A stretch of 64,000 bases of DNA from Tragulus kanchil (lineage: Eukaryota > Chordata > Mammalia > Artiodactyla > Tragulidae), in assembly GCA_022376925.1 (NCBI GenBank), contig JAIOJX010000027.1, positions 21,903,471 through 21,967,470 of the forward strand, written 5' to 3'. Below are positions 1-64,000 of the stretch, in pieces. The position numbers were made by a program, and so were the translations under genes. The notes below the pieces were generated by a model. It saw only the letters and a list, made by a program, of their open reading frames with translations. It made no database searches and was not told where the DNA came from. Numbering within the stretch: the first letter of the stretch is position 1; each line of letters opens with the position of its first letter.

Positions 1-154
1 GCATTAAATGCATGTATTAGAAAAGTAGAGAGGACTTAAATATATTAAAATTTATTTCAAAATTTTAACAGAAGAAAAACCAGAATGAGAAGGAATAAAA
101 AGCAAGAAGAAAATAGAAGAAATAACGAAGTTAATAAAAATTAATGAAGTAGAG

Positions 155-450
155 AGCCTCCCGAGTGGCTCCGTGGTAAAGAATCTGCCTGCCCACGCAG
201 GGCACATGGGTTCGATCGCTAGGCCAGGAAGAGCCCACGTGCCGTGTGGCAGCTGAGCCCGTGCAGCACCGCCATCGAACCTGTGTTCCAAAGCCCGGGA
301 GCCGCAACTACGGAGCCACGTGCCCTAGAGCCTCTGCTCCGCCACAAGAGAAGCCACTGCACTAAGAAGCCTGTGCACCACAACCAGAGGGTAGCCCCCA
401 CTCGCCACAACTAGAAAAAGGCTGCGCACAGCAATGAAGACCCAGCGCAG
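155..450 (+). mobile_element. CHR-2-type tRNA-Glu SINE (first copy)
   Basis: The head resembles tRNA-Glu, with an A-box-like stretch and a GGTTCGATC B-box. The body has the CHR-2 phrases on accession of 'gagaagccactgca' and 'caacgaagacccag' type. It is repeated at 1262-1557 as part of duplication 1. The right end is interrupted by an Art2A insertion. Confidence 0.8.
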
Positions 451-452
451 CT

Positions 453-783
453 CAGCTGAGCCACTCAGTCGCACCTGAGTCTTGGCAACCCCGTGGAAGG
501 CAGCACGCCAGGCTTCCCTGTCCTTCACCATCTCCCAGAACCTGCTCCAGCTCATGTCCACGGACTTAGTTATGCCATCCAACCATCTCATCCTCTGTCA
601 TCTCCTTCTCCTTCTGCCTTCTGTTTTTCCCAGTATCAGAGTCTTTGCCAATGAATCACCTCTTTGGCATCAGGTGGCCAAAGTATTAGAGTTTCAGCTT
701 CAGCATCAGTCCTTCCAATGAATATTCAGGGTTGATTTTCTTTAGGATGGACTGCTTTAATCTCCTTGCTGTCCAAGGGACTC
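453..783 (-). mobile_element. Art2A/BovA SINE (BovB-derived), first copy
   Basis: The reverse-strand sequence has the ruminant Art2A signature: 'actaagtccgtggacatgag', 'atgctgggaaa'-type core and 'cattggaaggactgatgctg'. It lies inside duplication 1 and is cut near 747 by the duplication join. Confidence 0.75.
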
Positions 784-1242
784 TCAACGAAACACCTGAA
801 GCATCATGACCCATGGCCACCGTCACCAGCCCTCGTGTCAGAGTCGGGAAGCCGTGAGGACCAGGGCAACCCGGAGAGCAGATGCCAGGGAAGAGGGGGT
901 CCCTCCCGCTCAACCGGCTGTCCTCACACAACACGCAGGCAATGTGGCTCAGATCCATACACTGTTAAGGAGTAGCTCAAAATCTGGGCGTGGAGTGAAA
1001 TCTTTCTTTGAAACACCAGCTTAATTAGAAACAATAGCAATCCAACCTGGGCCTCCCAGACCCATCTGCTGGCACAACGGTTGAGTTATGCTTGAGGATA
1101 TTTTACAGCATTAAATGCATGTATTAGAAAAGTAGAGAGGACTTAAATATATTAAAATTTATTTCAAAATTTTAACAGAAGAAAAACCAGAATGAGAAGG
1201 AATAAAAAGCAAGAAGAAAATAGAAGAAATAACGAAGTTAAT

Positions 1243-2006
1243 AAAAATTAATGAAGTAGAGAGCCTCCCTAGTGGCTCCGTGGTAAAGAATCTGCCTGCC
1301 CACGCAGGGCACATGGGTTCGATCGCTAGGCCAGGAAGAGCCCACGTGCCGTGTGGCAGCTGAGCCCGTGCAGCACCGCCATCGAACCTGTGTTCCAAAG
1401 CCCGGGAGCCGCAACTACGGAGCCACGTGCCCTAGAGCCTCTGCTCCGCCACAAGAGAAGCCACTGCACTAAGAAGCCTGTGCACCACAACCAGAGGGTA
1501 GCCCCCACTCGCCACAACTAGAAAAAGGCTGCGCACAGCAATGAAGACCCAGCGCAGCTCAGCTGAGCCACTCAGTCGCACCTGAGTCTTGGCAACCCCG
1601 TGGACGGCAGCACGCCAGGCTTCCCTGTCCTTCACCATCTCCCAGAACCTGCTCCAGCTCATGTCCACGGACTTAGTTATGCCATCCAACCATCTCATCC
1701 TCTGTCATCTCCTTCTCCTTCTGCCTTCTGTTTTTCCCAGTATCAGAGTCTTTGCCAATGAATCACCTCTTTGGCATCAGGTGGCCAAAGTATTAGAGTT
1801 TCAGCTTCAGCATCAGTCCTTCCAATGAATATTCAGGGTTGATTTTCTTTAGGACTGATTGGTTTGATCTCCTTGCTGTCCAAGGGACTCTCAAGAGTCT
1901 TCTCCAACATCACAATTCAAAGGCATCAATTTTCTGACCCAGTGCAGCCATAAATAAAAAAGAATCAAGTAAATAAATCTTTTTTAAAAATTAATGAAGT
2001 AGAGAG
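1243..2006. mobile_element. Nested insertion: CHR-2 SINE carrying an Art2A insertion, with target-site duplications
   Basis: A 21-base direct repeat at 1243-1263 and 1986-2006 brackets the whole block and is the target-site duplication of the CHR SINE (head at 1262, AAATAAAT-rich tail near 1955-1985). Inside it, the phrase 'gacccagYgcagc' occurs near 1544 and again near 1936. That brackets the reverse-oriented Art2A element (about 1560-1935), which therefore inserted later. The order of events can be read directly. Confidence 0.8.
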
Positions 2007-2215
2007 ACCCACAGACTTAGAAAATCAACTTATGGTTGCTGGAGGGAAGAGGTAGTCAGGGATTTAGGGAAGGTCATATGTGCTCTGCTATATTTAAAAT
2101 GTATAACCAACAAGGACCTATTGCATAGCACATGGAGCTCTGCTCAGTGTTATGTGGCAGCCTGGATGGGAGGGAAATAGGCAGCTTAGATGGGGGAAAA
2201 GTGGAAACAATGCAG
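2007..2215 (+). mobile_element. L1 3'-UTR fragment
   Basis: The sequence contains typical ruminant L1 3'-UTR text, including 'tatggttgctggaggg', 'aaccaacaaggacctattg' and 'gttatgtggcagcctgg'. The nested CHR/Art2A block is inserted into this element; the A-rich text before 1243 is probably its left part. Confidence 0.65.
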
Positions 2216-2870
2216 ATTTTATTTTCTTGGGCTCCAAAATCACTACAGGCAATGACTGCAGTCACAAAGCTAAAAAGACACCGGCTCCTTGGAAGGAAAG
2301 CTATGGCAAACCCAGACAGCGTATTAAATGACAGAGACATCGGGCTTCCCCTGGTGGTCCAGTGGGTAAGGACACCGCCTTGCAGTGCAAGGGGCGCCGG
2401 TTCGAACCCTGGCCTGGGAAGATCCCACGTGCCGTGGAGTGGCTGGACTGATGTGTTCAATTACCAAGCCGGAGCTCTGGAGTGCATGCGCCCAGAGCCG
2501 GCGCTCTGCAACAACAGAGGCCACCACGATGGGAGGCCCACATGAGCCAAAGAACAAAGACGGATGAAAATAGAGAAATGAAAGACCAATAGAAGCGGCC
2601 CGCCCGCTCCCCTCCCTCCCCAACCCAACCCCCGCCCAAAATAAATATAAATAAATAAATCTTTTAAAAAAAAAACTGCATAAATTACAGAGACATCACT
2701 TTGCTGACAAAGGTCCATATAGTCAAAGCTACAGTTTTCCAGCCGTCATGTGTGGATGTGAGAGTTGGGCCATTAAGAAGGCTGAGTGCTGGGGAGGAAT
2801 GGGATATATATATGACTAATCTAGGATTATACATATCTGTAAACAACAAAACTCTGCAAAAGCAAAAACA
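2215..2870 (+). mobile_element. BovB/Art2A fragment split by a SINE
   Basis: Two pieces (about 2215-2340 and 2698-2800) join into one forward BovB/Art2A-type element. The first has 'cttgggctccaaaatcac' and 'ccttggaaggaaagctatg'. The second resumes with 'cactttgctgacaaaggtcc' and 'gtggatgtgagagttgg'. The break is the tRNA-Glu SINE at 2342-2680. Confidence 0.75.
2342..2681 (+). mobile_element. tRNA-Glu SINE, distinctive subfamily, copy 1
   Basis: The tRNA-Glu-like head has a B-box 'ggttcgaacc'. The body carries the diagnostic 'gcagtgcaaggggcgccgg' and 'gcatgcgcccagagcc' phrases and a tail near 'gaaagaccaatagaag'. It is flanked by a 16-base target-site duplication (2326-2341 and 2682-2697, one mismatch), so the insertion is fairly young. 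Confidence 0.85.
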
Positions 2871-2873
2871 AAA

Positions 2874-5144
2874 AATTTTTTTAAAATCAGGAAAAAACCC
2901 CTTCACCATTGCAACCAAAAGAATCAAATATCTAGGAATAAACCTACCCAAAGAAACAAAAGAATTGTACACAGAAAATTACAAGACACTCATGAGAGAC
3001 ATTAAAGAAGACTTAAACAGATGGAGAGATATTCCATGTTCCTGGATTGGAAGAATCAATATTGTGAAAATGACCATACTTCCAAATATCATCTACAGAT
3101 TCAATGCAATACCTATTCAACTACCACTGACATTTTTCACAGAACTAGACCAAATAATAACACAGTTCATATGGAAACACAGAAGACCTCGAATAGCAAA
3201 AGCAATCCTGAGGAAGAAAAATGGAGTTGGAGGGATCAGCCTCCCTAACTTCAGACTCTACTACAAAGCAACAGTTATCAAGACAGTATGGTACTGGCAC
3301 AAAAACAGAACTATAGATCAATGGAACAAGATTGAGAACCCAGAGATCAACCCACGCATCTATGGGTACCTTATTTTTGATAAAGGAGGAGAAACTATAA
3401 AATGGGACAAAGACAGTCTCTTTAACAAGTGGTGCTGGGAGAATTGGACAGCTACATGCAAAAAAATGAAATTGGAACATTCCCTGACGCCATACACTAA
3501 GATCAACTCAAAATGGATTAAAGACCTCAATGTAAGACCAGAAACCATCAAACTCTTAGAGGAGAATATAGGTAAAACCCTCAAGGACATCAATCAAAGC
3601 AAGATACTAAAATAGCAGAACTGAAAAAAAAAATGAACATATGGGACCTCATGAAACTTAAAAGCTTTTGTACAGCAAAAGAAATTACAAAAAAGTTCAA
3701 CAGACACCCCACAGAGTGGGAGAAAATCATAGCAAATGAAACAACAGACAAAGAATTAATCTCCAAAATCTACAAGCAACTCAGACAACTCAGCACAGGA
3801 AAATGAGCAGCCCAATCAAAAATGGGAAAAGATCTAAAGAGACGCCCCTCCAAAGAGGACATACAAATGGTCCAAAGCACATGAAGCGATGCTCAACCTC
3901 GCTTATTATTAGAGAAATGCAAATTAAAACCACAATGAGATACCACCTCACACCTGTCAGAATGGACATCATCAACAAATCGACAGACAAAAAGTGCTGG
4001 AGAGGGTGAAAATTTTTAAAATCAGGAAAACCCTTCACCATTGCAACCAAAAGAATCAAATATCTAGGAATAAACCTACCCAAAGAAACAAAAGAATTGT
4101 ACACAGAAAATTACAAGACACTCATGAGAGACATTAAAGAAGACTTAAACAGATGGAGAGATATTCCATGTTCCTGGATTGGAAGAATCAATATTGTGAA
4201 AATGACCATACTTCCAAATATCATCTACAGATTCAATGCAATACCTATTCAACTACCACTGACATATTTCACAGAACTAGACCAAAGAATAACACAGTTC
4301 ATATGGAAACACAGAAGACCTCGAATAGCCAAAGCAATCCTGAGGAAGAAAAATGGAGTTGGAGGGATCATCCTCCCTAACTTCAGACTCTACTACAAAG
4401 CAACAGTTATCAAGACAGTATGGTACTGGCACAAAAACAGAACTATAGATCAATGGAACAAGATTGAGAACCCAGAGATCAACCCACGCACCTATGGGTA
4501 CCTTATTTTTGATAAAGGAGGAGAAACTATAAAATGGGACAAAGACAGTCTCTTTAACAAGTGGTGCTGGGAGAATTGGACAGCTACATGCAAAAAAATG
4601 AAATTGGAACATTCCCTGACGCCATACACTAAGATCAACTCAAAATGGATTAAAGACCTCAATGTAAGACCAGAAACCATCAAACTCTTAGAGGAGAATA
4701 TAGGTAAAACCCTCAAGGACATCAATCAAAGCAAGATACTAAAATAGCAGAACTGAAAAAAAAAATGAACATATGGGACCTCATGAAACTTAAAAGCTTT
4801 TGTACAGCAAAAGAAATTACAAAAAAGTTCAACAGACACCCCACAGAGTGGGAGAAAATCATAGCAAATGAAACAACAGACAAAGAATTAATCTCCAAAA
4901 TCTACAAGCAACTCAGACAACTCAGCACAGGGAAAATGAGCAGCCCAATCAAAAAATGGGAAAAAGATCTAAAGAGACGCCTCTCCAAAGAGGACATACA
5001 AATGGTCCAAAAGCACATGAAGCGATGCTCAACCTCGCTTATTATTAGAGAAATGCAAATTAAAACCACAATGAGATACCACCTCACACCTGTCAGAATG
5101 GCCATCATCAACAAATCGACAGACAACAAATGCTGGAGAGGGTG
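2874..5144. repeat. Tandem duplication 2 (unit about 1132 bp) inside the L1
   Basis: Copy 1 (2874-4008) and copy 2 (4009-5144) carry the same L1 ORF2 segment. Copy 1 has several homopolymer losses relative to copy 2, for example in the runs near 3820-3890, plus scattered substitutions. The rest of the L1 continues only after copy 2. One copy looks like unpolished long-read sequence. Confidence 0.9.
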
Positions 5145-5895
5145 TGGAGAAAAGGGAACCCTCTTGCATTGCTGGTGGGAATGTAAACTAATATAACCTC
5201 TATGGAAGACAATATGGAGATTCCTTAAAAAACTAAAAATAGAAGCACCCTATGACCCAGCAATCCCACTATTAGGCCTATATCCTGATGAAATCAAAAC
5301 TGAAAGAGGCACCTGTACCCCAATGTTCATTGCAGCTCTCTATACAATAGCCAGAACATGGAAGCAACCTAGATGTCCATCGACAAATGAATGGATCCAG
5401 AAGCTCTGGTACATATATACAATGGAATACTACTCAGCTGTTAAAAGAAATGCAGAAGACTCAGTCCTAATGAGGTGGCTGGCTTTAGAACCTATCATAA
5501 AAAGTGAAGTAAGTCTAAAGAGAAAGACAAGTATAGTATACTAACTCATATATATGGGATCTAGTAAGATGGTCATGATAACACACACAGTGAACTCATG
5601 AAAAAACAGAGAATAGACATAAAGACATTGTGGAGACCGAACAATGGGAGGGAGTAACATGGGAACCTATACTGTCATGTGTAGAAAAGATAGCTATTGT
5701 CATTGTGCTAGGGGAATAGGAGTACCTACAACCACTTGGAGCAATGGTCTGGAGGGATGGGGGGGGGGACCTGGGTGGGGGGAGGGCCAAGGGATATGCA
5801 TCTGATTGATCTGGGAACATACATGTACAAAAATAAATAAATAAATAAATAAATAAATGTTAAGGAAATAAAATCAGGAAAAAAAAAAAAAAAAC
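2885..5895 (+). mobile_element. L1 LINE, 3' part (end of ORF2, 3' UTR, tail)
   Basis: The forward strand encodes the C-terminal part of the L1 ORF2 protein, downstream of the reverse transcriptase catalytic core. Recognisable phrases are GIRINIVKM-like text, '[19 protein letters not shown]' and a cysteine motif near 5140-5180 ([18 protein letters not shown]). A 3' UTR with a G-rich tract (about 5745-5790) and an AAAT/poly-A tail (5830-5895) follow. The element is 5'-truncated, its frame is broken, and a 1.13-kb internal duplication inflates it. It is an inert fossil copy. Confidence 0.9.
5752..5790 (+). repeat. G-rich tract of L1 3' UTR
   Basis: Runs of ten, three and six guanines are separated by short spacers, the usual polypurine segment of mammalian L1 3' UTRs and a candidate G-quadruplex. 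Confidence 0.7.
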
Positions 5896-5911
5896 TCTTA
5901 AAAAAAGAAGA

Positions 5912-6291
5912 ATAGATGAGTGCCAAAGAACAGACGCTTTTGAACTGTGGTGCCGGAGAAGATTCTTGAGAGTTCTTTGGACAGGAAGGGGATCAAACCA
6001 GTCAATCCTAAAAGAAACCAACCCTGAATATTCATTGGAAGGACTGATGCTGAAGCTCCAATACTTTGGCCACCTGACACAGAGCCAACTCATTGGCAAA
6101 GACCCTGATGCTGGGAAAGATTGAAGACAGAAGAAGGGGCAACAGAGGAAGAGATGGTTGGACAGCATCACTGACTCGATGGACATGAGTTTGAGCAGGC
6201 TCCGGGAGACGGTGAAGGACAGGGAAGCCTGGCGTGCTGCAGACCATGGGGTCACAAAGAGTCGGACATGACTGAGCGGCTGAACAACACA
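5912..6291 (+). mobile_element. Art2A SINE (BovB-derived)
   Basis: A nearly complete forward Art2A element with 'cattggaaggactgatgctg', 'gatgctgggaaagattgaag', 'tggacatgagtttgagcagg' and the terminal 'gagtcggacatgactgagcg'. It sits directly after the L1 tail. Confidence 0.85.
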
Positions 6292-6563
6292 GAAAACTAA
6301 AACAGTCATCAGGGAAGGGAAGCGTTGGTGCAGACCCTCTCCTGGCACCCCTCAGGGCAGGTGGACATAGGTTAAGGAGGTCAGCATAGAACAGGGAAGC
6401 ATTTTTAAAACTGGAAGAAAATAGAAGTGAATCTATAACATCTCTAGATGACAGGGCAGTTTTTGACACTTGAAATTAGTGAACGGGAAACAAGAGTCAG
6501 TAGTGAATGTGATCGCAGGCAAATATAGCTCTTGGAGATACCAATTAAAAAAGACTGAAAAGG

Positions 6564-6866
6564 GGGCTTCCCTGGTGGTCCAGTGGGTAAGGACACCGTC
6601 TTGCAGTGCAAGGGGCGCCGGTTCGGTCCCTGGCCTGGGAAGATCCCACGTGCTGCAGAGCGGCTGGACCAATGTGACCAATTACCAAGCCGGAGCTCTG
6701 GAGCGCATGCGCCCAGAGCCAGTGTTCTGCGACAACAGACGCCACTGCGATGGGAGGTCCACACGGGCCAAAGAACAAAGATGGATGAAAATAGACAGAT
6801 GAAAGACCAATAGAAGTGGCCCACCCCCGCCTCCCTCCCCACCCCACCTCACCACCCCCCCAAAAA
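6564..6866 (+). mobile_element. tRNA-Glu SINE, distinctive subfamily, copy 2
   Basis: Same head and body as the element at 2342, with the 'gcaaggggcgccggttcgg' B-box region and 'gcatgcgcccagagcc'. The tail 'gaaagaccaatagaagtggc' runs into C-rich sequence. A short flanking repeat 'aaaaagactgaaaa' is seen on both sides (about 6548 and 6863), consistent with a target-site duplication. Confidence 0.85.
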
Positions 6867-6944
6867 GACTGAAAAGACAAAGAACAGACTGAGAGAAATA
6901 TTAGAACAAATAACACAGAAAAAGACTCATAATGTTTCTCTTTT

Positions 6945-7135
6945 TTAAAGATTTTTCTTGATGTGGACCATTTTTAACATTTTTATTGAATTTGTTACAA
7001 TATTGCTTCTGCTTTATGTTTGGGCTTTCTGACCAGGAGGCATGTGGGATCTTAGCTCCCTGACCAAGAGTCAAACCTGCACTCCCTCCAGTGAAAGTCA
7101 CAGTCTTAACCACTGGACCACCAGGGGAGACATAG
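6945..7135 (-). mobile_element. CHR-1-type tRNA-Glu SINE
   Basis: Reverse orientation. The T-rich tail is on the left, followed by 'gtgggatcttagctccctga' and the head 'cttaaccactggaccaccag', which is the complement of the A-box region of the tRNA-Glu head. Confidence 0.8.
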
Positions 7136-7698
7136 TTTCCAATAATGTCTCTCTTGATTAAGAGTGTATAGAAGAAAATGTTAAGACTCCATTTGGAAAA
7201 TGGATGAGAGATGAAAGGCAAGTCACAAAGAAGAAATCAGTGGCTAATAAAATTCAAATGTGTAAATAATGTAGCAAATAAGAAGTGCGGAAGACAATAC
7301 CATTTTCAAATATCATCTCAATCAAGTGTTGATAACTCACGTTTTGCAGACCAGGACCAAGTGGTCCGGGCACTGTGAGAAGACGCTGGAGGGAAGATGA
7401 GTGGTTCAGATCCACAGAGAGCCTGGAGGCAGCCTGGCCGACCAGACACAGTGGTCCCCTCAGCTGCAGTAAGGACACCTCTAGGATGTGGTCCTCGGGA
7501 CATAGTGAGAGGTATACAAAAAAGGTGTGCATAGAGATTCATTACATGGTTAGCAAAAATAAAGGAAAAAGATCCACTTCTATCAGTTAGGGAAATAAGT
7601 ATATAATGCCAACAGTGATAATGAGGCTTAGAAATATTTTAATTATGTGGAAAATTCTCATACGAAGTGAAAATGAGGGTTTTTTAAAAATCACGTAC
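7136..7698. other. Unique sequence, no gene seen
   Basis: Short open frames on both strands lack family similarity, signal peptides or splice-site pairs. I see nothing that supports a gene here. Confidence 0.5.
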
Positions 7699-7699
7699 A

Positions 7700-7970
7700 G
7701 GGCTTCCCTGGTGGTGCAGTGATAAAGAGTCCGCCTTGCAGTGCAAGGGGCATCGGTTCGATCCTGGCCCAAGAAGATCCCATGTGCTGCAGAACGGCTG
7801 GACCAGTGTGTCCAATTACGAGCCAGCGCTCTGGAGCGCATGCGCCCAGAGCCAGTGCTCTGCAGTGAGAGAGACCACTGCAATGGGAGGCCCACACAGG
7901 CTGAAGAATAAAGACGGATGAAAAATAAATAAAGAAACAAAGAAAGAAAAAAAGGGGCCAAAAATTTTTT
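7700..7970 (+). mobile_element. tRNA-Glu SINE, distinctive subfamily, copy 3
   Basis: The head ('ccttgcagtgcaaggggc') and the body ('gcatgcgcccagagccagtg') match the copies at 2342 and 6564. The tail is A-rich, with AAATAAAG-type repeats. Confidence 0.85.
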
Positions 7971-8129
7971 TGAAATCATGTACAGTATAATATCAACTAA
8001 CTTTGTAAAATGCATTAAAAAGATCAACAATAAGCTAAAATGTTAACAACTGGTTGCCTTGAGCATTAAGACAGACATAAAGTTTTTTTATTTTTTCTAA
8101 TTTTTCTTTTTTGTTGTTTTTTCTGTACT

Positions 8130-8172
8130 TTTCCTGGACTCCTTCCCCCGCCCCCGCCCCCCCACCCCCACT
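8130..8172. repeat. C-rich low-complexity tract
   Basis: Repeated CCCCC(G/A) runs after a T-rich stretch. The surrounding 7970-8370 segment has no recognisable gene. Confidence 0.7.
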
Positions 8173-8369
8173 CCGTGCTTTCCCAAGTGTCAATAATGAG
8201 CACTTACTACTTTCAAAATCATAGGAAAGACAAATGTCTGGACAGTTTAATAGTGTGGCAGGCAGAGTAAAGAGGTCTATGTGTGAACCCCCAGAACTTG
8301 TGAGCATCCTCAGCCTTACATGACAAAAAGAGTCTATGCAGGTGTGATTACATTAAGTAAATTAAGTAG

Positions 8370-8480
8370 GAAATGGCAATCCCCTCCACTGTTCTTGCCT
8401 AAGAAAGCCCATGGACAGAGGAGTCTGGAGGGCTACAGTCCATGGGGTCACCAAGAGTCAGCCACGACTGGGTGGTGAAG
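8370..8480 (+). mobile_element. Bov-tA SINE fragment
   Basis: Forward fragment with 'aatggcaatcccctccac', 'tggacagaggagtctgg' and 'acagtccatggggtcacc'. The tRNA head is missing. Confidence 0.8.
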
Positions 8481-8854
8481 CAGTGACCATCGGTCCCACT
8501 CCCATCTCGGTGCGCTATTCCAGTGCCCCCTCCCCATCACCTCGGCAAAGCACTGGTCCTGGGTGGGGGAGCCCTCCTGGCACAGAGCAGCCTAGACTCC
8601 AGCACCCCCCCGGCACGGTGCTCCCAGCCTGGATGATGGGGAATACCCCTGGATCAGTGGGAGCTGAGCCCCAGGATGAGGTGACCGGCTCACTGTCCAT
8701 AAGTGACAGGGGGCACTGGACGCTGCCCCAGCTCAACGGGGGACATCAGCTCGTCTCAGCTCAGGGTCAGCACATCTGGGGTCTTGGCCACCTCTGCCAC
8801 CTCTCGTGGTGAGGCTGAAGCTGGACAAGGCAGCTAATTTTTCTCTGAAAAAAA
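8481..8854. other. GC-rich unique sequence, no gene assigned
   Basis: Open frames of 70-130 codons occur on both strands but resemble nothing recognisable and have no convincing splice context. Their openness is explained by GC richness. Confidence 0.4.
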
Positions 8855-9032
8855 ATTGTTGTTGTTGTTGTTTAGTCACTAAGGGGTGTTCCAGTCTTTC
8901 GTGACCCCATTCCAGGGAAAAATACCAGTGGGTTGCCATTTCCTACTCCAGGGGATCTTCCCTACCTGGGGATCGAACCTGCGTCTCCTGCATTGGCAGG
9001 TGATTCCTTCACCACTGAGCCACAAAATAGAG
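8855..9032 (-). mobile_element. Bov-tA SINE
   Basis: Reverse Bov-tA: the (TTG)n-type stretch 'gttgttgttgttgtttagtc', then 'gtgggttgccatttcctac', 'ggggatcgaacctgcgtctc' and 'ccaccactgagcc'-like head. Confidence 0.85.
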
Positions 9033-9537
9033 TCCTTGAAAGTCTTGCTTCTCACAGGAAATGAACTGTTATAAAGCCCGGTGGAAATTTTCTGATTTTT
9101 TCCAGTGCACTTCTGAAAAACTGACCTCTTGAGAAGAAGGAAGCAGTACTGCTTAAAACTGTTACTTGTGATCGGAAGTTCTGTGCTAGAGGCCGGTCAC
9201 AGGTTGGCCCCAAGGTTCACCCTGGTGACTGGGTTCCTGTTAGCACACAGCTGGGTCTGTTCTGCCTCAGACAAATATTTCCGCCCTCTGCCTTAATCCC
9301 TCCCATACCATAAACACACACACACACTACTTTCACATCTGCTCACCATCAAGGTCCCCTGTTCCCAAATCTCAGTGGAGAAGAAAACAACAGCGGTCCT
9401 TTATGTACATTCCCAAAATCTACTTTCTCTGTTCCTACACCGAAACTCAAGGCTGAGGATCCACAGGCCAGCCCCAGCCACCTATGAGCCACGTGACTCT
9501 CTCCTCCCCCAAGACCTTTCCCCCAAAGAGATAATAG
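9033..9537. other. Unique sequence with a short CA run
   Basis: A short (CA)7 tract lies near 9314-9328. No exon or RNA gene is recognised. Confidence 0.5.
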
Positions 9538-9755
9538 GATTCTCCCAACCAGTGGCTCAGCAGGTAAAGGATCCGTCGGCAGCACAGGAGACATAGGAGA
9601 TACGGGTTTGATCCCTGGGTCAGGAAGGTCCCCTGGAAGAGGAGGAAATGGCAACCCGCTCCAGGATTCTTGCCCAGAAGATTCTCTGGACAGAAAAGCC
9701 TCGCAGGCTACAGTCCTTGGGGCCGCCAAGAGTCAGACACAACTAGGCACACGGT
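9538..9755 (+). mobile_element. Bov-tA SINE
   Basis: Full-length forward copy with 'gatacgggtttgatccctgg' head, 'ggaaatggcaacccgctcc' and the end 'agagtcagacacaactaggc'. Confidence 0.85.
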
Positions 9756-10224
9756 ACAGAACCTCCCAGCTGGCCCCATCAGGGGCTTGTGAGGCAAGTA
9801 ACGAAGCCACAGGGCTTTCTGTTCCTCAAACGTACCAAGGCCAAGCTCATTTCTACAGGAGAACCCGGCTGGCCCCTGTGCCTGAGAAACTGTCCTCAGT
9901 CTGAAGGGCCTAATTCTTCTCGCCCTCCAGGCCTCATTTCAGGTGGCTCCTCCTCAGAGAGCACCTGCTAAGCCTCCTCCCCCAACCCCGTCAAAAGCAC
10001 TCCCTTCACCCCCAATCAGGACACCTGGCTTAGCTTTGCTCACAGCACATGTTGCTGCTTGGAAGTACTGTTTCCATTTCTAGGCCTACTGGACCGAATG
10101 ATCAACCCGACCATGTGAAACAGTCACAGGTCATAAAGGTCCAGGGGTCATGCCTTCTGGAGCCTCAGATCCAAATGCGACCTCCGAAAGTTCTCTCAGG
10201 ACACGACTGCTCCTAATTCAGCTC

Positions 10225-10870
10225 TCTGCTCCTTCATTATTTTCTTATTGAGATATAACTCACGGACCACGCCTATAGCTCAGTGGTTTGTTGAGATACA
10301 AAGCCGGGCGACCATCCAGAAATTCACCAAACATCCGCTAATTCCAGAACATTGTCATCACCCCAAGAGAAACCTCATGCACAGAGTCCCTCCCCTTCAT
10401 TCCCCCGCAGCCCCTGAGGACCACTAATCTCCCTTCTGTCTCAGTCTAAGACATTTCGTATGAACGAAATAACACAACATACACCCCTTTGGTGTCTGGA
10501 TTCTTTCACTGAGCTTAATGTGTTCCAGGTTCATCCAGGCAGAAGCATGTGTCTGTGCCTTATTCCTTTTTAGGACGTATCCCCTTGGCATGAGTCCCGC
10601 AGGTTTTATTTAGCCACCCATCAGTTGATGTACATTTAGACTGTTTCCACTTTTTAGCTCTTATGACCTATGTGGCCGTGAACATTCTCATACAAGTTTT
10701 TCACATGGGCGTACATCTTCCATTCTCTCAGATATATGCCTAGGATCGGGTTGTTTGGCTCACGTGGTAACAGCTTGTTGGATATTTTCAAGACTGTCAA
10801 ATCGTTTTCCAAAGTGGCTGCACTGTTTTACAATCCCATGAGCAAGGTCCTCTGCAGGTAATGTTAACAG
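10225..10870 (-). mobile_element. Old L1 fragment (L1M type), 3' part
   Basis: Reverse-strand L1 3' region with 'ttcttattgagatataact', 'ttctttcactgagcttaatg', 'cccatcagttgatgtacatt' and 'aagtggctgcactgttttac'. Divergence is high, so this is an ancient insertion shared widely among mammals. Confidence 0.8.
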
Positions 10871-11099
10871 CCTCAATTGTTGGACGCTACGAAAGTAGAA
10901 GGACAAAGCCTTGGGAGAGTGCATCACGGAAATCATACTATTCCCAGTCCACTAGACGCATTCGCTCATTCAGCTAATACTCACTGTTTATCTAAACTGC
11001 ATCTGCTATGGCGGTAGATGCAAAAATCCTAGCCCTCCTGAAACTTATGTTCTACCAAAGTGAGGGCAGAGAGCGAATAAACCATGGAGAGAAATCATG

Positions 11100-11245
11100 C
11101 AAGGGAATTTCTTTTTATTTCTTTTCTTTTTTTAGCCACACTTCACGGCGTGTGGAACTTCCCTAACCAGGAGTCAAACACACACACCCCTGCAGGGGAA
11201 GCACAGCGTCTTAACCACTGGACCATCAGGGAAGTCTGGGGAATT
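11100..11245 (-). mobile_element. CHR-1-type tRNA-Glu SINE
   Basis: Reverse orientation: T-rich tail at left, 'ggcgtgtggaacttccct', and head complement 'cttaaccactggaccatcag'. Confidence 0.75.
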
Positions 11246-11732
11246 GCTATTTTAATTACGGTCATCCATGAAGGCTTTGGTGAGAAGCAAAGACAGGAAG
11301 GAAGTGAGGACTGGAGGCTGTGGCTATCTGAGGAGAAGGCTCTGAGCCACCTGAGCGACAGGTGCAAAGGCCCTGTGGCGGGAGTGCACCTGGCCTGTGC
11401 AGAGAACATCTAAGGAGCCAGCGTGGCTGCAGTGTGTTGAGCCAGGGGGAGCTGAGCTGAAGAGGGGACCAGGGAGATGACGTGGTGGGGGACCAGATGG
11501 TGCCACCTGGTCAGCTCTGTGAGAACTTTGGATTTTTCCTCTAAAATGGAGGTCCTTGGAGGGTTTTGACCAGAAAAGAGACAAGATCTGGCTTACATTT
11601 CTAAGGATCATTATGGGATATAAGGGAAGTGATGGATGCCCCTGGTATTGCCAAACACAAAGATGGGAGAGAAAGGAATTTGAGTGGGGAAGATGGGATC
11701 CAGTCACATTTGAAATGTCAACATCTGGCAGC
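11246..11732. other. Unique sequence, no gene seen
   Basis: Contains open frames on both strands but no recognisable domain. The region may be intron of CD300LF or RAB37. Confidence 0.4.
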
Positions 11733-11850
11733 CCACTGGTTAAGATTCTCTGCTTCCACGGCAGGGGATCAGGTTCCATCCCTGGTCCGGGAACTCAGAT
11801 CCCACAGGCTGCAGGGCACGGTCAAAAAAAGAAAAAAAGAAGAAGAAATG
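11733..11850 (+). mobile_element. CHR-1-type SINE
   Basis: Forward copy with 'cccactggttaagattctc', 'ggttccatccctggtccgg' and A-rich tail near 11823-11845. Confidence 0.75.
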
Positions 11851-12069
11851 TCAGCATCTGGATCAAGACGTCGGACGGACCATTGATGGAAGCTTCTTGA
11901 GTTCAAGGAGACGTCGCGGCTAGGAATCCAGACTCGGCAGCCGTCTCAGAGAGGAGACGAGCTCAACAAGAGGGCGACTCTGGAGGGCGACTCAAACCCG
12001 GAGCTCTGAGGTTCCCAACATTTCAAAGTCAAGAAAGCCCCCTTGACTTTTCATCAGAACGGTGTCCAT

Positions 12070-12188
12070 CCGACTTGCCTGGTAGTCCAGTGGTTAAGTC
12101 TCAAGCTTCTAACACAGGGGCCATGGGTTCGATTCCTGGTTGGGTAACATCCCACATGCCGCGTGGCACAGCCGAGACAAAAATGGTC
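12070..12188 (+). mobile_element. CHR-1-type SINE
   Basis: Forward copy with 'tggtagtccagtggttaag', B-box 'gggttcgattcctggttgg' and 'catcccacatgccgcgtgg'. Confidence 0.8.
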
Positions 12189-12792
12189 TCCACGATCTTG
12201 GCACTGACTTCAGGAGGCCTCGGTCTCTGCTCACGGCCCAGTGCCTCTTCCACTCCATCCTGCCATGCTGACCTTCTCCCAGTCTTTCCATTCCACCATC
12301 TCCTTCTTCCCCCAAAGCCTAAAACCACGTCTCCCTCTCCATCTGGCAAGTTCCCAGCCTCCCCTCCTTCCAGGCTCCTGCGCCCTCACCCCTTCCCCAG
12401 GGCCTTCCCTCGCCCATCGCGCTTTCTGGAAGGTGGCAGTGCAGGAGCCCCGATTTGCCAATCTCTCCTGAGCGACCCGGGCGTCTCTGCTGTTCCCTGA
12501 CCAGCGACGGCCACCGGTCGGTCCATTCTGAACGACCAGCCCCTGGGTGCTCAGGAGTAATGCCTGGTGCCGGGTTCATTGTGGAGAGCACACTCCGTCT
12601 TTCTGCGTTGGCCATGTGGGCACTGACACACTGAGTGAAGGGTTCAGTGGGTGAAACCCACTGGGAAGAACTGCTTCGAAACAGAGCTCGCGCCTCAGCA
12701 GGGCACCCGGCTGCACCCCCTCTTCCTTCTGCCAGCCACTTTCTCCTGCCTTATCAGCTGTTCCTGGGAGAACAGACCCCGGCTCCACTCAC
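12189..12792. other. Presumed first intron of the CD300-like gene
   Basis: GC-rich unique sequence immediately downstream (minus strand) of the CD300-like signal exon. I looked for an Ig V-type exon (YWCG motif) on the minus strand here and further left to base 1 and did not find one. Confidence 0.45.
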
Positions 12793-12835
12793 CTGGAAAC
12801 CAGAGGACGAGCGGGAGCAGCAGCAGCCGGCGCAT
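12793..12835 (-). CDS. CD300LF: CD300-family signal-peptide exon, probably CD300LF exon 1
   Basis: On the minus strand an ATG opens a 43-base coding exon reading MRRLLLLPLVLWFPG, followed at once by a GTGAGT donor. The exon ends in phase 1, after the first base of a glycine codon. CD300 receptors have this layout: a short leucine-rich signal-peptide exon ending in G, then an Ig V exon. As I recall it, human CD300LF also has a 15-residue first coding block ending FWLSG. CD300LF lies antisense within a RAB37 intron in human, which fits the RAB37 exons to the right. The product would be a type I myeloid membrane receptor with cytoplasmic ITIMs. No Ig, transmembrane or cytoplasmic exon is seen in the window; they would lie left of base 1. 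It could instead be another CD300 member or an orphan exon. Confidence 0.55.
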
Positions 12836-12976
12836 TCTGTCTTCACTCGGGTTCCCCTCGGTGCAGCGTGTCAGCGAGAACCCACTGCAGCCTCCGTCAT
12901 CTCCAGCCCTTCTGCTTTTGCTTACTGTCACTCTCGCACTTCCTCCTTCGGTCCTTTCCCACCAGCGAATGAGACT

Positions 12977-12988
12977 AAAAGAGGAAGG
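12977..12988 (+). promoter_or_regulatory. PU.1-like ETS site upstream of the CD300-like exon
   Basis: AAAAGAGGAAGG is a strong match to the PU.1 consensus (GAGGAA core with A-rich 5' flank). It lies about 140 bases upstream of the minus-strand ATG at 12835, a position typical of TATA-less myeloid promoters. This is motif evidence only. Confidence 0.4.
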
Positions 12989-13382
12989 AGGTGGGAGGGG
13001 TGAAATCTCAAGGCAATGCAAGAAGCGATCATGAATAAGCTTTTGAGAAACAGAGCCGGAGCCTCGACGGGTTCTCTGAAAGGAGAACTTGGCTCCTTCT
13101 CGGCCTCGAAGTCCGTGGACCCACCGGGTCTGAGCGGCTCTCAGTCCTTCTCCTCTGGAAGGAAGACTGAGATGTGGGGAATGCGGAACCACTGGGGAAA
13201 TAGTGGGGAGCCGAGATCGACGGACACAGAGCCAGCCACGTGGGATTTCAAGCATAGCCGAATTTTCAGGAGCCTGGAAGCTTGGAGGTTCTACTGAATT
13301 ACGGGGGGCTTGGGCCAAAGTCAGAGACGAGATTCCAGGTTCCAGTCTAGACCAGAGGTTGGAAGGAAAGGGTGAGGAGGTA

Positions 13383-15538
13383 TCAAAACCCAGACTGCTG
13401 GGACTTCCCGGCTGGTCCCGTGGTTAAGATTCTGAGCTTCAAATCCAGGGGGGCGAGGGTTCAATCCCTGGTTGAGGAATAAGATCTTACATGCCGCATG
13501 GTGCAGATAAAATACACTTTTTTAAAATAAATAAACTCAACCGAAAAAATAGATTACCTACTGAAAGAAAGGGGCCCAAAGAGCAGGAAGGTGTGAGTGG
13601 GGAGCTCCTGGTCCAACAGGCGCGAGGGGCTGCTGTGCTGAGAGCAGACCAGGAGCTCTTATGGCTGAGCCCCAGCTCACAAGGGGAGGATCTGTGAACA
13701 CCGATTCCAGCCCGAGTCCTCCAGGAGCTTGTCAGTTACAGCTTCCTGAAGAAACTGGCTCATCGTTCATGGCTCTTCACTGCTAGCGCCTCATCCTGCC
13801 TCACCCACACCTGTCATACCTATGTCTTGCAATGGATCTGACAACCCCATGTCCAGCCCGTCCTTACCTTCCCCATCAGAACCCCAGCCCGACCTGCAGA
13901 GAAGCCCAAGAATTAGGAAAGGATCAGGCCTTTCTCAGGTTTTGGTGCTGGAGCCGCTTTTGCCGTGCGTCACATCTCCCGAGAAGCGAGTGAGTCCCCA
14001 GGAGAGAGCTAAGCCCCTCACATCCTTATCGGGAGTGACTGGGCGCTGGGAGCGTTATTTGCACAGGAAAATGCAGCTGCTGATAAACCAGGGTTTTCCA
14101 AGATGTGGCCAGAAGTGGCTTTTCATATTACATCCATCCAGGCCATAAAGTCAGGTCAATGGTACAGAGAGAGAGAGCAGGCAGCCCTTGGTCCCACTGC
14201 TCCACCAAGCTACCCTCCGCCCCAGGCCTTGAACAGCGATGCTGAGAGGCGTCTGGCCCCAGCAAGCAAGGGCACCATTTGGCTTCCAGGGGAAATGACG
14301 ATGAGTTAAGCAAGACGGGGTACCCTGGAGGACAAAGGGTACATGCTTTGAGGGATGTTGGGTAATCTTCCTCAGTCACAGGCAGTAAGGAGCCAACAGC
14401 CCCTGAGTCGTTCCAGATTTCTGCCTGTGGCCTGACCCTCTGATCCTGGGCCTTCCTAGATCAAAACCCAGACTGCTGGGACTTCCCGGCTGGTCCCGTG
14501 GTTAAGATTCTGAGCTTCAAATCCAGGGGGGCGAGGGTTCAATCCCTGGTTGAGGAATAAGATCTTACATGCCGCATGGTGCAGATAAAATACACTTTTT
14601 TAAAATAAATAAACTCAACCGAAAAAATAGATTACCTACTGAAAGAAAGGGGCCCAAAGAGCAGGAAGGTGTGAGTGGGGAGCTCCTGGTCCAACAGGCG
14701 CGAGGGGCTGCTGTGCTGAGAGCAGACCAGGAGCTCTTATGGCTGAGCCCCAGCTCACAAGGGGAGGATCTGTGAACACCGATTCCAGCCCGAGTCCTCC
14801 AGGAGCTTGTCAGTTACAGCTTCCTGAAGAAACTGGCTCATCGTTCATGGCTCTTCACTGCTAGCGCCTCATCCTGCCTCACCCACACCTGTCATACCTA
14901 TGTCTTGCAATGGATCTGACAACCCCATGTCCAGCCCGTCCTTACCTTCCCCATCAGAACCCCAGCCCGACCTGCAGAGAAGCCCAAGAATTAGGAAAGG
15001 ATCAGGCCTTTCTCAGGTTTTGGTGCTGGAGCCGCTTTTGCCGTGCGTCACATCTCCCGAGAAGCGAGTGAGTCCCCAGGAGAGAGCTAAGCCCCTCACA
15101 TCCTTATCGGGAGTGACTGGGCGCTGGGAGCGTTATTTGCACAGGAAAATGCAGCTGCTGATAAACCAGGGTTTTCCAAGATGTGGCCAGAAGTGGCTTT
15201 TCATATTACATCCATCCAGGCCATAAAGTCAGGTCAATGGTACAGAGAGAGAGAGCAGGCAGCCCTTGGTCCCACTGCTCCACCAAGCTACCCTCCGCCC
15301 CAGGCCTTGAACAGCGATGCTGAGAGGCGTCTGGCCCCAGCAAGCAAGGGCACCATTTGGCTTCCAGGGGAAATGACGATGAGTTAAGCAAGACGGGGTA
15401 CCCTGGAGGACAAAGGGTACATGCTTTGAGGGATGTTGGGTAATCTTCCTCAGTCACAGGCAGTAAGGAGCCAACAGCCCCTGAGTCGTTCCAGATTTCT
15501 GCCTGTGGCCTGACCCTCTGATCCTGGGCCTTCCTAGA
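13383..15538. repeat. Tandem duplication 3 (unit 1078 bp)
   Basis: 13383-14460 and 14461-15538 appear identical across the unit. The join is at a shared TCAA. It carries a CHR-1 SINE and otherwise unique non-coding sequence. It has the same size class as the other duplications. Confidence 0.95.
13402..13550 (+). mobile_element. CHR-1-type SINE (copied at 14480-14628)
   Basis: Forward head 'ggtcccgtggttaagattc' and B-box 'gggttcaatccctggttg', with a TTTTTTAAAATAAATAAA-type tail. The second copy is due to duplication 3, not a second insertion. Confidence 0.8.
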
Positions 15539-15589
15539 TCAAGGACAGAGATTCTGCTTTGAATCAAGGAAAGAGATTTCTCTGGGAAC

Positions 15590-15925
15590 TTCCCTGGGGC
15601 TCCAGTGGTTAAAAGTTCACCTTCTATACTTCCTGGGAAGATACAGAGCATTTTGTATCTTGATTGGGGTAGCAATTGTGAGGGTACATGCATTTGTTAA
15701 AATTCTTTCATTGATGCCCTACAATGTGTGGCGTTTGTTGTACATAAATTGTATCTCAGTAAAGTTTGTTTGAAAAGAAAAAAAAGACCTCACCTCCCAA
15801 CGCAGCCGGTGCAGGTTCAATCCCTGTTCAGGAAGTTAAGATCCCATGTACCTTGTGGCCATAAAACAGAAACAAAATCATAACAAATTCAATAAAGACT
15901 TTAAAAATGCTCCATGTCAAAAAAA
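15590..15925 (+). mobile_element. CHR SINE pieces split by an L1-like fragment
   Basis: A CHR head occurs at about 15590-15650 ('ccagtggttaaaagttcacc') and CHR-like sequence resumes at 15785 ('gcaggttcaatccctgttc'). The intervening 130 bases include 'tctcagtaaagtttgtttg', typical of an L1 3' end. A short (GA)n run lies at 15925-15942. Confidence 0.5.
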
Positions 15926-15942
15926 AGAGAGAGAGAGAGAGA

Positions 15943-16559
15943 ATTCTCTGAATGTCTCCAAGTGATAGCGAGTCTCTTCCTCTAAAGAAATCGTCTGGGG
16001 CTAGAGGCCTGTGGGGCTATTCTGGGGGCCCCGTGTTCTCCAGGACCCCCTTGAGGCGCTCGTCCTTGCTTGGCCATTGGCGTCTGCGTGAGTCGGCTAC
16101 CTCGCTGGGCTCCCACAGCGCGAGGAGAAGGACTGGATGGATCGTGTGAGACCCCTCTCTCGCCCTGGAGCACCTGAGTGTGGGAAGGAGTGTTACTTGT
16201 GCACACGTGTGCACATATGTGTGAGCGCCTGTGTGGTGTATTCATGTTGGTACGTGCGGGGGAGCTGTGTTACACGTGCGCACGGCACTGTGCGTGCGAG
16301 TGACCCATGCGCACACGTGTTATCGTTCTGTCGCTAAGCCCCGTCCAACTCTGAGACCCCATGGCCTAGAGCACACCGGGCTCCTCTGTCCTCAGCTCTC
16401 TCACAGAGTGTTCTCAAATTTATGTCCCCACATGTCGTGTGTGTGTGTTGATGCAATCGTTGGTTTCTCCTGGTGACTAGGAACAGAAACTTGCTGGAGC
16501 TACTTCTCGAGGTCACACTGGGCCTACCAACTACAGTCTTTTGAGGATTCAGTCTTTTC
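15943..16559. other. Unique sequence with alternating TG/CA segment and degenerate BovB-related text
   Basis: 16190-16320 is rich in alternating purine-pyrimidine steps. 16330-16400 has weak Art2A/Bov-tA similarity ('gagaccccatggcctagag'). No exon is recognised. Confidence 0.5.
16198..16215. repeat. 18-base perfect palindrome within TG/CA-rich DNA
   Basis: TGTGCACACGTGTGCACA equals its own reverse complement and has a CACGTG E-box at its centre. The flanks are alternating TG/CA, a possible Z-DNA or cruciform former. Confidence 0.7.
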
Positions 16560-16760
16560 AGGCACTTCCCAGGTGGTGCTGGTGAGCCCGCTTGCCAATG
16601 CGGGAGCTGTAAGAGATACGGCTTAGATCCCTGGCCGGGGAAGACCCCCTGGAGGAGGGCATGGCAGCCCACTCCGGGATGCTCGCCCGGAGAGTCCTAT
16701 GGACAGAGGAGCCTGGCAGGCGACAGTCCACGGGGTCGCACAGAGTCTGACAGGACACGG
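16560..16760 (+). mobile_element. Bov-tA SINE
   Basis: Forward copy, moderately diverged: 'gcttagatccctggccgg' head, 'catggcagcccactccgg', 'ggacagaggagcctggcagg' and 'ccacggggtcgcacagagtc'. Confidence 0.8.
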
Positions 16761-17214
16761 GACAGCACGCTCGCAGCAGCAGGCGCTTCTGCACTGAAAG
16801 GGTCGGTGTCACGCGTCTCCCCCGCTCTGAAACAGAAGGGCCACAAGACGTCTGCGGCCAGGCGCCCTGGAGAACCACAGAACCAAAATCCAAACCAGGC
16901 GGCGTGGACAGAAACCAAGGAGCTAGGGCTCTCGGTGGAGGAGTAACAGCAAACGGCGCCTAGCCAGACGGCATCGGACCAGGACAGCTGCCCGGAATCC
17001 AGGCGGCGCCGCTGGGCTGAGGGGGCCTCCCTCCGGGCTCTGCCACCAGCTGGACAGCGGCTCCGCTCACTGGGGCTTCTAGCTTCTTTGTGAAAGAGAG
17101 GAAGAGGTGAATTTGTCACAGATCTGATGGAGCTTAAATGTCAGCACTCCTCGCTTGACCAGGCCCCTCTATCAAATTTTGTATTCACATTTGGGAATCC
17201 CTTTTCCATTATTT
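16761..17214. other. GC-rich unique sequence, no gene seen
   Basis: Open minus-strand frames exist but have no recognisable family features. Confidence 0.4.
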
Positions 17215-17375
17215 TATAGTTTATTGGTCTGTGCCGGCTATTAGTAGCCTCACACAGGATCTTTAGTAGCAGCATGTGGGATCTAGTTCCCTGACCAGGG
17301 ATTGAACTCCGGCCCCCAGCACTGGGAGTGCAGATCTTTAGCCATTGGGTCAACGGAAAGTCCCAGGATTCTTTT
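17215..17375 (-). mobile_element. CHR-1-type SINE
   Basis: Reverse orientation with 'gcatgtgggatctagttccc', 'gaccagggattgaactcc' and head 'ctttagccattgggtcaac'. Confidence 0.8.
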
Positions 17376-18027
17376 TTTTTTGTCCTTAAAAAGGGCCCCC
17401 AATGTTGTATGAGCTTCAGGCCTGTGATAGATGGTCCCACCCCGGGTAACTACCCCTAGATCCCAGAGTTCTTCTCACAAAAAAAGAAGCGTCTCCTCGC
17501 CTGTCTTTGAGTCTGGACCAGACGTGGGTCTTACTTTGCCCAAGAAAACACAGCGGAAGTGATGGTGGACCGTGTCCAATCCCAGCCTGTGGCACATCGC
17601 CCCCTGCACCACCTCCCGTTCTCGTGCCCCGTGGCTTCCTCCACGAGAGCCTGCCAGGCTAACCGTGGATACACAGCCACGTGGAGCAGAGCCACGCTGA
17701 CCCCAGACATGCAAGGGAGACCACCCGAGGCCAGAAGGGCCACCCAGACCAGACTGCTGACTCACAGCCGTGCTACCTGCCCCTGAGCTAGGGACAGTCC
17801 AGGGCGGCACGACTGTGGCAGTCGAAAACTAGAAGAAGCCCCCACAAACCCCAGACCCTCCCAACTGCCGCTGCTTCGTCCTCTGTTCCATGGTCTTAAC
17901 TGCCCCGTGGTTTCCGTTCACTCCAAACCTCTCTGCCCTTCTGGTTTCACAGTTTGGCGGGCAGAACCAGTCCACGCTTCTTTCTGGTGGAAACGGCTCC
18001 AGGGATGACAACCAAAAGCTCCTCCTG
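17376..18027. other. Unique sequence, no gene seen
   Basis: Presumed RAB37 intron if the upstream isoform starts left of the window. Nothing recognisable. Confidence 0.4.
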
Positions 18028-20312
18028 GTCACATTGGACTTGCTCCTCTGTGCTTCTTGCCCATATTTTACCTCTGTCATTTCTCATTTGATTTTGTTGC
18101 CACAATATCTGCCGACTGGAGTATTTTTTTCTATCCATGTTTTCTTTATGGCATCTGAATTTCCTGTTGTGTTTAAAAGGGGGGGCTTGCTCAGAATCAC
18201 AGTAACCACCCCCTTCATCTTGGTTTTCTGAATGTTCCCCTGAATCATGAAGTCACAGGAGAGCAACGTATTTAGACCCCATTAGCCCGGCTCCATGGAG
18301 AGGCCTCTACGGAACCGCGAGGAGATGTCAGGCCCTGGCTTCTAGCCAGGGTCGATACAAACGCTGGGAGAAAGCTGCGTGTCGTCTGCAAAAGTACACA
18401 CGTCTATTTTGTCATTCAGGGCCTCCTGTATAGAAGCCATACAAGAGATTCCTTTCAGCAGTTCAGGCCAAGAGAAAGGACTCACCGACTGAAAGCACTC
18501 GGGCACTTCTGTTGGCAACAAGTACCACACGCTCTATCTGGTTTCTCATTTTGTCTTGACGGCCAGGAAATCCAGAACTGCGTGCCATGTTCAAATGCAG
18601 GAAAAACCCAGCCTCATTCTGGAGAGTCGACGCCAGGCTAATCAGGCGGCATCCTCACCTGCCCTTTTGTGTAGCGCTGTGCCCGCCTGCCTGCATGCAT
18701 GCTCAGTTCTGTCTGACTCTCTGTGGCCCCACGGGCTGTCGCCCGCCGGGCTCCTCTGTCCATGGAATTCTCCAGGCAGGAACACTGGAGCGGGTTGCCA
18801 TTTCCTCCTCCAGGGGGATCTTCCCAACCCAGGGACCGAACCCAGGTCTCCTGCATCTCCTGCACTGGCAGGGGGGTTCTTTCCTGCTAGTGCCACTCGG
18901 GAAGCTTGGCAAGTGCCAACTTGCAGTTGATGCACATCTGGCCCCAGGTGAAGAAGGGAGAGCACGAAGGTTGGGTAGAAGTGTCCAAGGCTGCAGTGAA
19001 GTCTCTGGAAGTTCCTGTAAACGTGCGAGAGGGTCTGAGAGCCAAAGCTGGCTCCTAGGGGAGTCTTGCCTCCCAGGAACAGATGAACAGTGGAGGGCAG
19101 AGCGCAGCCCGGGACCTCCATCCGCCATGCCCTGAGGGTTGGAGCTCTGAGAGGCACTTTCTCAAGGTCACCATTGGCACTGCTCTGTGCTTCTTGCCCA
19201 TATTTTACCTCTGTCATTTCTCATTTGATTTTGTTGCCACAATATCTGCCGACTGGAGTATTTTTTTCTATCCATGTTTTCTTTATGGCATCTGAATTTC
19301 CTGTTGTGTTTAAAAGGGGGGGCTTGCTCAGAATCACAGTAACCACCCCCTTCATCTTGGTTTTCTGAATGTTCCCCTGAATCATGAAGTCACAGGAGAG
19401 CAACGTATTTAGACCCCATTAGCCCGGCTCCATGGAGAGGCCTCTACGGAACCGCGAGGAGATGTCAGGCCCTGGCTTCTAGCCAGGGTCGATACAAACG
19501 CTGGGAGAAAGCTGCGTGTCGTCTGCAAAAGTACACACGTCTATTTTGTCATTCAGGGCCTCCTGTATAGAAGCCATACAAGAGATTCCTTTCAGCAGTT
19601 CAGGCCAAGAGAAAGGACTCACCGACTGAAAGCACTCGGGCACTTCTGTTGGCAACAAGTACCACACGCTCTATCTGGTTTCTCATTTTGTCTTGACGGC
19701 CAGGAAATCCAGAACTGCGTGCCATGTTCAAATGCAGGAAAAACCCAGCCTCATTCTGGAGAGTCGACGCCAGGCTAATCAGGCGGCATCCTCACCTGCC
19801 CTTTGTGTAGCGCTGTGCCCGCCTGCCTGCATGCATGCTCAGTTCTGTCTGACTCTCTGTGGCCCCACGGGCTGTCGCCCGCCGGGCTCCTCTGTCCATG
19901 GAATTCTCCAGGCAGGAACACTGGAGCGGGTTGCCATTTCCTCCTCCAGGGGGATCTTCCCAACCCAGGGACCGAACCCAGGTCTCCTGCATCTCCTGCA
20001 CTGGCAGGGGGGTTCTTTCCTGCTAGTGCCACTCGGGAAGCTTGGCAAGTGCCAACTTGCAGTTGATGCACATCTGGCCCCAGGTGAAGAAGGGAGAGCA
20101 CGAAGGTTGGGTAGAAGTGTCCAAGGCTGCAGTGAAGTCTCTGGAAGTTCCTGTAAACGTGCGAGAGGGTCTGAGAGCCAAAGCTGGCTCCTAGGGGAGT
20201 CTTGCCTCTCCCAGGAACAGATGAACAGTGGAGGGCAGAGCGCAGCCCCGGGGACCTCCATCCGCCATGCCCTGAGGGTTGGAGCTCTGAGAGGCACTTT
20301 CTCAAGGTCACC
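18028..20312. repeat. Tandem duplication 4 (unit about 1138 bp)
   Basis: Copy 1 is 18028-19166 and copy 2 is 19167-20312, joined at a GGTCAC microhomology. The differences seen are indels, including a lost T in a run (18664 versus 19801), CCTCCCAGG versus CCTCTCCCAGG, and C/G run lengths near 19110 and 20250. It contains a Bov-tA SINE and non-coding sequence. Confidence 0.9.
18690..18905 (-). mobile_element. Bov-tA SINE (copied at about 19827-20041; fragment at 21061-21125)
   Basis: Reverse Bov-tA: 'ctgtctgactctctgtggcc', 'gagcgggttgccatttcctc', 'agggaccgaacccaggtctc'. Repetition at 19.8 kb and the fragment at 21.1 kb follow from duplications 4 and 5. Confidence 0.85.
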
Positions 20313-20518
20313 TGAGATGCTAATTAACTTGGGTCAAAACAAAACTTCCTTTATGCTTTCATGGAAAGGAAATTTGAGTAGGAAATCCAGAGTCTAATGT
20401 GTATGTGTACACATGTGTATGTGTGTTTAGAAGGAACCCACTCCCACAGCCCCCTGGACCCCTCGGTAGTCGCGTCCACACTGGCAGGTCCTCAGCCCAC
20501 TCTGTTGCTCCCTTGCAG

Positions 20519-20629
20519 ACCATCCTGGTGGGGGACAGCGGCGTGGGGAAGACGTCCCTGCTGGTTCAGTTCGACCAGGGCAAGTTCGTCCCGGGCTCCT
20601 TCTCGGCCACCGTGGGAATCGGATTCACA
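20519..20629 (+). CDS. RAB37: RAB37 alternative exon 2A (P-loop/switch I)
   Basis: A 111-base exon with a pyrimidine-rich tract plus CAG acceptor and a GTAAGC donor encodes 37 residues. They run from [15 protein letters not shown] to SATVGIGFT: the G1 P-loop (GDSGVGKT) and the switch I threonine of a Rab GTPase. It has exactly the same length and phase as exon 2B at 33727. Human RAB37 is known to have an isoform using this [18 protein letters not shown] version with a different N-terminus. It should splice to exon 3 at 34783. Its own first exon is not recognised in the window and probably lies to the left. It sits in the overlap of duplications 4 and 5, and this copy is the intact one. Confidence 0.85.
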
Positions 20630-20723
20630 GTAAGCACTCGTGGGCTCTCTCAGGTCCCAGCAGGAAATGGGTGGATGCTCACACTGGATCTTCAGGGGGT
20701 TCAATTAAAAGACTATTAACCGG

Positions 20724-20984
20724 GGCTTCCCTGGTGGTCCAGTGGGCAAGGACACTGCCTTGCAGTGCAAGAGGTGCCGGTTCGACCCCTGGCCTGGGAA
20801 GAGCCCACGTGGCTCGGAGCAGCTGGACCACTGTGTCCAACTACTGAGTCAGAGTGCTGGAGCGCATGCACCAAGCCCGTGCTCTGCGGCAGCAAGAGAG
20901 GCCACTGCAGTGGGAGGCCCACACAGGCCAAAGAACAAAGACGGAAATAAATGAAAGACCAATAGAAGTGGCCAAAAAAAAAAA
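20724..20984 (+). mobile_element. tRNA-Glu SINE, distinctive subfamily, copy 4 (copied at 21808-22067)
   Basis: Forward copy with 'gcagtgcaagaggtgccgg', 'ggagcgcatgcaccaagcc' and 'gaaagaccaatagaagtggc', then a poly-A tail. A 15-base target-site duplication (20707-20721 and 20985-20999) flanks it. It lies 95 bases into the intron after RAB37 exon 2A. Confidence 0.9.
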
Positions 20985-21602
20985 AAAAGACTATTAACCA
21001 AGGTGCAGGCAGGGGGTGCAGAAGCCAGAAGGGATGGGCCAAGCACTTTCCTGGGCTAACCCAGGGACCGAACCCAGGTCTCCTGCCCCACTGGCAGGGG
21101 GTTCTTTCCTGCTAGTGCCACTGAAGCTTGGCAAGTGCCAACTTGCAGTTGATGCACATCTGGCCCCAGGTGAAGAAGGGAGAGCACGAAGGTTGGGTAG
21201 AAGTGTCCAAGGCTGCAGTGAAGTCTCTGGAAGTTCCTGTAAACGTGCGAGAGGGTCTGAGAGCCAAAGCTGGCTCCTAGGGGAGTCTTGCCTCCCAGGA
21301 ACAGATGAACAGTGGAGGGCAGAGCGCAGCCCCGGGGACCTCCATCCGCCATGCCCTGAGGGTTGGAGCTCTGAGAGGCACTTTCTCAAGGTCACCTGAG
21401 ATGCTAATTAACTTGGGTCAAAACAAAACTTCCTTTATGCTTTCATGGAAAGGAAATTTGAGTAGGAAATCCAGAGTCTAATGTGTATGTGTACACATGT
21501 GTATGTGTGTTTAGAAGGAACCCACTCCCACAGCCCCCTGGACCCCTCGGTAGTCCCGTCCACACTGGCAGGTCCTCAGCCCACTCTGTTGCTCCCTTGC
21601 AG

Positions 21603-21712
21603 ACCATCCTGGTGGGGACAGCGGCGTGGGGAAGACGTCCCTGCTGGTTCAGTTCGACCAGGGCAAGTTCGTCCCGGGCTCCTTCTCGGCCACCGTGGGA
21701 ATCGGATTCACA
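21603..21712 (+). pseudogene. Second copy of RAB37 exon 2A with a 1-base deletion
   Basis: This repeats exon 2A with the same acceptor and donor but is 110 bases long. The run of five G before GACAGC in copy 1 is four here, which shifts the frame inside the P-loop. It is almost certainly a sequencing or assembly error in a false duplicate, not a real decayed exon. Confidence 0.85.
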
Positions 21713-22124
21713 GTAAGCACTCGTGGGCTCTCTCAGGTCCCAGCAGGAAATGGGTGGATGCTCACACTGGATCTTCAGGGGGTTCAATTAAAAGACTATT
21801 AACCGGGGCTTCCCTGGTGGTCCAGTGGGCAAGGACACTGCCTTGCAGTGCAAGAGGTGCCGGTTCGACCCCTGGCCTGGGAAGAGCCCACGTGGCTCGG
21901 AGCAGCTGGACCACTGTGTCCAACTACTGAGTCAGAGTGCTGGAGCGCATGCACCAAGCCCGTGCTCTGCGGCAGCAAGAGAGGCCACTGCAGTGGGAGG
22001 CCCACACAGGCCAAAGAACAAAGACGGAAATAAATGAAAGACCAATAGAAGTGGCCAAAAAAAAAAAAAAAGACTATTAACCAAGGTGCAGGCAGGGGGT
22101 GCAGAAGCCAGAAGGGATGGGCCA

Positions 22125-22482
22125 GGGCCCTTGGGCTGTTTCAGGGCATCCATGCCACCCCAAGCCTGAAAAAAGTGAAGAGGGACCCATCACCCGAACC
22201 AAGAACAGAGAGGGCTGAGTGCAGAGGGCTGGCAGAAGCCGTGACTCTCGCTCTCGGTGGTGGAACCCAGCTGGGAGGCAGTCGCCCTCCTGGGAGGCAG
22301 TCAGGGGGGTAAATTGTTCCCCCCCACTGCTCTCCCCCAGCCCTGCTCCCCTCCATCTCCTTCTGGGGCTCCCCATGACTAAAGACAGCTAGAAAGCAAG
22401 GGACTATCTTGACATCCATGCAGGGCAAGAAGAAGCCTCGAGAGGCAAAGAGATGGCTTGAAAGCTGAGCACACGTCCATGG
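22125..22482. other. RAB37 intron, unique sequence
   Basis: No exon, RNA or repeat recognised. Confidence 0.5.
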
Positions 22483-22680
22483 GACTTCTCCAGCGGTCCA
22501 GTTAAGCCTGCCTTCCAATGCAGAGGGCACAGGTTCGAGGTTTGATCTCTGGTCTGGAAGCTAGGAACCCACATACCTTGTGGGAAGAAAAATAAATAAA
22601 TAAAACAACAGAAGTAATATTGCACCAAATTCTTTATAAGACTTTGAAAAATGGTCCACATCAAAAGAAGAGTTAAGCAC
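22483..22680 (+). mobile_element. CHR-type SINE
   Basis: Forward copy with 'gggacttctccagcggtcc', 'gcacaggttcgaggtttgat', 'acataccttgtgg' and an AAATAAAT tail, then 'aaaatggtccacatcaaaag'. Confidence 0.75.
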
Positions 22681-24189
22681 ACGTCCAAACTTGGCATTGT
22701 CACGTGAGTCCTAGGGCGCTGGCAGATCAAGGTAAAGGTCAGGTTTCAGCACTCTGTCTCCCAGGACCAGTAGAGAGGAACAGCTCAGACTAAGGAAGTA
22801 ATCTCAGGCTTTCCCTATTCTTAGCCCGGCTGCAGGCCACAGACCCCTTCCTCCAGGCCACATCCTTATTTCTCTCCACTTTAACCACTCCCGCCAGCAG
22901 CTGGCAGCGACCTTGAATCCTGGAAAGGGTTTCAGCACCTCTCTTGGACGGTGGGAGGCCCAGAGGGGCTCTTTGGGGGTCTCCAGATTCCTAGTGTCCA
23001 GAGACGCTGAAAAGCAAATCTCATTTCCCGGGCGGCATGGGTGTTTGGAAGGCCAGCCTCCATGACCAAATAGAGAAGCAGGCCTGGAAAGTGCTGGGAC
23101 ACGGCAGAACCACGCTGGTGGGAAGAGAGGGGATCCCCAGAATCTAGGCTTGACCACTGGCTGCCAGTGCGGAAGACAAAGGACCACAACGGACTAGAAT
23201 GAAAGGCGGGGTGTGTGCCGGGCCTGAAGCCCAGCGGAAACACCAACCCCTGGGGCTGCTGGAGGGGCGGGGTCGAGTCCCAGGTGGGCGTGGCCAAGTC
23301 CCGGGTGGGCGGGGCCACTCTGGCAACCCCCCCAACCCTTGAGACCAGGGTACCTAGAAGCCGTTCAGGATAGGGGTACCACTCATCCTCCACCGCGGGC
23401 CCATGTCACTTACCTCTCAACCCTTAGGGCACACGGTGTCCCACAGTCCTCACTCACTCCTCTCCGTCCTTCCGCCTGTCAGAGGCAAGAGCGCATGGGG
23501 CGCTGGGGTGGGGTAGAAACTCTGAGTCCCTCTCCACAGGTGCACAGGGGTAGGTCCTCTGAAGTCTGCCACCAGCTTGGTGAAAAAAGTGAGGCCACTT
23601 GCTCACGAGAAGGACCACAGTGGGTGGTCAACAGCACACAGGCTGGGCTCTGCCTCTCCCCTGGGCCTTGGCTGTTTGCTTGGCACTGGTCAGCACCTCA
23701 GGACAAACCCACGGGCAGCTTAGCTGAGTGAGGGTCTGAGGGCTCGACTCAGGCCTGAGCCTGGCCTCTCCAGGGTCAAGTGCATGGCCTGGGAGCAAAA
23801 TGGATGTGTACCCTACCCCTCAGCTGGGACAAAACCCCGGAGAGCCCCCATACGGGCGGCAGGAGGGCGAGACAACAGCCCGTGACAGGAGCCAGAGCGA
23901 GGACCCCGTGGCTGAGACACCACTGCTGACTTACACACAAAGAGGCTTTGCAGCTGTCCCGAGAAAATGTCAGATTCTTCCACAAGCCCCCTGCCCACCC
24001 TTCTGTTCAGACCACCTGGATCTCTGTCCAGCAGCTGAAGTCTCTCGTGTCGTCTGGCAAAGGGGCTGGGGGCCGCGGGGGCCTCCTCCCCATATCCGTG
24101 GTCGGGGCTCCAGAGGACTGGGCTGCTGGACGCCCGCTTCGTGCCCCCTGTCATTGGCACAGAGATTTGAAACACTGCTGACAGCTTCT
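22681..24189. other. RAB37 intron, unique GC-rich sequence
   Basis: Contains a short imperfect repeat at about 23264-23325 (GGTGGGCGTGGCC / GGTGGGCGGGGCC). Several open frames have no recognisable family and no conserved splice context. Confidence 0.5.
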
Positions 24190-24395
24190 TGCTGTTCAGT
24201 CCCTCGGTCGCGTCCGGCTCTTTGTGGCCCCATGGACTGCCGCCCGCCAGGCTCCCCTGTCCTTCCCTGTCTCCTCCTCAAACTCCTGTCCATTGAGTCC
24301 GTGAGGCCATCCAACCATCTCAACCTCTGTCGCCCCCTTCTCCTCTTGCCCTCAATCTTCCCCAGCATCAAGGTCTTTTCCGATGAACTGGCTGT
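24190..24395 (-). mobile_element. Art2A/BovA SINE
   Basis: Reverse-strand Art2A: 'tttgtggccccatggactgc', 'catccaaccatctcaacctc', 'atcttccccagcatcaagg'. Confidence 0.8.
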
Positions 24396-24552
24396 GTGCC
24401 CCTGTCCTGCGGGCCGCCCTAGCTGCCGTCAGCATCCTGGCACCTGGGGGTGGGGGGCAGGTATCCTGCCGGCCCAGCTCACGAAGCCGAGTGCAGCCTG
24501 GGCAGGAGAGGGGAGGAGTCCTTGACCTGCACGTTAAAGGAGACAGAGGCGT

Positions 24553-24690
24553 GACTTCCCTGGTGGTCCAGGGGTTAGGACTCCGTGCTTCCCCTGCAGG
24601 GGGCATGGGTTCAGTCCCTGGTTGGGGAATTCATATCTTGCCTGCTGCACAGCCAGAAAAAGAAAAGTTAATAATAAATACAGGAGATAG
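24553..24690 (+). mobile_element. CHR-1-type SINE
   Basis: Forward copy: 'cttccctggtggtccagggg', 'gggttcagtccctggttggg', A-rich tail near 24655-24680. Confidence 0.85.
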
Positions 24691-25479
24691 AGGCGGGTGG
24701 GGGGACCCCTGGGATCTCCCAGAGCCTCTGAAGCCTCTTGCTTCCAGAAGAGGGACCTGGCAGACACGTCTCAAACCAAGGTCTTCCCCAGCTCCTCCAT
24801 CATCAAGGCCACCAAACTGGCGGCCGCGTCCGGCGATGGGTTTACTGGGGGCCTGACGCCCAGGGCGCTCACCACTGGTCTCCCCAGCCAGCCGCGCTCC
24901 CGCCCAGCTCAGCTCCTCCTGGCTGTGGCTTCCCCCAGCGTCCCCTCAACTCTCCAGTCTGGCCTGAACACAGCTGTAAAGTTCCTCTTCCAAAAGCCTC
25001 ATCTCCCAGGGAGGGCGGGGCCGCGCCACGCCCTACCGTCCCCACCCCTGCCCCCACCTAGCACCATCAGTGGCTCTTACTGCCTTCCGGTGAATTGAAA
25101 TCCATCCTCTCCCTGCCCAGGTCTGGCACAGGTCCGTCCCGTGGTTTTTACACTCAGGCAATGCACATAAAAACCTTCAGGTCGTCTGCAGTCTTGGATC
25201 CCAAGCTTACCCCCACACACGTGGGGACCTGCGGTCAGGCACCTCAGACTCTGATGCCTGCAGGTGTCCCCCCAGCTCTGGGGGTTTCTTCCAGCCCCCT
25301 CTGCTCACTCCCCGATCAGCTGTACACAAAGGTTTCATACCACCTCCTCACCTCCTGCACCCCGAGGGTACGTGGGGGTGGCGTGGGGGTGACTCAGGTT
25401 CAGGAGAAGGGCAAGGAGATCTGTTGGGGGCAGTGGGGGTGTCCCTTCTGGACTTGGGAGTGCCGAGAGGGGCTGGGGA
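24691..25479. other. RAB37 intron, unique sequence
   Basis: GC-rich with open frames but no recognised exon. Confidence 0.45.
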
Positions 25480-25675
25480 CCCTGATGCTGGGAAAGACTG
25501 GAGGAAAGGGCAGGAGGAGAAGGGGCAGCAGAGGACCGGAGGGTTGGATGGCATCGCTGACTCAATGGACACGAGTCTGAGCAAATTCAGGGAGACGGGG
25601 AAGGACAGGCAGCCCGGCGTGCTGCCGTCCATGGGGTCGCAGAGTCGGACACCACTGAGCAGCTCAACAACCACC
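25480..25675 (+). mobile_element. Art2A/BovA SINE
   Basis: Forward: 'ctgatgctgggaaagactgg', 'tggatggcatcgctgactca', 'ccatggggtcgcagagtcgg'. Confidence 0.85.
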
Positions 25676-26110
25676 GCCTCTCCTCCATGAGCTCGTCTTA
25701 AATAATTACATTTGCAATGACCCTACTTCCAAATAAGGTCATGTCCTGAGTTCCTGGGGTTTAGGATTCCAGCATCTCTTTGAGGTGAGGGGAACCACAA
25801 GGCAACCTGTACCAGCCGGACTGGCAGTGGAAGGCCAGAGCGGACCAGACCACGTTCCCTCTCTCCCTCCCCTCCGGTCATCACCCTCTTGTGCAGAAGC
25901 CCTCTCCCCCGGGGGTTTCTGTGTGAGCCCCGGGGAGCCTGGAATGCAGGACACTGAAACAACTGGAGCATTATTTGCAGCCAGAGCCTCTGGTAGCCAA
26001 ATGGCAGGCCAGAGGGCACGTCTTCAGGGTTCTGTGCCACTGCCCCTCGCCTGTGGGCGCCCTCCCTACGTGCTTAGGAGGTTGTGGCACACCCACTTCT
26101 GGAAAATGGT
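25676..26110. other. RAB37 intron, unique sequence
   Basis: No gene recognised. A sizeable plus-strand open frame here has no family features. Confidence 0.45.
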
Positions 26111-26680
26111 TCCTGGGACTTCCCTGGTGCTCCAGTGGTTAAGACTGCACGCTTATCACTGTCTACAGTGGGTCAACTTTTAAGTTAAGGGGAAAACTGT
26201 TACTTTGTAGATAATATAAAATAAAAATTCAAAAAAATTTTTTTTTAACTAAAAAAGTGGGCTTCCCTGGTGATCCAGTGGGTAAGGACACCGCCTTGCA
26301 GTGCAAGGGGCGCCGGTTCCATCCTTGGCCTGGGAAGATCCCACGTGCTGCGGAGCAGCTGGACCGATGTGTCCAATTACTGAGCCGGAGCTTGGGGCAA
26401 CAACAGAGGCTGCTGCGATGGGAGGCCCACATGGGCCAAAGAACAGAGATGGATGAAAATAGATAAATGAAAGACCAATAGAAGTGGCCCACCCGCCCCC
26501 CTCCCTCCCCAACCCACACCCCCCAAAAAAAGAAATTTAAAAAGTTTTAAAAACTTAAAAAAAACAAAAAAAAAGACTCCACACTTCCAGTGCAAGAGGC
26601 ATGGATTCAATTCCTGGTCAGGGAACTAAGATCCCACATGCTGTGCTTGGCAGGCAGAAACACCACCATCACTCCATGAA
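26111..26680 (+). mobile_element. CHR-1 SINE remnant interrupted by a distinctive-subfamily tRNA-Glu SINE (copy 5)
   Basis: A CHR-1 head at 26117-26155 ('ctggtgctccagtggttaag') and a CHR-1 second half at 26572-26650 ('ggattcaattcctggtcagg') flank A/T-rich filler. Between them, 26260-26530 holds the distinctive SINE ('gccttgcagtgcaaggggcg', 'gaaagaccaatagaagtggc'). Its internal body is shortened and lacks the GCATGCGCCC segment. Confidence 0.7.
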
Positions 26681-27160
26681 AAATAGCTCCGTGTGTACAC
26701 ACAATCCCTACGAGGCTATGATCGCTCTTAAGCCAGGCCTGCCCATTGCCCGCACCCCGGTACCTAGGTGAAGAGGTGCGGGCCCCTGCCCCTCTGCATG
26801 CCCCTCACCCAGTCGCTCTGAAATGTACCCACGCTGCTCCATGGAACCCTGACTGCACTTATATAGGATTAGGGACCCGGTCACTGAAGGGCCAGCCCAG
26901 GCCAGTGCCCCTGAACGCTGCTCTGGACAATCCCTGAGCACACTCACCCTCTGTCACCAGGAGCTGCGGGGTTCCTGGGAGGTCCTGGGGAGTCCGCTCA
27001 AAACGACTCAAGACTGCACGAATTCATTTGGTGGCAAAGTTTAAGGCCTCCTGGATGCCGAGAAGGGGAATGGAGGGGGAGAAGCCCGCCTTGGAAGGTT
27101 CTCCTAGAGGGGGACATTCTGGGCACAGCCCAAGGGGTCACGAGGACATGGGAAACGTCA
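26681..27160. other. RAB37 intron, unique sequence
   Basis: No exon or RNA recognised. It leads into the CpG island. Confidence 0.45.
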
Positions 27161-27299
27161 GAGTTCAAGCACCAGCCAGGGAAGGGCAAATGGGCTACAC
27201 AGTGAATATTCATGGGTCGGTAAACATAATTACATTCAGAGGATGTCAAGCCGGGGTGTGTTAGCTAAAGCAAACCGCCTGCGAGCTGCGCTCAGAGCG

Positions 27300-27817
27300 C
27301 AGGAATGGTCTGGCACCCAGGACCCAGAGGCCCTCAGCCGCTCTCTGCCCGGACCCCGCCCCGCCCCAGCCACCTGCGCCGCGCGGGCTGGGTGGAGCTC
27401 GGGCGCCGCCTGCTGGCCGCCCTGCGCAGCGGCGACCCGGGCGCGAGTCCGCGGGTCCCCGCGAGGCCAGCCTTCCCCAGAAGGCGGGGTCTCCAGGGAC
27501 CGCTCCCCGAGGGAACCGCACCCCGGCAGCCGGCGACCCTGGGGACCGGGCCTAGGCTGGATCTGGCCCCCGCCCTCAGAGCCATGTGGCTCGAGGGTCC
27601 CGTCTGGGCCCTCGAGAACCGACCCTGCGGTCCTGCGCGCCCCCGCGGGACAGCCCGCTCGCCGGCCTTGTGGCTCAGGTGCCGGAACCGAGGGAGGAGC
27701 CTCTCGGGGTCCCGGCCCGGGCGGCGGAGGGGAGAAGGAGTGGGTGGAGCCTAAGGCGGGGCGGGCCCTGGCTGTCCCTCGCCCGCCGCCTGCCCGCCTC
27801 CCCTCTGGTCCAGGGAC
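27300..27817 (+). promoter_or_regulatory. RAB37 CpG-island promoter region (long isoform)
   Basis: CpG-dense, very GC-rich DNA just upstream of the exon-1 ATG, with GC boxes (CCCCGCCCCGCCCC at about 27354-27367; GGGGCGGG near 27755). No TATA box is seen. It is duplicated at about 28383-28900. The transcription start cannot be placed. Confidence 0.65.
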
Positions 27818-27907
27818 ATGGGCACGCCTGGCGCCGCTGCCTCCCGGGACGGCGAGGCCCCCGAGCGCTCCCCGCCCTGCGGTCCGAGCTACGATCTCAC
27901 GGGCAAG
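27818..27907 (+). CDS. RAB37: RAB37 exon 1 (long isoform), start of the 222-residue protein
   Basis: ATG in a good context (G at -3 and +4) opens 30 codons, MGTPGAAASRDGEAPERSPP onward to YDLTGK, closely matching the human RAB37 N-terminus. The donor is GTGGGT in phase 0. RAB37 is a Rab26-related small GTPase on secretory granules that drives regulated exocytosis in mast and other secretory cells. Joining this exon to 33727-33837, 34783-34824, 35261-35327, 35424-35476, 36376-36441, 37001-37057, 37143-37219 and 37417-37522 gives 669 bases and 222 residues without a frame break. Human RAB37 has 223. An identical second copy lies 1083 bases downstream. Confidence 0.92.
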
Positions 27908-28900
27908 GTGGGTGGGCACCGCGCCCCGCGCTGGGGACCCGGGGCCGGCTCTAGGGGCTTACCCCTCCCCGCGCGCTTTGCTCTAGACCCCGGCCCTCCC
28001 TTGCCCCAGCCCCTTCTGGCGGCGTCTGCGCTGGACACATCCCCGCTCCAGGCGGCCGGGTCTCCCAGGGTAAGGGGGCAGCGAGGAGGCAGAGCCCGGG
28101 CCCCATGCCAAGGTCCAGGGATCTGGGAGAGGGGAGAAGAGGGTAGGAAGTTCTGTGTGGCTCCCCGCCCATTTCCTTCTGCCACACTGCGGCCAGCACG
28201 AGCCCCTGGGAACCTCCTGCTCCTCCAGCTCCTAGGGCTGCCCGAGTTCAAGCACCAGCCAGGGAAGGGCAAATGGGCTACACAGTGAATATTCATGGGT
28301 CGGTAAACATAATTACATTCAGAGGATGTCAAGCCGGGGTGTGTTAGCTAAAGCAAACCGCCTGCGAGCTGCGCTCAGAGCGCAGGAATGGTCTGGCACC
28401 CAGGACCCAGAGGCCCTCAGCCGCTCTCTGCCCGGACCCCGCCCCGCCCCAGCCACCTGCGCCGCGCGGGCTGGGTGGAGCTCGGGCGCCGCCTGCTGGC
28501 CGCCCTGCGCAGCGGCGACCCGGGCGCGAGTCCGCGGGTCCCCGCGAGGCCAGCCTTCCCCAGAAGGCGGGGTCTCCAGGGACCGCTCCCCGAGGGAACC
28601 GCACCCCGGCAGCCGGCGACCCTGGGGACCGGGCCTAGGCTGGATCTGGCCCCCGCCCTCAGAGCCATGTGGCTCGAGGGTCCCGTCTGGGCCCTCGAGA
28701 ACCGACCCTGCGGTCCTGCGCGCCCCCGCGGGACAGCCCGCTCGCCGGCCTTGTGGCTCAGGTGCCGGAACCGAGGGAGGAGCCTCTCGGGGTCCCGGCC
28801 CGGGCGGCGGAGGGGAGAAGGAGTGGGTGGAGCCTAAGGCGGGGCGGGCCCTGGCTGTCCCTCGCCCGCCGCCTGCCCGCCTCCCCTCTGGTCCAGGGAC

Positions 28901-28990
28901 ATGGGCACGCCTGGCGCCGCTGCCTCCCGGGACGGCGAGGCCCCCGAGCGCTCCCCGCCCTGCGGTCCGAGCTACGATCTCACGGGCAAG
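28901..28990 (+). CDS. RAB37: Second copy of RAB37 exon 1 (duplication 6)
   Basis: Identical in sequence to 27818-27907, including start and donor. It probably reflects the false duplication; only one should enter the gene model. If the duplication were real, the gene would have two equivalent promoters and first exons. Confidence 0.8.
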
Positions 28991-29308
28991 GTGGGTGGGC
29001 ACCGCGCCCCGCGCTGGGGACCCGGGGCCGGCTCTAGGGGCTTACCCCTCCCCGCGCGCTTTGCTCTAGACCCCGGCCCTCCCTTGCCCCAGCCCCTTCT
29101 GGCGGCGTCTGCGCTGGACACATCCCCGCTCCAGGCGGCCGGGTCTCCCAGGGTAAGGGGGCAGCGAGGAGGCAGAGCCCGGGCCCCATGCCAAGGTCCA
29201 GGGATCTGGGAGAGGGGAGAAGAGGGTAGGAAGTTCTGTGTGGCTCCCCGCCCATTTCCTTCTGCCACACTGCGGCCAGCACGAGCCCCTGGGAACCTCC
29301 TGCTCCTC

Positions 29309-31560
29309 GCTAGGGTCTGAGCGCGCCGCTCCTAGGGCGCAGGTGCCCGAGGCGCTGAGACAGAGGGCTGCCCCCCAGCGGGGGTGGGGACTCCCAGTTG
29401 GGAGTCGTACCCCTGCCGCCCGCAGGTGCTGCTCCTTTCCCCTTCCACCCCTGCAGCCCGCTGCCCACACCTTCTTCGGGAGGATGTTGCTAGCCAAAAT
29501 GCGGACCTACCTGGGAATTTTCAGAACCTGAGAATGATCTGAGCAGTTAGGCACAAGTCCTCCACCTGAGACAGCTTCAGCCCGCTCTCGGGGGCTGGGC
29601 CCTGGGAAGGAGGTGGGGCTGCCCGTGGACACTGGTCTGTCTTGCCCTCCCCCTGCGCCCTTGGAGCAGGCAGGTACAGCGACCTCTGAAAGAGGTGCCT
29701 AAGGAGCTCCGAGCCTCCACCCTTCCTCTGTAGGGTCAGGAGAGACGAATGAGGGGAGAGACAATGAGGGGCCGCCCATTTCGTGCGGGATGACCTTGAA
29801 GGAGACCTGCCCTTTTCTGAGTCTTGGCTTCCTCCCTCCACCCCCTCTCCACTTCTTTCAGGGGAAGCTCCGCTGCAAGTCACCCGCCCAGAGCCGTTGA
29901 GATAGGCATCCTGTGCGGGCGCAGGCAGGAAATGGGCCCCCAGTGTGCTCAGGGGAGGGGAGTTGCTGAGGCCAGCCCCCAGCACAGGGCACTCACTGCC
30001 TGACCGGCCTACTGGGGTTTGCCTAGGAGGCGGCAAGGCTGAGCCAGCTGTCTGTGCTGGTGGACTTGCCTGGCTGGGTGGGTGGCTGGCACCGTTTGCT
30101 CCAGGCAGCTGTGATCTCTAAAGCACACAGGTACTCACCCTCCCTCCCTCCTGCCCCATCGGGTCCTGGCACCCAGGACCCAGGGAGCCAGGCAGGCTCC
30201 AGAGGGCTCCCCACCCACCAGCGGTGCCCTGGGCCACGTGGGCTTCTGTGCGGGGTTGGCCCCTGGCCCCCTTCCTGCCCGAGGCCTGCCCAGGAGGCTG
30301 AGTCCCGGACGGGCTCGGAGGAGCCTGAGGCCCCTTGGGAAGGGTTAGGGGGCCACAGCCGGGCAGAGGCCACTCCTTCCGGAGTCTCAGGTGGCTCTTG
30401 ACCCTGGTCATCGACAGACTCTTGAAAGGGCTAGGGTCTGAGCGCCGCTCCTAGGGCGCAGGTGCCCGAGGCGCTGAGACAGAGGGCTGCCCCAGCGGGG
30501 GTGGGGACTCCCAGTTGGGAGTCGTACCCCTGCCGCCCGCAGGTGCTGCTCCTTTCCCCTTCCACCCCTGCAGCCCGCTGCCCACACCTTCTTCGGGAGG
30601 ATGTTGCTAGCCAAAATGCGGACCTACCTGGGAATTTTCAGAACCTGAGAATGATCTGAGCAGTTAGGCACAAGTCCTCCACCTGAGACAGCTTCAGCCC
30701 GCTCTCGGGGGCTGGGCCCTGGGAAGGAGGTGGGGCTGCCCGTGGACACTGGTCTGTCTTGCCCTCCCCCTGCGCCCTTGGAGCAGGCAGGTACAGCGAC
30801 CTCTGAAAGAGGTGCCTAAGGAGCTCCGAGCCTCCACCCTTCCTCTGTAGGGTCAGGAGAGACGAATGAGGGGAGAGACAATGAGGGGCCGCCCATCTCG
30901 TGCAGGATGACCTTGAAGGAGACCTGCCCTTTTCTGAGTCTTGGCTTCCTCCCTCCACCCCCTCTCCACTTCTTTCAGGGGAAGCTCCGCTGCAAGTCAC
31001 CCGCCCAGAGCCGTTGAGATAGGCATCCTGTGCGGGCGCAGGCAGGAAATGGGCCCCCAGTGTGCTCAGGGGAGGGGAGTTGCTGAGGCCAGCCCCCAGC
31101 ACAGGGCACTCACTGCCTGACCGGCCTACTGGGGTTTGCCTAGGAGGCGGCAAGGCTGAGCCAGCTGTCTGTGCTGGTGGACTTGCCTGGCTGGGTGGGT
31201 GGCTGGCACCGTTTGCTCCAGGCAGCTGTGATCTCTAAAGCACACAGGTACTCACCCTCCCTCCCTCCTGCCCCATCGGGTCCTGGCACCCAGGACCCAG
31301 GGAGCCAGGCAGGCTCCAGAGGGCTCCCCACCCACCAGCGGTGCCCTGGGCCACGTGGGCTTCTGTGCGGGGTTGGCCCCTGGCCCCCTTCCTGCCCGAG
31401 GCCTGCCCAGGAGGCTGAGTCCCGGACGGGCTCGGAGGAGCCTGAGGCCCCTTGGGAAGGGTTAGGGAGGACGGGCCACAGCCGGGCAGCCCCACCCCCG
31501 GGCCACTCCTTCCGGAGTCTCAGGTGGCTCTTGACCCTGGTCATCGACAGACTCTTAAAG
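29309..31560. repeat. Tandem duplication 7 (unit about 1119 bp) in RAB37 intron 1
   Basis: Copy 1 (29309-30429) and copy 2 (30430-31560) differ by indels: GCGCGCCG versus GCGCCG, CCCCCC versus CCCC, and a 16-base loss near 30352-30367 of copy 1. Non-coding. The open frames of 97-214 codons in it are GC-rich shadows. Confidence 0.9.
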
Positions 31561-33600
31561 GGCTCAAAGAAATCAGCTGTCTTTCCTTCTGAATGCTGTG
31601 CAAAACACCCCAAAACAGTTAAGGGATCCTCCCCAGCCCCCTGTGTACAAGCCAGGACCCCTGCCTTCACACGCTGCTCACTCCGCTCCCCATCTCCCTC
31701 CAAGGTAGCTGATCCCATACCCCCTGGTCACAGCCGGAAAGGCTTTCGACTCCACTGTCAAGGTCAGAGCTCCCAAAATAACTCAGACCTAGTCCCGGCT
31801 CAGCCCATGAAGTAGCTATTCAGCCAGTTGGGAAAATTCCAGCATTAGGTCTCGACCTCCGTTCTCCAAGATTGAGGAATGGCAGGACAGAGGGGTCTCC
31901 TCCCCACCCCCGACTCCAGAGAAGATGAGCAGAGACTTCCCCCCACACGCCTTCCTGCTCCCCCACCTACAGGGACCCAGGGATGACAATTTGCAAGCCG
32001 TTTGTCCCACCGGGGAGGTTTCTGCGGAAAGAATTTCAGACTGAATGCCTCTCCGCTTCAGTATAAATTTCAGCCCTCACTAATTCATGCGAGGCATTTA
32101 TAAATATAAGATGTCATTAGGAACTTCCAAATAAATGTGCCCAAGAATAAAGCACCGGAACACGAGTCATTTTAGAACAGGCCTTTTGCAAATGACAGAG
32201 ACCTGCCTTCGTCAGACCCTGATGGACTCCCTTGGGTGGGAATCCCTGGCTGCGATATTAACAGCTCTCTTTCCGGCCCCGCGGCCCCGCCCACGTGTGT
32301 ACCCATGCGTGGAACACGCACAGCAAGGGAGGGGATGGTAGCGTGGGGTGGCAAGGGGCGAATGTGGCCAGAGTCTAGACACATGGAATATGGTCATTCT
32401 CGGGGCCACCGAGCACACACGGGGACCTGTTAGGACTCACCTGGAAACCAGATGAGGACACAAGGGTCAGAGGAAGAGGCTGAGACAGAGCTGGCGCCAG
32501 GGAGTGTGGAAGGAGCGGACAGGGGGGGGGCCAAAAGGGGGTTTGGAGGACGGCCACAGCCGGGCAGCCCCACCCCCGGGCCACTCCTTCCGGAGTCTCA
32601 GGTGGCTCTTGACCCTGGTCATCGACAGACGCTTAAAGGGCTCAAAGAAATCAGCTGTCTTTCCTTCTGAATGCTGTGCAAAACACCCCAAAACAGTTAA
32701 GGGATCCTCCCCAGCCCCCTGTGTACAAGCCAGGACCCCTGCCTTCACACGCTGCTCACTCCGCTCCCCATCTCCCTCCAAGGTAGCTGATCCCATACCC
32801 CCTGGTCACAGCCGGAAAGGCTTTCGACTCCACTGTCAAGGTCAGAGCTCCCAAAATAACTCAGACCTAGTCCCGGCTCAGCCCATGAAGTAGCTATTCA
32901 GCCAGTTGGGAAAATTCCAGCATTAGGTCTCGACCTCCGTTCTCCAAGATTGAGGAATGGCAGGACAGAGGGGTCTCCTCCCCACCCCCGACTCCAGAGA
33001 AGATGAGCAGAGACTTCCCCCCACACGCCCTCCTGCTCCCCCACCTACAGGGACCCAGGGATGACAGTTTGCAAGCCGTTTGTCCCACTGGGAGGTTTCA
33101 TGGAAAGAATTTCAGACTGAATGCCTCTCCGCTTCAGTATAAATTTCAGCCCTCACTAATTCATGCGAGGCATTTATAAATATAAGATGTCATTAGGAAC
33201 TTCCAAATAAATGTGCCCAAGAATAAAGCACCGGAACACGAGTCATTTTAGAACAGGCCTTTTGCAAATGACAGAGACCTGCCTTCGTCAGACCCTGATG
33301 GACTCCCTTGGGTGGGAATCCCTGGCTGCGATATTAACAGCTCTCTTTCCGGCCCCGCGGCCCCGCCCACGTGTGTACCCATGCGTGGAACACGCACAGC
33401 AAGGGAGGGGATGGTAGCGTGGGGTGGCAAGGGGCGAATGTGGCCAGAGTCTAGACACATGGAATATGGTCATTCTCGGGGCCACCGAGCACACACGGGG
33501 ACCTGTTAGGACTCACCTGGAAACCAGATGAGGACACGAGGGTCAGAGGAAGAGGCTGAGACAGAGCTGGCGCCAGGGAGTGTGGAAGGAGCAGACAGGG
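31467..33600. repeat. Tandem duplication 8 (unit 1078 bp) in RAB37 intron 1
   Basis: Copy 1 spans 31467-32544 and copy 2 spans 32545-33600. Copy 2 shows small losses near 33088-33103. It overlaps the end of duplication 7, so the CACAGCCGGGCAG segment occurs three times. Non-coding, with an AT-rich island at 32055-32170 and 33132-33246. Confidence 0.9.
32055..32195. promoter_or_regulatory. AT-rich candidate regulatory element in RAB37 intron 1 (copied at 33132-33271)
   Basis: An island of low GC inside GC-rich intron, with homeodomain-type ATTAG/CTAATT cores, a MEF2-like TTTATAAATATAAG and CATTTATAAATA text. The form suggests a conserved non-coding element, but no alignment is available, so this is only a candidate. 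Confidence 0.3.
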
Positions 33601-33726
33601 GAGGCGGCGGCAGGCTTTCCAGAAGCAGGTGCGCCCTTGGGCCTGGCAGCATCCTTCCCTGGCTTTCCCTGGAAGCCCAGAGTCTCAGCTCAGGTCCCCA
33701 TTAACTGCCTCTGCCCCATCTCCTAG

Positions 33727-33837
33727 GTGATGCTTCTGGGAGACTCGGGCGTCGGCAAAACCTGTTTCCTCATCCGGTTCAGAGACGGGGCCTTCCTGTC
33801 CGGGACCTTCATAGCCACCGTCGGCATAGACTTCAGG
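33727..33837 (+). CDS. RAB37: RAB37 exon 2B (P-loop/switch I, long isoform)
   Basis: 111 bases after a CTAG acceptor, ending at GTGAGG. Residues 31-67 run from [18 protein letters not shown] to IATVGIDFR. The P-loop GDSGVGKT is at residues 35-42 and binds the nucleotide phosphates and magnesium; Thr61 is the switch I threonine. It is mutually exclusive with exon 2A (20519), as both fill the same 37-residue slot in the same phase. Confidence 0.93.
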
Positions 33838-34782
33838 GTGAGGCGGCTGCAGGCTCCTCCTCCCAGCCGCCGGCCGGGGGCTGCGGCTCAGGCACGGGGG
33901 GCCGCCCTCTCCTCCCGGCACGGGCCTTCAGGACTGCAGGGGCTCCCCTAGGGACCCTAGAGGAGTCTGGGCTTTCGGGGCTCCTTGCCCGGCTACAGGA
34001 CGAACAACGAGAGACTGAGTTTTAAAATCCTGCCCCCGAGCAGGACAGACATATCCCACGGTGCGCGCTGGCCCCTCTGACAAGACCTGAGGTCGGTCGG
34101 TCTGTCTGAAGCTCAGGGGAGCACAGCTGTGAGGAACCAGGCTGGTCCCGTGGGGAGAAAGCAGTTAGCCAGCATCCCCGCCTCTCACTGGGATGAAGCC
34201 ATCTTTATTGACGGGCACTGGGGTGGTCAAACACTCTGAGCTCTGCACAATCACAGGGGCCCGAAGAGTGTGGCTCTAACCTGGCCCCTGGGCTCTCGGA
34301 GGCCGGGCGCCTCCTCCCAGGGGGAGGGGAAGCTCCACCTAAACCAGTGGGCAGACTGGGGAGAGACAGCCCGGCAGACCCAGCCTCCGAGGTCCCCGAG
34401 TCGCTGGTGGGCATCTCATCCCTAAGAGCTGAGACTGAGCCCTGCAAGAGGCAGACAGAGCCGGGGAAGAGGCGGGACCCCAGGGCTCAGCCTGTGTGCC
34501 CTGCTGAGCCCTGGAGGGGAAGGAACGGGCGTGTGTTCAGGCTCCCTGGCCTCGGCATGTTGGGGGAAGGACAGATGGACTCCAGAGAAGAGCGGACTCT
34601 GACGTCGGGCTTCCTGGGAGCACAGAGTCCTCCCGCCCTGAGGGGCCATCTGGCTGCAGCTATCTCCAGGGCTCATCAGACCCTCTGGAGCCCCGGGGAG
34701 CCACCGGAGAGGGGGCGTGCTGTTGTGCCAGGCCGCCCCGGCCCTCCGCGCCCACTTTGCCCTCTGCCCTTCTCTCTTTCAG
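33838..34782 (+). other. RAB37 intron 2, no further gene seen
   Basis: GC-rich. Open frames up to 205 codons overlap the next exon but lack family similarity. Confidence 0.6.
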
Positions 34783-34824
34783 AACAAGGTGGTGACCGTG
34801 GACGGTGTGAGGGTGAAGCTGCAG
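34783..34824 (+). CDS. RAB37: RAB37 exon 3
   Basis: A 42-base exon after TTTCAG, donor GTGAGT. Encodes NKVVTVDGVRVKLQ (residues 68-81), the beta2-beta3 hairpin between the switches. It is identical in sense to the human exon and common to both isoforms. Confidence 0.93.
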
Positions 34825-35260
34825 GTGAGTCCAGGGCTGGGGGGCTGGGGTGGCGGGGGTACCAAGACTGGCGAGGGGGTGGCCTGCCCAGGCTCTTCAC
34901 CCAGCCACAGCCTGGGGCAATTTCCTGTGGGGCCCAGGAGAGGAAGCGGCTTTTGTTTGTTTGATGTCTGAAGAGAAAGCCACTCCAAGTGCCCTCAGAC
35001 AAGCTGAGGCTTGCTCCAGATCCTCCCCAGCGACCCGGGCCTCATCTGCTCTCGGAGGCTGGACACCCCTAATCCCTGGGCTGCACCACCCAGGCCACCA
35101 GCACCGAATGCGCTTGAAACTCCTTAACTCCCCCGGTCTGGGACATCCCCAGAGGCTCACAAACCCGTGAGAAACCAAAGAAAGAAACATCTCACCTCCC
35201 CAGCCCTCCTCCCACAGGCACAGCCCTGTCCCCCTCTGACCTTTGTCCCCCGCTCCCTAG

Positions 35261-35327
35261 ATCTGGGACACAGCGGGGCAGGAGCGGTTCCGCAGCGTCA
35301 CCCACGCGTACTACCGAGACGCCCAGG
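35261..35327 (+). CDS. RAB37: RAB37 exon 4 (switch II)
   Basis: Follows CCCTAG and ends at GTGAGT in phase 1. Encodes IWDTAGQERFRSVTHAYYRD and AQ (residues 82-103). WDTAGQE at 83-89 is the G3 motif, with Gln88 the catalytic glutamine. Confidence 0.95.
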
Positions 35328-35423
35328 GTGAGTCCCTCGGGCCCTCCCGCACCCCCAGCCCCCTGGGAACACTCACCCTTCTGCCCCGCGTCCCCGCCGT
35401 GACCTCTCTCTCTCCCGCCCCAG

Positions 35424-35476
35424 CCTTGCTCCTGCTGTATGACATCACCAGCAGATCTTCCTTCGACAACATCCGG
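35424..35476 (+). CDS. RAB37: RAB37 exon 5
   Basis: Follows CCCCAG and ends at GTAGGT. Encodes ALLLLYDITSRSSFDNIR (residues 104-121), the Rab-family beta4 strand and YDI(T/S)...SF motif. Confidence 0.93.
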
Positions 35477-36375
35477 GTAGGTCCTCCCTACCCGCCACTC
35501 GCCACTCGGGAGCCGGCGGGGAAGGGCCAGTGCAGGGTGGGTGGAGCCTGGAATACCGCTGCCTCGTTACAAACATCCGAGCAGTGACTCAGAAGTAATA
35601 AGATTCTTCGAGGGTAGCTGATTGGCATGTGGGCATCAAGGCCAAACAGGCTGGGTGTCCGGTGCTGATCCTTGCCTGTGATTCACAAGTGCACCTCACG
35701 ACCAAGTGTTCAGAAAGTCCCCCGCTCCACCCTGGACAGGAGGTCAAGGGGAGAGCCCAGGCCGAGTCTACCAGAGATCCAGCCCAAGTTTCTAGAAAGC
35801 GACTCAGGCAGACACAATGAGTGGCCCCCATCCTCACCATCAGGCGATTCAGCAGGCCGGACGATAGTTCCTGAAATACGAGCACTGACTCTGTGCTCAG
35901 CGTGGTGAAGGTTTCACAGGCTCCCTGACCTCTGGAGAGGCTGGCCAGCAAACTGGGGAAACCAGACACAGAGCTATAAAACAGCTTATAAGCGCGATGG
36001 GACAGAGAGCGGTCCTATTGTCACCTCCAACACCATGCTCAGGGCAGACATCGCTCATCAATCACAGTAGTTTTGATCACTGAGCCCTCACCTGGCCTTC
36101 GAAGGCTCAGCAGGGCACTCGAGACTGCGGGTGACGAGGACTGATTAGGAGGTAAAGCCTCCGTCTCCACTGCCTTCCACAGAGAGCCGAGAGTTAGACA
36201 GCAAGGGCTTTAGGGCTGCTCGGGACTGGAGAGGCCCGAACAGAGATGCCGATGAGAGCATGCACAGGGCACCGTTCAGGGGCAGGGAGTAGCCCGGGAG
36301 CATCCAGAGGGCAGAAGAAGGGAAGGCTGGAGGGAGGAGGGGAAAGGCTGGGGCTTAGCACTCCCTCTCCGCCAG
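35477..36375 (+). other. RAB37 intron 5, no further gene seen
   Basis: Unique sequence without recognisable repeats or exons. Confidence 0.6.
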
Positions 36376-36441
36376 GCCTGGCTCACTGAGATCCATGAGT
36401 ACGCCCAGAGGGACGTGGTGATCATGCTCCTTGGCAACAAG
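36376..36441 (+). CDS. RAB37: RAB37 exon 6
   Basis: Follows CGCCAG and ends at GTGAGT. Encodes AWLTEIHEYAQRDVVIMLLG and NK (residues 122-143). The NKxD guanine-binding motif is split between this exon (NK) and exon 7 (AD). Confidence 0.95.
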
Positions 36442-37000
36442 GTGAGTGGCTGCAGGCTCACCCCACCCTTCTCCCGCAGCCGCAAGAGAAATCACAGGAC
36501 ATCCGTTCAGCAAAGGCCTCTTTCCAGCGTCCAGTTCAGGAGTTCAGACTATCCTCAGGCTTCGGCCCACCTGCTCTGTCCTCCTGAAGCTTTGGCAATG
36601 GCCCTCTGCCGGGAAAGGTCAAAGCTGCTTGCTGAGAGGCCCAGGGATGCCCAGTTGCTCAGCCCCTGTTAGGTCCTAGGGACTAGGTACATGGATGAAG
36701 AGCTGAGGTGGGAGAGGGTTAACCGAAGCTACCATCGTCCCTTCCAGGCTGGGCACCACCCCCTTTCCAAGCAGAGGTGCCCACCTCCCTGAGTTAGGGT
36801 GAGATCCGCCTGTGGGGAGCCGAGTCAGAACGGAAGAGGGTCCCGGCCCCAGGCGGTCATACGTCCCGCAGTCCTGCTGGCCACCCGAGGAGGGCGGGCA
36901 TTCCTGCTCCCAGGGTAGAAAGACGGGCCAGCCGGGCCAGGAGCGGGGCCCGCTGGGGTCAAGGCTTCCTTCCCCAGAGTGACTCACCTGGGCTCGGCAG

Positions 37001-37057
37001 GCGGACGTGAGCAGTGAGAGGGTGGTCCGTTCCGAGGACGGAGAGATGCTGGCCAGG
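37001..37057 (+). CDS. RAB37: RAB37 exon 7
   Basis: Follows GGCAG and ends at GTGAGT. Encodes ADVSSERVVRSEDGEMLAR (residues 144-162). Asp145 completes the NKxD guanine-specificity motif. A second copy is at 38085-38141. Confidence 0.93.
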
Positions 37058-37142
37058 GTGAGTGGCTGCCCAGGAGGCTGGCGGGAGGCCGGGAGGGATG
37101 GGGCAGCCCAAGGCCCGTCCCTGAGCACGCTCTCCCGGGCAG

Positions 37143-37219
37143 GAGTACGGAGTTCCCTTCATGGAGACCAGCGCCAAGACGGGCATGAATGTGGAGTTAG
37201 CCTTCCTGGCTGTGGCCAA
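37143..37219 (+). CDS. RAB37: RAB37 exon 8
   Basis: 77 bases in phase 2, donor GTGAGT. Encodes EYGVPFMETSAKTGMNVELA onward (residues 163-187). ETSAK (170-174) is the G5 motif. A second copy is at 38227-38303. Confidence 0.93.
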
Positions 37220-37416
37220 GTGAGTGCTGAGCCGGGAAGGGAGCGTGCGGGACGGGGCGGCGCCATCCGGGATTCAGGATGGCCTGGCCCCTGGCTCTGT
37301 CCCAGGCCCCGGGCCCATCGACAGTCTGCATTCGGAGGCCCCTCTGCCCCAGCCCCTGGGAGTGGGAGAAGGCTCAGCTCCTCACTGCTCACCTGGCCCA
37401 CTTCTTCCTTTTCGAG

Positions 37417-37522
37417 GGAGCTGAAATACAGAGCCGGGCGGCAGCCCGGTGAACCCAGCTTCCAGATCCGAGACTACGTGGAGTCCCAGAAGAGGCGGCC
37501 CAGCTGCTGCTCCTTCTTGTGA
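37417..37522 (+). CDS. RAB37: RAB37 exon 9 (C-terminus, prenylation motif)
   Basis: Follows TTCGAG and carries the last 35 residues, ending SCCSFL and TGA. Cys218-Cys219 are the expected double geranylgeranylation site that anchors the protein to granule membranes. In the duplicate (38503-38608) the last codon is TCG, giving CCSFS. Human ends CCSFM, so TTG (Leu) is the closer and more plausible reading. Confidence 0.93.
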
Positions 37523-38016
37523 ATCCCAGGAGGCGGAGGGGAAGCTCCAGAGGCCCACGGGATGCAGCTTTCTCCCTCCGACCTGGCTTCTTCTGAGCGG
37601 CTGAGCCAGTGGGCAGAGAGTTGGGGGACTGGCATTGCACAGCCCCCCTGTACTCCCGCCTCTACCCTAGCTCCTGAGCTTCCCTGCGCCCGCGGGGGAG
37701 GGTGAAATATTTATACTTCACAGTAATGATACATAATTTCATCAAAAGGACACTGGGGAAAAAAAAACCAGAAAGGGAGCTGCTGGTCCTTTTGCCTTCT
37801 AGTACTAGGACTTGGCGGCCTGGGCCTCCCTCCTGCCAGCCAGGAGGGTGGTAATGCTCCAGCTGGGCAGCAGGGGGCACTAGTGCATTTCTCCACGCCC
37901 ACCCTTCAGCGGGCCAGAGGCTCAGCAGACCCAGGCCTTCATTTCCTCCAGTTCCCCAGAGACCAATCTTCCTCAATCAAACAGAGCTTTTGTGCCAGCA
38001 GCCAGACCAAAGCCTC
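37523..38016 (+). other. RAB37 3' UTR and downstream flank
   Basis: No coding potential. There is no AATAAA within the first 500 bases, so the polyadenylation site is not placed. It is duplicated at 38609-39102. Confidence 0.5.
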
Positions 38017-38084
38017 AAAAAACAGAGCTCCTCGACCCCCAGGGGGCCTTTAGGGGAGGGTACGAGCTCACCTGGGCTCGGCAG

Positions 38085-38141
38085 GCGGACGTGAGCAGTG
38101 AGAGGGTGGTCCGTTCCGAGGACGGAGAGATGCTGGCCAGG
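38085..38141 (+). CDS. RAB37: Second copy of RAB37 exon 7 (duplication 9)
   Basis: Identical to 37001-37057 with intact splice sites. Lies after the RAB37 stop codon of copy 1. Probably a false duplicate. Confidence 0.8.
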
Positions 38142-38226
38142 GTGAGTGGCTGCCCAGGAGGCTGGCGGGAGGCCGGGAGGGATGGGGCAGCCCAAGGCCC
38201 GTCCCTGAGCACGCTCTCCCGGGCAG

Positions 38227-38303
38227 GAGTACGGAGTTCCCTTCATGGAGACCAGCGCCAAGACGGGCATGAATGTGGAGTTAGCCTTCCTGGCTGTGGC
38301 CAA
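38227..38303 (+). CDS. RAB37: Second copy of RAB37 exon 8 (duplication 9)
   Basis: Identical to 37143-37219 with intact splice sites. Probably a false duplicate. Confidence 0.8.
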
Positions 38304-38502
38304 GTGAGTGCTGAGCCGGGAAGGGAGCGTGCGGGACGGGGCGGCGCCATCCGGGATTCAGGATGGCCTGGCCCCTGGCCCCGTCCCAGGCCCCGGGCCC
38401 ATCGACAGTCTGCATTCGGAGGCCCCTCTGCCCCAGCCCCTGGGAGTGGGAGAAGGCTCAGCTCAGAAGGCTGCTCACCCGGCCCACTTCTTCCTCTTCG
38501 AG

Positions 38503-38608
38503 GGAGCTGAAATACAGAGCCGGGCGGCAGCCCGGCGAACCCAGCTTCCAGATCCGAGACTACGTGGAGTCCCAGAAGAGGCGGCCCAGCTGCTGCTCCT
38601 TCTCGTGA
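38503..38608 (+). CDS. RAB37: Second copy of RAB37 exon 9, last residue differs
   Basis: Matches 37417-37522 except for a silent GGT/GGC change and TTG to TCG at the last codon. Its acceptor region has a more typical CTCTTCGAG. Which copy is correct needs read evidence. Confidence 0.8.
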
Positions 38609-39102
38609 ATCCCAGGAGGCGGAGGGGAAGCTCCAGAGGCCCACGGGATGCAGCTTTCTCCCTCCGACCTGGCTTCTTCTGAGCGGCTGAGCCAGTGGGC
38701 AGAGAGTTGGGCGACTGGCATTGCACAGCCCCCCTGTACTCCCGCCTCTACCCTAGCTCCTGAGCTTCCCTGCGCCCGCGGGGGAGGGTGAAATATTTAT
38801 ACTTCACAGTAATGATACATAATTTCATCAAAAGGACACTGGGGAAAAAAAAACCAGAAAGGGAGCTGCTGGTCCTTTTGCCTTCTAGTACTAGGACTTG
38901 GCGGCCTGGGCCTCCCTCCTGCCAGCCAGGAGGGTGGTAATGCTCCAGCTGGGCAGCAGGGGGCACTAGTGCATTTCTCCACGCCCACCCTTCAGCGGGC
39001 CAGAGGCTCAGCAGACCCAGGCCTTCATTTCCTCCAGTTCCCCAGAGACCAATCTTCCTCAATCAAACAGAGCTTTTGTGCCAGGAGCCAGACCAAAGCC
39101 TC

Positions 39103-39616
39103 GGGAAGATAAGAAATGTGGAGATGGGCCAGGGACCTAGCTCCCTGTGGGAAAGGGGTAGTAGAGATTAGCTCTGTCTGTTTGGCTACCTCTGGCCTTA
39201 CCAGCCCCTCTCTGCGAGGTATGCCCCTTTTCCTCCAGCCCAGGGGCACATCAAGGCACCTGGAGGTGCCTTCCTGTTCTTTGGACCTGAGGAGCCCCTC
39301 CTCCCGGAATCCCCAGCCTTATCTTTCTGTGTCCCCAGACACCTAAGGTAATAGGAAAAGGTTATTCTGATCCCAGCCCTTTGGGGCAGGCATGCAGCCC
39401 ATAGGCTATTTCTTCAAGCAGCTGTAGAGCTTCTCCTGGACAAAGAGCCAGATCAAATGAAAGCCCTGATCCTGGCGCAGGCCGGAGGCAGAAGTGAGCA
39501 AACCTCACCCCACTGTGTAAACCCCAAACCAAGTCCTGCCTCCCGCTTTACTTTCCACGTTCGTTCCTTTTCTTTCAGACAGACAGACCTTACAGCCTAG
39601 ACTGCTTTATCTCCCT
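39103..39616. other. RAB37-SLC9A3R1 intergenic sequence
   Basis: Unique sequence with no gene recognised. Confidence 0.5.
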
Positions 39617-41891
39617 TCTCACTGCGCCAGGTTAGGGAGGCCGAGGTCATCCATTTCTGGGTAAATCAGTGCATTGTATGCAAAACAGTCTAGCGGGTGA
39701 GATCTGGGTGTGGAGTGGGGCGGCAGGGTGTCGCTGTGCAGCCAAGGTCACAGGTTTCCCCAGACCCTGACCCCAGCCCTGAGAGCAGGTCAACAGATTG
39801 TGCTCCAGAGGCACCTTTACTGGGGCTCCCTACGCCCAGGGCGGGTGAGAAAGCGATGCACTGCACATTTCTAAGGCGGCTGCCTTTGCTTTCAAGGCAA
39901 AAATCTTGCTCTCTGAGCAGAGTCAGCAGCTCCAACTCATGCTCTCTAGGCGCAGCGGGGAGGAGCCTGACCTTGCTGGGCTCTTCGGGGGCCCAAGGCA
40001 GGTCACCAGCGATCCAGTCACGTGGGCTGCCTGGGCCTCTAGCGTTTGTGTTTTTCAGAATTAAATGGCAGTATTTTGGAAAGTACTCCCTGTCCACTGC
40101 TTCTTGGAGGTGCCCAAGGCGCGGGGGAGGGAGGAGCGGATCGTGTGGAAAGGATTGCTGTTGCCTGTCAAAATCATCCGGTCCTCATCCTTCAGTGCCC
40201 CCCAGCCCGGTCACCTCATCCTTAACCAACTACTCCCAGCCTCTGGGACCAGCCTCTCATCTGAAAGTGGGAGCTGAAAGAAGGCTTATCTCACGATCCA
40301 AATCATTTTCCTTTCTCTATTGAAGAATGCCCGGGCTGCTTTTCCTGTGGACTGTCCCCAGAGGTCGGTTACCTGACTCTGCTCTGCCCATCCCCACCCC
40401 ACCTCCCTGGTCAAAGGCTGACACCAGTACACCATTGCCCCTCGGTGGCCTGTCTTCCAATGGGCAGCCCCAGGAAACCTTGGGGGCTCTGCTGTCCCAG
40501 CGAGGATGAGCCTGCACCCCCTATTAGCAGGTCCTGGGACAGGACCAAGTGACCCCACAAACGGGAAAATGTCGTCATTCGAACTACTCTCTTGGGTCCG
40601 CGATGGACGTTGTTCTTATTCGTGAAACTGCTAGGACCTCGCAGCCCCAGCGCTGGATGGGGTCTCCTAGCAACAGTCGCCCCCCACCTCCACGCCTCAA
40701 CGGAGTTGCACACTTTGGCTGAAGGCTGTGAAAACGTTAGGCTCCTTGACCCGATCTCACTGCGCCAGGTTAGGGAGGCCGAGGTCATCCATTTCTGGGT
40801 AAATCAGTGCATTGTATGCAAAACAGTCTAGCGGGTGAGATCTGGGTGTGGAGTGGGGCGGCAGGGTGTTGCTGTGCAGCCAAGGTCACAGGTTTCCCCA
40901 GACCCTGACCCCAGCCCTGAGAGCAGGTCAACAGATTGTGCTCCAGAGGCACCTTTACTGGGGCTCCCTACGCCCAGGGCGGGTGAGAAAGCGATGCACT
41001 GCACATTTCTAAGGCGGCTGCCTTTGCTTTCAAGGCAAAAATCTTGCTCTCTGAGCAGAGTCAGCAGCTCCAACTCATGCTCTCTAGGCGCAGCGGGGAG
41101 GAGCCTGACCTTGCTGGGCTCTTCGGGGGCCCAAGGCAGGTCACCAGCGATCCAGTCACGTGGGCTGCCTGGGCCTCTAGCGTTTGTGTTTTTCAGAATT
41201 AAATGGCAGTATTTTGGAAAGTACTCCCTGTCCACTGCTTCTTGGAGGTGCCCAAGGCGCGGGGGAGGGAGGAGCGGATCGTGTGGAAAGGATTGCTGTT
41301 GCCTGTCAAAATCATCCGGTCCTCATCCTTCAGTGCCCCCCAGCCCAGTCACCTCATCCTTAACCAACTACTCCCAGCCTCTGGGACCAGCCTCTCATCT
41401 GAAAGTGGGAGCTGAAAGAAGGCTTATCTCACGATCCAAATCATTTTCCTTTCTCTATTGAAGAATGCCCGGGCTGCTTTTCCTGTGGACTGTCCCCAGA
41501 GGTCGGTTACCTGACTCTGCTCTGCCCCTCCCCACCCCACCTCCCTGGTCAAAGGCTGACACCAGTACACCATTGCCCCTCGGTGGCCTGTCTTCCAATG
41601 GGCAACCCCAGGAAACCTTGGGGGCTCTGCTGTCCCAGCGAGGATGAGCCTGCACCCCCTATTAGCAGGTCCTGGGACAGGACCAAGTGACCCCACAAAC
41701 GGGAAAATGTCGTCATTCGAACTACTCTCTTGGGTCCGCGATGGACGTTGTTCTTATTCGTGAAACTGCTAGGACCTCGCAGCCCCAGCGCTGGATGGGG
41801 TCTCCTAGCAACAGTCGCCCCCCACCTCCACGCCTCAACGGAGTTGCACACTTTGGCTGAAGGCTGTGAAAACGTTAGGCTCCTTGACCCG
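39617..41891. repeat. Tandem duplication 10 (unit 1138 bp), upstream of SLC9A3R1
   Basis: 39617-40754 and 40755-41891 match at a constant offset of 1138, with about four single-base differences (for example near 39730/40868 and 40390/41528). Non-coding. The 208-codon plus frame and 135-codon minus frame repeated in both copies are not recognisable proteins. Confidence 0.95.
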
Positions 41892-42039
41892 AGGGTTGGC
41901 GCTCAATCCTTGACGTAGGTGGGAGGAAATCAGAACAGATCCTGCGAACGACTCGGCCCGGTACCAGGAACTCGCCTTCCCCGCCCCCGGGCCTCCACTC
42001 CCACTTCTCAGTAACAAACACAGCTACTTCCTGAGCTCT

Positions 42040-46202
<4,163 letters not shown>

Positions 46203-46443
46203 AGGGCTTCCCTGGTGGTCCAGCGGGTAAAGAATCTGCCTTGCAGTGCAAGAGGCACCAGTTCGATCCCTGGCCCAGGAAGAACGTGTCGCAGAACGGC
46301 TGAACCACTGTGTCCAATTATGAGCCAGCGCTCTGGAGCACGTGCGCCCAGAGCAGTGCTCCGCAGTGAGAGGCCACTGCAATGGGAGGCCCACTCAGGC
46401 CAAAGAATAAAAGACGGATGAAAAATTAATATAAATAAAAAAG
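46203..46443 (+). mobile_element. tRNA-Glu SINE, distinctive subfamily, copy 6
   Basis: Forward copy in SLC9A3R1 intron 1: 'ccttgcagtgcaagaggcac', 'ccagttcgatccctggccc', 'tgtgtccaattatgagcc', 'gatggatg'-type tail with AATAAA repeats. Confidence 0.85.
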
Positions 46444-46511
46444 GCATGATGGGCGGGGAGCCCCAGAAAGCCAAGTCTGTGAGCACTGACCTGGGACCCT
46501 GGTCATTCATT

Positions 46512-48624
46512 ATTCCCAGGAGCCTCAGCATCTCCCTCTATGAATATGGGAACCCCGGCGCCCACCCTGCAGGGGAGATTTGATGAGACGAGGGAAGAAA
46601 GGTGGGGGGTAAGTGCCCAACTAGGGGTGGTGCCCACCACACCCGACCCTGATCGCAGAATCGCAGAGGCCAGGCCGGCATCCCGGGCGGCGCGGCGGGG
46701 GACGTGGCCACACAGTTCCGCTGGCCACCTCCAGCCTCTCTCCCAGGTTCCATTTCACGGAGACCCGGCTGGAGCTGGTGAGGGCAGAGTGTCTGAATCT
46801 GAACCGGCCAGGTGGGCCACTTCCTGTGTCGGCTCTGCTGCTTAAAGCACATACTTGGGATTCTCACTCCCCAGGGACCCACCCTCCTTATCTTGGTCTC
46901 CTCTTCAATCCTGGAGATGATTCTCCTGGAGAAGAGGAAGGGGCTTCCTGCTCCAGGAATCCTGGTTGAGCCTCCATGGGGGCCCTTCGCTGCCCCCACC
47001 CCTACCCCCGGCTTCCCAGAAGAAGGCACCTCATGTTGGCGCTGAAGGGTTTCCTTAGGGAAACCGGAGCTTCAGACCCCACGTTTCTCTGGGCCCACTA
47101 AGTACATGGCTCTGCGCCCTAAAGATGAGACGCCGTCCACTGATCTTTTTTTTTCCACCACAACTCTGCACATTAGGTATTTTGTAACTTGATAAATTTT
47201 GCAGCTTGATAAATACTAAACGGTAGTTTTTATCTGTGTCTGGCAACGTGCTCTGTGTTAACTCCGTGAATCCCCTGTGGTGCAGATAGCAACCCCGTGG
47301 TCCGTATGTGGAGGCTGAGCCTCCATCAGTTCCGGGGGTGGCCCTGGGCGCCTCGGATAGCGAGCCCGCACCTTGCAGCAGGGCTGTGTCCGAGCACCTC
47401 TCTCCCGGACTGCAGCACCTGCACGTCCGCGTAGCCGCTCGGTCGGGTTGTACTGAAGTTAAGGGCCTGATTCTCCAGCTGGCCACCCGTGCCTCCTAGC
47501 CTTTGAAATCTGCGGGTCGAAACTGAGATATGGGGCCCAAAACCCGGCTAGCCTTTGAAATGCATGTCGGACCCAGAAGCCCTGAGCACTGCCTGGGACT
47601 GGATCTTATTCCCAGGAGCCTCAGCATCTCCTCTATGAATATGGGAACCCGGCCCACCCTGCAGGGGAGATTTGATGAGACGAGGGAAGAAAGGTGGGGG
47701 GTAAGTGCCCAACTAGGGGTGGTGCCCACCACACCCGACCCTGATCGCAGAATCGCAGAGGCCAGGCCGGCATCCCGGGCGGCGCGGCGGGGGACGTGGC
47801 CACACAGTTCCGCTGGCCACCTCCAGCCTCTCTCCCAGGTTCCATTTCACGGAGACCCGGCTGGAGCTGGTGAGGGCAGAGTGTCTGAATCTGAACCGGC
47901 CAGGTGGGCCACTTCCTGTGTCGGCTCTGCTGCTTAAAGCACATACTTGGGATTCTCACTCCCCAGGGACCCACCCTCCTTATCTTGGTCTCCTCTTCAA
48001 TCCTGGAGATGGTTCTCCTGGAGAAGAGGAAGGGGCTTCCTGCTCCAGGAATCCTGGTTGAGCCTCCATGGGGGCCCTTCGCTGCCCCCACCCCTACCCC
48101 CGGCTTCCCAGAAGAAGGCACCTCATGTTGGCGCTGAAGGGTTTCCTTAGGGAAACCGGAGCTCCAGACCCCACGTTTCTCTGGGCCCACTAAGTACATG
48201 GCTCTGCGCCCTAAAGATGAGACGCCGTCCACTGATCTTTTTTTTTCCACCACAACTCTGCACATTAGGTATTTTGTAACTTGATAAATTTTGCAGCTTG
48301 ATAAATACTAAACGGTAGTTTTTATCTGTGTCTGGCAACGTGCTCTGTGTTAACTCCGTGAATCCCCTGTGGTGCAGATAGCAACCCCGTGGTCCGTATG
48401 TGGAGGCTGAGCCTCCATCAGTTCCGGGGGTGGCCCTGGGCGCCTCGGATAGCGAGCCCGCACCTTGCAGCAGGGCTGTGTCCGAGCACCTCTCTCCCGG
48501 ACTGCAGCACCTGCACGTCCGCGTAGCCGCTCGGTCGGGTTGTACTGAAGTTAAGGGCCTGATTCTCCAGCTGGCCACCCGTGCCTCCTAGCCTTTGAAA
48601 TCTGCGGGTCGAAACTGAGATATG
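46512..48624. repeat. Tandem duplication 11 (unit about 1092-1096 bp) in SLC9A3R1 intron 1
   Basis: Copy 1 (46512-47532) and copy 2 (47608-48624) are separated by a 75-base scrambled spacer. The spacer contains degraded pieces of both flanks (CTAGCCTTTGAAAT and GAGCACTG..CTGGGA). Copy 2 has lost single bases in CCCTC, CCCC and GCGCC runs at its start. Non-coding. Confidence 0.9.
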
Positions 48625-48867
48625 CCGGAAGGGTAAAATAAAATGCACACCAGACTTGGAAAAGTTAGTACAGACAAAAGAACGTAAAGTATCCTTTCAT
48701 GACTTTTTGATAGATTACCTTTGGAATGATAGTGGTTTGGATCTGTTGTATTAAGTACGGTATTAAAATTGATCACTCATGTTTCTGTTTTATTTTCAAT
48801 GTGGCTGCTGGAAGCTTCTAGGTCACCTGCATGGCTGACATTCTGTTTCCATGGGACATGCTGTTCT

Positions 48868-49066
48868 CGTTGTTGTGGTTTAGTTGCTAACGTGTGTCCG
48901 ACTCTGTGTGACCCCATGGACTGTAGCCCACCAGCCTCCTCTGTCCATGGGATTTCCCAGACAAGAATACTGGAGTGGGTTGCCATTTCCTCCTCCAGCG
49001 GATCTTTCCAGATCCGGGATCCAACCCTTGTCTCCTGCTTGGCAAGCGGATTCTTTACTATGCGAC
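48868..49066 (-). mobile_element. Bov-tA SINE
   Basis: Reverse copy: 'gttgttgtggtttagttgc', 'gtgtgtccgactctgtgtga', 'tggagtgggttgccatttcc', 'gatccgggatccaacccttg'. Confidence 0.88.
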
Positions 49067-49618
49067 TCTAGATCTAGCTCAGAACCTACCCTCTTCTCCC
49101 AGCAACTGTGTGTACTTGAGCAATGTACACCATCTGTTTGAACCTGGATTTCCTCATCTGTGAAGTGAGGGTGGTAATACCTTCCTTGAAGAGTTACAGG
49201 CGGGTCATACGGAGAAAATACACTTAAAAGCCCCAGTGCAGTAAGTAGTAAGTGCTCATTGAAGGGCAGCTGCTCTTTGTTATTTCAACAGAGCCACGAT
49301 TTCACAAGCTCCAAGAAGGTCCTTAAAGTCTCTGGGGACAGTCCACAAGAGGTGAATCCAGCGAGCTCTGGGAGAGGGAAGGGTGAGGAAGGGTGATGGT
49401 AGAGAGCCTGCGGGGGCGGGCAGGCATGGGGCGGCCAGCCTAGAGGGTGTCCAGCCAGGCAGCAGCCCAGGTACCAGCCTGCTCCATCCCAGGCTTGCCC
49501 AGCCCTGGGAAGACCTGAGCCAAACGCTCCATTGAGCGTGTCTCTGGCCAGCCCAGGAAAGAGCCAGGGCCTCTGGAGGGAGAGTTATCATCTGGTTCCA
49601 GCCGGATCCCACCCTGCG
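49067..49618 (+). other. SLC9A3R1 intron 1, unique sequence
   Basis: Nothing recognised. Confidence 0.5.
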
Positions 49619-51798
49619 AGGCCCCAGAGGAGGGTCCTCCTGCTGAGAAGCAGCAAGCCCCGGGGTCCAGGACAGAAAGGGAGGTGTCCAGCGATCCAGT
49701 GTGTTCAGCCCTTGGGCGGCGGCAGGGGCCTTCTAGGGTGAAATAAGTGAAGCCACATTGGGGTCAGAGGTCACGGGCCAGTGGCAGCCAGACCCTTGGT
49801 ACCTCCCTTTGGGTGAGGAGAGGGCGCCTTCAGTCCAGAGCCATGAAGGCTGGCTCCCGGTCCCTCCCCAGCCTGCCCTTTGGACAGCGCCCCTGTGCCG
49901 CCAGGCACACGGTCCCCCAGGCAGAGCCAGCTCCTCCACCCTGGTTCCCTGAGGAGCTGGCGCCAGACCCAGGCCTGTGCCTCCGGGCCGGAGCTGCCGC
50001 CCAGAGCAGCCCTGGCCCCTCAGCCCCAGAGTGCCCACCCCTCCCCCACCAGCACCACGTCTCCACCCCTCCGGTCCCTCCCCCTTGCTCCCCCCTTGCT
50101 GAGGCTGATTCCCGGCTTGGGACGGCAGGGTACCATTCTTATCTTATTTGCATAAACCAGAGCCCTGCTGGGCCGGCTGGGGGAAGGGCGGTCTTGGGAG
50201 GTGACCAGTCTCCTCTGTTGTCCCCTGGCCACCCCGGTGGTCCTCCTGCTCCTCCAGCTCCACCTCTGGGGCGCAGGGCCCGCTGGCCTACAGCAGGCAG
50301 CCTGGCTGTTTTCTGTAGGGCTCATCAGCACGGCCTCGGCCAGGGAGGGGCTCAGCCCGGTGGGGCGTTGGCCCCCAGCCGCCCTCCCCAGGGAGGAGCA
50401 GGGAGCGGCCCTGGGCCTGCTCGCCAGAGACAGGTCACCGGGATTAGGGTATCGACTTTCCCCAGCTTCCCAGGTGGCTGCCGCTGCTGCCTATTGAATT
50501 CCGTGCCCAGCCCCGCTCCCTGGGCTGCGTGGGCGGAGGTGACCGGGCGGCCACTGGGTGGGGCTGGGTGCCTGCGGGCGAGGAGGTCGTGGAGGCAGCG
50601 GGCTGTGGGGCAGGCCTCTGCGGGGTTAGGGCCAGGCCTCCTGGCGGGTCTTGTCCGGCACTCAGGTGAGGGCGGGCGCCCCGGCCGTGGGCAGAGCCTG
50701 TGGGACCATGCAGGCCCCAGAGGAGGGTCCTCCTGCTGAGAAGAAAGCCCGGGGTCCAGGACAGAAAGGGAGGTGTCCAGCGATCCAGTGTGTTCAGCCC
50801 TTGGGCGGCGGCAGGGGCCTTCTAGGGTGAAATAAGTGAAGCCACATTGGGGTCAGAGGTCACGGGCCAGTGGCAGCCAGACCCTTGGTACCTCCCTTTG
50901 GGTGAGGAGAGGGCGCCTTCAGTCCAGAGCCATGAAGGCTGGCTCCCGGTCCCTCCCCAGCCTGCCCTTTGGACAGCGCCCCTGTGCCGCCAGGCACACG
51001 GTCCCCCAGGCAGAGCCAGCTCCTCCACCCTGGTTCCCTGAGGAGCTGGCGCCAGACCCAGGCCTGTGCCTCCGGGCCGGAGCTGCCGCCCAGAGCAGCC
51101 CTGGCCCCTCAGCCCCAGAGTGCCCACCCCTCCCCCACCAGCACCACGTCTCCACCCCTCCGGTCCCTCCCCCTTGCTCCCCCCTTGCTGAGGCTGATTC
51201 CCAGCTTGGGACGGCAGGGTACCATTCTTATCTTATTTGCATAAACCAGAGCCCTGCCGGGCCGGCTGGGGGAAGGGCGGTCTTGGGAGGTGACCAGTCT
51301 CCTCTGTTGTCCCCTGGCCACCCCGGTGGTCCTCCTGCTCCTCCAGCTCCACCTCTGGGGCGCAGGGCCCGCTGGCCTACAGCAGGCAGCCTGGCTGTTT
51401 TCTGTAGGGCTCATCAGCACGGCCTCGGCCAGGGAGGGGCTCAGCCCGGTGGGGCGTTGGCCCCCAGCCGCCCTCCCCAGGGAGGAGCAGGGAGCGGCCC
51501 TGGGCCTGCTCGCCAGAGACAGGTCACCGGGATTAGGGTATCGACTTTCCCCAGCTTCCCAGGTGGCTGCCGCTGCTGCCTATTGAATTCCGTGCCCAGC
51601 CCCGCTCCCTGGGCTGCGTGGGCGGAGGTGACCGGGCGGCCACTCGGGTGGGGCTGGGTGCCTGCGGGCGAGGAGGTCGTGGAGGCAGCGGGCTGTGGGG
51701 GCAGGCCTCTGCGGGGTTAGGGCCAGGCCTCCTGGCGGGGTCTTGTCCGGCACTCAGGTGAGGGCGGGGCGCCCCCCGGCCGTGGGCAGAGCCTGTGG
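49619..51798. repeat. Tandem duplication 12 (unit about 1089-1093 bp) in SLC9A3R1 intron 1
   Basis: Copy 1 (49619-50713) and copy 2 (50714-51798) differ by homopolymer indels such as AAGCAGCAAGCCCCGGGG versus AAGAAAGCCCGGGG and GGGCGGGCG versus GGGCGGGGCG. The long GC-rich frames (330 and 294 codons) in the two copies end differently because of these indels, which argues they are not genes. Confidence 0.92.
50138..50155. promoter_or_regulatory. GATA plus octamer motif cluster in SLC9A3R1 intron 1 (copied at 51227-51244)
   Basis: CTTATCTTATTTGCATAA holds a GATA site (complement AGATAAG) and the octamer ATTTGCAT (50146-50153) side by side, in an otherwise very GC-rich stretch. It is a candidate intronic enhancer core on motif evidence only. 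Confidence 0.35.
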
Positions 51799-54532
51799 AC
51801 CCCCGTTGCTTCCAGTCCTTCCTTGCACTTCTCTGCCAGTCTCCTCACTGAGCAGATCCTGATTTTTACTTCCAAGTTGTCGTGGTCACTGGAAGACCCA
51901 CCTGACGCTCTGAACCCTCTGCGGCCACGTTCCCCTTGAGGTCACCCTGCCTCCAGCGCTGGACCCTCTGGAGCGGCTGCCCTGGCCCAAGGGGGCCCCA
52001 TCCCAGGCCTGCGACGTCCCGGACATTCATTGATCTCCTTGCCCCAGAGGCCGAACCGAGGCTTTGCCGCCGCTCTGGGGGCCCAGGCCCAGAGCAACGG
52101 TGCCCACGGGCTCCGCGCCGGGCCTGGAGACCCCACAGCCTTCCGGAGCAGGGACTCTGCCAGCGCCAGCCTCCACCAGGCCGGGATGGGCCTTGTTGAT
52201 GGCTGACTCAGCAGCAGGCCTCGACCGTCCTGGAAGTGGCTGGGGAGGGCTGGAGAGCCACCCACAAGAGGCCTGGGAAGGTGTGAGCTGGACGAACTCT
52301 GGACTAGCCTGAGCGCTTCCGAAAATGCCTGGGCGTCCCTGGTCCCCTGGCGCAGACACCCCAGAAAACAGCAGAGGCGTTCCCCGGTTTTTGTGGCATT
52401 TTTTGAGATCCTGGCTTTGGGGGAAGGGAACACTGGGGGCCCGGCCCCTTGGTGGGGGCATCTGCCACTTCCTGAGATCTTCATGGCCTGGCGCTGGCAG
52501 AGGGCAGTGAGATGCAAAGGCCAGGTCACAGGCAAGAGTCCCGGGTGACGGTGCTCAGGAAGCCCTCAGCCAGGCGGCCCGAGCCTCAGGCCTGCCCCGG
52601 CGGCACTGCTCTCCCCGGAAGGAAGCCTGTGGTTTCCCCATCCCCTCGCCCCTCCCCGTGGAAGCTGCAGCCGCGTTTGCAGCTCTTGGCAGCTCCTGGC
52701 CGAGTGGGCCTCTTCCCAGCCGGAGCTAGGTCCTTCTGTGGATGGTGGTAGGGGGCGGGTTCAGAGCTGGGGTGGAGCTCTGACCTCAGGTCTCGCGTCT
52801 CCAGGGGCTCAGTTTTCCATCCCCGGGAGGGGGAGGTTAGGGTGAGGGTCCTGATCCCATCTCAGGGATGGGAGGGAGGCTCTTGGGAGGGACGGGGCGG
52901 CCTGAGGAGCGGGACACCGCGCAGCTGCCCCCATGATTCACCCTCCCTACTTTCTCAGGGTAACCGCGGAACCTCCCTCTGGCAGCAACTGGTCGGACCT
53001 GTTCCTGCTCACCTGGGCCTGGGGGAGGGCTGGGCTGGCAGCCGTGGAGGGATCAGCTCCAGGGGAGGGGAGCCTCTGACTGCGGGGGGGGGCAGGGAGG
53101 GGGGCACGCGGCCGCGGGCGGAGGGTGGGATCTGCGAGGAGTGGGCCCTGCAGTGAGGACCGGGGAAGGGGGCCGGTGAGGAGCGCTGGAGAGCCGAAGG
53201 TGGCCTCCCCACCCCGGATGGCAGCTCACTCAGCTGCCTCTGCCGTCGTCTGGGCTGCCCAGATCCGCATAAGCCCGGGCCTGTCACCTCGCCCTCCTTC
53301 CTGTCTTGGCCTCTGCACACCCCCAGCAACATCCTGAAACAGAAAGGCCCGCCCAGGCAGCCGAGGGAAAGCAGAGTCGCCCTCCCGCCGCCTCTCCACA
53401 CCTGCTCCCTGCCTCACAGAGCAGAGGGGTGGGACAGTCCACCCCAGGTGGCAGCTGCCTCCTGGCCGGTGTGCGCTGGGGCAGGAGGCTTGCTCCCCGC
53501 CCCTCCCTTGCCGGCTCCTCTCCCCACGGGGGAGTGAGGCTCCAGGGCAGCCAGCACCCCACCCTCAGAGCCGCCCCTCAGCTTCCGGTGACTGTTTGTC
53601 AGTATTAACCACGACAGGAACGTCTCCGCGTGCACAGGGTGCAGGGGGCCAGGTGCTCCCGTGTATGTGAAGTGGACCGCTTAGCACCCCGGGGAGGCAG
53701 GAGGGGTCTGTCAGCAGGGAGCCCGAGGCTCTCAGAAGGAAGCGACTTGCCCGGTCCCAGAGCTCCCCAGAGCTCCCCGGCTGCAGCAGCTGGAACCTGG
53801 GCCAGGGCCCTGACCTCCGCTCTGCTCCTTGCCTGGCATCCAGGTGAGCACCCAGAGCTGGTGGGCCTGGGAGCAGGGGGAGAGGGGACCGCCTGTCCAT
53901 CTGTGGGCTCAGTGTCCAGCCCCCAGTTCTCTGCATCCTGTGAACAGGCCCCAGGGCTGCAGCTGCTAAGCTGAGCAGTCGAAGCTGGACCCGGCCTGGT
54001 GAAACCGGCTTCCTGCTGGGGGTCTGAGTGGTTTCAGAGCAGCCTGACTGTGGCCTTTCGGCGGGTCCTCCCCTCCAGGCCGTGGCCACTCAGGGCTCCC
54101 TTCAGTCCAGCCCTGCTTTTCGTCACACTCTCCCCATTCAGGTCCCCTGGGAGCCTGCAGGTCTTTGGGGTACCGCTGCTGCCTTTGTCCTCAGCCTCGG
54201 TTCAGCTGGTGGGGTGTCTGGGACCCCTAGCTGTACCTCCCTCAGCCCCGTGGTCATCTGGCCGACAGCTCCCTTTAGCCTGGACCGTTTGGCGTGGTGG
54301 GGACAAGACAGGAGTCCGTGTGGGCGAGGAACGGCTTTCCTGTAAACATGCTTTGAGTCACCACCTGCCCTTGCTTCCCCCACTGCAGGGAACAGGGCTC
54401 AGCAGGGCTGGGCGTCCCCAGCCGCTGTCCCAGGTGCTCAGGCTGGCGGGGACGCTCCCCCTCCGCTCCCCAGGAGGGCCCAGACTGAGCCGGTAGCTTT
54501 GCGGGGTGAGGTAGCCATCAAGACATGATCAC
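51799..54532 (+). other. SLC9A3R1 intron 1, last unique part
   Basis: GC-rich. Open frames on both strands have no recognisable family. No repeat identified. Confidence 0.5.
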
Positions 54533-54612
54533 GGGGCTTTCCTGGCGGTCCTGTGGTTAAGACGCCACACGTCCAATGCAGGGGGCGTAGCTTCCATCCC
54601 TCGTCTGGTCAC
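54533..54612 (+). mobile_element. CHR-type SINE head fragment
   Basis: 'gctttcctggcggtcctgtg', 'gttaagacgccacacgtcc' and a degenerate B-box; the tail is missing. Confidence 0.65.
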
Positions 54613-54870
54613 TGAGACCTCTACCCTCACGTCTCATTTGCCACAAGAGGGAACCGTGCCATGGATCCAGAGGTGGCACTGTGCCCAGGGTCACCTGGGG
54701 GGGCTGTGGCAGTGCGGGGTCCCCGGCCAGCATTCTGTCTGGTGGTTCTGTAGGGTCTAAGCAGCCTTCCTTGGCTGGGGGGATGGGATCGGACACGGAG
54801 TGGGGATGGGGGAGGGGAACGGCGCCCGGGATGGTGTGCCATGACCGTGGCCCCTCTTTTCTCCCCACAG

Positions 54871-55032
54871 CGCGAGCTTCGGCCTCGGCTCTGCGCCATG
54901 AAGAAGGGCCCCAATGGCTACGGCTTCAACCTGCACAGCGACAAGTCTAAGCCAGGCCAGTTCATCCGGGCCGTGGACCCAGACTCGCCCGCAGAGGCCT
55001 CGGGGCTCCGTGCCCAGGACCGCATCGTGGAG
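54871..55032 (+). CDS. SLC9A3R1: SLC9A3R1 exon 2: first part of PDZ2
   Basis: 162 bases after CCCCACAG, donor GTGACG. Encodes residues 155-208, from [20 protein letters not shown] to QDRIVE. The PDZ2 carboxylate-binding GYGF is at 170-173. The GTGACG donor is weaker than consensus, but position and phase match the human exon. Confidence 0.95.
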
Positions 55033-55204
55033 GTGACGCCCCTTGCCCTCTCCCCAGGCTCTGCCTTCTCAACGGCCTTCCCCGCGCCGGCCGTCACACC
55101 ACCTGCTCCTTGGTTAGCCTGTGAGGTCTGGAGAGCCTGTCAGTGCTAGATAGACAGGTGGAGGGAGGGGACATGGTGGGCGAGTGGGCAAGGGGGAAGC
55201 AGGG

Positions 55205-55345
55205 AAAGACGGGAGAGTTCCTTGGCGGTTCAGTGGTTAGGACTCCATGCGTCCACACCCGGAGCCCAGGGTCAATCCTCGGTCAGAGACGTAAGATCCC
55301 ACAAGCTGTGAGGGGCACAATTTTTTTAAAAAAGGAAGGGAAGAT
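55205..55345 (+). mobile_element. CHR-1-type SINE
   Basis: 'gttccttggcggttcagtgg', 'ggttaggactccatgcgtcc', 'gtaagatcccacaagctgtg' and a TTTTTTTAAAAAA tail, in SLC9A3R1 intron 2. Confidence 0.75.
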
Positions 55346-56060
55346 GGCTGGGTAGACGGATGAACAGACAGAGAGGTGGACTGACTTCTTTCATGCTGCA
55401 TCTCACGTGGGCTCTTCCTTACCGAGCAGACATGCTCAACGGCCGGCGACTCCCCATCCATCCAGGCAGATGCCTGGGGCCACCGCCAGAGCTTCCCGCC
55501 TTCTGAGGCCTCCGCACCAGGCCCAGGCACGCACCAGGCCCAGGCACCCAGCGGGAGGGTAAAATCCTTCCCTAGAGGGAGGCTGGCAGGCATGCTCTTA
55601 CGCCCTATGCCCTGCCGGTCAGAAGAGGAAATGTGAACCAAGTGCCTTGGGCAGGTCCCAGAATCTCAGTCTTAGAGCCTCTGAGCTAGAAGATCAGCTC
55701 TCCCAAGACTTCTCAGCTTACACGCGAACAAACCAGGGCCCAGGCAGGGACGTACCTAGAGAAGCTGGGCCGCCGCCCGGGCCGCCCGGGCCTCTCCCGT
55801 CCGGGCCTCTCCCGTCCATCTGTCACAGCTGTGTTTATTCAGTCCCTGCCGGGTATTTTCTTTGGCTTTTCTTTCTCCCACGTCCTGCCTCCCCCTCAGA
55901 CGACCGGTCGACTGGGAGGACCAGCACCACTCGGCCTGGTTCCGGGGTCCACAGGCCGAGAGGGGCTGTGTACCCTGAGTGCCAGCTGGCTGAGCCTTCA
56001 CCGGCCCCCACCCGGCCCCAGAGCTGAGCCCCGTGCCCGTGACCCCCGCCCCGCCCACAG
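55346..56060 (+). other. SLC9A3R1 intron 2, unique sequence
   Basis: Contains a short tandem repeat of CCGGGCCTCTCCCGT near 55785-55816. Nothing else recognised. Confidence 0.55.
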
Positions 56061-56214
56061 GTGAACGGGGTCTGCGTGGAAGGCAAGCAGCACGGGGAGG
56101 TGGTCTCCGCCATCAAGGCTGGCGGGGACGAGGCCAAGCTGCTGGTGGTGGACAAGGAGACGGACGAGTTCTTCAAGAAATGCAAAGTGATCCCGTCCCA
56201 GGAGCACCTGCATG
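56061..56214 (+). CDS. SLC9A3R1: SLC9A3R1 exon 3: second part of PDZ2
   Basis: 154 bases after GCCCACAG, donor GTGAGC in phase 1. Encodes residues 209-259 ([20 protein letters not shown] onward), the PDZ2 alphaB helix region with the ligand-pairing histidine in KQHGE and the final beta strand [13 protein letters not shown]. Confidence 0.95.
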
Positions 56215-57059
56215 GTGAGCCGGGAGGCCAGGCATGTGCTCAGACTGGGGGAGCCGGCGGGGCGGGTGGGAGAGAGGACACCGCAGCTGGCACTGGGTCT
56301 CTGAGGACGGCGTGCGGGGCGTGGCTGGCACGAGCCATGGTGAGGTGGACCGGGGCTGCTGCTCCCCCAGAGGGAGAGGCGCCCCCACTCGCAGCGAGGT
56401 CTCAGGCCGATGCACGGCAAGGGTTAACTGGAGGGAGGCTTCCAGCCTCAGCTTGGTCAGATCAGAGTCCAGCCACAGGGGCCAGGGCCGCCCCTTCCCT
56501 TCTCCCAGGTTGTCTTGGAAACCCAGGCTCTGGCTCCGGAGAGCGTGGGTCCCTGGGCCCCTGCCCGCCCCCTCCCCCACCTCGCCCTGCCAAGCTGGCA
56601 CCTCCCCCGTCCCGGGCCCAAACCAACGCCGCACCAGGGCAGGGAGGAGCTGCGCGGCACTCTGCTCCCTGGTCTGGACTTTCTCCCTGGGAAGATGCCT
56701 CCTGGACAGGGGCTGGGGGCTGGGGGCTGGGTGGAGCCTCTTTGGACTTTGCCCTGGGTGGGGCTTCCCTGGGGGTCAGCTGTGGAGTTGATGGGGCCAC
56801 ACAGAGGTCTTGCCGCAAATCTAGATTCCCAGCGGGAGGGCCGGGGGTCCTGGGGGTGGATCCTGGAAGCCACCAGCAGACGCTGGTTGTGGGAGACGGG
56901 CACCTCTGTGCCCTTGTCTCCCAAGTTCATGGAAACCTGGGAACTCAGATAATCCCCATCCTCGTGAAGGGGGAAACTGAGGCCCAGAGAAACCCCCAGC
57001 CTTGCTCTTGGCAACATGGTGTGGGAAAGTGGAAGTGAAACCGGCTATCGCTCAGGCCC
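56215..57059 (+). other. SLC9A3R1 intron 3, unique part
   Basis: GC-rich. A 325-codon open frame continues from exon 3 into the intron but loses all NHERF similarity at the donor. Confidence 0.6.
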
Positions 57060-57237
57060 TTGCAACGCTGATGCCCTCGACTGTGGCCTCTCGGGCTCCT
57101 CTGTCCACGGAACTTTCCAGGCAAAAACACGGAGCAGGTAGCCATTCCCTTCTCCGGGGGATCTTCCCGACCCAGGGATGGAACCCGGGGTTCCTGCACT
57201 GCAGGCGGTTCTTTACTGCCTGAGTCACGAGGGAAGC
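57060..57237 (-). mobile_element. Bov-tA SINE
   Basis: Reverse copy: 'cgggctcctctgtccacgg', 'agcaggtagccattcccttc', 'cccagggatggaacccggg' and 'tgcctgagtcacgagggaag'. Confidence 0.85.
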
Positions 57238-57837
57238 CCCTGGCTGAAGTCTGGCCCCGCTCCGCCGCTCCCCAGCGTCCTCCTCCCCGCCCCCAAGTCA
57301 CAGCCCTCCCTCCTCTACCCCTCTGGTGGCTGCAGCCTCCGGTCAGAGGAGCCCCAGGGGGAGACTGAACACGGGCTCCCAGGGGCTGCCTCCTGACCGA
57401 CCACAGGGGCCTCCAGCTCACGGGGGAGGGGCTGCTCGGGGGCGATGGGCTCGAGGTGGGAGCGAGTGTCCCCGTGTCCCCACCTGGGCACAGTGGATGG
57501 CCAGGCGAGAGAGACGCCTGCCCCGGTCCAGGGCAAGGAGAGAGACGAAGATTTCTCTTAGTTCAGAGAAATCCCCTTGGCTGACCTGACATGGAACAGC
57601 CGCCTTTGCAGCGGGTGGGACATGGACCCTGAGTGAGGCCTGGGCGGGGTCCCCAGGCCCTGCGTCCCCTCCCTGCGGCCCCTCCCATCACCACCAGGGT
57701 TTCCACTGGCTAGAGCAGGGCACACCCAGGACCCGGCCCTGAACCTCGGGTCCCCCCACCCCCACACTGGCCAGTAGGAGTCGGGGTTCTTTCTTCAACG
57801 GCTCCTGTGGTTCTTGGGATGAACTGAGTAGGCTTTT

Positions 57838-58085
57838 TTCTTTTTTAACTTTTTATTGTGTATTGGAGTATAGCCAATTAACAATGTTTAAACACTTTCG
57901 GATGAATACCTTAGGGCCTCAGCCATGCCTGTCCATGTATCCATTCTCCCCCAAACTCCCCTCCCCTCCAGGCTGCCCGTAAGGCTGAGCTGAGCTCCCG
58001 TGCTGCACGGTTTCCACTTTAAGCACAGCAGAGTGTACCTGTCCGTCCCAGGCGCCCTACCCATCCCTCCCCGCTGTTAATGAAA
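57838..58085 (-). mobile_element. L1 3'-UTR fragment
   Basis: Reverse complement of the same L1 3' UTR seen near 2.0-2.2 kb: 'tgtattggagtatagccaat', 'tgtatccattctcccccaaa', 'cacagcagagtgtacctgtc'. Confidence 0.75.
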
Positions 58086-58348
58086 CTGAACGGGAAGCGG
58101 CAGGGCTAGGTGGCGTGGGGAGGGCAGGTGGTCTCGTTAAACTGTGCGTGTTACACACACGTCGTCTGTGGGTGCTGGGTGTCAGTGTCACTGTCGTCAC
58201 AGTGGGTGGCAGTCAGGAGAGGGAACAGTGGCCCGCGGCACGGGACGGGGTCGAGCATCTACCCGCGCCCCACGACTCCCACCGCCTTCCGCGCCCCGCT
58301 CCCTCCCGCAGCTTCCGACTCACCTTCCCTGCTCTCTCCTTCCTCCAG

Positions 58349-58389
58349 GTCCCTTGCCTGAGCCCTTTACCAATGGGGAGATCCAGAAG
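58349..58389 (+). CDS. SLC9A3R1: SLC9A3R1 exon 4
   Basis: A 41-base micro-exon after CTCCAG, donor GTAAAG. Encodes GPLPEPFTNGEIQK (residues 260-273), the start of the linker between PDZ2 and the ezrin-binding tail. Confidence 0.93.
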
Positions 58390-59393
58390 GTAAAGGCAGC
58401 CCCCCGACCCCCTGGCTCGGCCTGGGGCTGGCAGAGCGGGTGGGAGGAGGGGGGCTGGGAGGAGGACAGCGTCTTGCTCAGGTGGAACCCTTCCTGGCAG
58501 CTCCCGCCCGAGCCCCAGGCCATGGGACTGCCCCTTCCTGGGGCCAGGGCCGCGGGGCGGGAGAGGCCTGGCTAGGCCCCTCGGCGGCCGCCATTCTGGG
58601 TGACAGGCTCCACCTCCACCTCCCCACCACACAGAGGAGGCCATTCTTCCCCCAAGAACAGAGCTGCAGTGTCTGGCCACGGGCTTCCCGGCCCCTGCTA
58701 CTTCCAGTCTGGGCTGGAGGAACAAAGCCCCTCCGCCCCGGGCCGAAGGGGAGAGAAGGCCGCGGAGGCTGGGGGAGCGATGGCACGGCCCGGTGCCAGC
58801 AGGGTCCACGGGGGCCCAGGAGGAGCCGAGCGCCCCGCTGCAGCCCTGGCCCAGGCCGGAGTCGGGTCCCGGGGCAGGAGCTCTCCGCAGGCTCTGCTCA
58901 CAGGCTTCCTTTCCTTGGGGGCTCCTGCCAGGGACGCAGCAAGGGGGTGGGCCTGGCCACCGGCGCCTTCAGTCCCTGTGCTGTGGGTCTGGAACCCGCA
59001 CTCCCCCTTACTCCTGCAAGGCCCTTCCCGGCTGCTTCGGGGTTAAGATTCTAAGGATCGGAGGGTCAGGTCCAAGTAAACAGTCAGGTGGGCTGCAGGA
59101 GCATCCCGGGTGTGCCCCACAGTGTGTCCCGCACTCCAGAGGGCCCCTCCCTGGTCACCGTCCCAGAGGATCTACCTGGGAGGACAGGAGCGGGGTGAGC
59201 CCCTCAGCGACCACCACGGTGGATGGTCCCCCCGCCCGGGGCTGCCCTCTGATCCCTGGAAGAATGTGAAAACGTAAATCCTTGTGGGGCCTTGGCAGGG
59301 CCCCCGGGAAGCAGGGCTCAGGCCCCGGCCCCGTCTCCCCGGGCATGCCCTTCCTTGCTCAGATCGGCCCCCCACCCCTTCTCTCTGCACCAG
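58390..59393 (+). other. SLC9A3R1 intron 4
   Basis: GC-rich unique sequence. A 204-codon open frame has no recognisable family. Confidence 0.55.
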
Positions 59394-59483
59394 GCGAGCA
59401 GTCGCGAGGCCCTGGCCGAGACCGCCTCCGAGAGCCCCCGGCCGCCCCTGGCAAGATCCGTCTCCAGTGACCCCAGCGAGGAG
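59394..59483 (+). CDS. SLC9A3R1: SLC9A3R1 exon 5
   Basis: 90 bases after CACCAG, donor GTGGGC, in frame throughout. Encodes the serine-rich linker ASSREALAETASESPRPPLA to SDPSEE (residues 274-303). The human counterpart contains the GRK and PKC phosphorylation cluster around the SR(E)A and RSxSSD serines; the RSVSSD form is kept here. Confidence 0.94.
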
Positions 59484-59689
59484 GTGGGCGGGGCGGTGGG
59501 CGGGAAGGGCTGGCCCTGGGCGACAGCAGTCCGTTCCCAGGCCTCGCTCCCTCCTGGCCCGCCGGCCCGCCACGGAGGTCACATGCTGAGCCACGTTCTG
59601 TTCTTGTGACCTGGCTTCCCGGGCGCTGCCCCAAGGGAGCCACCTTGCCCAGGCCCTGACCCCTGCTCGCTCTCTCCTCCTTATTCCAG

Positions 59690-59884
59690 CTGAATTCCCA
59701 AGACAGCCCGAAGAGACCGGACCCCACGGCAGCCGCGTCTACCTCCTCCTCGTCCTCCGAGCCCGTCCTGGACTTCAACATCTCCCTGGCCGCGGCCAAA
59801 GAGCGGGCCCACCAGAAGCGCGTCTGCAAGCGGGCCCCGCAGATGGACTGGAGCAAGAAAAACGAACTCTTCAGCAACCTCTGA
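59690..59884 (+). CDS. SLC9A3R1: SLC9A3R1 exon 6: ezrin-binding C-terminus
   Basis: Follows TTCCAG and ends at TGA 59882-59884. Encodes residues 304-367. The last 30 or so residues, [20 protein letters not shown] then KNELFSNL, are the ERM-binding helix. The terminal FSNL is also an internal PDZ ligand that can fold back onto PDZ2. The variable segment before it has an expanded serine run (STSSSSSEP). Confidence 0.96.
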
Positions 59885-60463
59885 GCGCCCCTCCCACCCG
59901 CCGCCAGGCGGGCCGGGCCAGCCCCGCACCCCAGCCCTACCCCGACCCCCCAGATCAGCACACGAATCAGCACCAGCCCCTCCTCTCTTGCAGACCTGAT
60001 CTTTCTAGAGAAGCACGTTCCTCCTCACCTCGGGGAAGGTGACAGCTTTTCCGTCCTGCCCGTCGTCAGAGCAGACTCTGCTCCCCTCCCCACTGGGCAC
60101 TTCCGCCTGCCCCGGGCCCCGCCACTGTCCGGGGACATCACAGGGGGCGCCATCAGCAAAGGTCACGAGGCTGGGCGAGAGGTCACCTTCCCTCCTGACC
60201 CCGCGGGGGGACTAGGTCCAGAATCGACCAAGGAAGGACTCGGATCACAGCGACATCTGGATCACTGTCCTCAGAACTGCGACTAGAGCATCTCGTTTTT
60301 GTTTTTTTTTTCCCTTTTTTCAGTCCTACAGAGTTTAGAGGGACTTTCGATTCCTTGATTAACATGATTTTTCAGGTGGTTGTATCCAGGACGTAGCAGT
60401 GGCCTGACCCTTCAACTTTTTTTGTTTCCACTCCCACCCTGAGAGACCTGGGGAGGGTTTGGC
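59885..60463 (+). other. SLC9A3R1 3' UTR
   Basis: Non-coding sequence after the stop with a T-rich stretch (about 60296-60320). No AATAAA was found, so the end is not placed. It is duplicated to 61561. Confidence 0.6.
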
Positions 60464-60491
60464 CATCCCTTCTGCTCAGATGCCCCCCCCG

Positions 60492-60579
60492 GCGAGCAGT
60501 CGAGGCCCTGGCCGAGACCGCCTCCGAGAGCCCCCGGCCGCCCCTGGCAAGATCCGTCTCCAGTGACCCCAGCGAGGAG
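60492..60579 (+). pseudogene. Broken second copy of SLC9A3R1 exon 5
   Basis: 88 bases instead of 90. The GC of AGTCGCGAGG is lost, which shifts the frame, and the upstream CACCAG acceptor is replaced by a CCCCCCCCGG run. It cannot be spliced or read as copy 1 is. Assembly error is the simplest cause. Confidence 0.88.
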
Positions 60580-60785
60580 GTGGGCGGGGCGGTGGGCGGG
60601 AAGGGCTGGCCCTGGGCGACAGCAGTCCGTTCCCAGGCCTCGCTCCCTCCTGGCCCGCCGGCCCGCCACGGAGGTCACATGCTGAGCCACGTTCTGTTCT
60701 TGTGACCTGGCTTCCCGGGCGCTGCCCCAAGGGAGCCACCTTGCCCAGGCCCTGACCCCTGCTCGCTCTCTCCTCCTTATTCCAG

Positions 60786-60980
60786 CTGAATTCCCAAGAC
60801 AGCCCGAAGAGACCGGACCCCACGGCAGCCGCGTCTACCTCCTCCTCGTCCTCCGAGCCCGTCCTGGACTTCAACATCTCCCTGGCCGCGGCCAAAGAGC
60901 GGGCCCACCAGAAGCGCGTCTGCAAGCGGGCCCCGCAGATGGACTGGAGCAAGAAAAACGAACTCTTCAGCAACCTCTGA
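60786..60980 (+). CDS. SLC9A3R1: Second copy of SLC9A3R1 exon 6
   Basis: Identical to 59690-59884 including acceptor and stop. It lies in the downstream copy of duplication 13, after the real 3' UTR. Probably a false duplicate. Confidence 0.82.
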
Positions 60981-62704
60981 GCGCCCCTCCCACCCGCCGC
61001 CAGGCGGGCCGGGCCAGCCCCGCACCCCAGCCCTACCCCGACCCCCCAGATCAGCACACGAATCAGCACCAGCCCCTCCTCTCTTGCAGACCTGATCTTT
61101 CTAGAGAAGCACGTTCCTCCTCACCTCGGGGAAGGTGACAGCTTTTCCGTCCTGCCCGTCGTCAGAGCAGACTCTGCTCCCCTCCCCACTGGGCACTTCC
61201 GCCTGCCCCGGGCCCCGCCACTGTCCGGGGACATCACAGGGGGCGCCATCAGCAAAGGTCACGAGGCTGGGCGAGAGGTCACCTTCCCTCCTGACCCCGC
61301 GGGGGGACTAGGTCCAGAATCGACCAAGGAAGGACTCGGATCACAGCGACATCTGGATCACTGTCCTCAGAACTGCGACTAGAGCATCTCGTTTTTGTTT
61401 TTTTTTTCCCTTTTTTCAGTCCTACAGAGTTTAGAGGGACTTTCGATTCCTTGATTAACATGATTTTTCAGGTGGTTGTATCCAGGACGTAGCAGTGGCC
61501 TGACCCTTCAACTTTTTTTGTTTCCACTCCCACCCTGAGAGACCTGGGGAGGGTTTGGCCACCCCTGCCCAGCCCTGAGCCAGACACAACTGTAAGGAAA
61601 CTCTCACCTGAAATTCAGCCCGTGTCGCCACACCGCCTTGGCCTCTGTGTCTTCCTTTGCGCTCTGTCCCCTGGTCTCAGGGTGGCCTCTGGCCGGGAGG
61701 GAGACGCTGGTGGTTCCGGGCTCCGTGACCCAAGCCTGGAGCAGGGCGCTTTTAACTAGGGGGGCTTCCGGCTGCAGCCGCTGGGTGGCCAGGCCAGGCC
61801 GGGGTCCTGTGGGAGGACCCCCCTGGGCCCCTGTGTGCTTGGCTCGCTGGGGCTGCCCCGGAGGGATGCTCCTCAGGGAAACTGGGAACTTAAAACCCAC
61901 CTGCGCAGAGGGCTTCTGGGGTCCCCTCGGATTCCAGGAGCCATGAAAGTGAATCCCTGATGGGCCCAGACTTGGAGAGAGAAGGCCTGGCTTTAATCTT
62001 CCTGCCAGAGAGAGGCAGGATTCCCAGGGGTGGCCCTCGCTGGTCCCAGAGCCTCTTAGTTGGCCGTGGGCCTGACTGCAGGGACAGGGGAGCACAGACC
62101 CGGCCTGCTGGGCCCCGGGACAGGCTTGTGGCAGCTGGGGAGGAGGGGATTTTCCAATGGCGAATGGCCCTGCTCCTCATGGGAGTCTGGGTCCCGTGCA
62201 CCGCTGGCCCCTGAGGGCCTCCTGACATCTGCCATGTTCCTAGGCAGGTGCAGGAGGAAGGGAAGCTGACCCTGGGCTATCCTCCACCCAACCCGGAGGT
62301 CACTCGGAAACCAGGTTCCCGGGACTGAGGAGAACAAGGAGGGAAGGTCACTATCTGGCCATCGCTATCTGGCTTATTAAGGTTGGAATGCCACTAGAGA
62401 AACCTTCCAAAACCCTTATCACGGCACCAGTCACAGGTGTTAGGCTGCACCTGCCTGACCCCACTCACCCCTGCCTCCACCCTGTGACCCCTGATGGAGG
62501 TTCCCTGCAGGCGAGCAGTGAGCGGGCCCCACCGGCTGGGGAGAGAGAGGGGCCCTCCCTCCTCCACCTGCTGAGTGGGGAGGCCCTGAGGACTTCTGAA
62601 TGACCACGCAGGGACAGGAGGAAGAACAGGTGGCTCAGGGGTAACTGTCGCTGAGGGGCTGCAGACCCCAGGAGGCAGTTCGTGTCTTAGGTTCGGGCAT
62701 GTAT

Positions 62705-62990
62705 CTTTTTAAATGATTTTGTTAATTTGGCGCTGTGCAGGGTCTGTGAGCCGGGGCTCCTCTTGTTGCCGAGCACGGGCTCTAGGCGGCCAGGGCTTCA
62801 GTCGGTGCCCCACGTGGGCTAGGAAGTGGTGGCTCTGGGTTCTAGCGGGGCCTTCGGCAAGCGCCTCAACGTTCCTGGGACCGCTGACCCCTGAGTCGTG
62901 TCTGACTCTCTGGGACCCCGTGGACGGGCTCCTCTGTCCGTGGCCAGGCAACATTATTGGAGTGGGTTGCCATTTTCTTCTACACGAAAA
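62705..62990 (-). mobile_element. Degenerate CHR-2 and Bov-tA SINE remnants
   Basis: 62705-62830 reads as reverse CHR-2 ('aatttggcgctgtgcagggt', 'ctcttgttgccgagcacggg'). 62892-62985 is a reverse Bov-tA fragment ('gtgtctgactctctgggacc', 'ggagtgggttgccattttc'). Confidence 0.65.
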
Positions 62991-63548
62991 TACCCTCGGT
63001 GTCCTCCAAGGTCTCTTCTCCAATTGTGTTTTGAAACATGCCACCCCAGATCATGACGGGGCATGCGAGACAGTCGACGGCGGTCCCCCTGGCTCTGCCG
63101 GTCAAGCTCGGGTTGCCACGCAGCCTGACCATCTCGAGCCTGTGCCTCTGGCGCCCCCTCGTGGCCTCGGCAGGTGTAGCCTCCCCCGGAGGTGGAGGAA
63201 CGAGGAGCCTTCAGGACACGTGGCCTCCAAGTCCTCCCCGAAACTTCACCAGCAGCAGCAGCAGGGTGCTCCTGCCACACAGCTATGACCCAAAGCTAAC
63301 TTACCCTTCCCTCAAAACTGGCTCCAAAGAGAAAGGAGCAGACACCCACCCACTCTCCCAGCCACCTGTCGGTCCTTCGGGGTCAACCTGATTCATTTCC
63401 AAACCTCCTGGGGTCACCCCGTCCTGCTCCTGCAGGACGACCGCCCGAGCTCCCCCGCCGACCCTGGGACAGGGGTCAGATGCCGCGGGCTGGCAGCACA
63501 CCTCCCCACGGCCCAGCGAGAGAACAGGGCAAGCTGTGAGCCGTGTGC

Positions 63549-63554
63549 TTTACT
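63549..63554 (-). terminator. Possible variant polyadenylation signal of NAT9
   Basis: TTTACT on the plus strand reads AGTAAA on the minus strand, 315 bases after the NAT9 stop codon. It is a known weak variant of AATAAA; no canonical hexamer was seen nearby. Confidence 0.3.
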
Positions 63555-63868
63555 CCTGGCCAGAGCCCGGGCGGCGGCTCAGGCTCTCCAGAGGGAAGGG
63601 AGGCCCCGGCCGGGTCCCCAGCTCCGCCGCCTCCTGCCTCCTCCGCCTGTGGATCCGTGCCACCCACTCCAGGTCCCAAGAGTCTGAGTCCAGGTTCGGC
63701 CAGGAGGAAGGGCTGGCCCCCGAGGGGCCCAGCACAGCGCCAGCCAGAGCGAGGCCACGGCCAAGTCCGGCCCAGAGTCCACAGGGCCCCGAAGGAGATT
63801 CCCATCTGGAGTCGCTCCATCCGTCCACCAGCTCCGGCCTCCCCGACCCGTGTCCACGCGGCCTGCGG

Positions 63869-64000
63869 TCAGCAGGGCTCTGAGGCCCCCTCTCGGTAGG
63901 GCTTCTCTTCCACATGGCTGGTCTGCTCTAGAAGCCACCGCCGCTCCGCCTCTCTCATCGTCAGTCTGAGCGTCACCTCCTGGAAGACCCTGCTCACGGC
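63869..64000 (-). CDS. NAT9: NAT9 last exon, C-terminus (partial)
   Basis: Reading leftward from the window edge, the minus strand encodes 43 residues including VFQEVTLRL, RRWLLEQTSHVEEKPY and the end REGASEPC, then TGA (63871-63869). This matches the C-terminus I know for N-acetyltransferase 9, a GNAT-superfamily protein. The gene is the expected neighbour, convergent with SLC9A3R1 in human. The GNAT core and the exact acceptor lie right of the window; the first few codons at the edge may be intron. An acetyl-CoA binding fold is inferred from the family, not seen here. Confidence 0.85.
   Translation of the reverse strand, partial: AVSRVFQEVTLRLTMREAERRWLLEQTSHVEEKPYREGASEPC

Follow-up and report, generated by a model that had tools for sequence, protein, structure and literature searches.

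Genes and features of the window

The window, the whole 64,000-base stretch analysed here, carries a RAB37-like gene and SLC9A3R1/NHERF1, both on the plus strand. The first copies of the RAB37-like coding exons lie at 33757..37522 and were located by motif search. We take this Rab-like gene to be RAB37; its joined exons have Rab-26 as best PDB match and Rab-8A as the next. The coding exons of SLC9A3R1/NHERF1, from PDZ1 through the stop codon, lie at 42454..59884. They match NHE-RF1 (2m0t) with an E-value of 1.4e-59. NAT9 motifs gave no match in the window, and an Rfam scan of the window returned 0 matches. The window holds zero N. It also contains short-period tandem repeats, unrelated to the 1.1-kb pairs described below.

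Thirteen direct pairs in the window

Self-comparison of the window reveals 13 direct tandem pairs with offsets of 1,078–1,139 bases (mean 1,106, SD 23). The left-edge offsets, which are aligner-dependent and vary by up to ~20 bases, are 1078, 1079, 1083, 1084, 1094, 1096, 1103, 1107, 1119, 1121, 1137, 1138 and 1139. Identity between the copies is 97.9–100%. The original prediction had named 13 near-identical tandem copies of one size class; the self-comparison bears this out, and the predicted offsets agree with the measured ones within about ten bases. The description of nearly half of the window as affected is also correct, because either copy covers 27,815 of the 64,000 bases (43%). The mixed sequence contexts were recovered as well, with pairs in L1, SINE, introns, flanks and coding exons. 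Short spacers had been claimed at several joins, and an unaligned spacer of 16–50 bases is present in 5 of the 13 pairs (5, 6, 8, 9 and 11), that of pair 6 being resolvable by longer extension. Apart from the 13 pairs, only one plus-strand self-match in the window reaches both 200 bp and 93% identity, a secondary one of 349 bp that sits where pairs 4 and 5 overlap.

Pair 1 (1..1894; copy A 1–787, copy B 1108–1894; offset 1107, 99.1% identity) is truncated by the window start, and its matching copy begins 108 bases upstream of the window (C17:21903363–21903963). Pair 2 (2872..5144; A 2872–4008, B 4009–5144; 98.4%) lies in sequence that is presumably L1 ORF2-like. Pair 3 (13382..15542; A 13382–14464, B 14460–15542) is 100% identical, with zero differences over 1,083 bases and a shared end of 5 bp. 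Pair 4 (18027..20312; A 18027–19172, B 19166–20312; 99.0%) has a shared end of 7 bp. Pair 5 (19962..22124; A 19962–21041, B 21058–22124; 98.7%) overlaps pair 4, so that ~350 bp are present three times. Pair 6 (27161..29308; A 27161–28225, B 28244–29308) has a core that is 100% identical, with zero differences over 1,065 bases, and an 18-bp spacer. This spacer looks like the right flank minus some bases; with the spacer included, the pair reaches 29351 at 97.9%. Pair 7 (29309..31564; A 29309–30432, B 30430–31564; 98.0%) starts next to the end of pair 6, and the two overlap by 43 bases under longer extension. Pair 8 (31466..33601; A 31466–32525, B 32545–33601; 99.0%) has a 19-bp spacer.

The remaining pairs fall in and around the two genes. 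Pair 9 (36983..39102; A 36983–38016, B 38067–39102; 98.5%, 50-bp spacer) lies over the end of the RAB37-like gene and doubles its last three coding exons, the second copies starting at ~38091. Pair 10 (39617..41892; A 39617–40754, B 40755–41892; 99.65%) is immediately upstream of NHERF1 exon 1. Pair 11 (46480..48624; A 46480–47532, B 47583–48624; 98.6%, 50-bp spacer) and pair 12 (49611..51798; A 49611–50703, B 50705–51798; 98.7%) both lie inside NHERF1, after the PDZ1 exon and before the PDZ2 exon. Pair 13 (59356..61566; A 59356–60470, B 60473–61566; 98.0%) covers the end of NHERF1 and doubles its last two coding exons, with the second copy at ~60480–60980. In copy B of pair 13 the penultimate NHERF1 exon is without some bases at its start, and its frame is shifted.

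Spread across the assembly

The assembly comprises 3.167 Gb in 32 contigs, the longest up to 297 Mb. All 25 of the 10-kb stretches sampled elsewhere, on 13 contigs, hold ~1.1-kb pairs, 1–4 in each; pairs were sought only inside each stretch. The sample has 60 joins in 248 kb, which extrapolates to ~0.77 million across the assembly. Over the 67 complete pairs, window included, the offset averages 1,115 bases (SD 40). Window and sample together give 82 self-matches of at least 250 bp at 90% identity or more, and 73 of these have offsets of 950–1,300. The remaining nine include five at 2,185–2,326 (overlapping pairs), three short repeat copies and one at 758. N content is 394 in L009, 1,212 in L016, 45 in L023 and 354 in the joined 60-kb stretch, and represents withheld letters or gaps.

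Second copies make up 27% of sampled bases (bootstrap 23.5–30.5%), or 25% without pairs cut on the left. With about 27% of sampled bases extra, the 3.167 Gb would therefore come to ~2.3 Gb (2.2–2.4) without one copy. The usual ruminant genome is 2.6–2.7 Gb. Two giraffe assemblies measure 2.44 and 2.58 Gb (PMC12621783). Since 2.2–2.4 Gb is low for a ruminant, unsampled regions may hold fewer joins.

Coding exons follow the same pattern. PDZ matches were listed by scoring 150 of 372 candidates, which gave 144 matches. Among the matches listed, 62 of the 144 fall in same-strand pairs 1,077–1,227 bases apart. Pairs within 20 kb with identical model range, counted by a common model start or end, number 32 among the matches listed (three share the end only): 29 are 1,000–1,199 bases apart, two about 2,200 (triplets) and one 382. 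Extra copies account for 32 of the 144 matches listed. Two further PDZ pairs at 950–1,300 bases, whose model ends differ, are uncounted. One pair that shares the end only, with a spacing of 1,227 bases, could instead represent separate exons.

Differences between copies and structure of the joins

Differences between copies are not position-independent; they concentrate where the pieces meet. Indels were counted in 67 of the 73 pairs (12 window, 55 sample; the six cut by a stretch end were left out), one of the 67, from L016, being truncated at a run of N, and the indel and join analyses kept offsets of 950–1,300 only. The end zone comprises the 130 columns nearest each copy end. In the window, 37 of 41 end-zone indels are bases absent from the copy end touching the join (p=1e-7). 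The sample gives 108 of 126 (p=8e-17), for a combined 145 of 167. Counted by unit end, join-side loss is found in 12/12 cases in the window and 46/52 in the sample. Gap columns reach 392/16,900 (2.3%) at copy ends vs 60/55,380 (0.1%) in the interior over 65 pairs; L016 was left out of these interior and end counts and of the join and piece analysis (65 pairs), and pair 1 was left out of one positional analysis of copy differences. Such loss on the join side is predicted by noisy consensus ends and not by DNA duplication.

In the interior the substitution rate is 0.12%, which plausibly fits two alleles. Interior transitions and transversions stand at 18:8 in the window and 23:17 in the sample, the latter ratio being less SNP-like.

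A spacer of at least 5 bases is found at 24 of 65 joins. When the five window spacers longer than 10 bases were compared with their flanks, only that of pair 6 beat all 300 shuffles; the other four have no match in either flank. Shared ends of at least 3 bp also occur at 24 of 65 joins, vs 7% expected. This excess of micro-overlap suits microhomology-mediated duplication and a joiner accepting a spurious short match equally, and it does not separate the two. Spacing between joins is irregular, 1.7–10.5 kb (50 pieces, 1,662–10,456 bases), and the 50 lengths show no evident steps by eye that would indicate quantised pieces. Inside pieces there are 14 unit overlaps of 43–442 bases, five of them above 300.

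Origin of the pairs

The 1.1-kb pairs are almost certainly absent from the animal and arose where assembly pieces sharing ~1.1 kb were strung together unmerged. This reading is supported by the pairs in all 25 other stretches and by copy ends with join-side loss. The assembly would be made of 1.7–10.5 kb pieces, each with ~1.1 kb in common with its successor. If consecutive pieces were joined without collapsing, the common stretch would be written twice, once closing a piece and once opening its successor. At piece ends missing bases greatly outnumber extra ones, so the pieces are probably consensus blocks from deletion-biased, Nanopore-like long reads. The common stretch may be a fixed-length window on the raw reads: 1,024 bases at ~8% net deletion would correspond to ~1,115 genomic bases, and a narrow yet inexact size would follow.

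The original prediction had proposed unmerged overlaps of ~1.1 kb left by a gap-filling or contig-overlap step. The unmerged overlaps are supported; gap filling specifically is a candidate step. Consensus stitching inside the assembler is probably a closer fit than the filling of gaps that separate scaffolded contigs, because joins occur every 1.7–10.5 kb and the window has no N.

The fuzzy-Bruijn-graph assemblers wtdbg/wtdbg2 use 1,024-base nodes, adjacent nodes overlapping by up to 256 raw bases. Pieces between these fixed-length nodes share one node with their successor, where merging is needed. Here consecutive pieces would likewise share one stretch of near-fixed length, but the offsets average 1,115 and unit overlaps reach 442 rather than 256 bases. 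wtdbg/wtdbg2 would be our best guess for the tool, on the strength of these 1,024-base nodes. A literature search found no account of such a joining failure in wtdbg/wtdbg2. The Dog10K paper was irrelevant as evidence on wtdbg2 duplications.

The overlap might have been left by a step after the assembler's consensus joining, such as gap filling, scaffolding or polishing. We consider this unlikely, yet it is the most serious of the alternatives: the same outcome is expected, and some of the join spacers resemble unsupported filler. However, polishing in fixed windows would not yield the irregular spacing of the 50 pieces, scaffolding of 2-kb pieces into contigs of up to 297 Mb with no N in the window is improbable, and an overlap that varies so little points to a constant set in a program.

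Placement of two uncollapsed alleles in tandem is very improbable, even with interior differences at a level plausible for heterozygosity and with two-allele false duplication being a known problem (PMC9516828). Some pairs, 3 and 6 in the window and several more under longer extension, show 100% identity along their whole ~1.1 kb, and haplotype differences give no reason for one length. An allelic difference may choose which allele each copy shows, without setting the size of the pair. The relevant portions of the same paper (Genome Biol 2022, PMC9516828) describe false duplications in which single-copy sequence appears twice and produces false exon and gene gains. They note that unsupported sequence may separate the copies, that sequence errors block merging, and that such duplications make up to 15.9% of an assembly, a minority of them on one scaffold. 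Doubled exons and errors where pieces meet are found here too, and the spacers at some joins may be unsupported sequence of that kind. Unlike the cases described in those portions (PMC9516828), the pairs found here within single stretches are tandem, near-constant at ~1.1 kb, and add ~27% of sampled bases.

Real microhomology-mediated tandem duplications confined to a narrow range of sizes, as in tumours with the tandem-duplicator phenotype, would suit the head-to-tail layout, the short shared ends and the short inserted spacers, but we regard them as virtually impossible here, as they need ~0.77 million same-size events in one genome, all recent given the interior differences of 0.12%, would be expected in mixed sizes instead of 73 of 82 self-matches in one class, strike conserved coding exons at a similar rate (the 32 extra PDZ copies among the matches listed) and leave the join-side loss unexplained. 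Duplications in that phenotype are about 10 kb or more, with far fewer events. The likeness lies in many head-to-tail copies of characteristic size in one genome; the phenotype does not account for bases lost next to the join.

Consequences for this and other assemblies

Unmerged joining of pieces may reflect a systematic and so far undocumented fault in a long-read assembler that is in wide use, whereby the shared stretch is written twice; we rate this as a realistic possibility, somewhat short of an even chance. This chromosome-scale mammalian assembly would then be inflated by about a third and contain very many false exons, and the same tool version with the same read type would leave the same 1.1-kb signature elsewhere. 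If true, affected assemblies would be detectable by a simple self-offset scan. Together with join-side base loss, as used here, such a scan can serve as a read-free screen for other assemblies. Roughly one sampled base in four seems to belong to a second copy, with coding exons doubled at a similar rate, and gene models and copy-number, repeat and segmental-duplication statistics derived from this assembly would be wrong. One tandem pair of another size, in L011, has an offset of 758 over 936 bp at 96.8% identity and adjoins SINE-like copies; either a genuine duplication or a further misjoin could account for it.

Tandem pairs in the window and the exons they double

Self-comparison of the window (at least 93% identity over at least 200 bp) shows 13 direct tandem pairs and, beyond these, only one secondary match. 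The offsets are 1,078–1,139 bases (mean 1,106, SD 23) and the copies are 97.9–100% identical; the 13 pairs and offsets of the original prediction are reproduced nearly figure by figure. All joins, where the left copy A meets the right copy B, are head-to-tail. The copies abut, have 3–7 bases in common or are separated by a spacer of up to 50 bases. At the joins of pairs 8, 9 and 11 (32526–32544, 38017–38066 and 47533–47582) the spacers are rich in homopolymer blocks and have no match in either flank; misaligned reads collapsed into consensus may account for them. Altogether, 27,815 bases of the window lie within one or other copy. Pairs 7 and 8 share 99 bases, pair 6 ends where pair 7 starts (a 43-base overlap under longer extension), and about 350 bases are present three times where pairs 4 and 5 overlap. 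Tripled sequence from overlapping consecutive units is seen at 18826–21396 of the window and, on contig C3, at C3:59602363–59604720 and C3:227229382–227231784; such overlap triples two PDZ exons.

The window contains SINE and LINE sequence, presumably of ruminant type, and two plus-strand genes, one with Rab GTPase exons and the other SLC9A3R1/NHERF1. The joined translation of the Rab exons has Rab-26 as its best PDB match; we take the gene to be RAB37. The first PDZ exon of SLC9A3R1/NHERF1 matches NHE-RF1 with an E value of 1.4e-59. Through pair 9 the RAB37-like gene has its last three coding exons, stop codon included, twice; pair 13 does likewise for the final two exons of NHERF1. In the second copy of pair 13, the penultimate exon has lost bases from its beginning, causing a frameshift. 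The codon before the RAB37-like stop differs between copies, Leu versus Ser (37517–37519 and 38603–38605), perhaps reflecting two alleles or an error.

Polarity of base loss

Errors in consensus pieces left unmerged should lie next to the join, 3' in copy A and 5' in copy B, whereas duplicated DNA should differ anywhere, whichever the copy. The 12 complete window pairs, compared within 130 columns of the copy ends, have 25 indels at the start that are missing from B versus 3 from A, and 9 at the end that are missing from A versus 1 from B. Under longer extension, 37 of 41 lie in the direction predicted for unmerged pieces. The sample outside the window gives 108 of 126 (p=8e-17), or 46 of 52 by unit end. 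Gap columns are about 20 times denser at copy ends (392/16,900) than in the interior (60/55,380). This polarity is the decisive internal test between unmerged pieces and DNA duplication. The pairs show overlaps of about 1.1 kb joined unmerged, with bases absent from the piece ends.

Interior substitutions between copies amount to 0.12% (65/55,320), with transitions to transversions of 18:8 in the window and 23:17 in the sample. They are plausibly two alleles, a reading that is fair but not firm because the transition excess in the sample is only 23 to 17.

Origin of the pairs

At least 3 bp are common to both sides at 24 of 65 joins in the window and sample (3–18 identical bases at the piece ends), versus 7% expected, as genuine tandem duplication via microhomology-mediated repair would produce. 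A joining step accepting a spurious short match would leave an identical trace, and the ends look as if such a step took a tiny spurious overlap. Real duplication is untenable for the 1.1-kb class given how many events there are, their near-single size, the polarity of base loss and the conserved exons affected. The irregular spacing of the joins speaks against fixed-window polishing as the source.

Neighbouring pieces have about 1.1 kb in common, are strung together unmerged and lack bases at their ends. The 50 pieces measured are 1.7–10.5 kb long, and missing bases outnumber added bases at their ends. An excess of base loss over gain is typical of Nanopore and unlike older PacBio reads, and suggests that the reads are probably Nanopore-type. 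A constant raw-read length, about 1.09 times longer once corrected, would fit a constant near 1,024 set in the program. Assemblers of the wtdbg type use nodes of 1,024 bases and may be its source; this identification is weakened because units overlap inside a piece by up to 442 bases.

Spread through the assembly

The window occupies C17:21,903,471–21,967,470 of the assembly (3,167,203,957 bases, 32 contigs). In a first probe of this assembly, 16 of 38 matches outside the window pair form 8 pairs spaced 1.05–1.19 kb. The sample comprises twenty 10-kb stretches from 13 contigs, placed at round-number positions, plus 5 adjoining one of them. All 25 contain joins, 1–4 each (60 per 248 kb). Offsets between 950 and 1,300 average 1,115 (SD 40) in 67 complete pairs including the window; 6 of 73 pairs, cut by the end of a stretch, are left out. 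Unfiltered, 73 of 82 self-matches (at least 250 bp and 90%, window and sample) fall in this range. The others are five at 2,185–2,326 from overlapping pairs, three short repeat copies and one at 758. The last (positions 4177–5867 of sampled stretch L011; 936 bp, 96.8%) is bounded by SINE-like copies; it may be either a genuine duplication mediated by repeats or a misjoin within the repeat.

A genome-wide PDZ survey lists 144 matches, with 150 of 372 candidates scored. Same-strand pairs 1,077–1,227 bases apart contain 62 of the 144 listed, 32 being extra copies. Among the matches listed, 29 of 32 pairs with identical model range at most 20 kb apart are spaced 1,000–1,199 bases, two near 2,200 (triplets) and one at 382.

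False duplication is a well-recognised kind of assembly error (PMC9516828); in the open-access literature searched, we found no account of a tandem form with a constant size of 1.1 kb. We conclude that the 1.1-kb pairs are not a feature of the animal and are an assembly error, severe and easy to screen for. Extrapolation from the sample gives about 0.77 million joins. Extra bases make up 27% of the sample (bootstrap 23.5–30.5%; 25% by an alternative count), leaving 2.2–2.4 Gb (2.37 Gb by the alternative count). By comparison, two giraffe assemblies are of 2.44 and 2.58 Gb (PMC12621783). Contigs C2 (297 Mb) and C15 (292 Mb) are very long, and their sizes suggest a ruminant with fused chromosomes.
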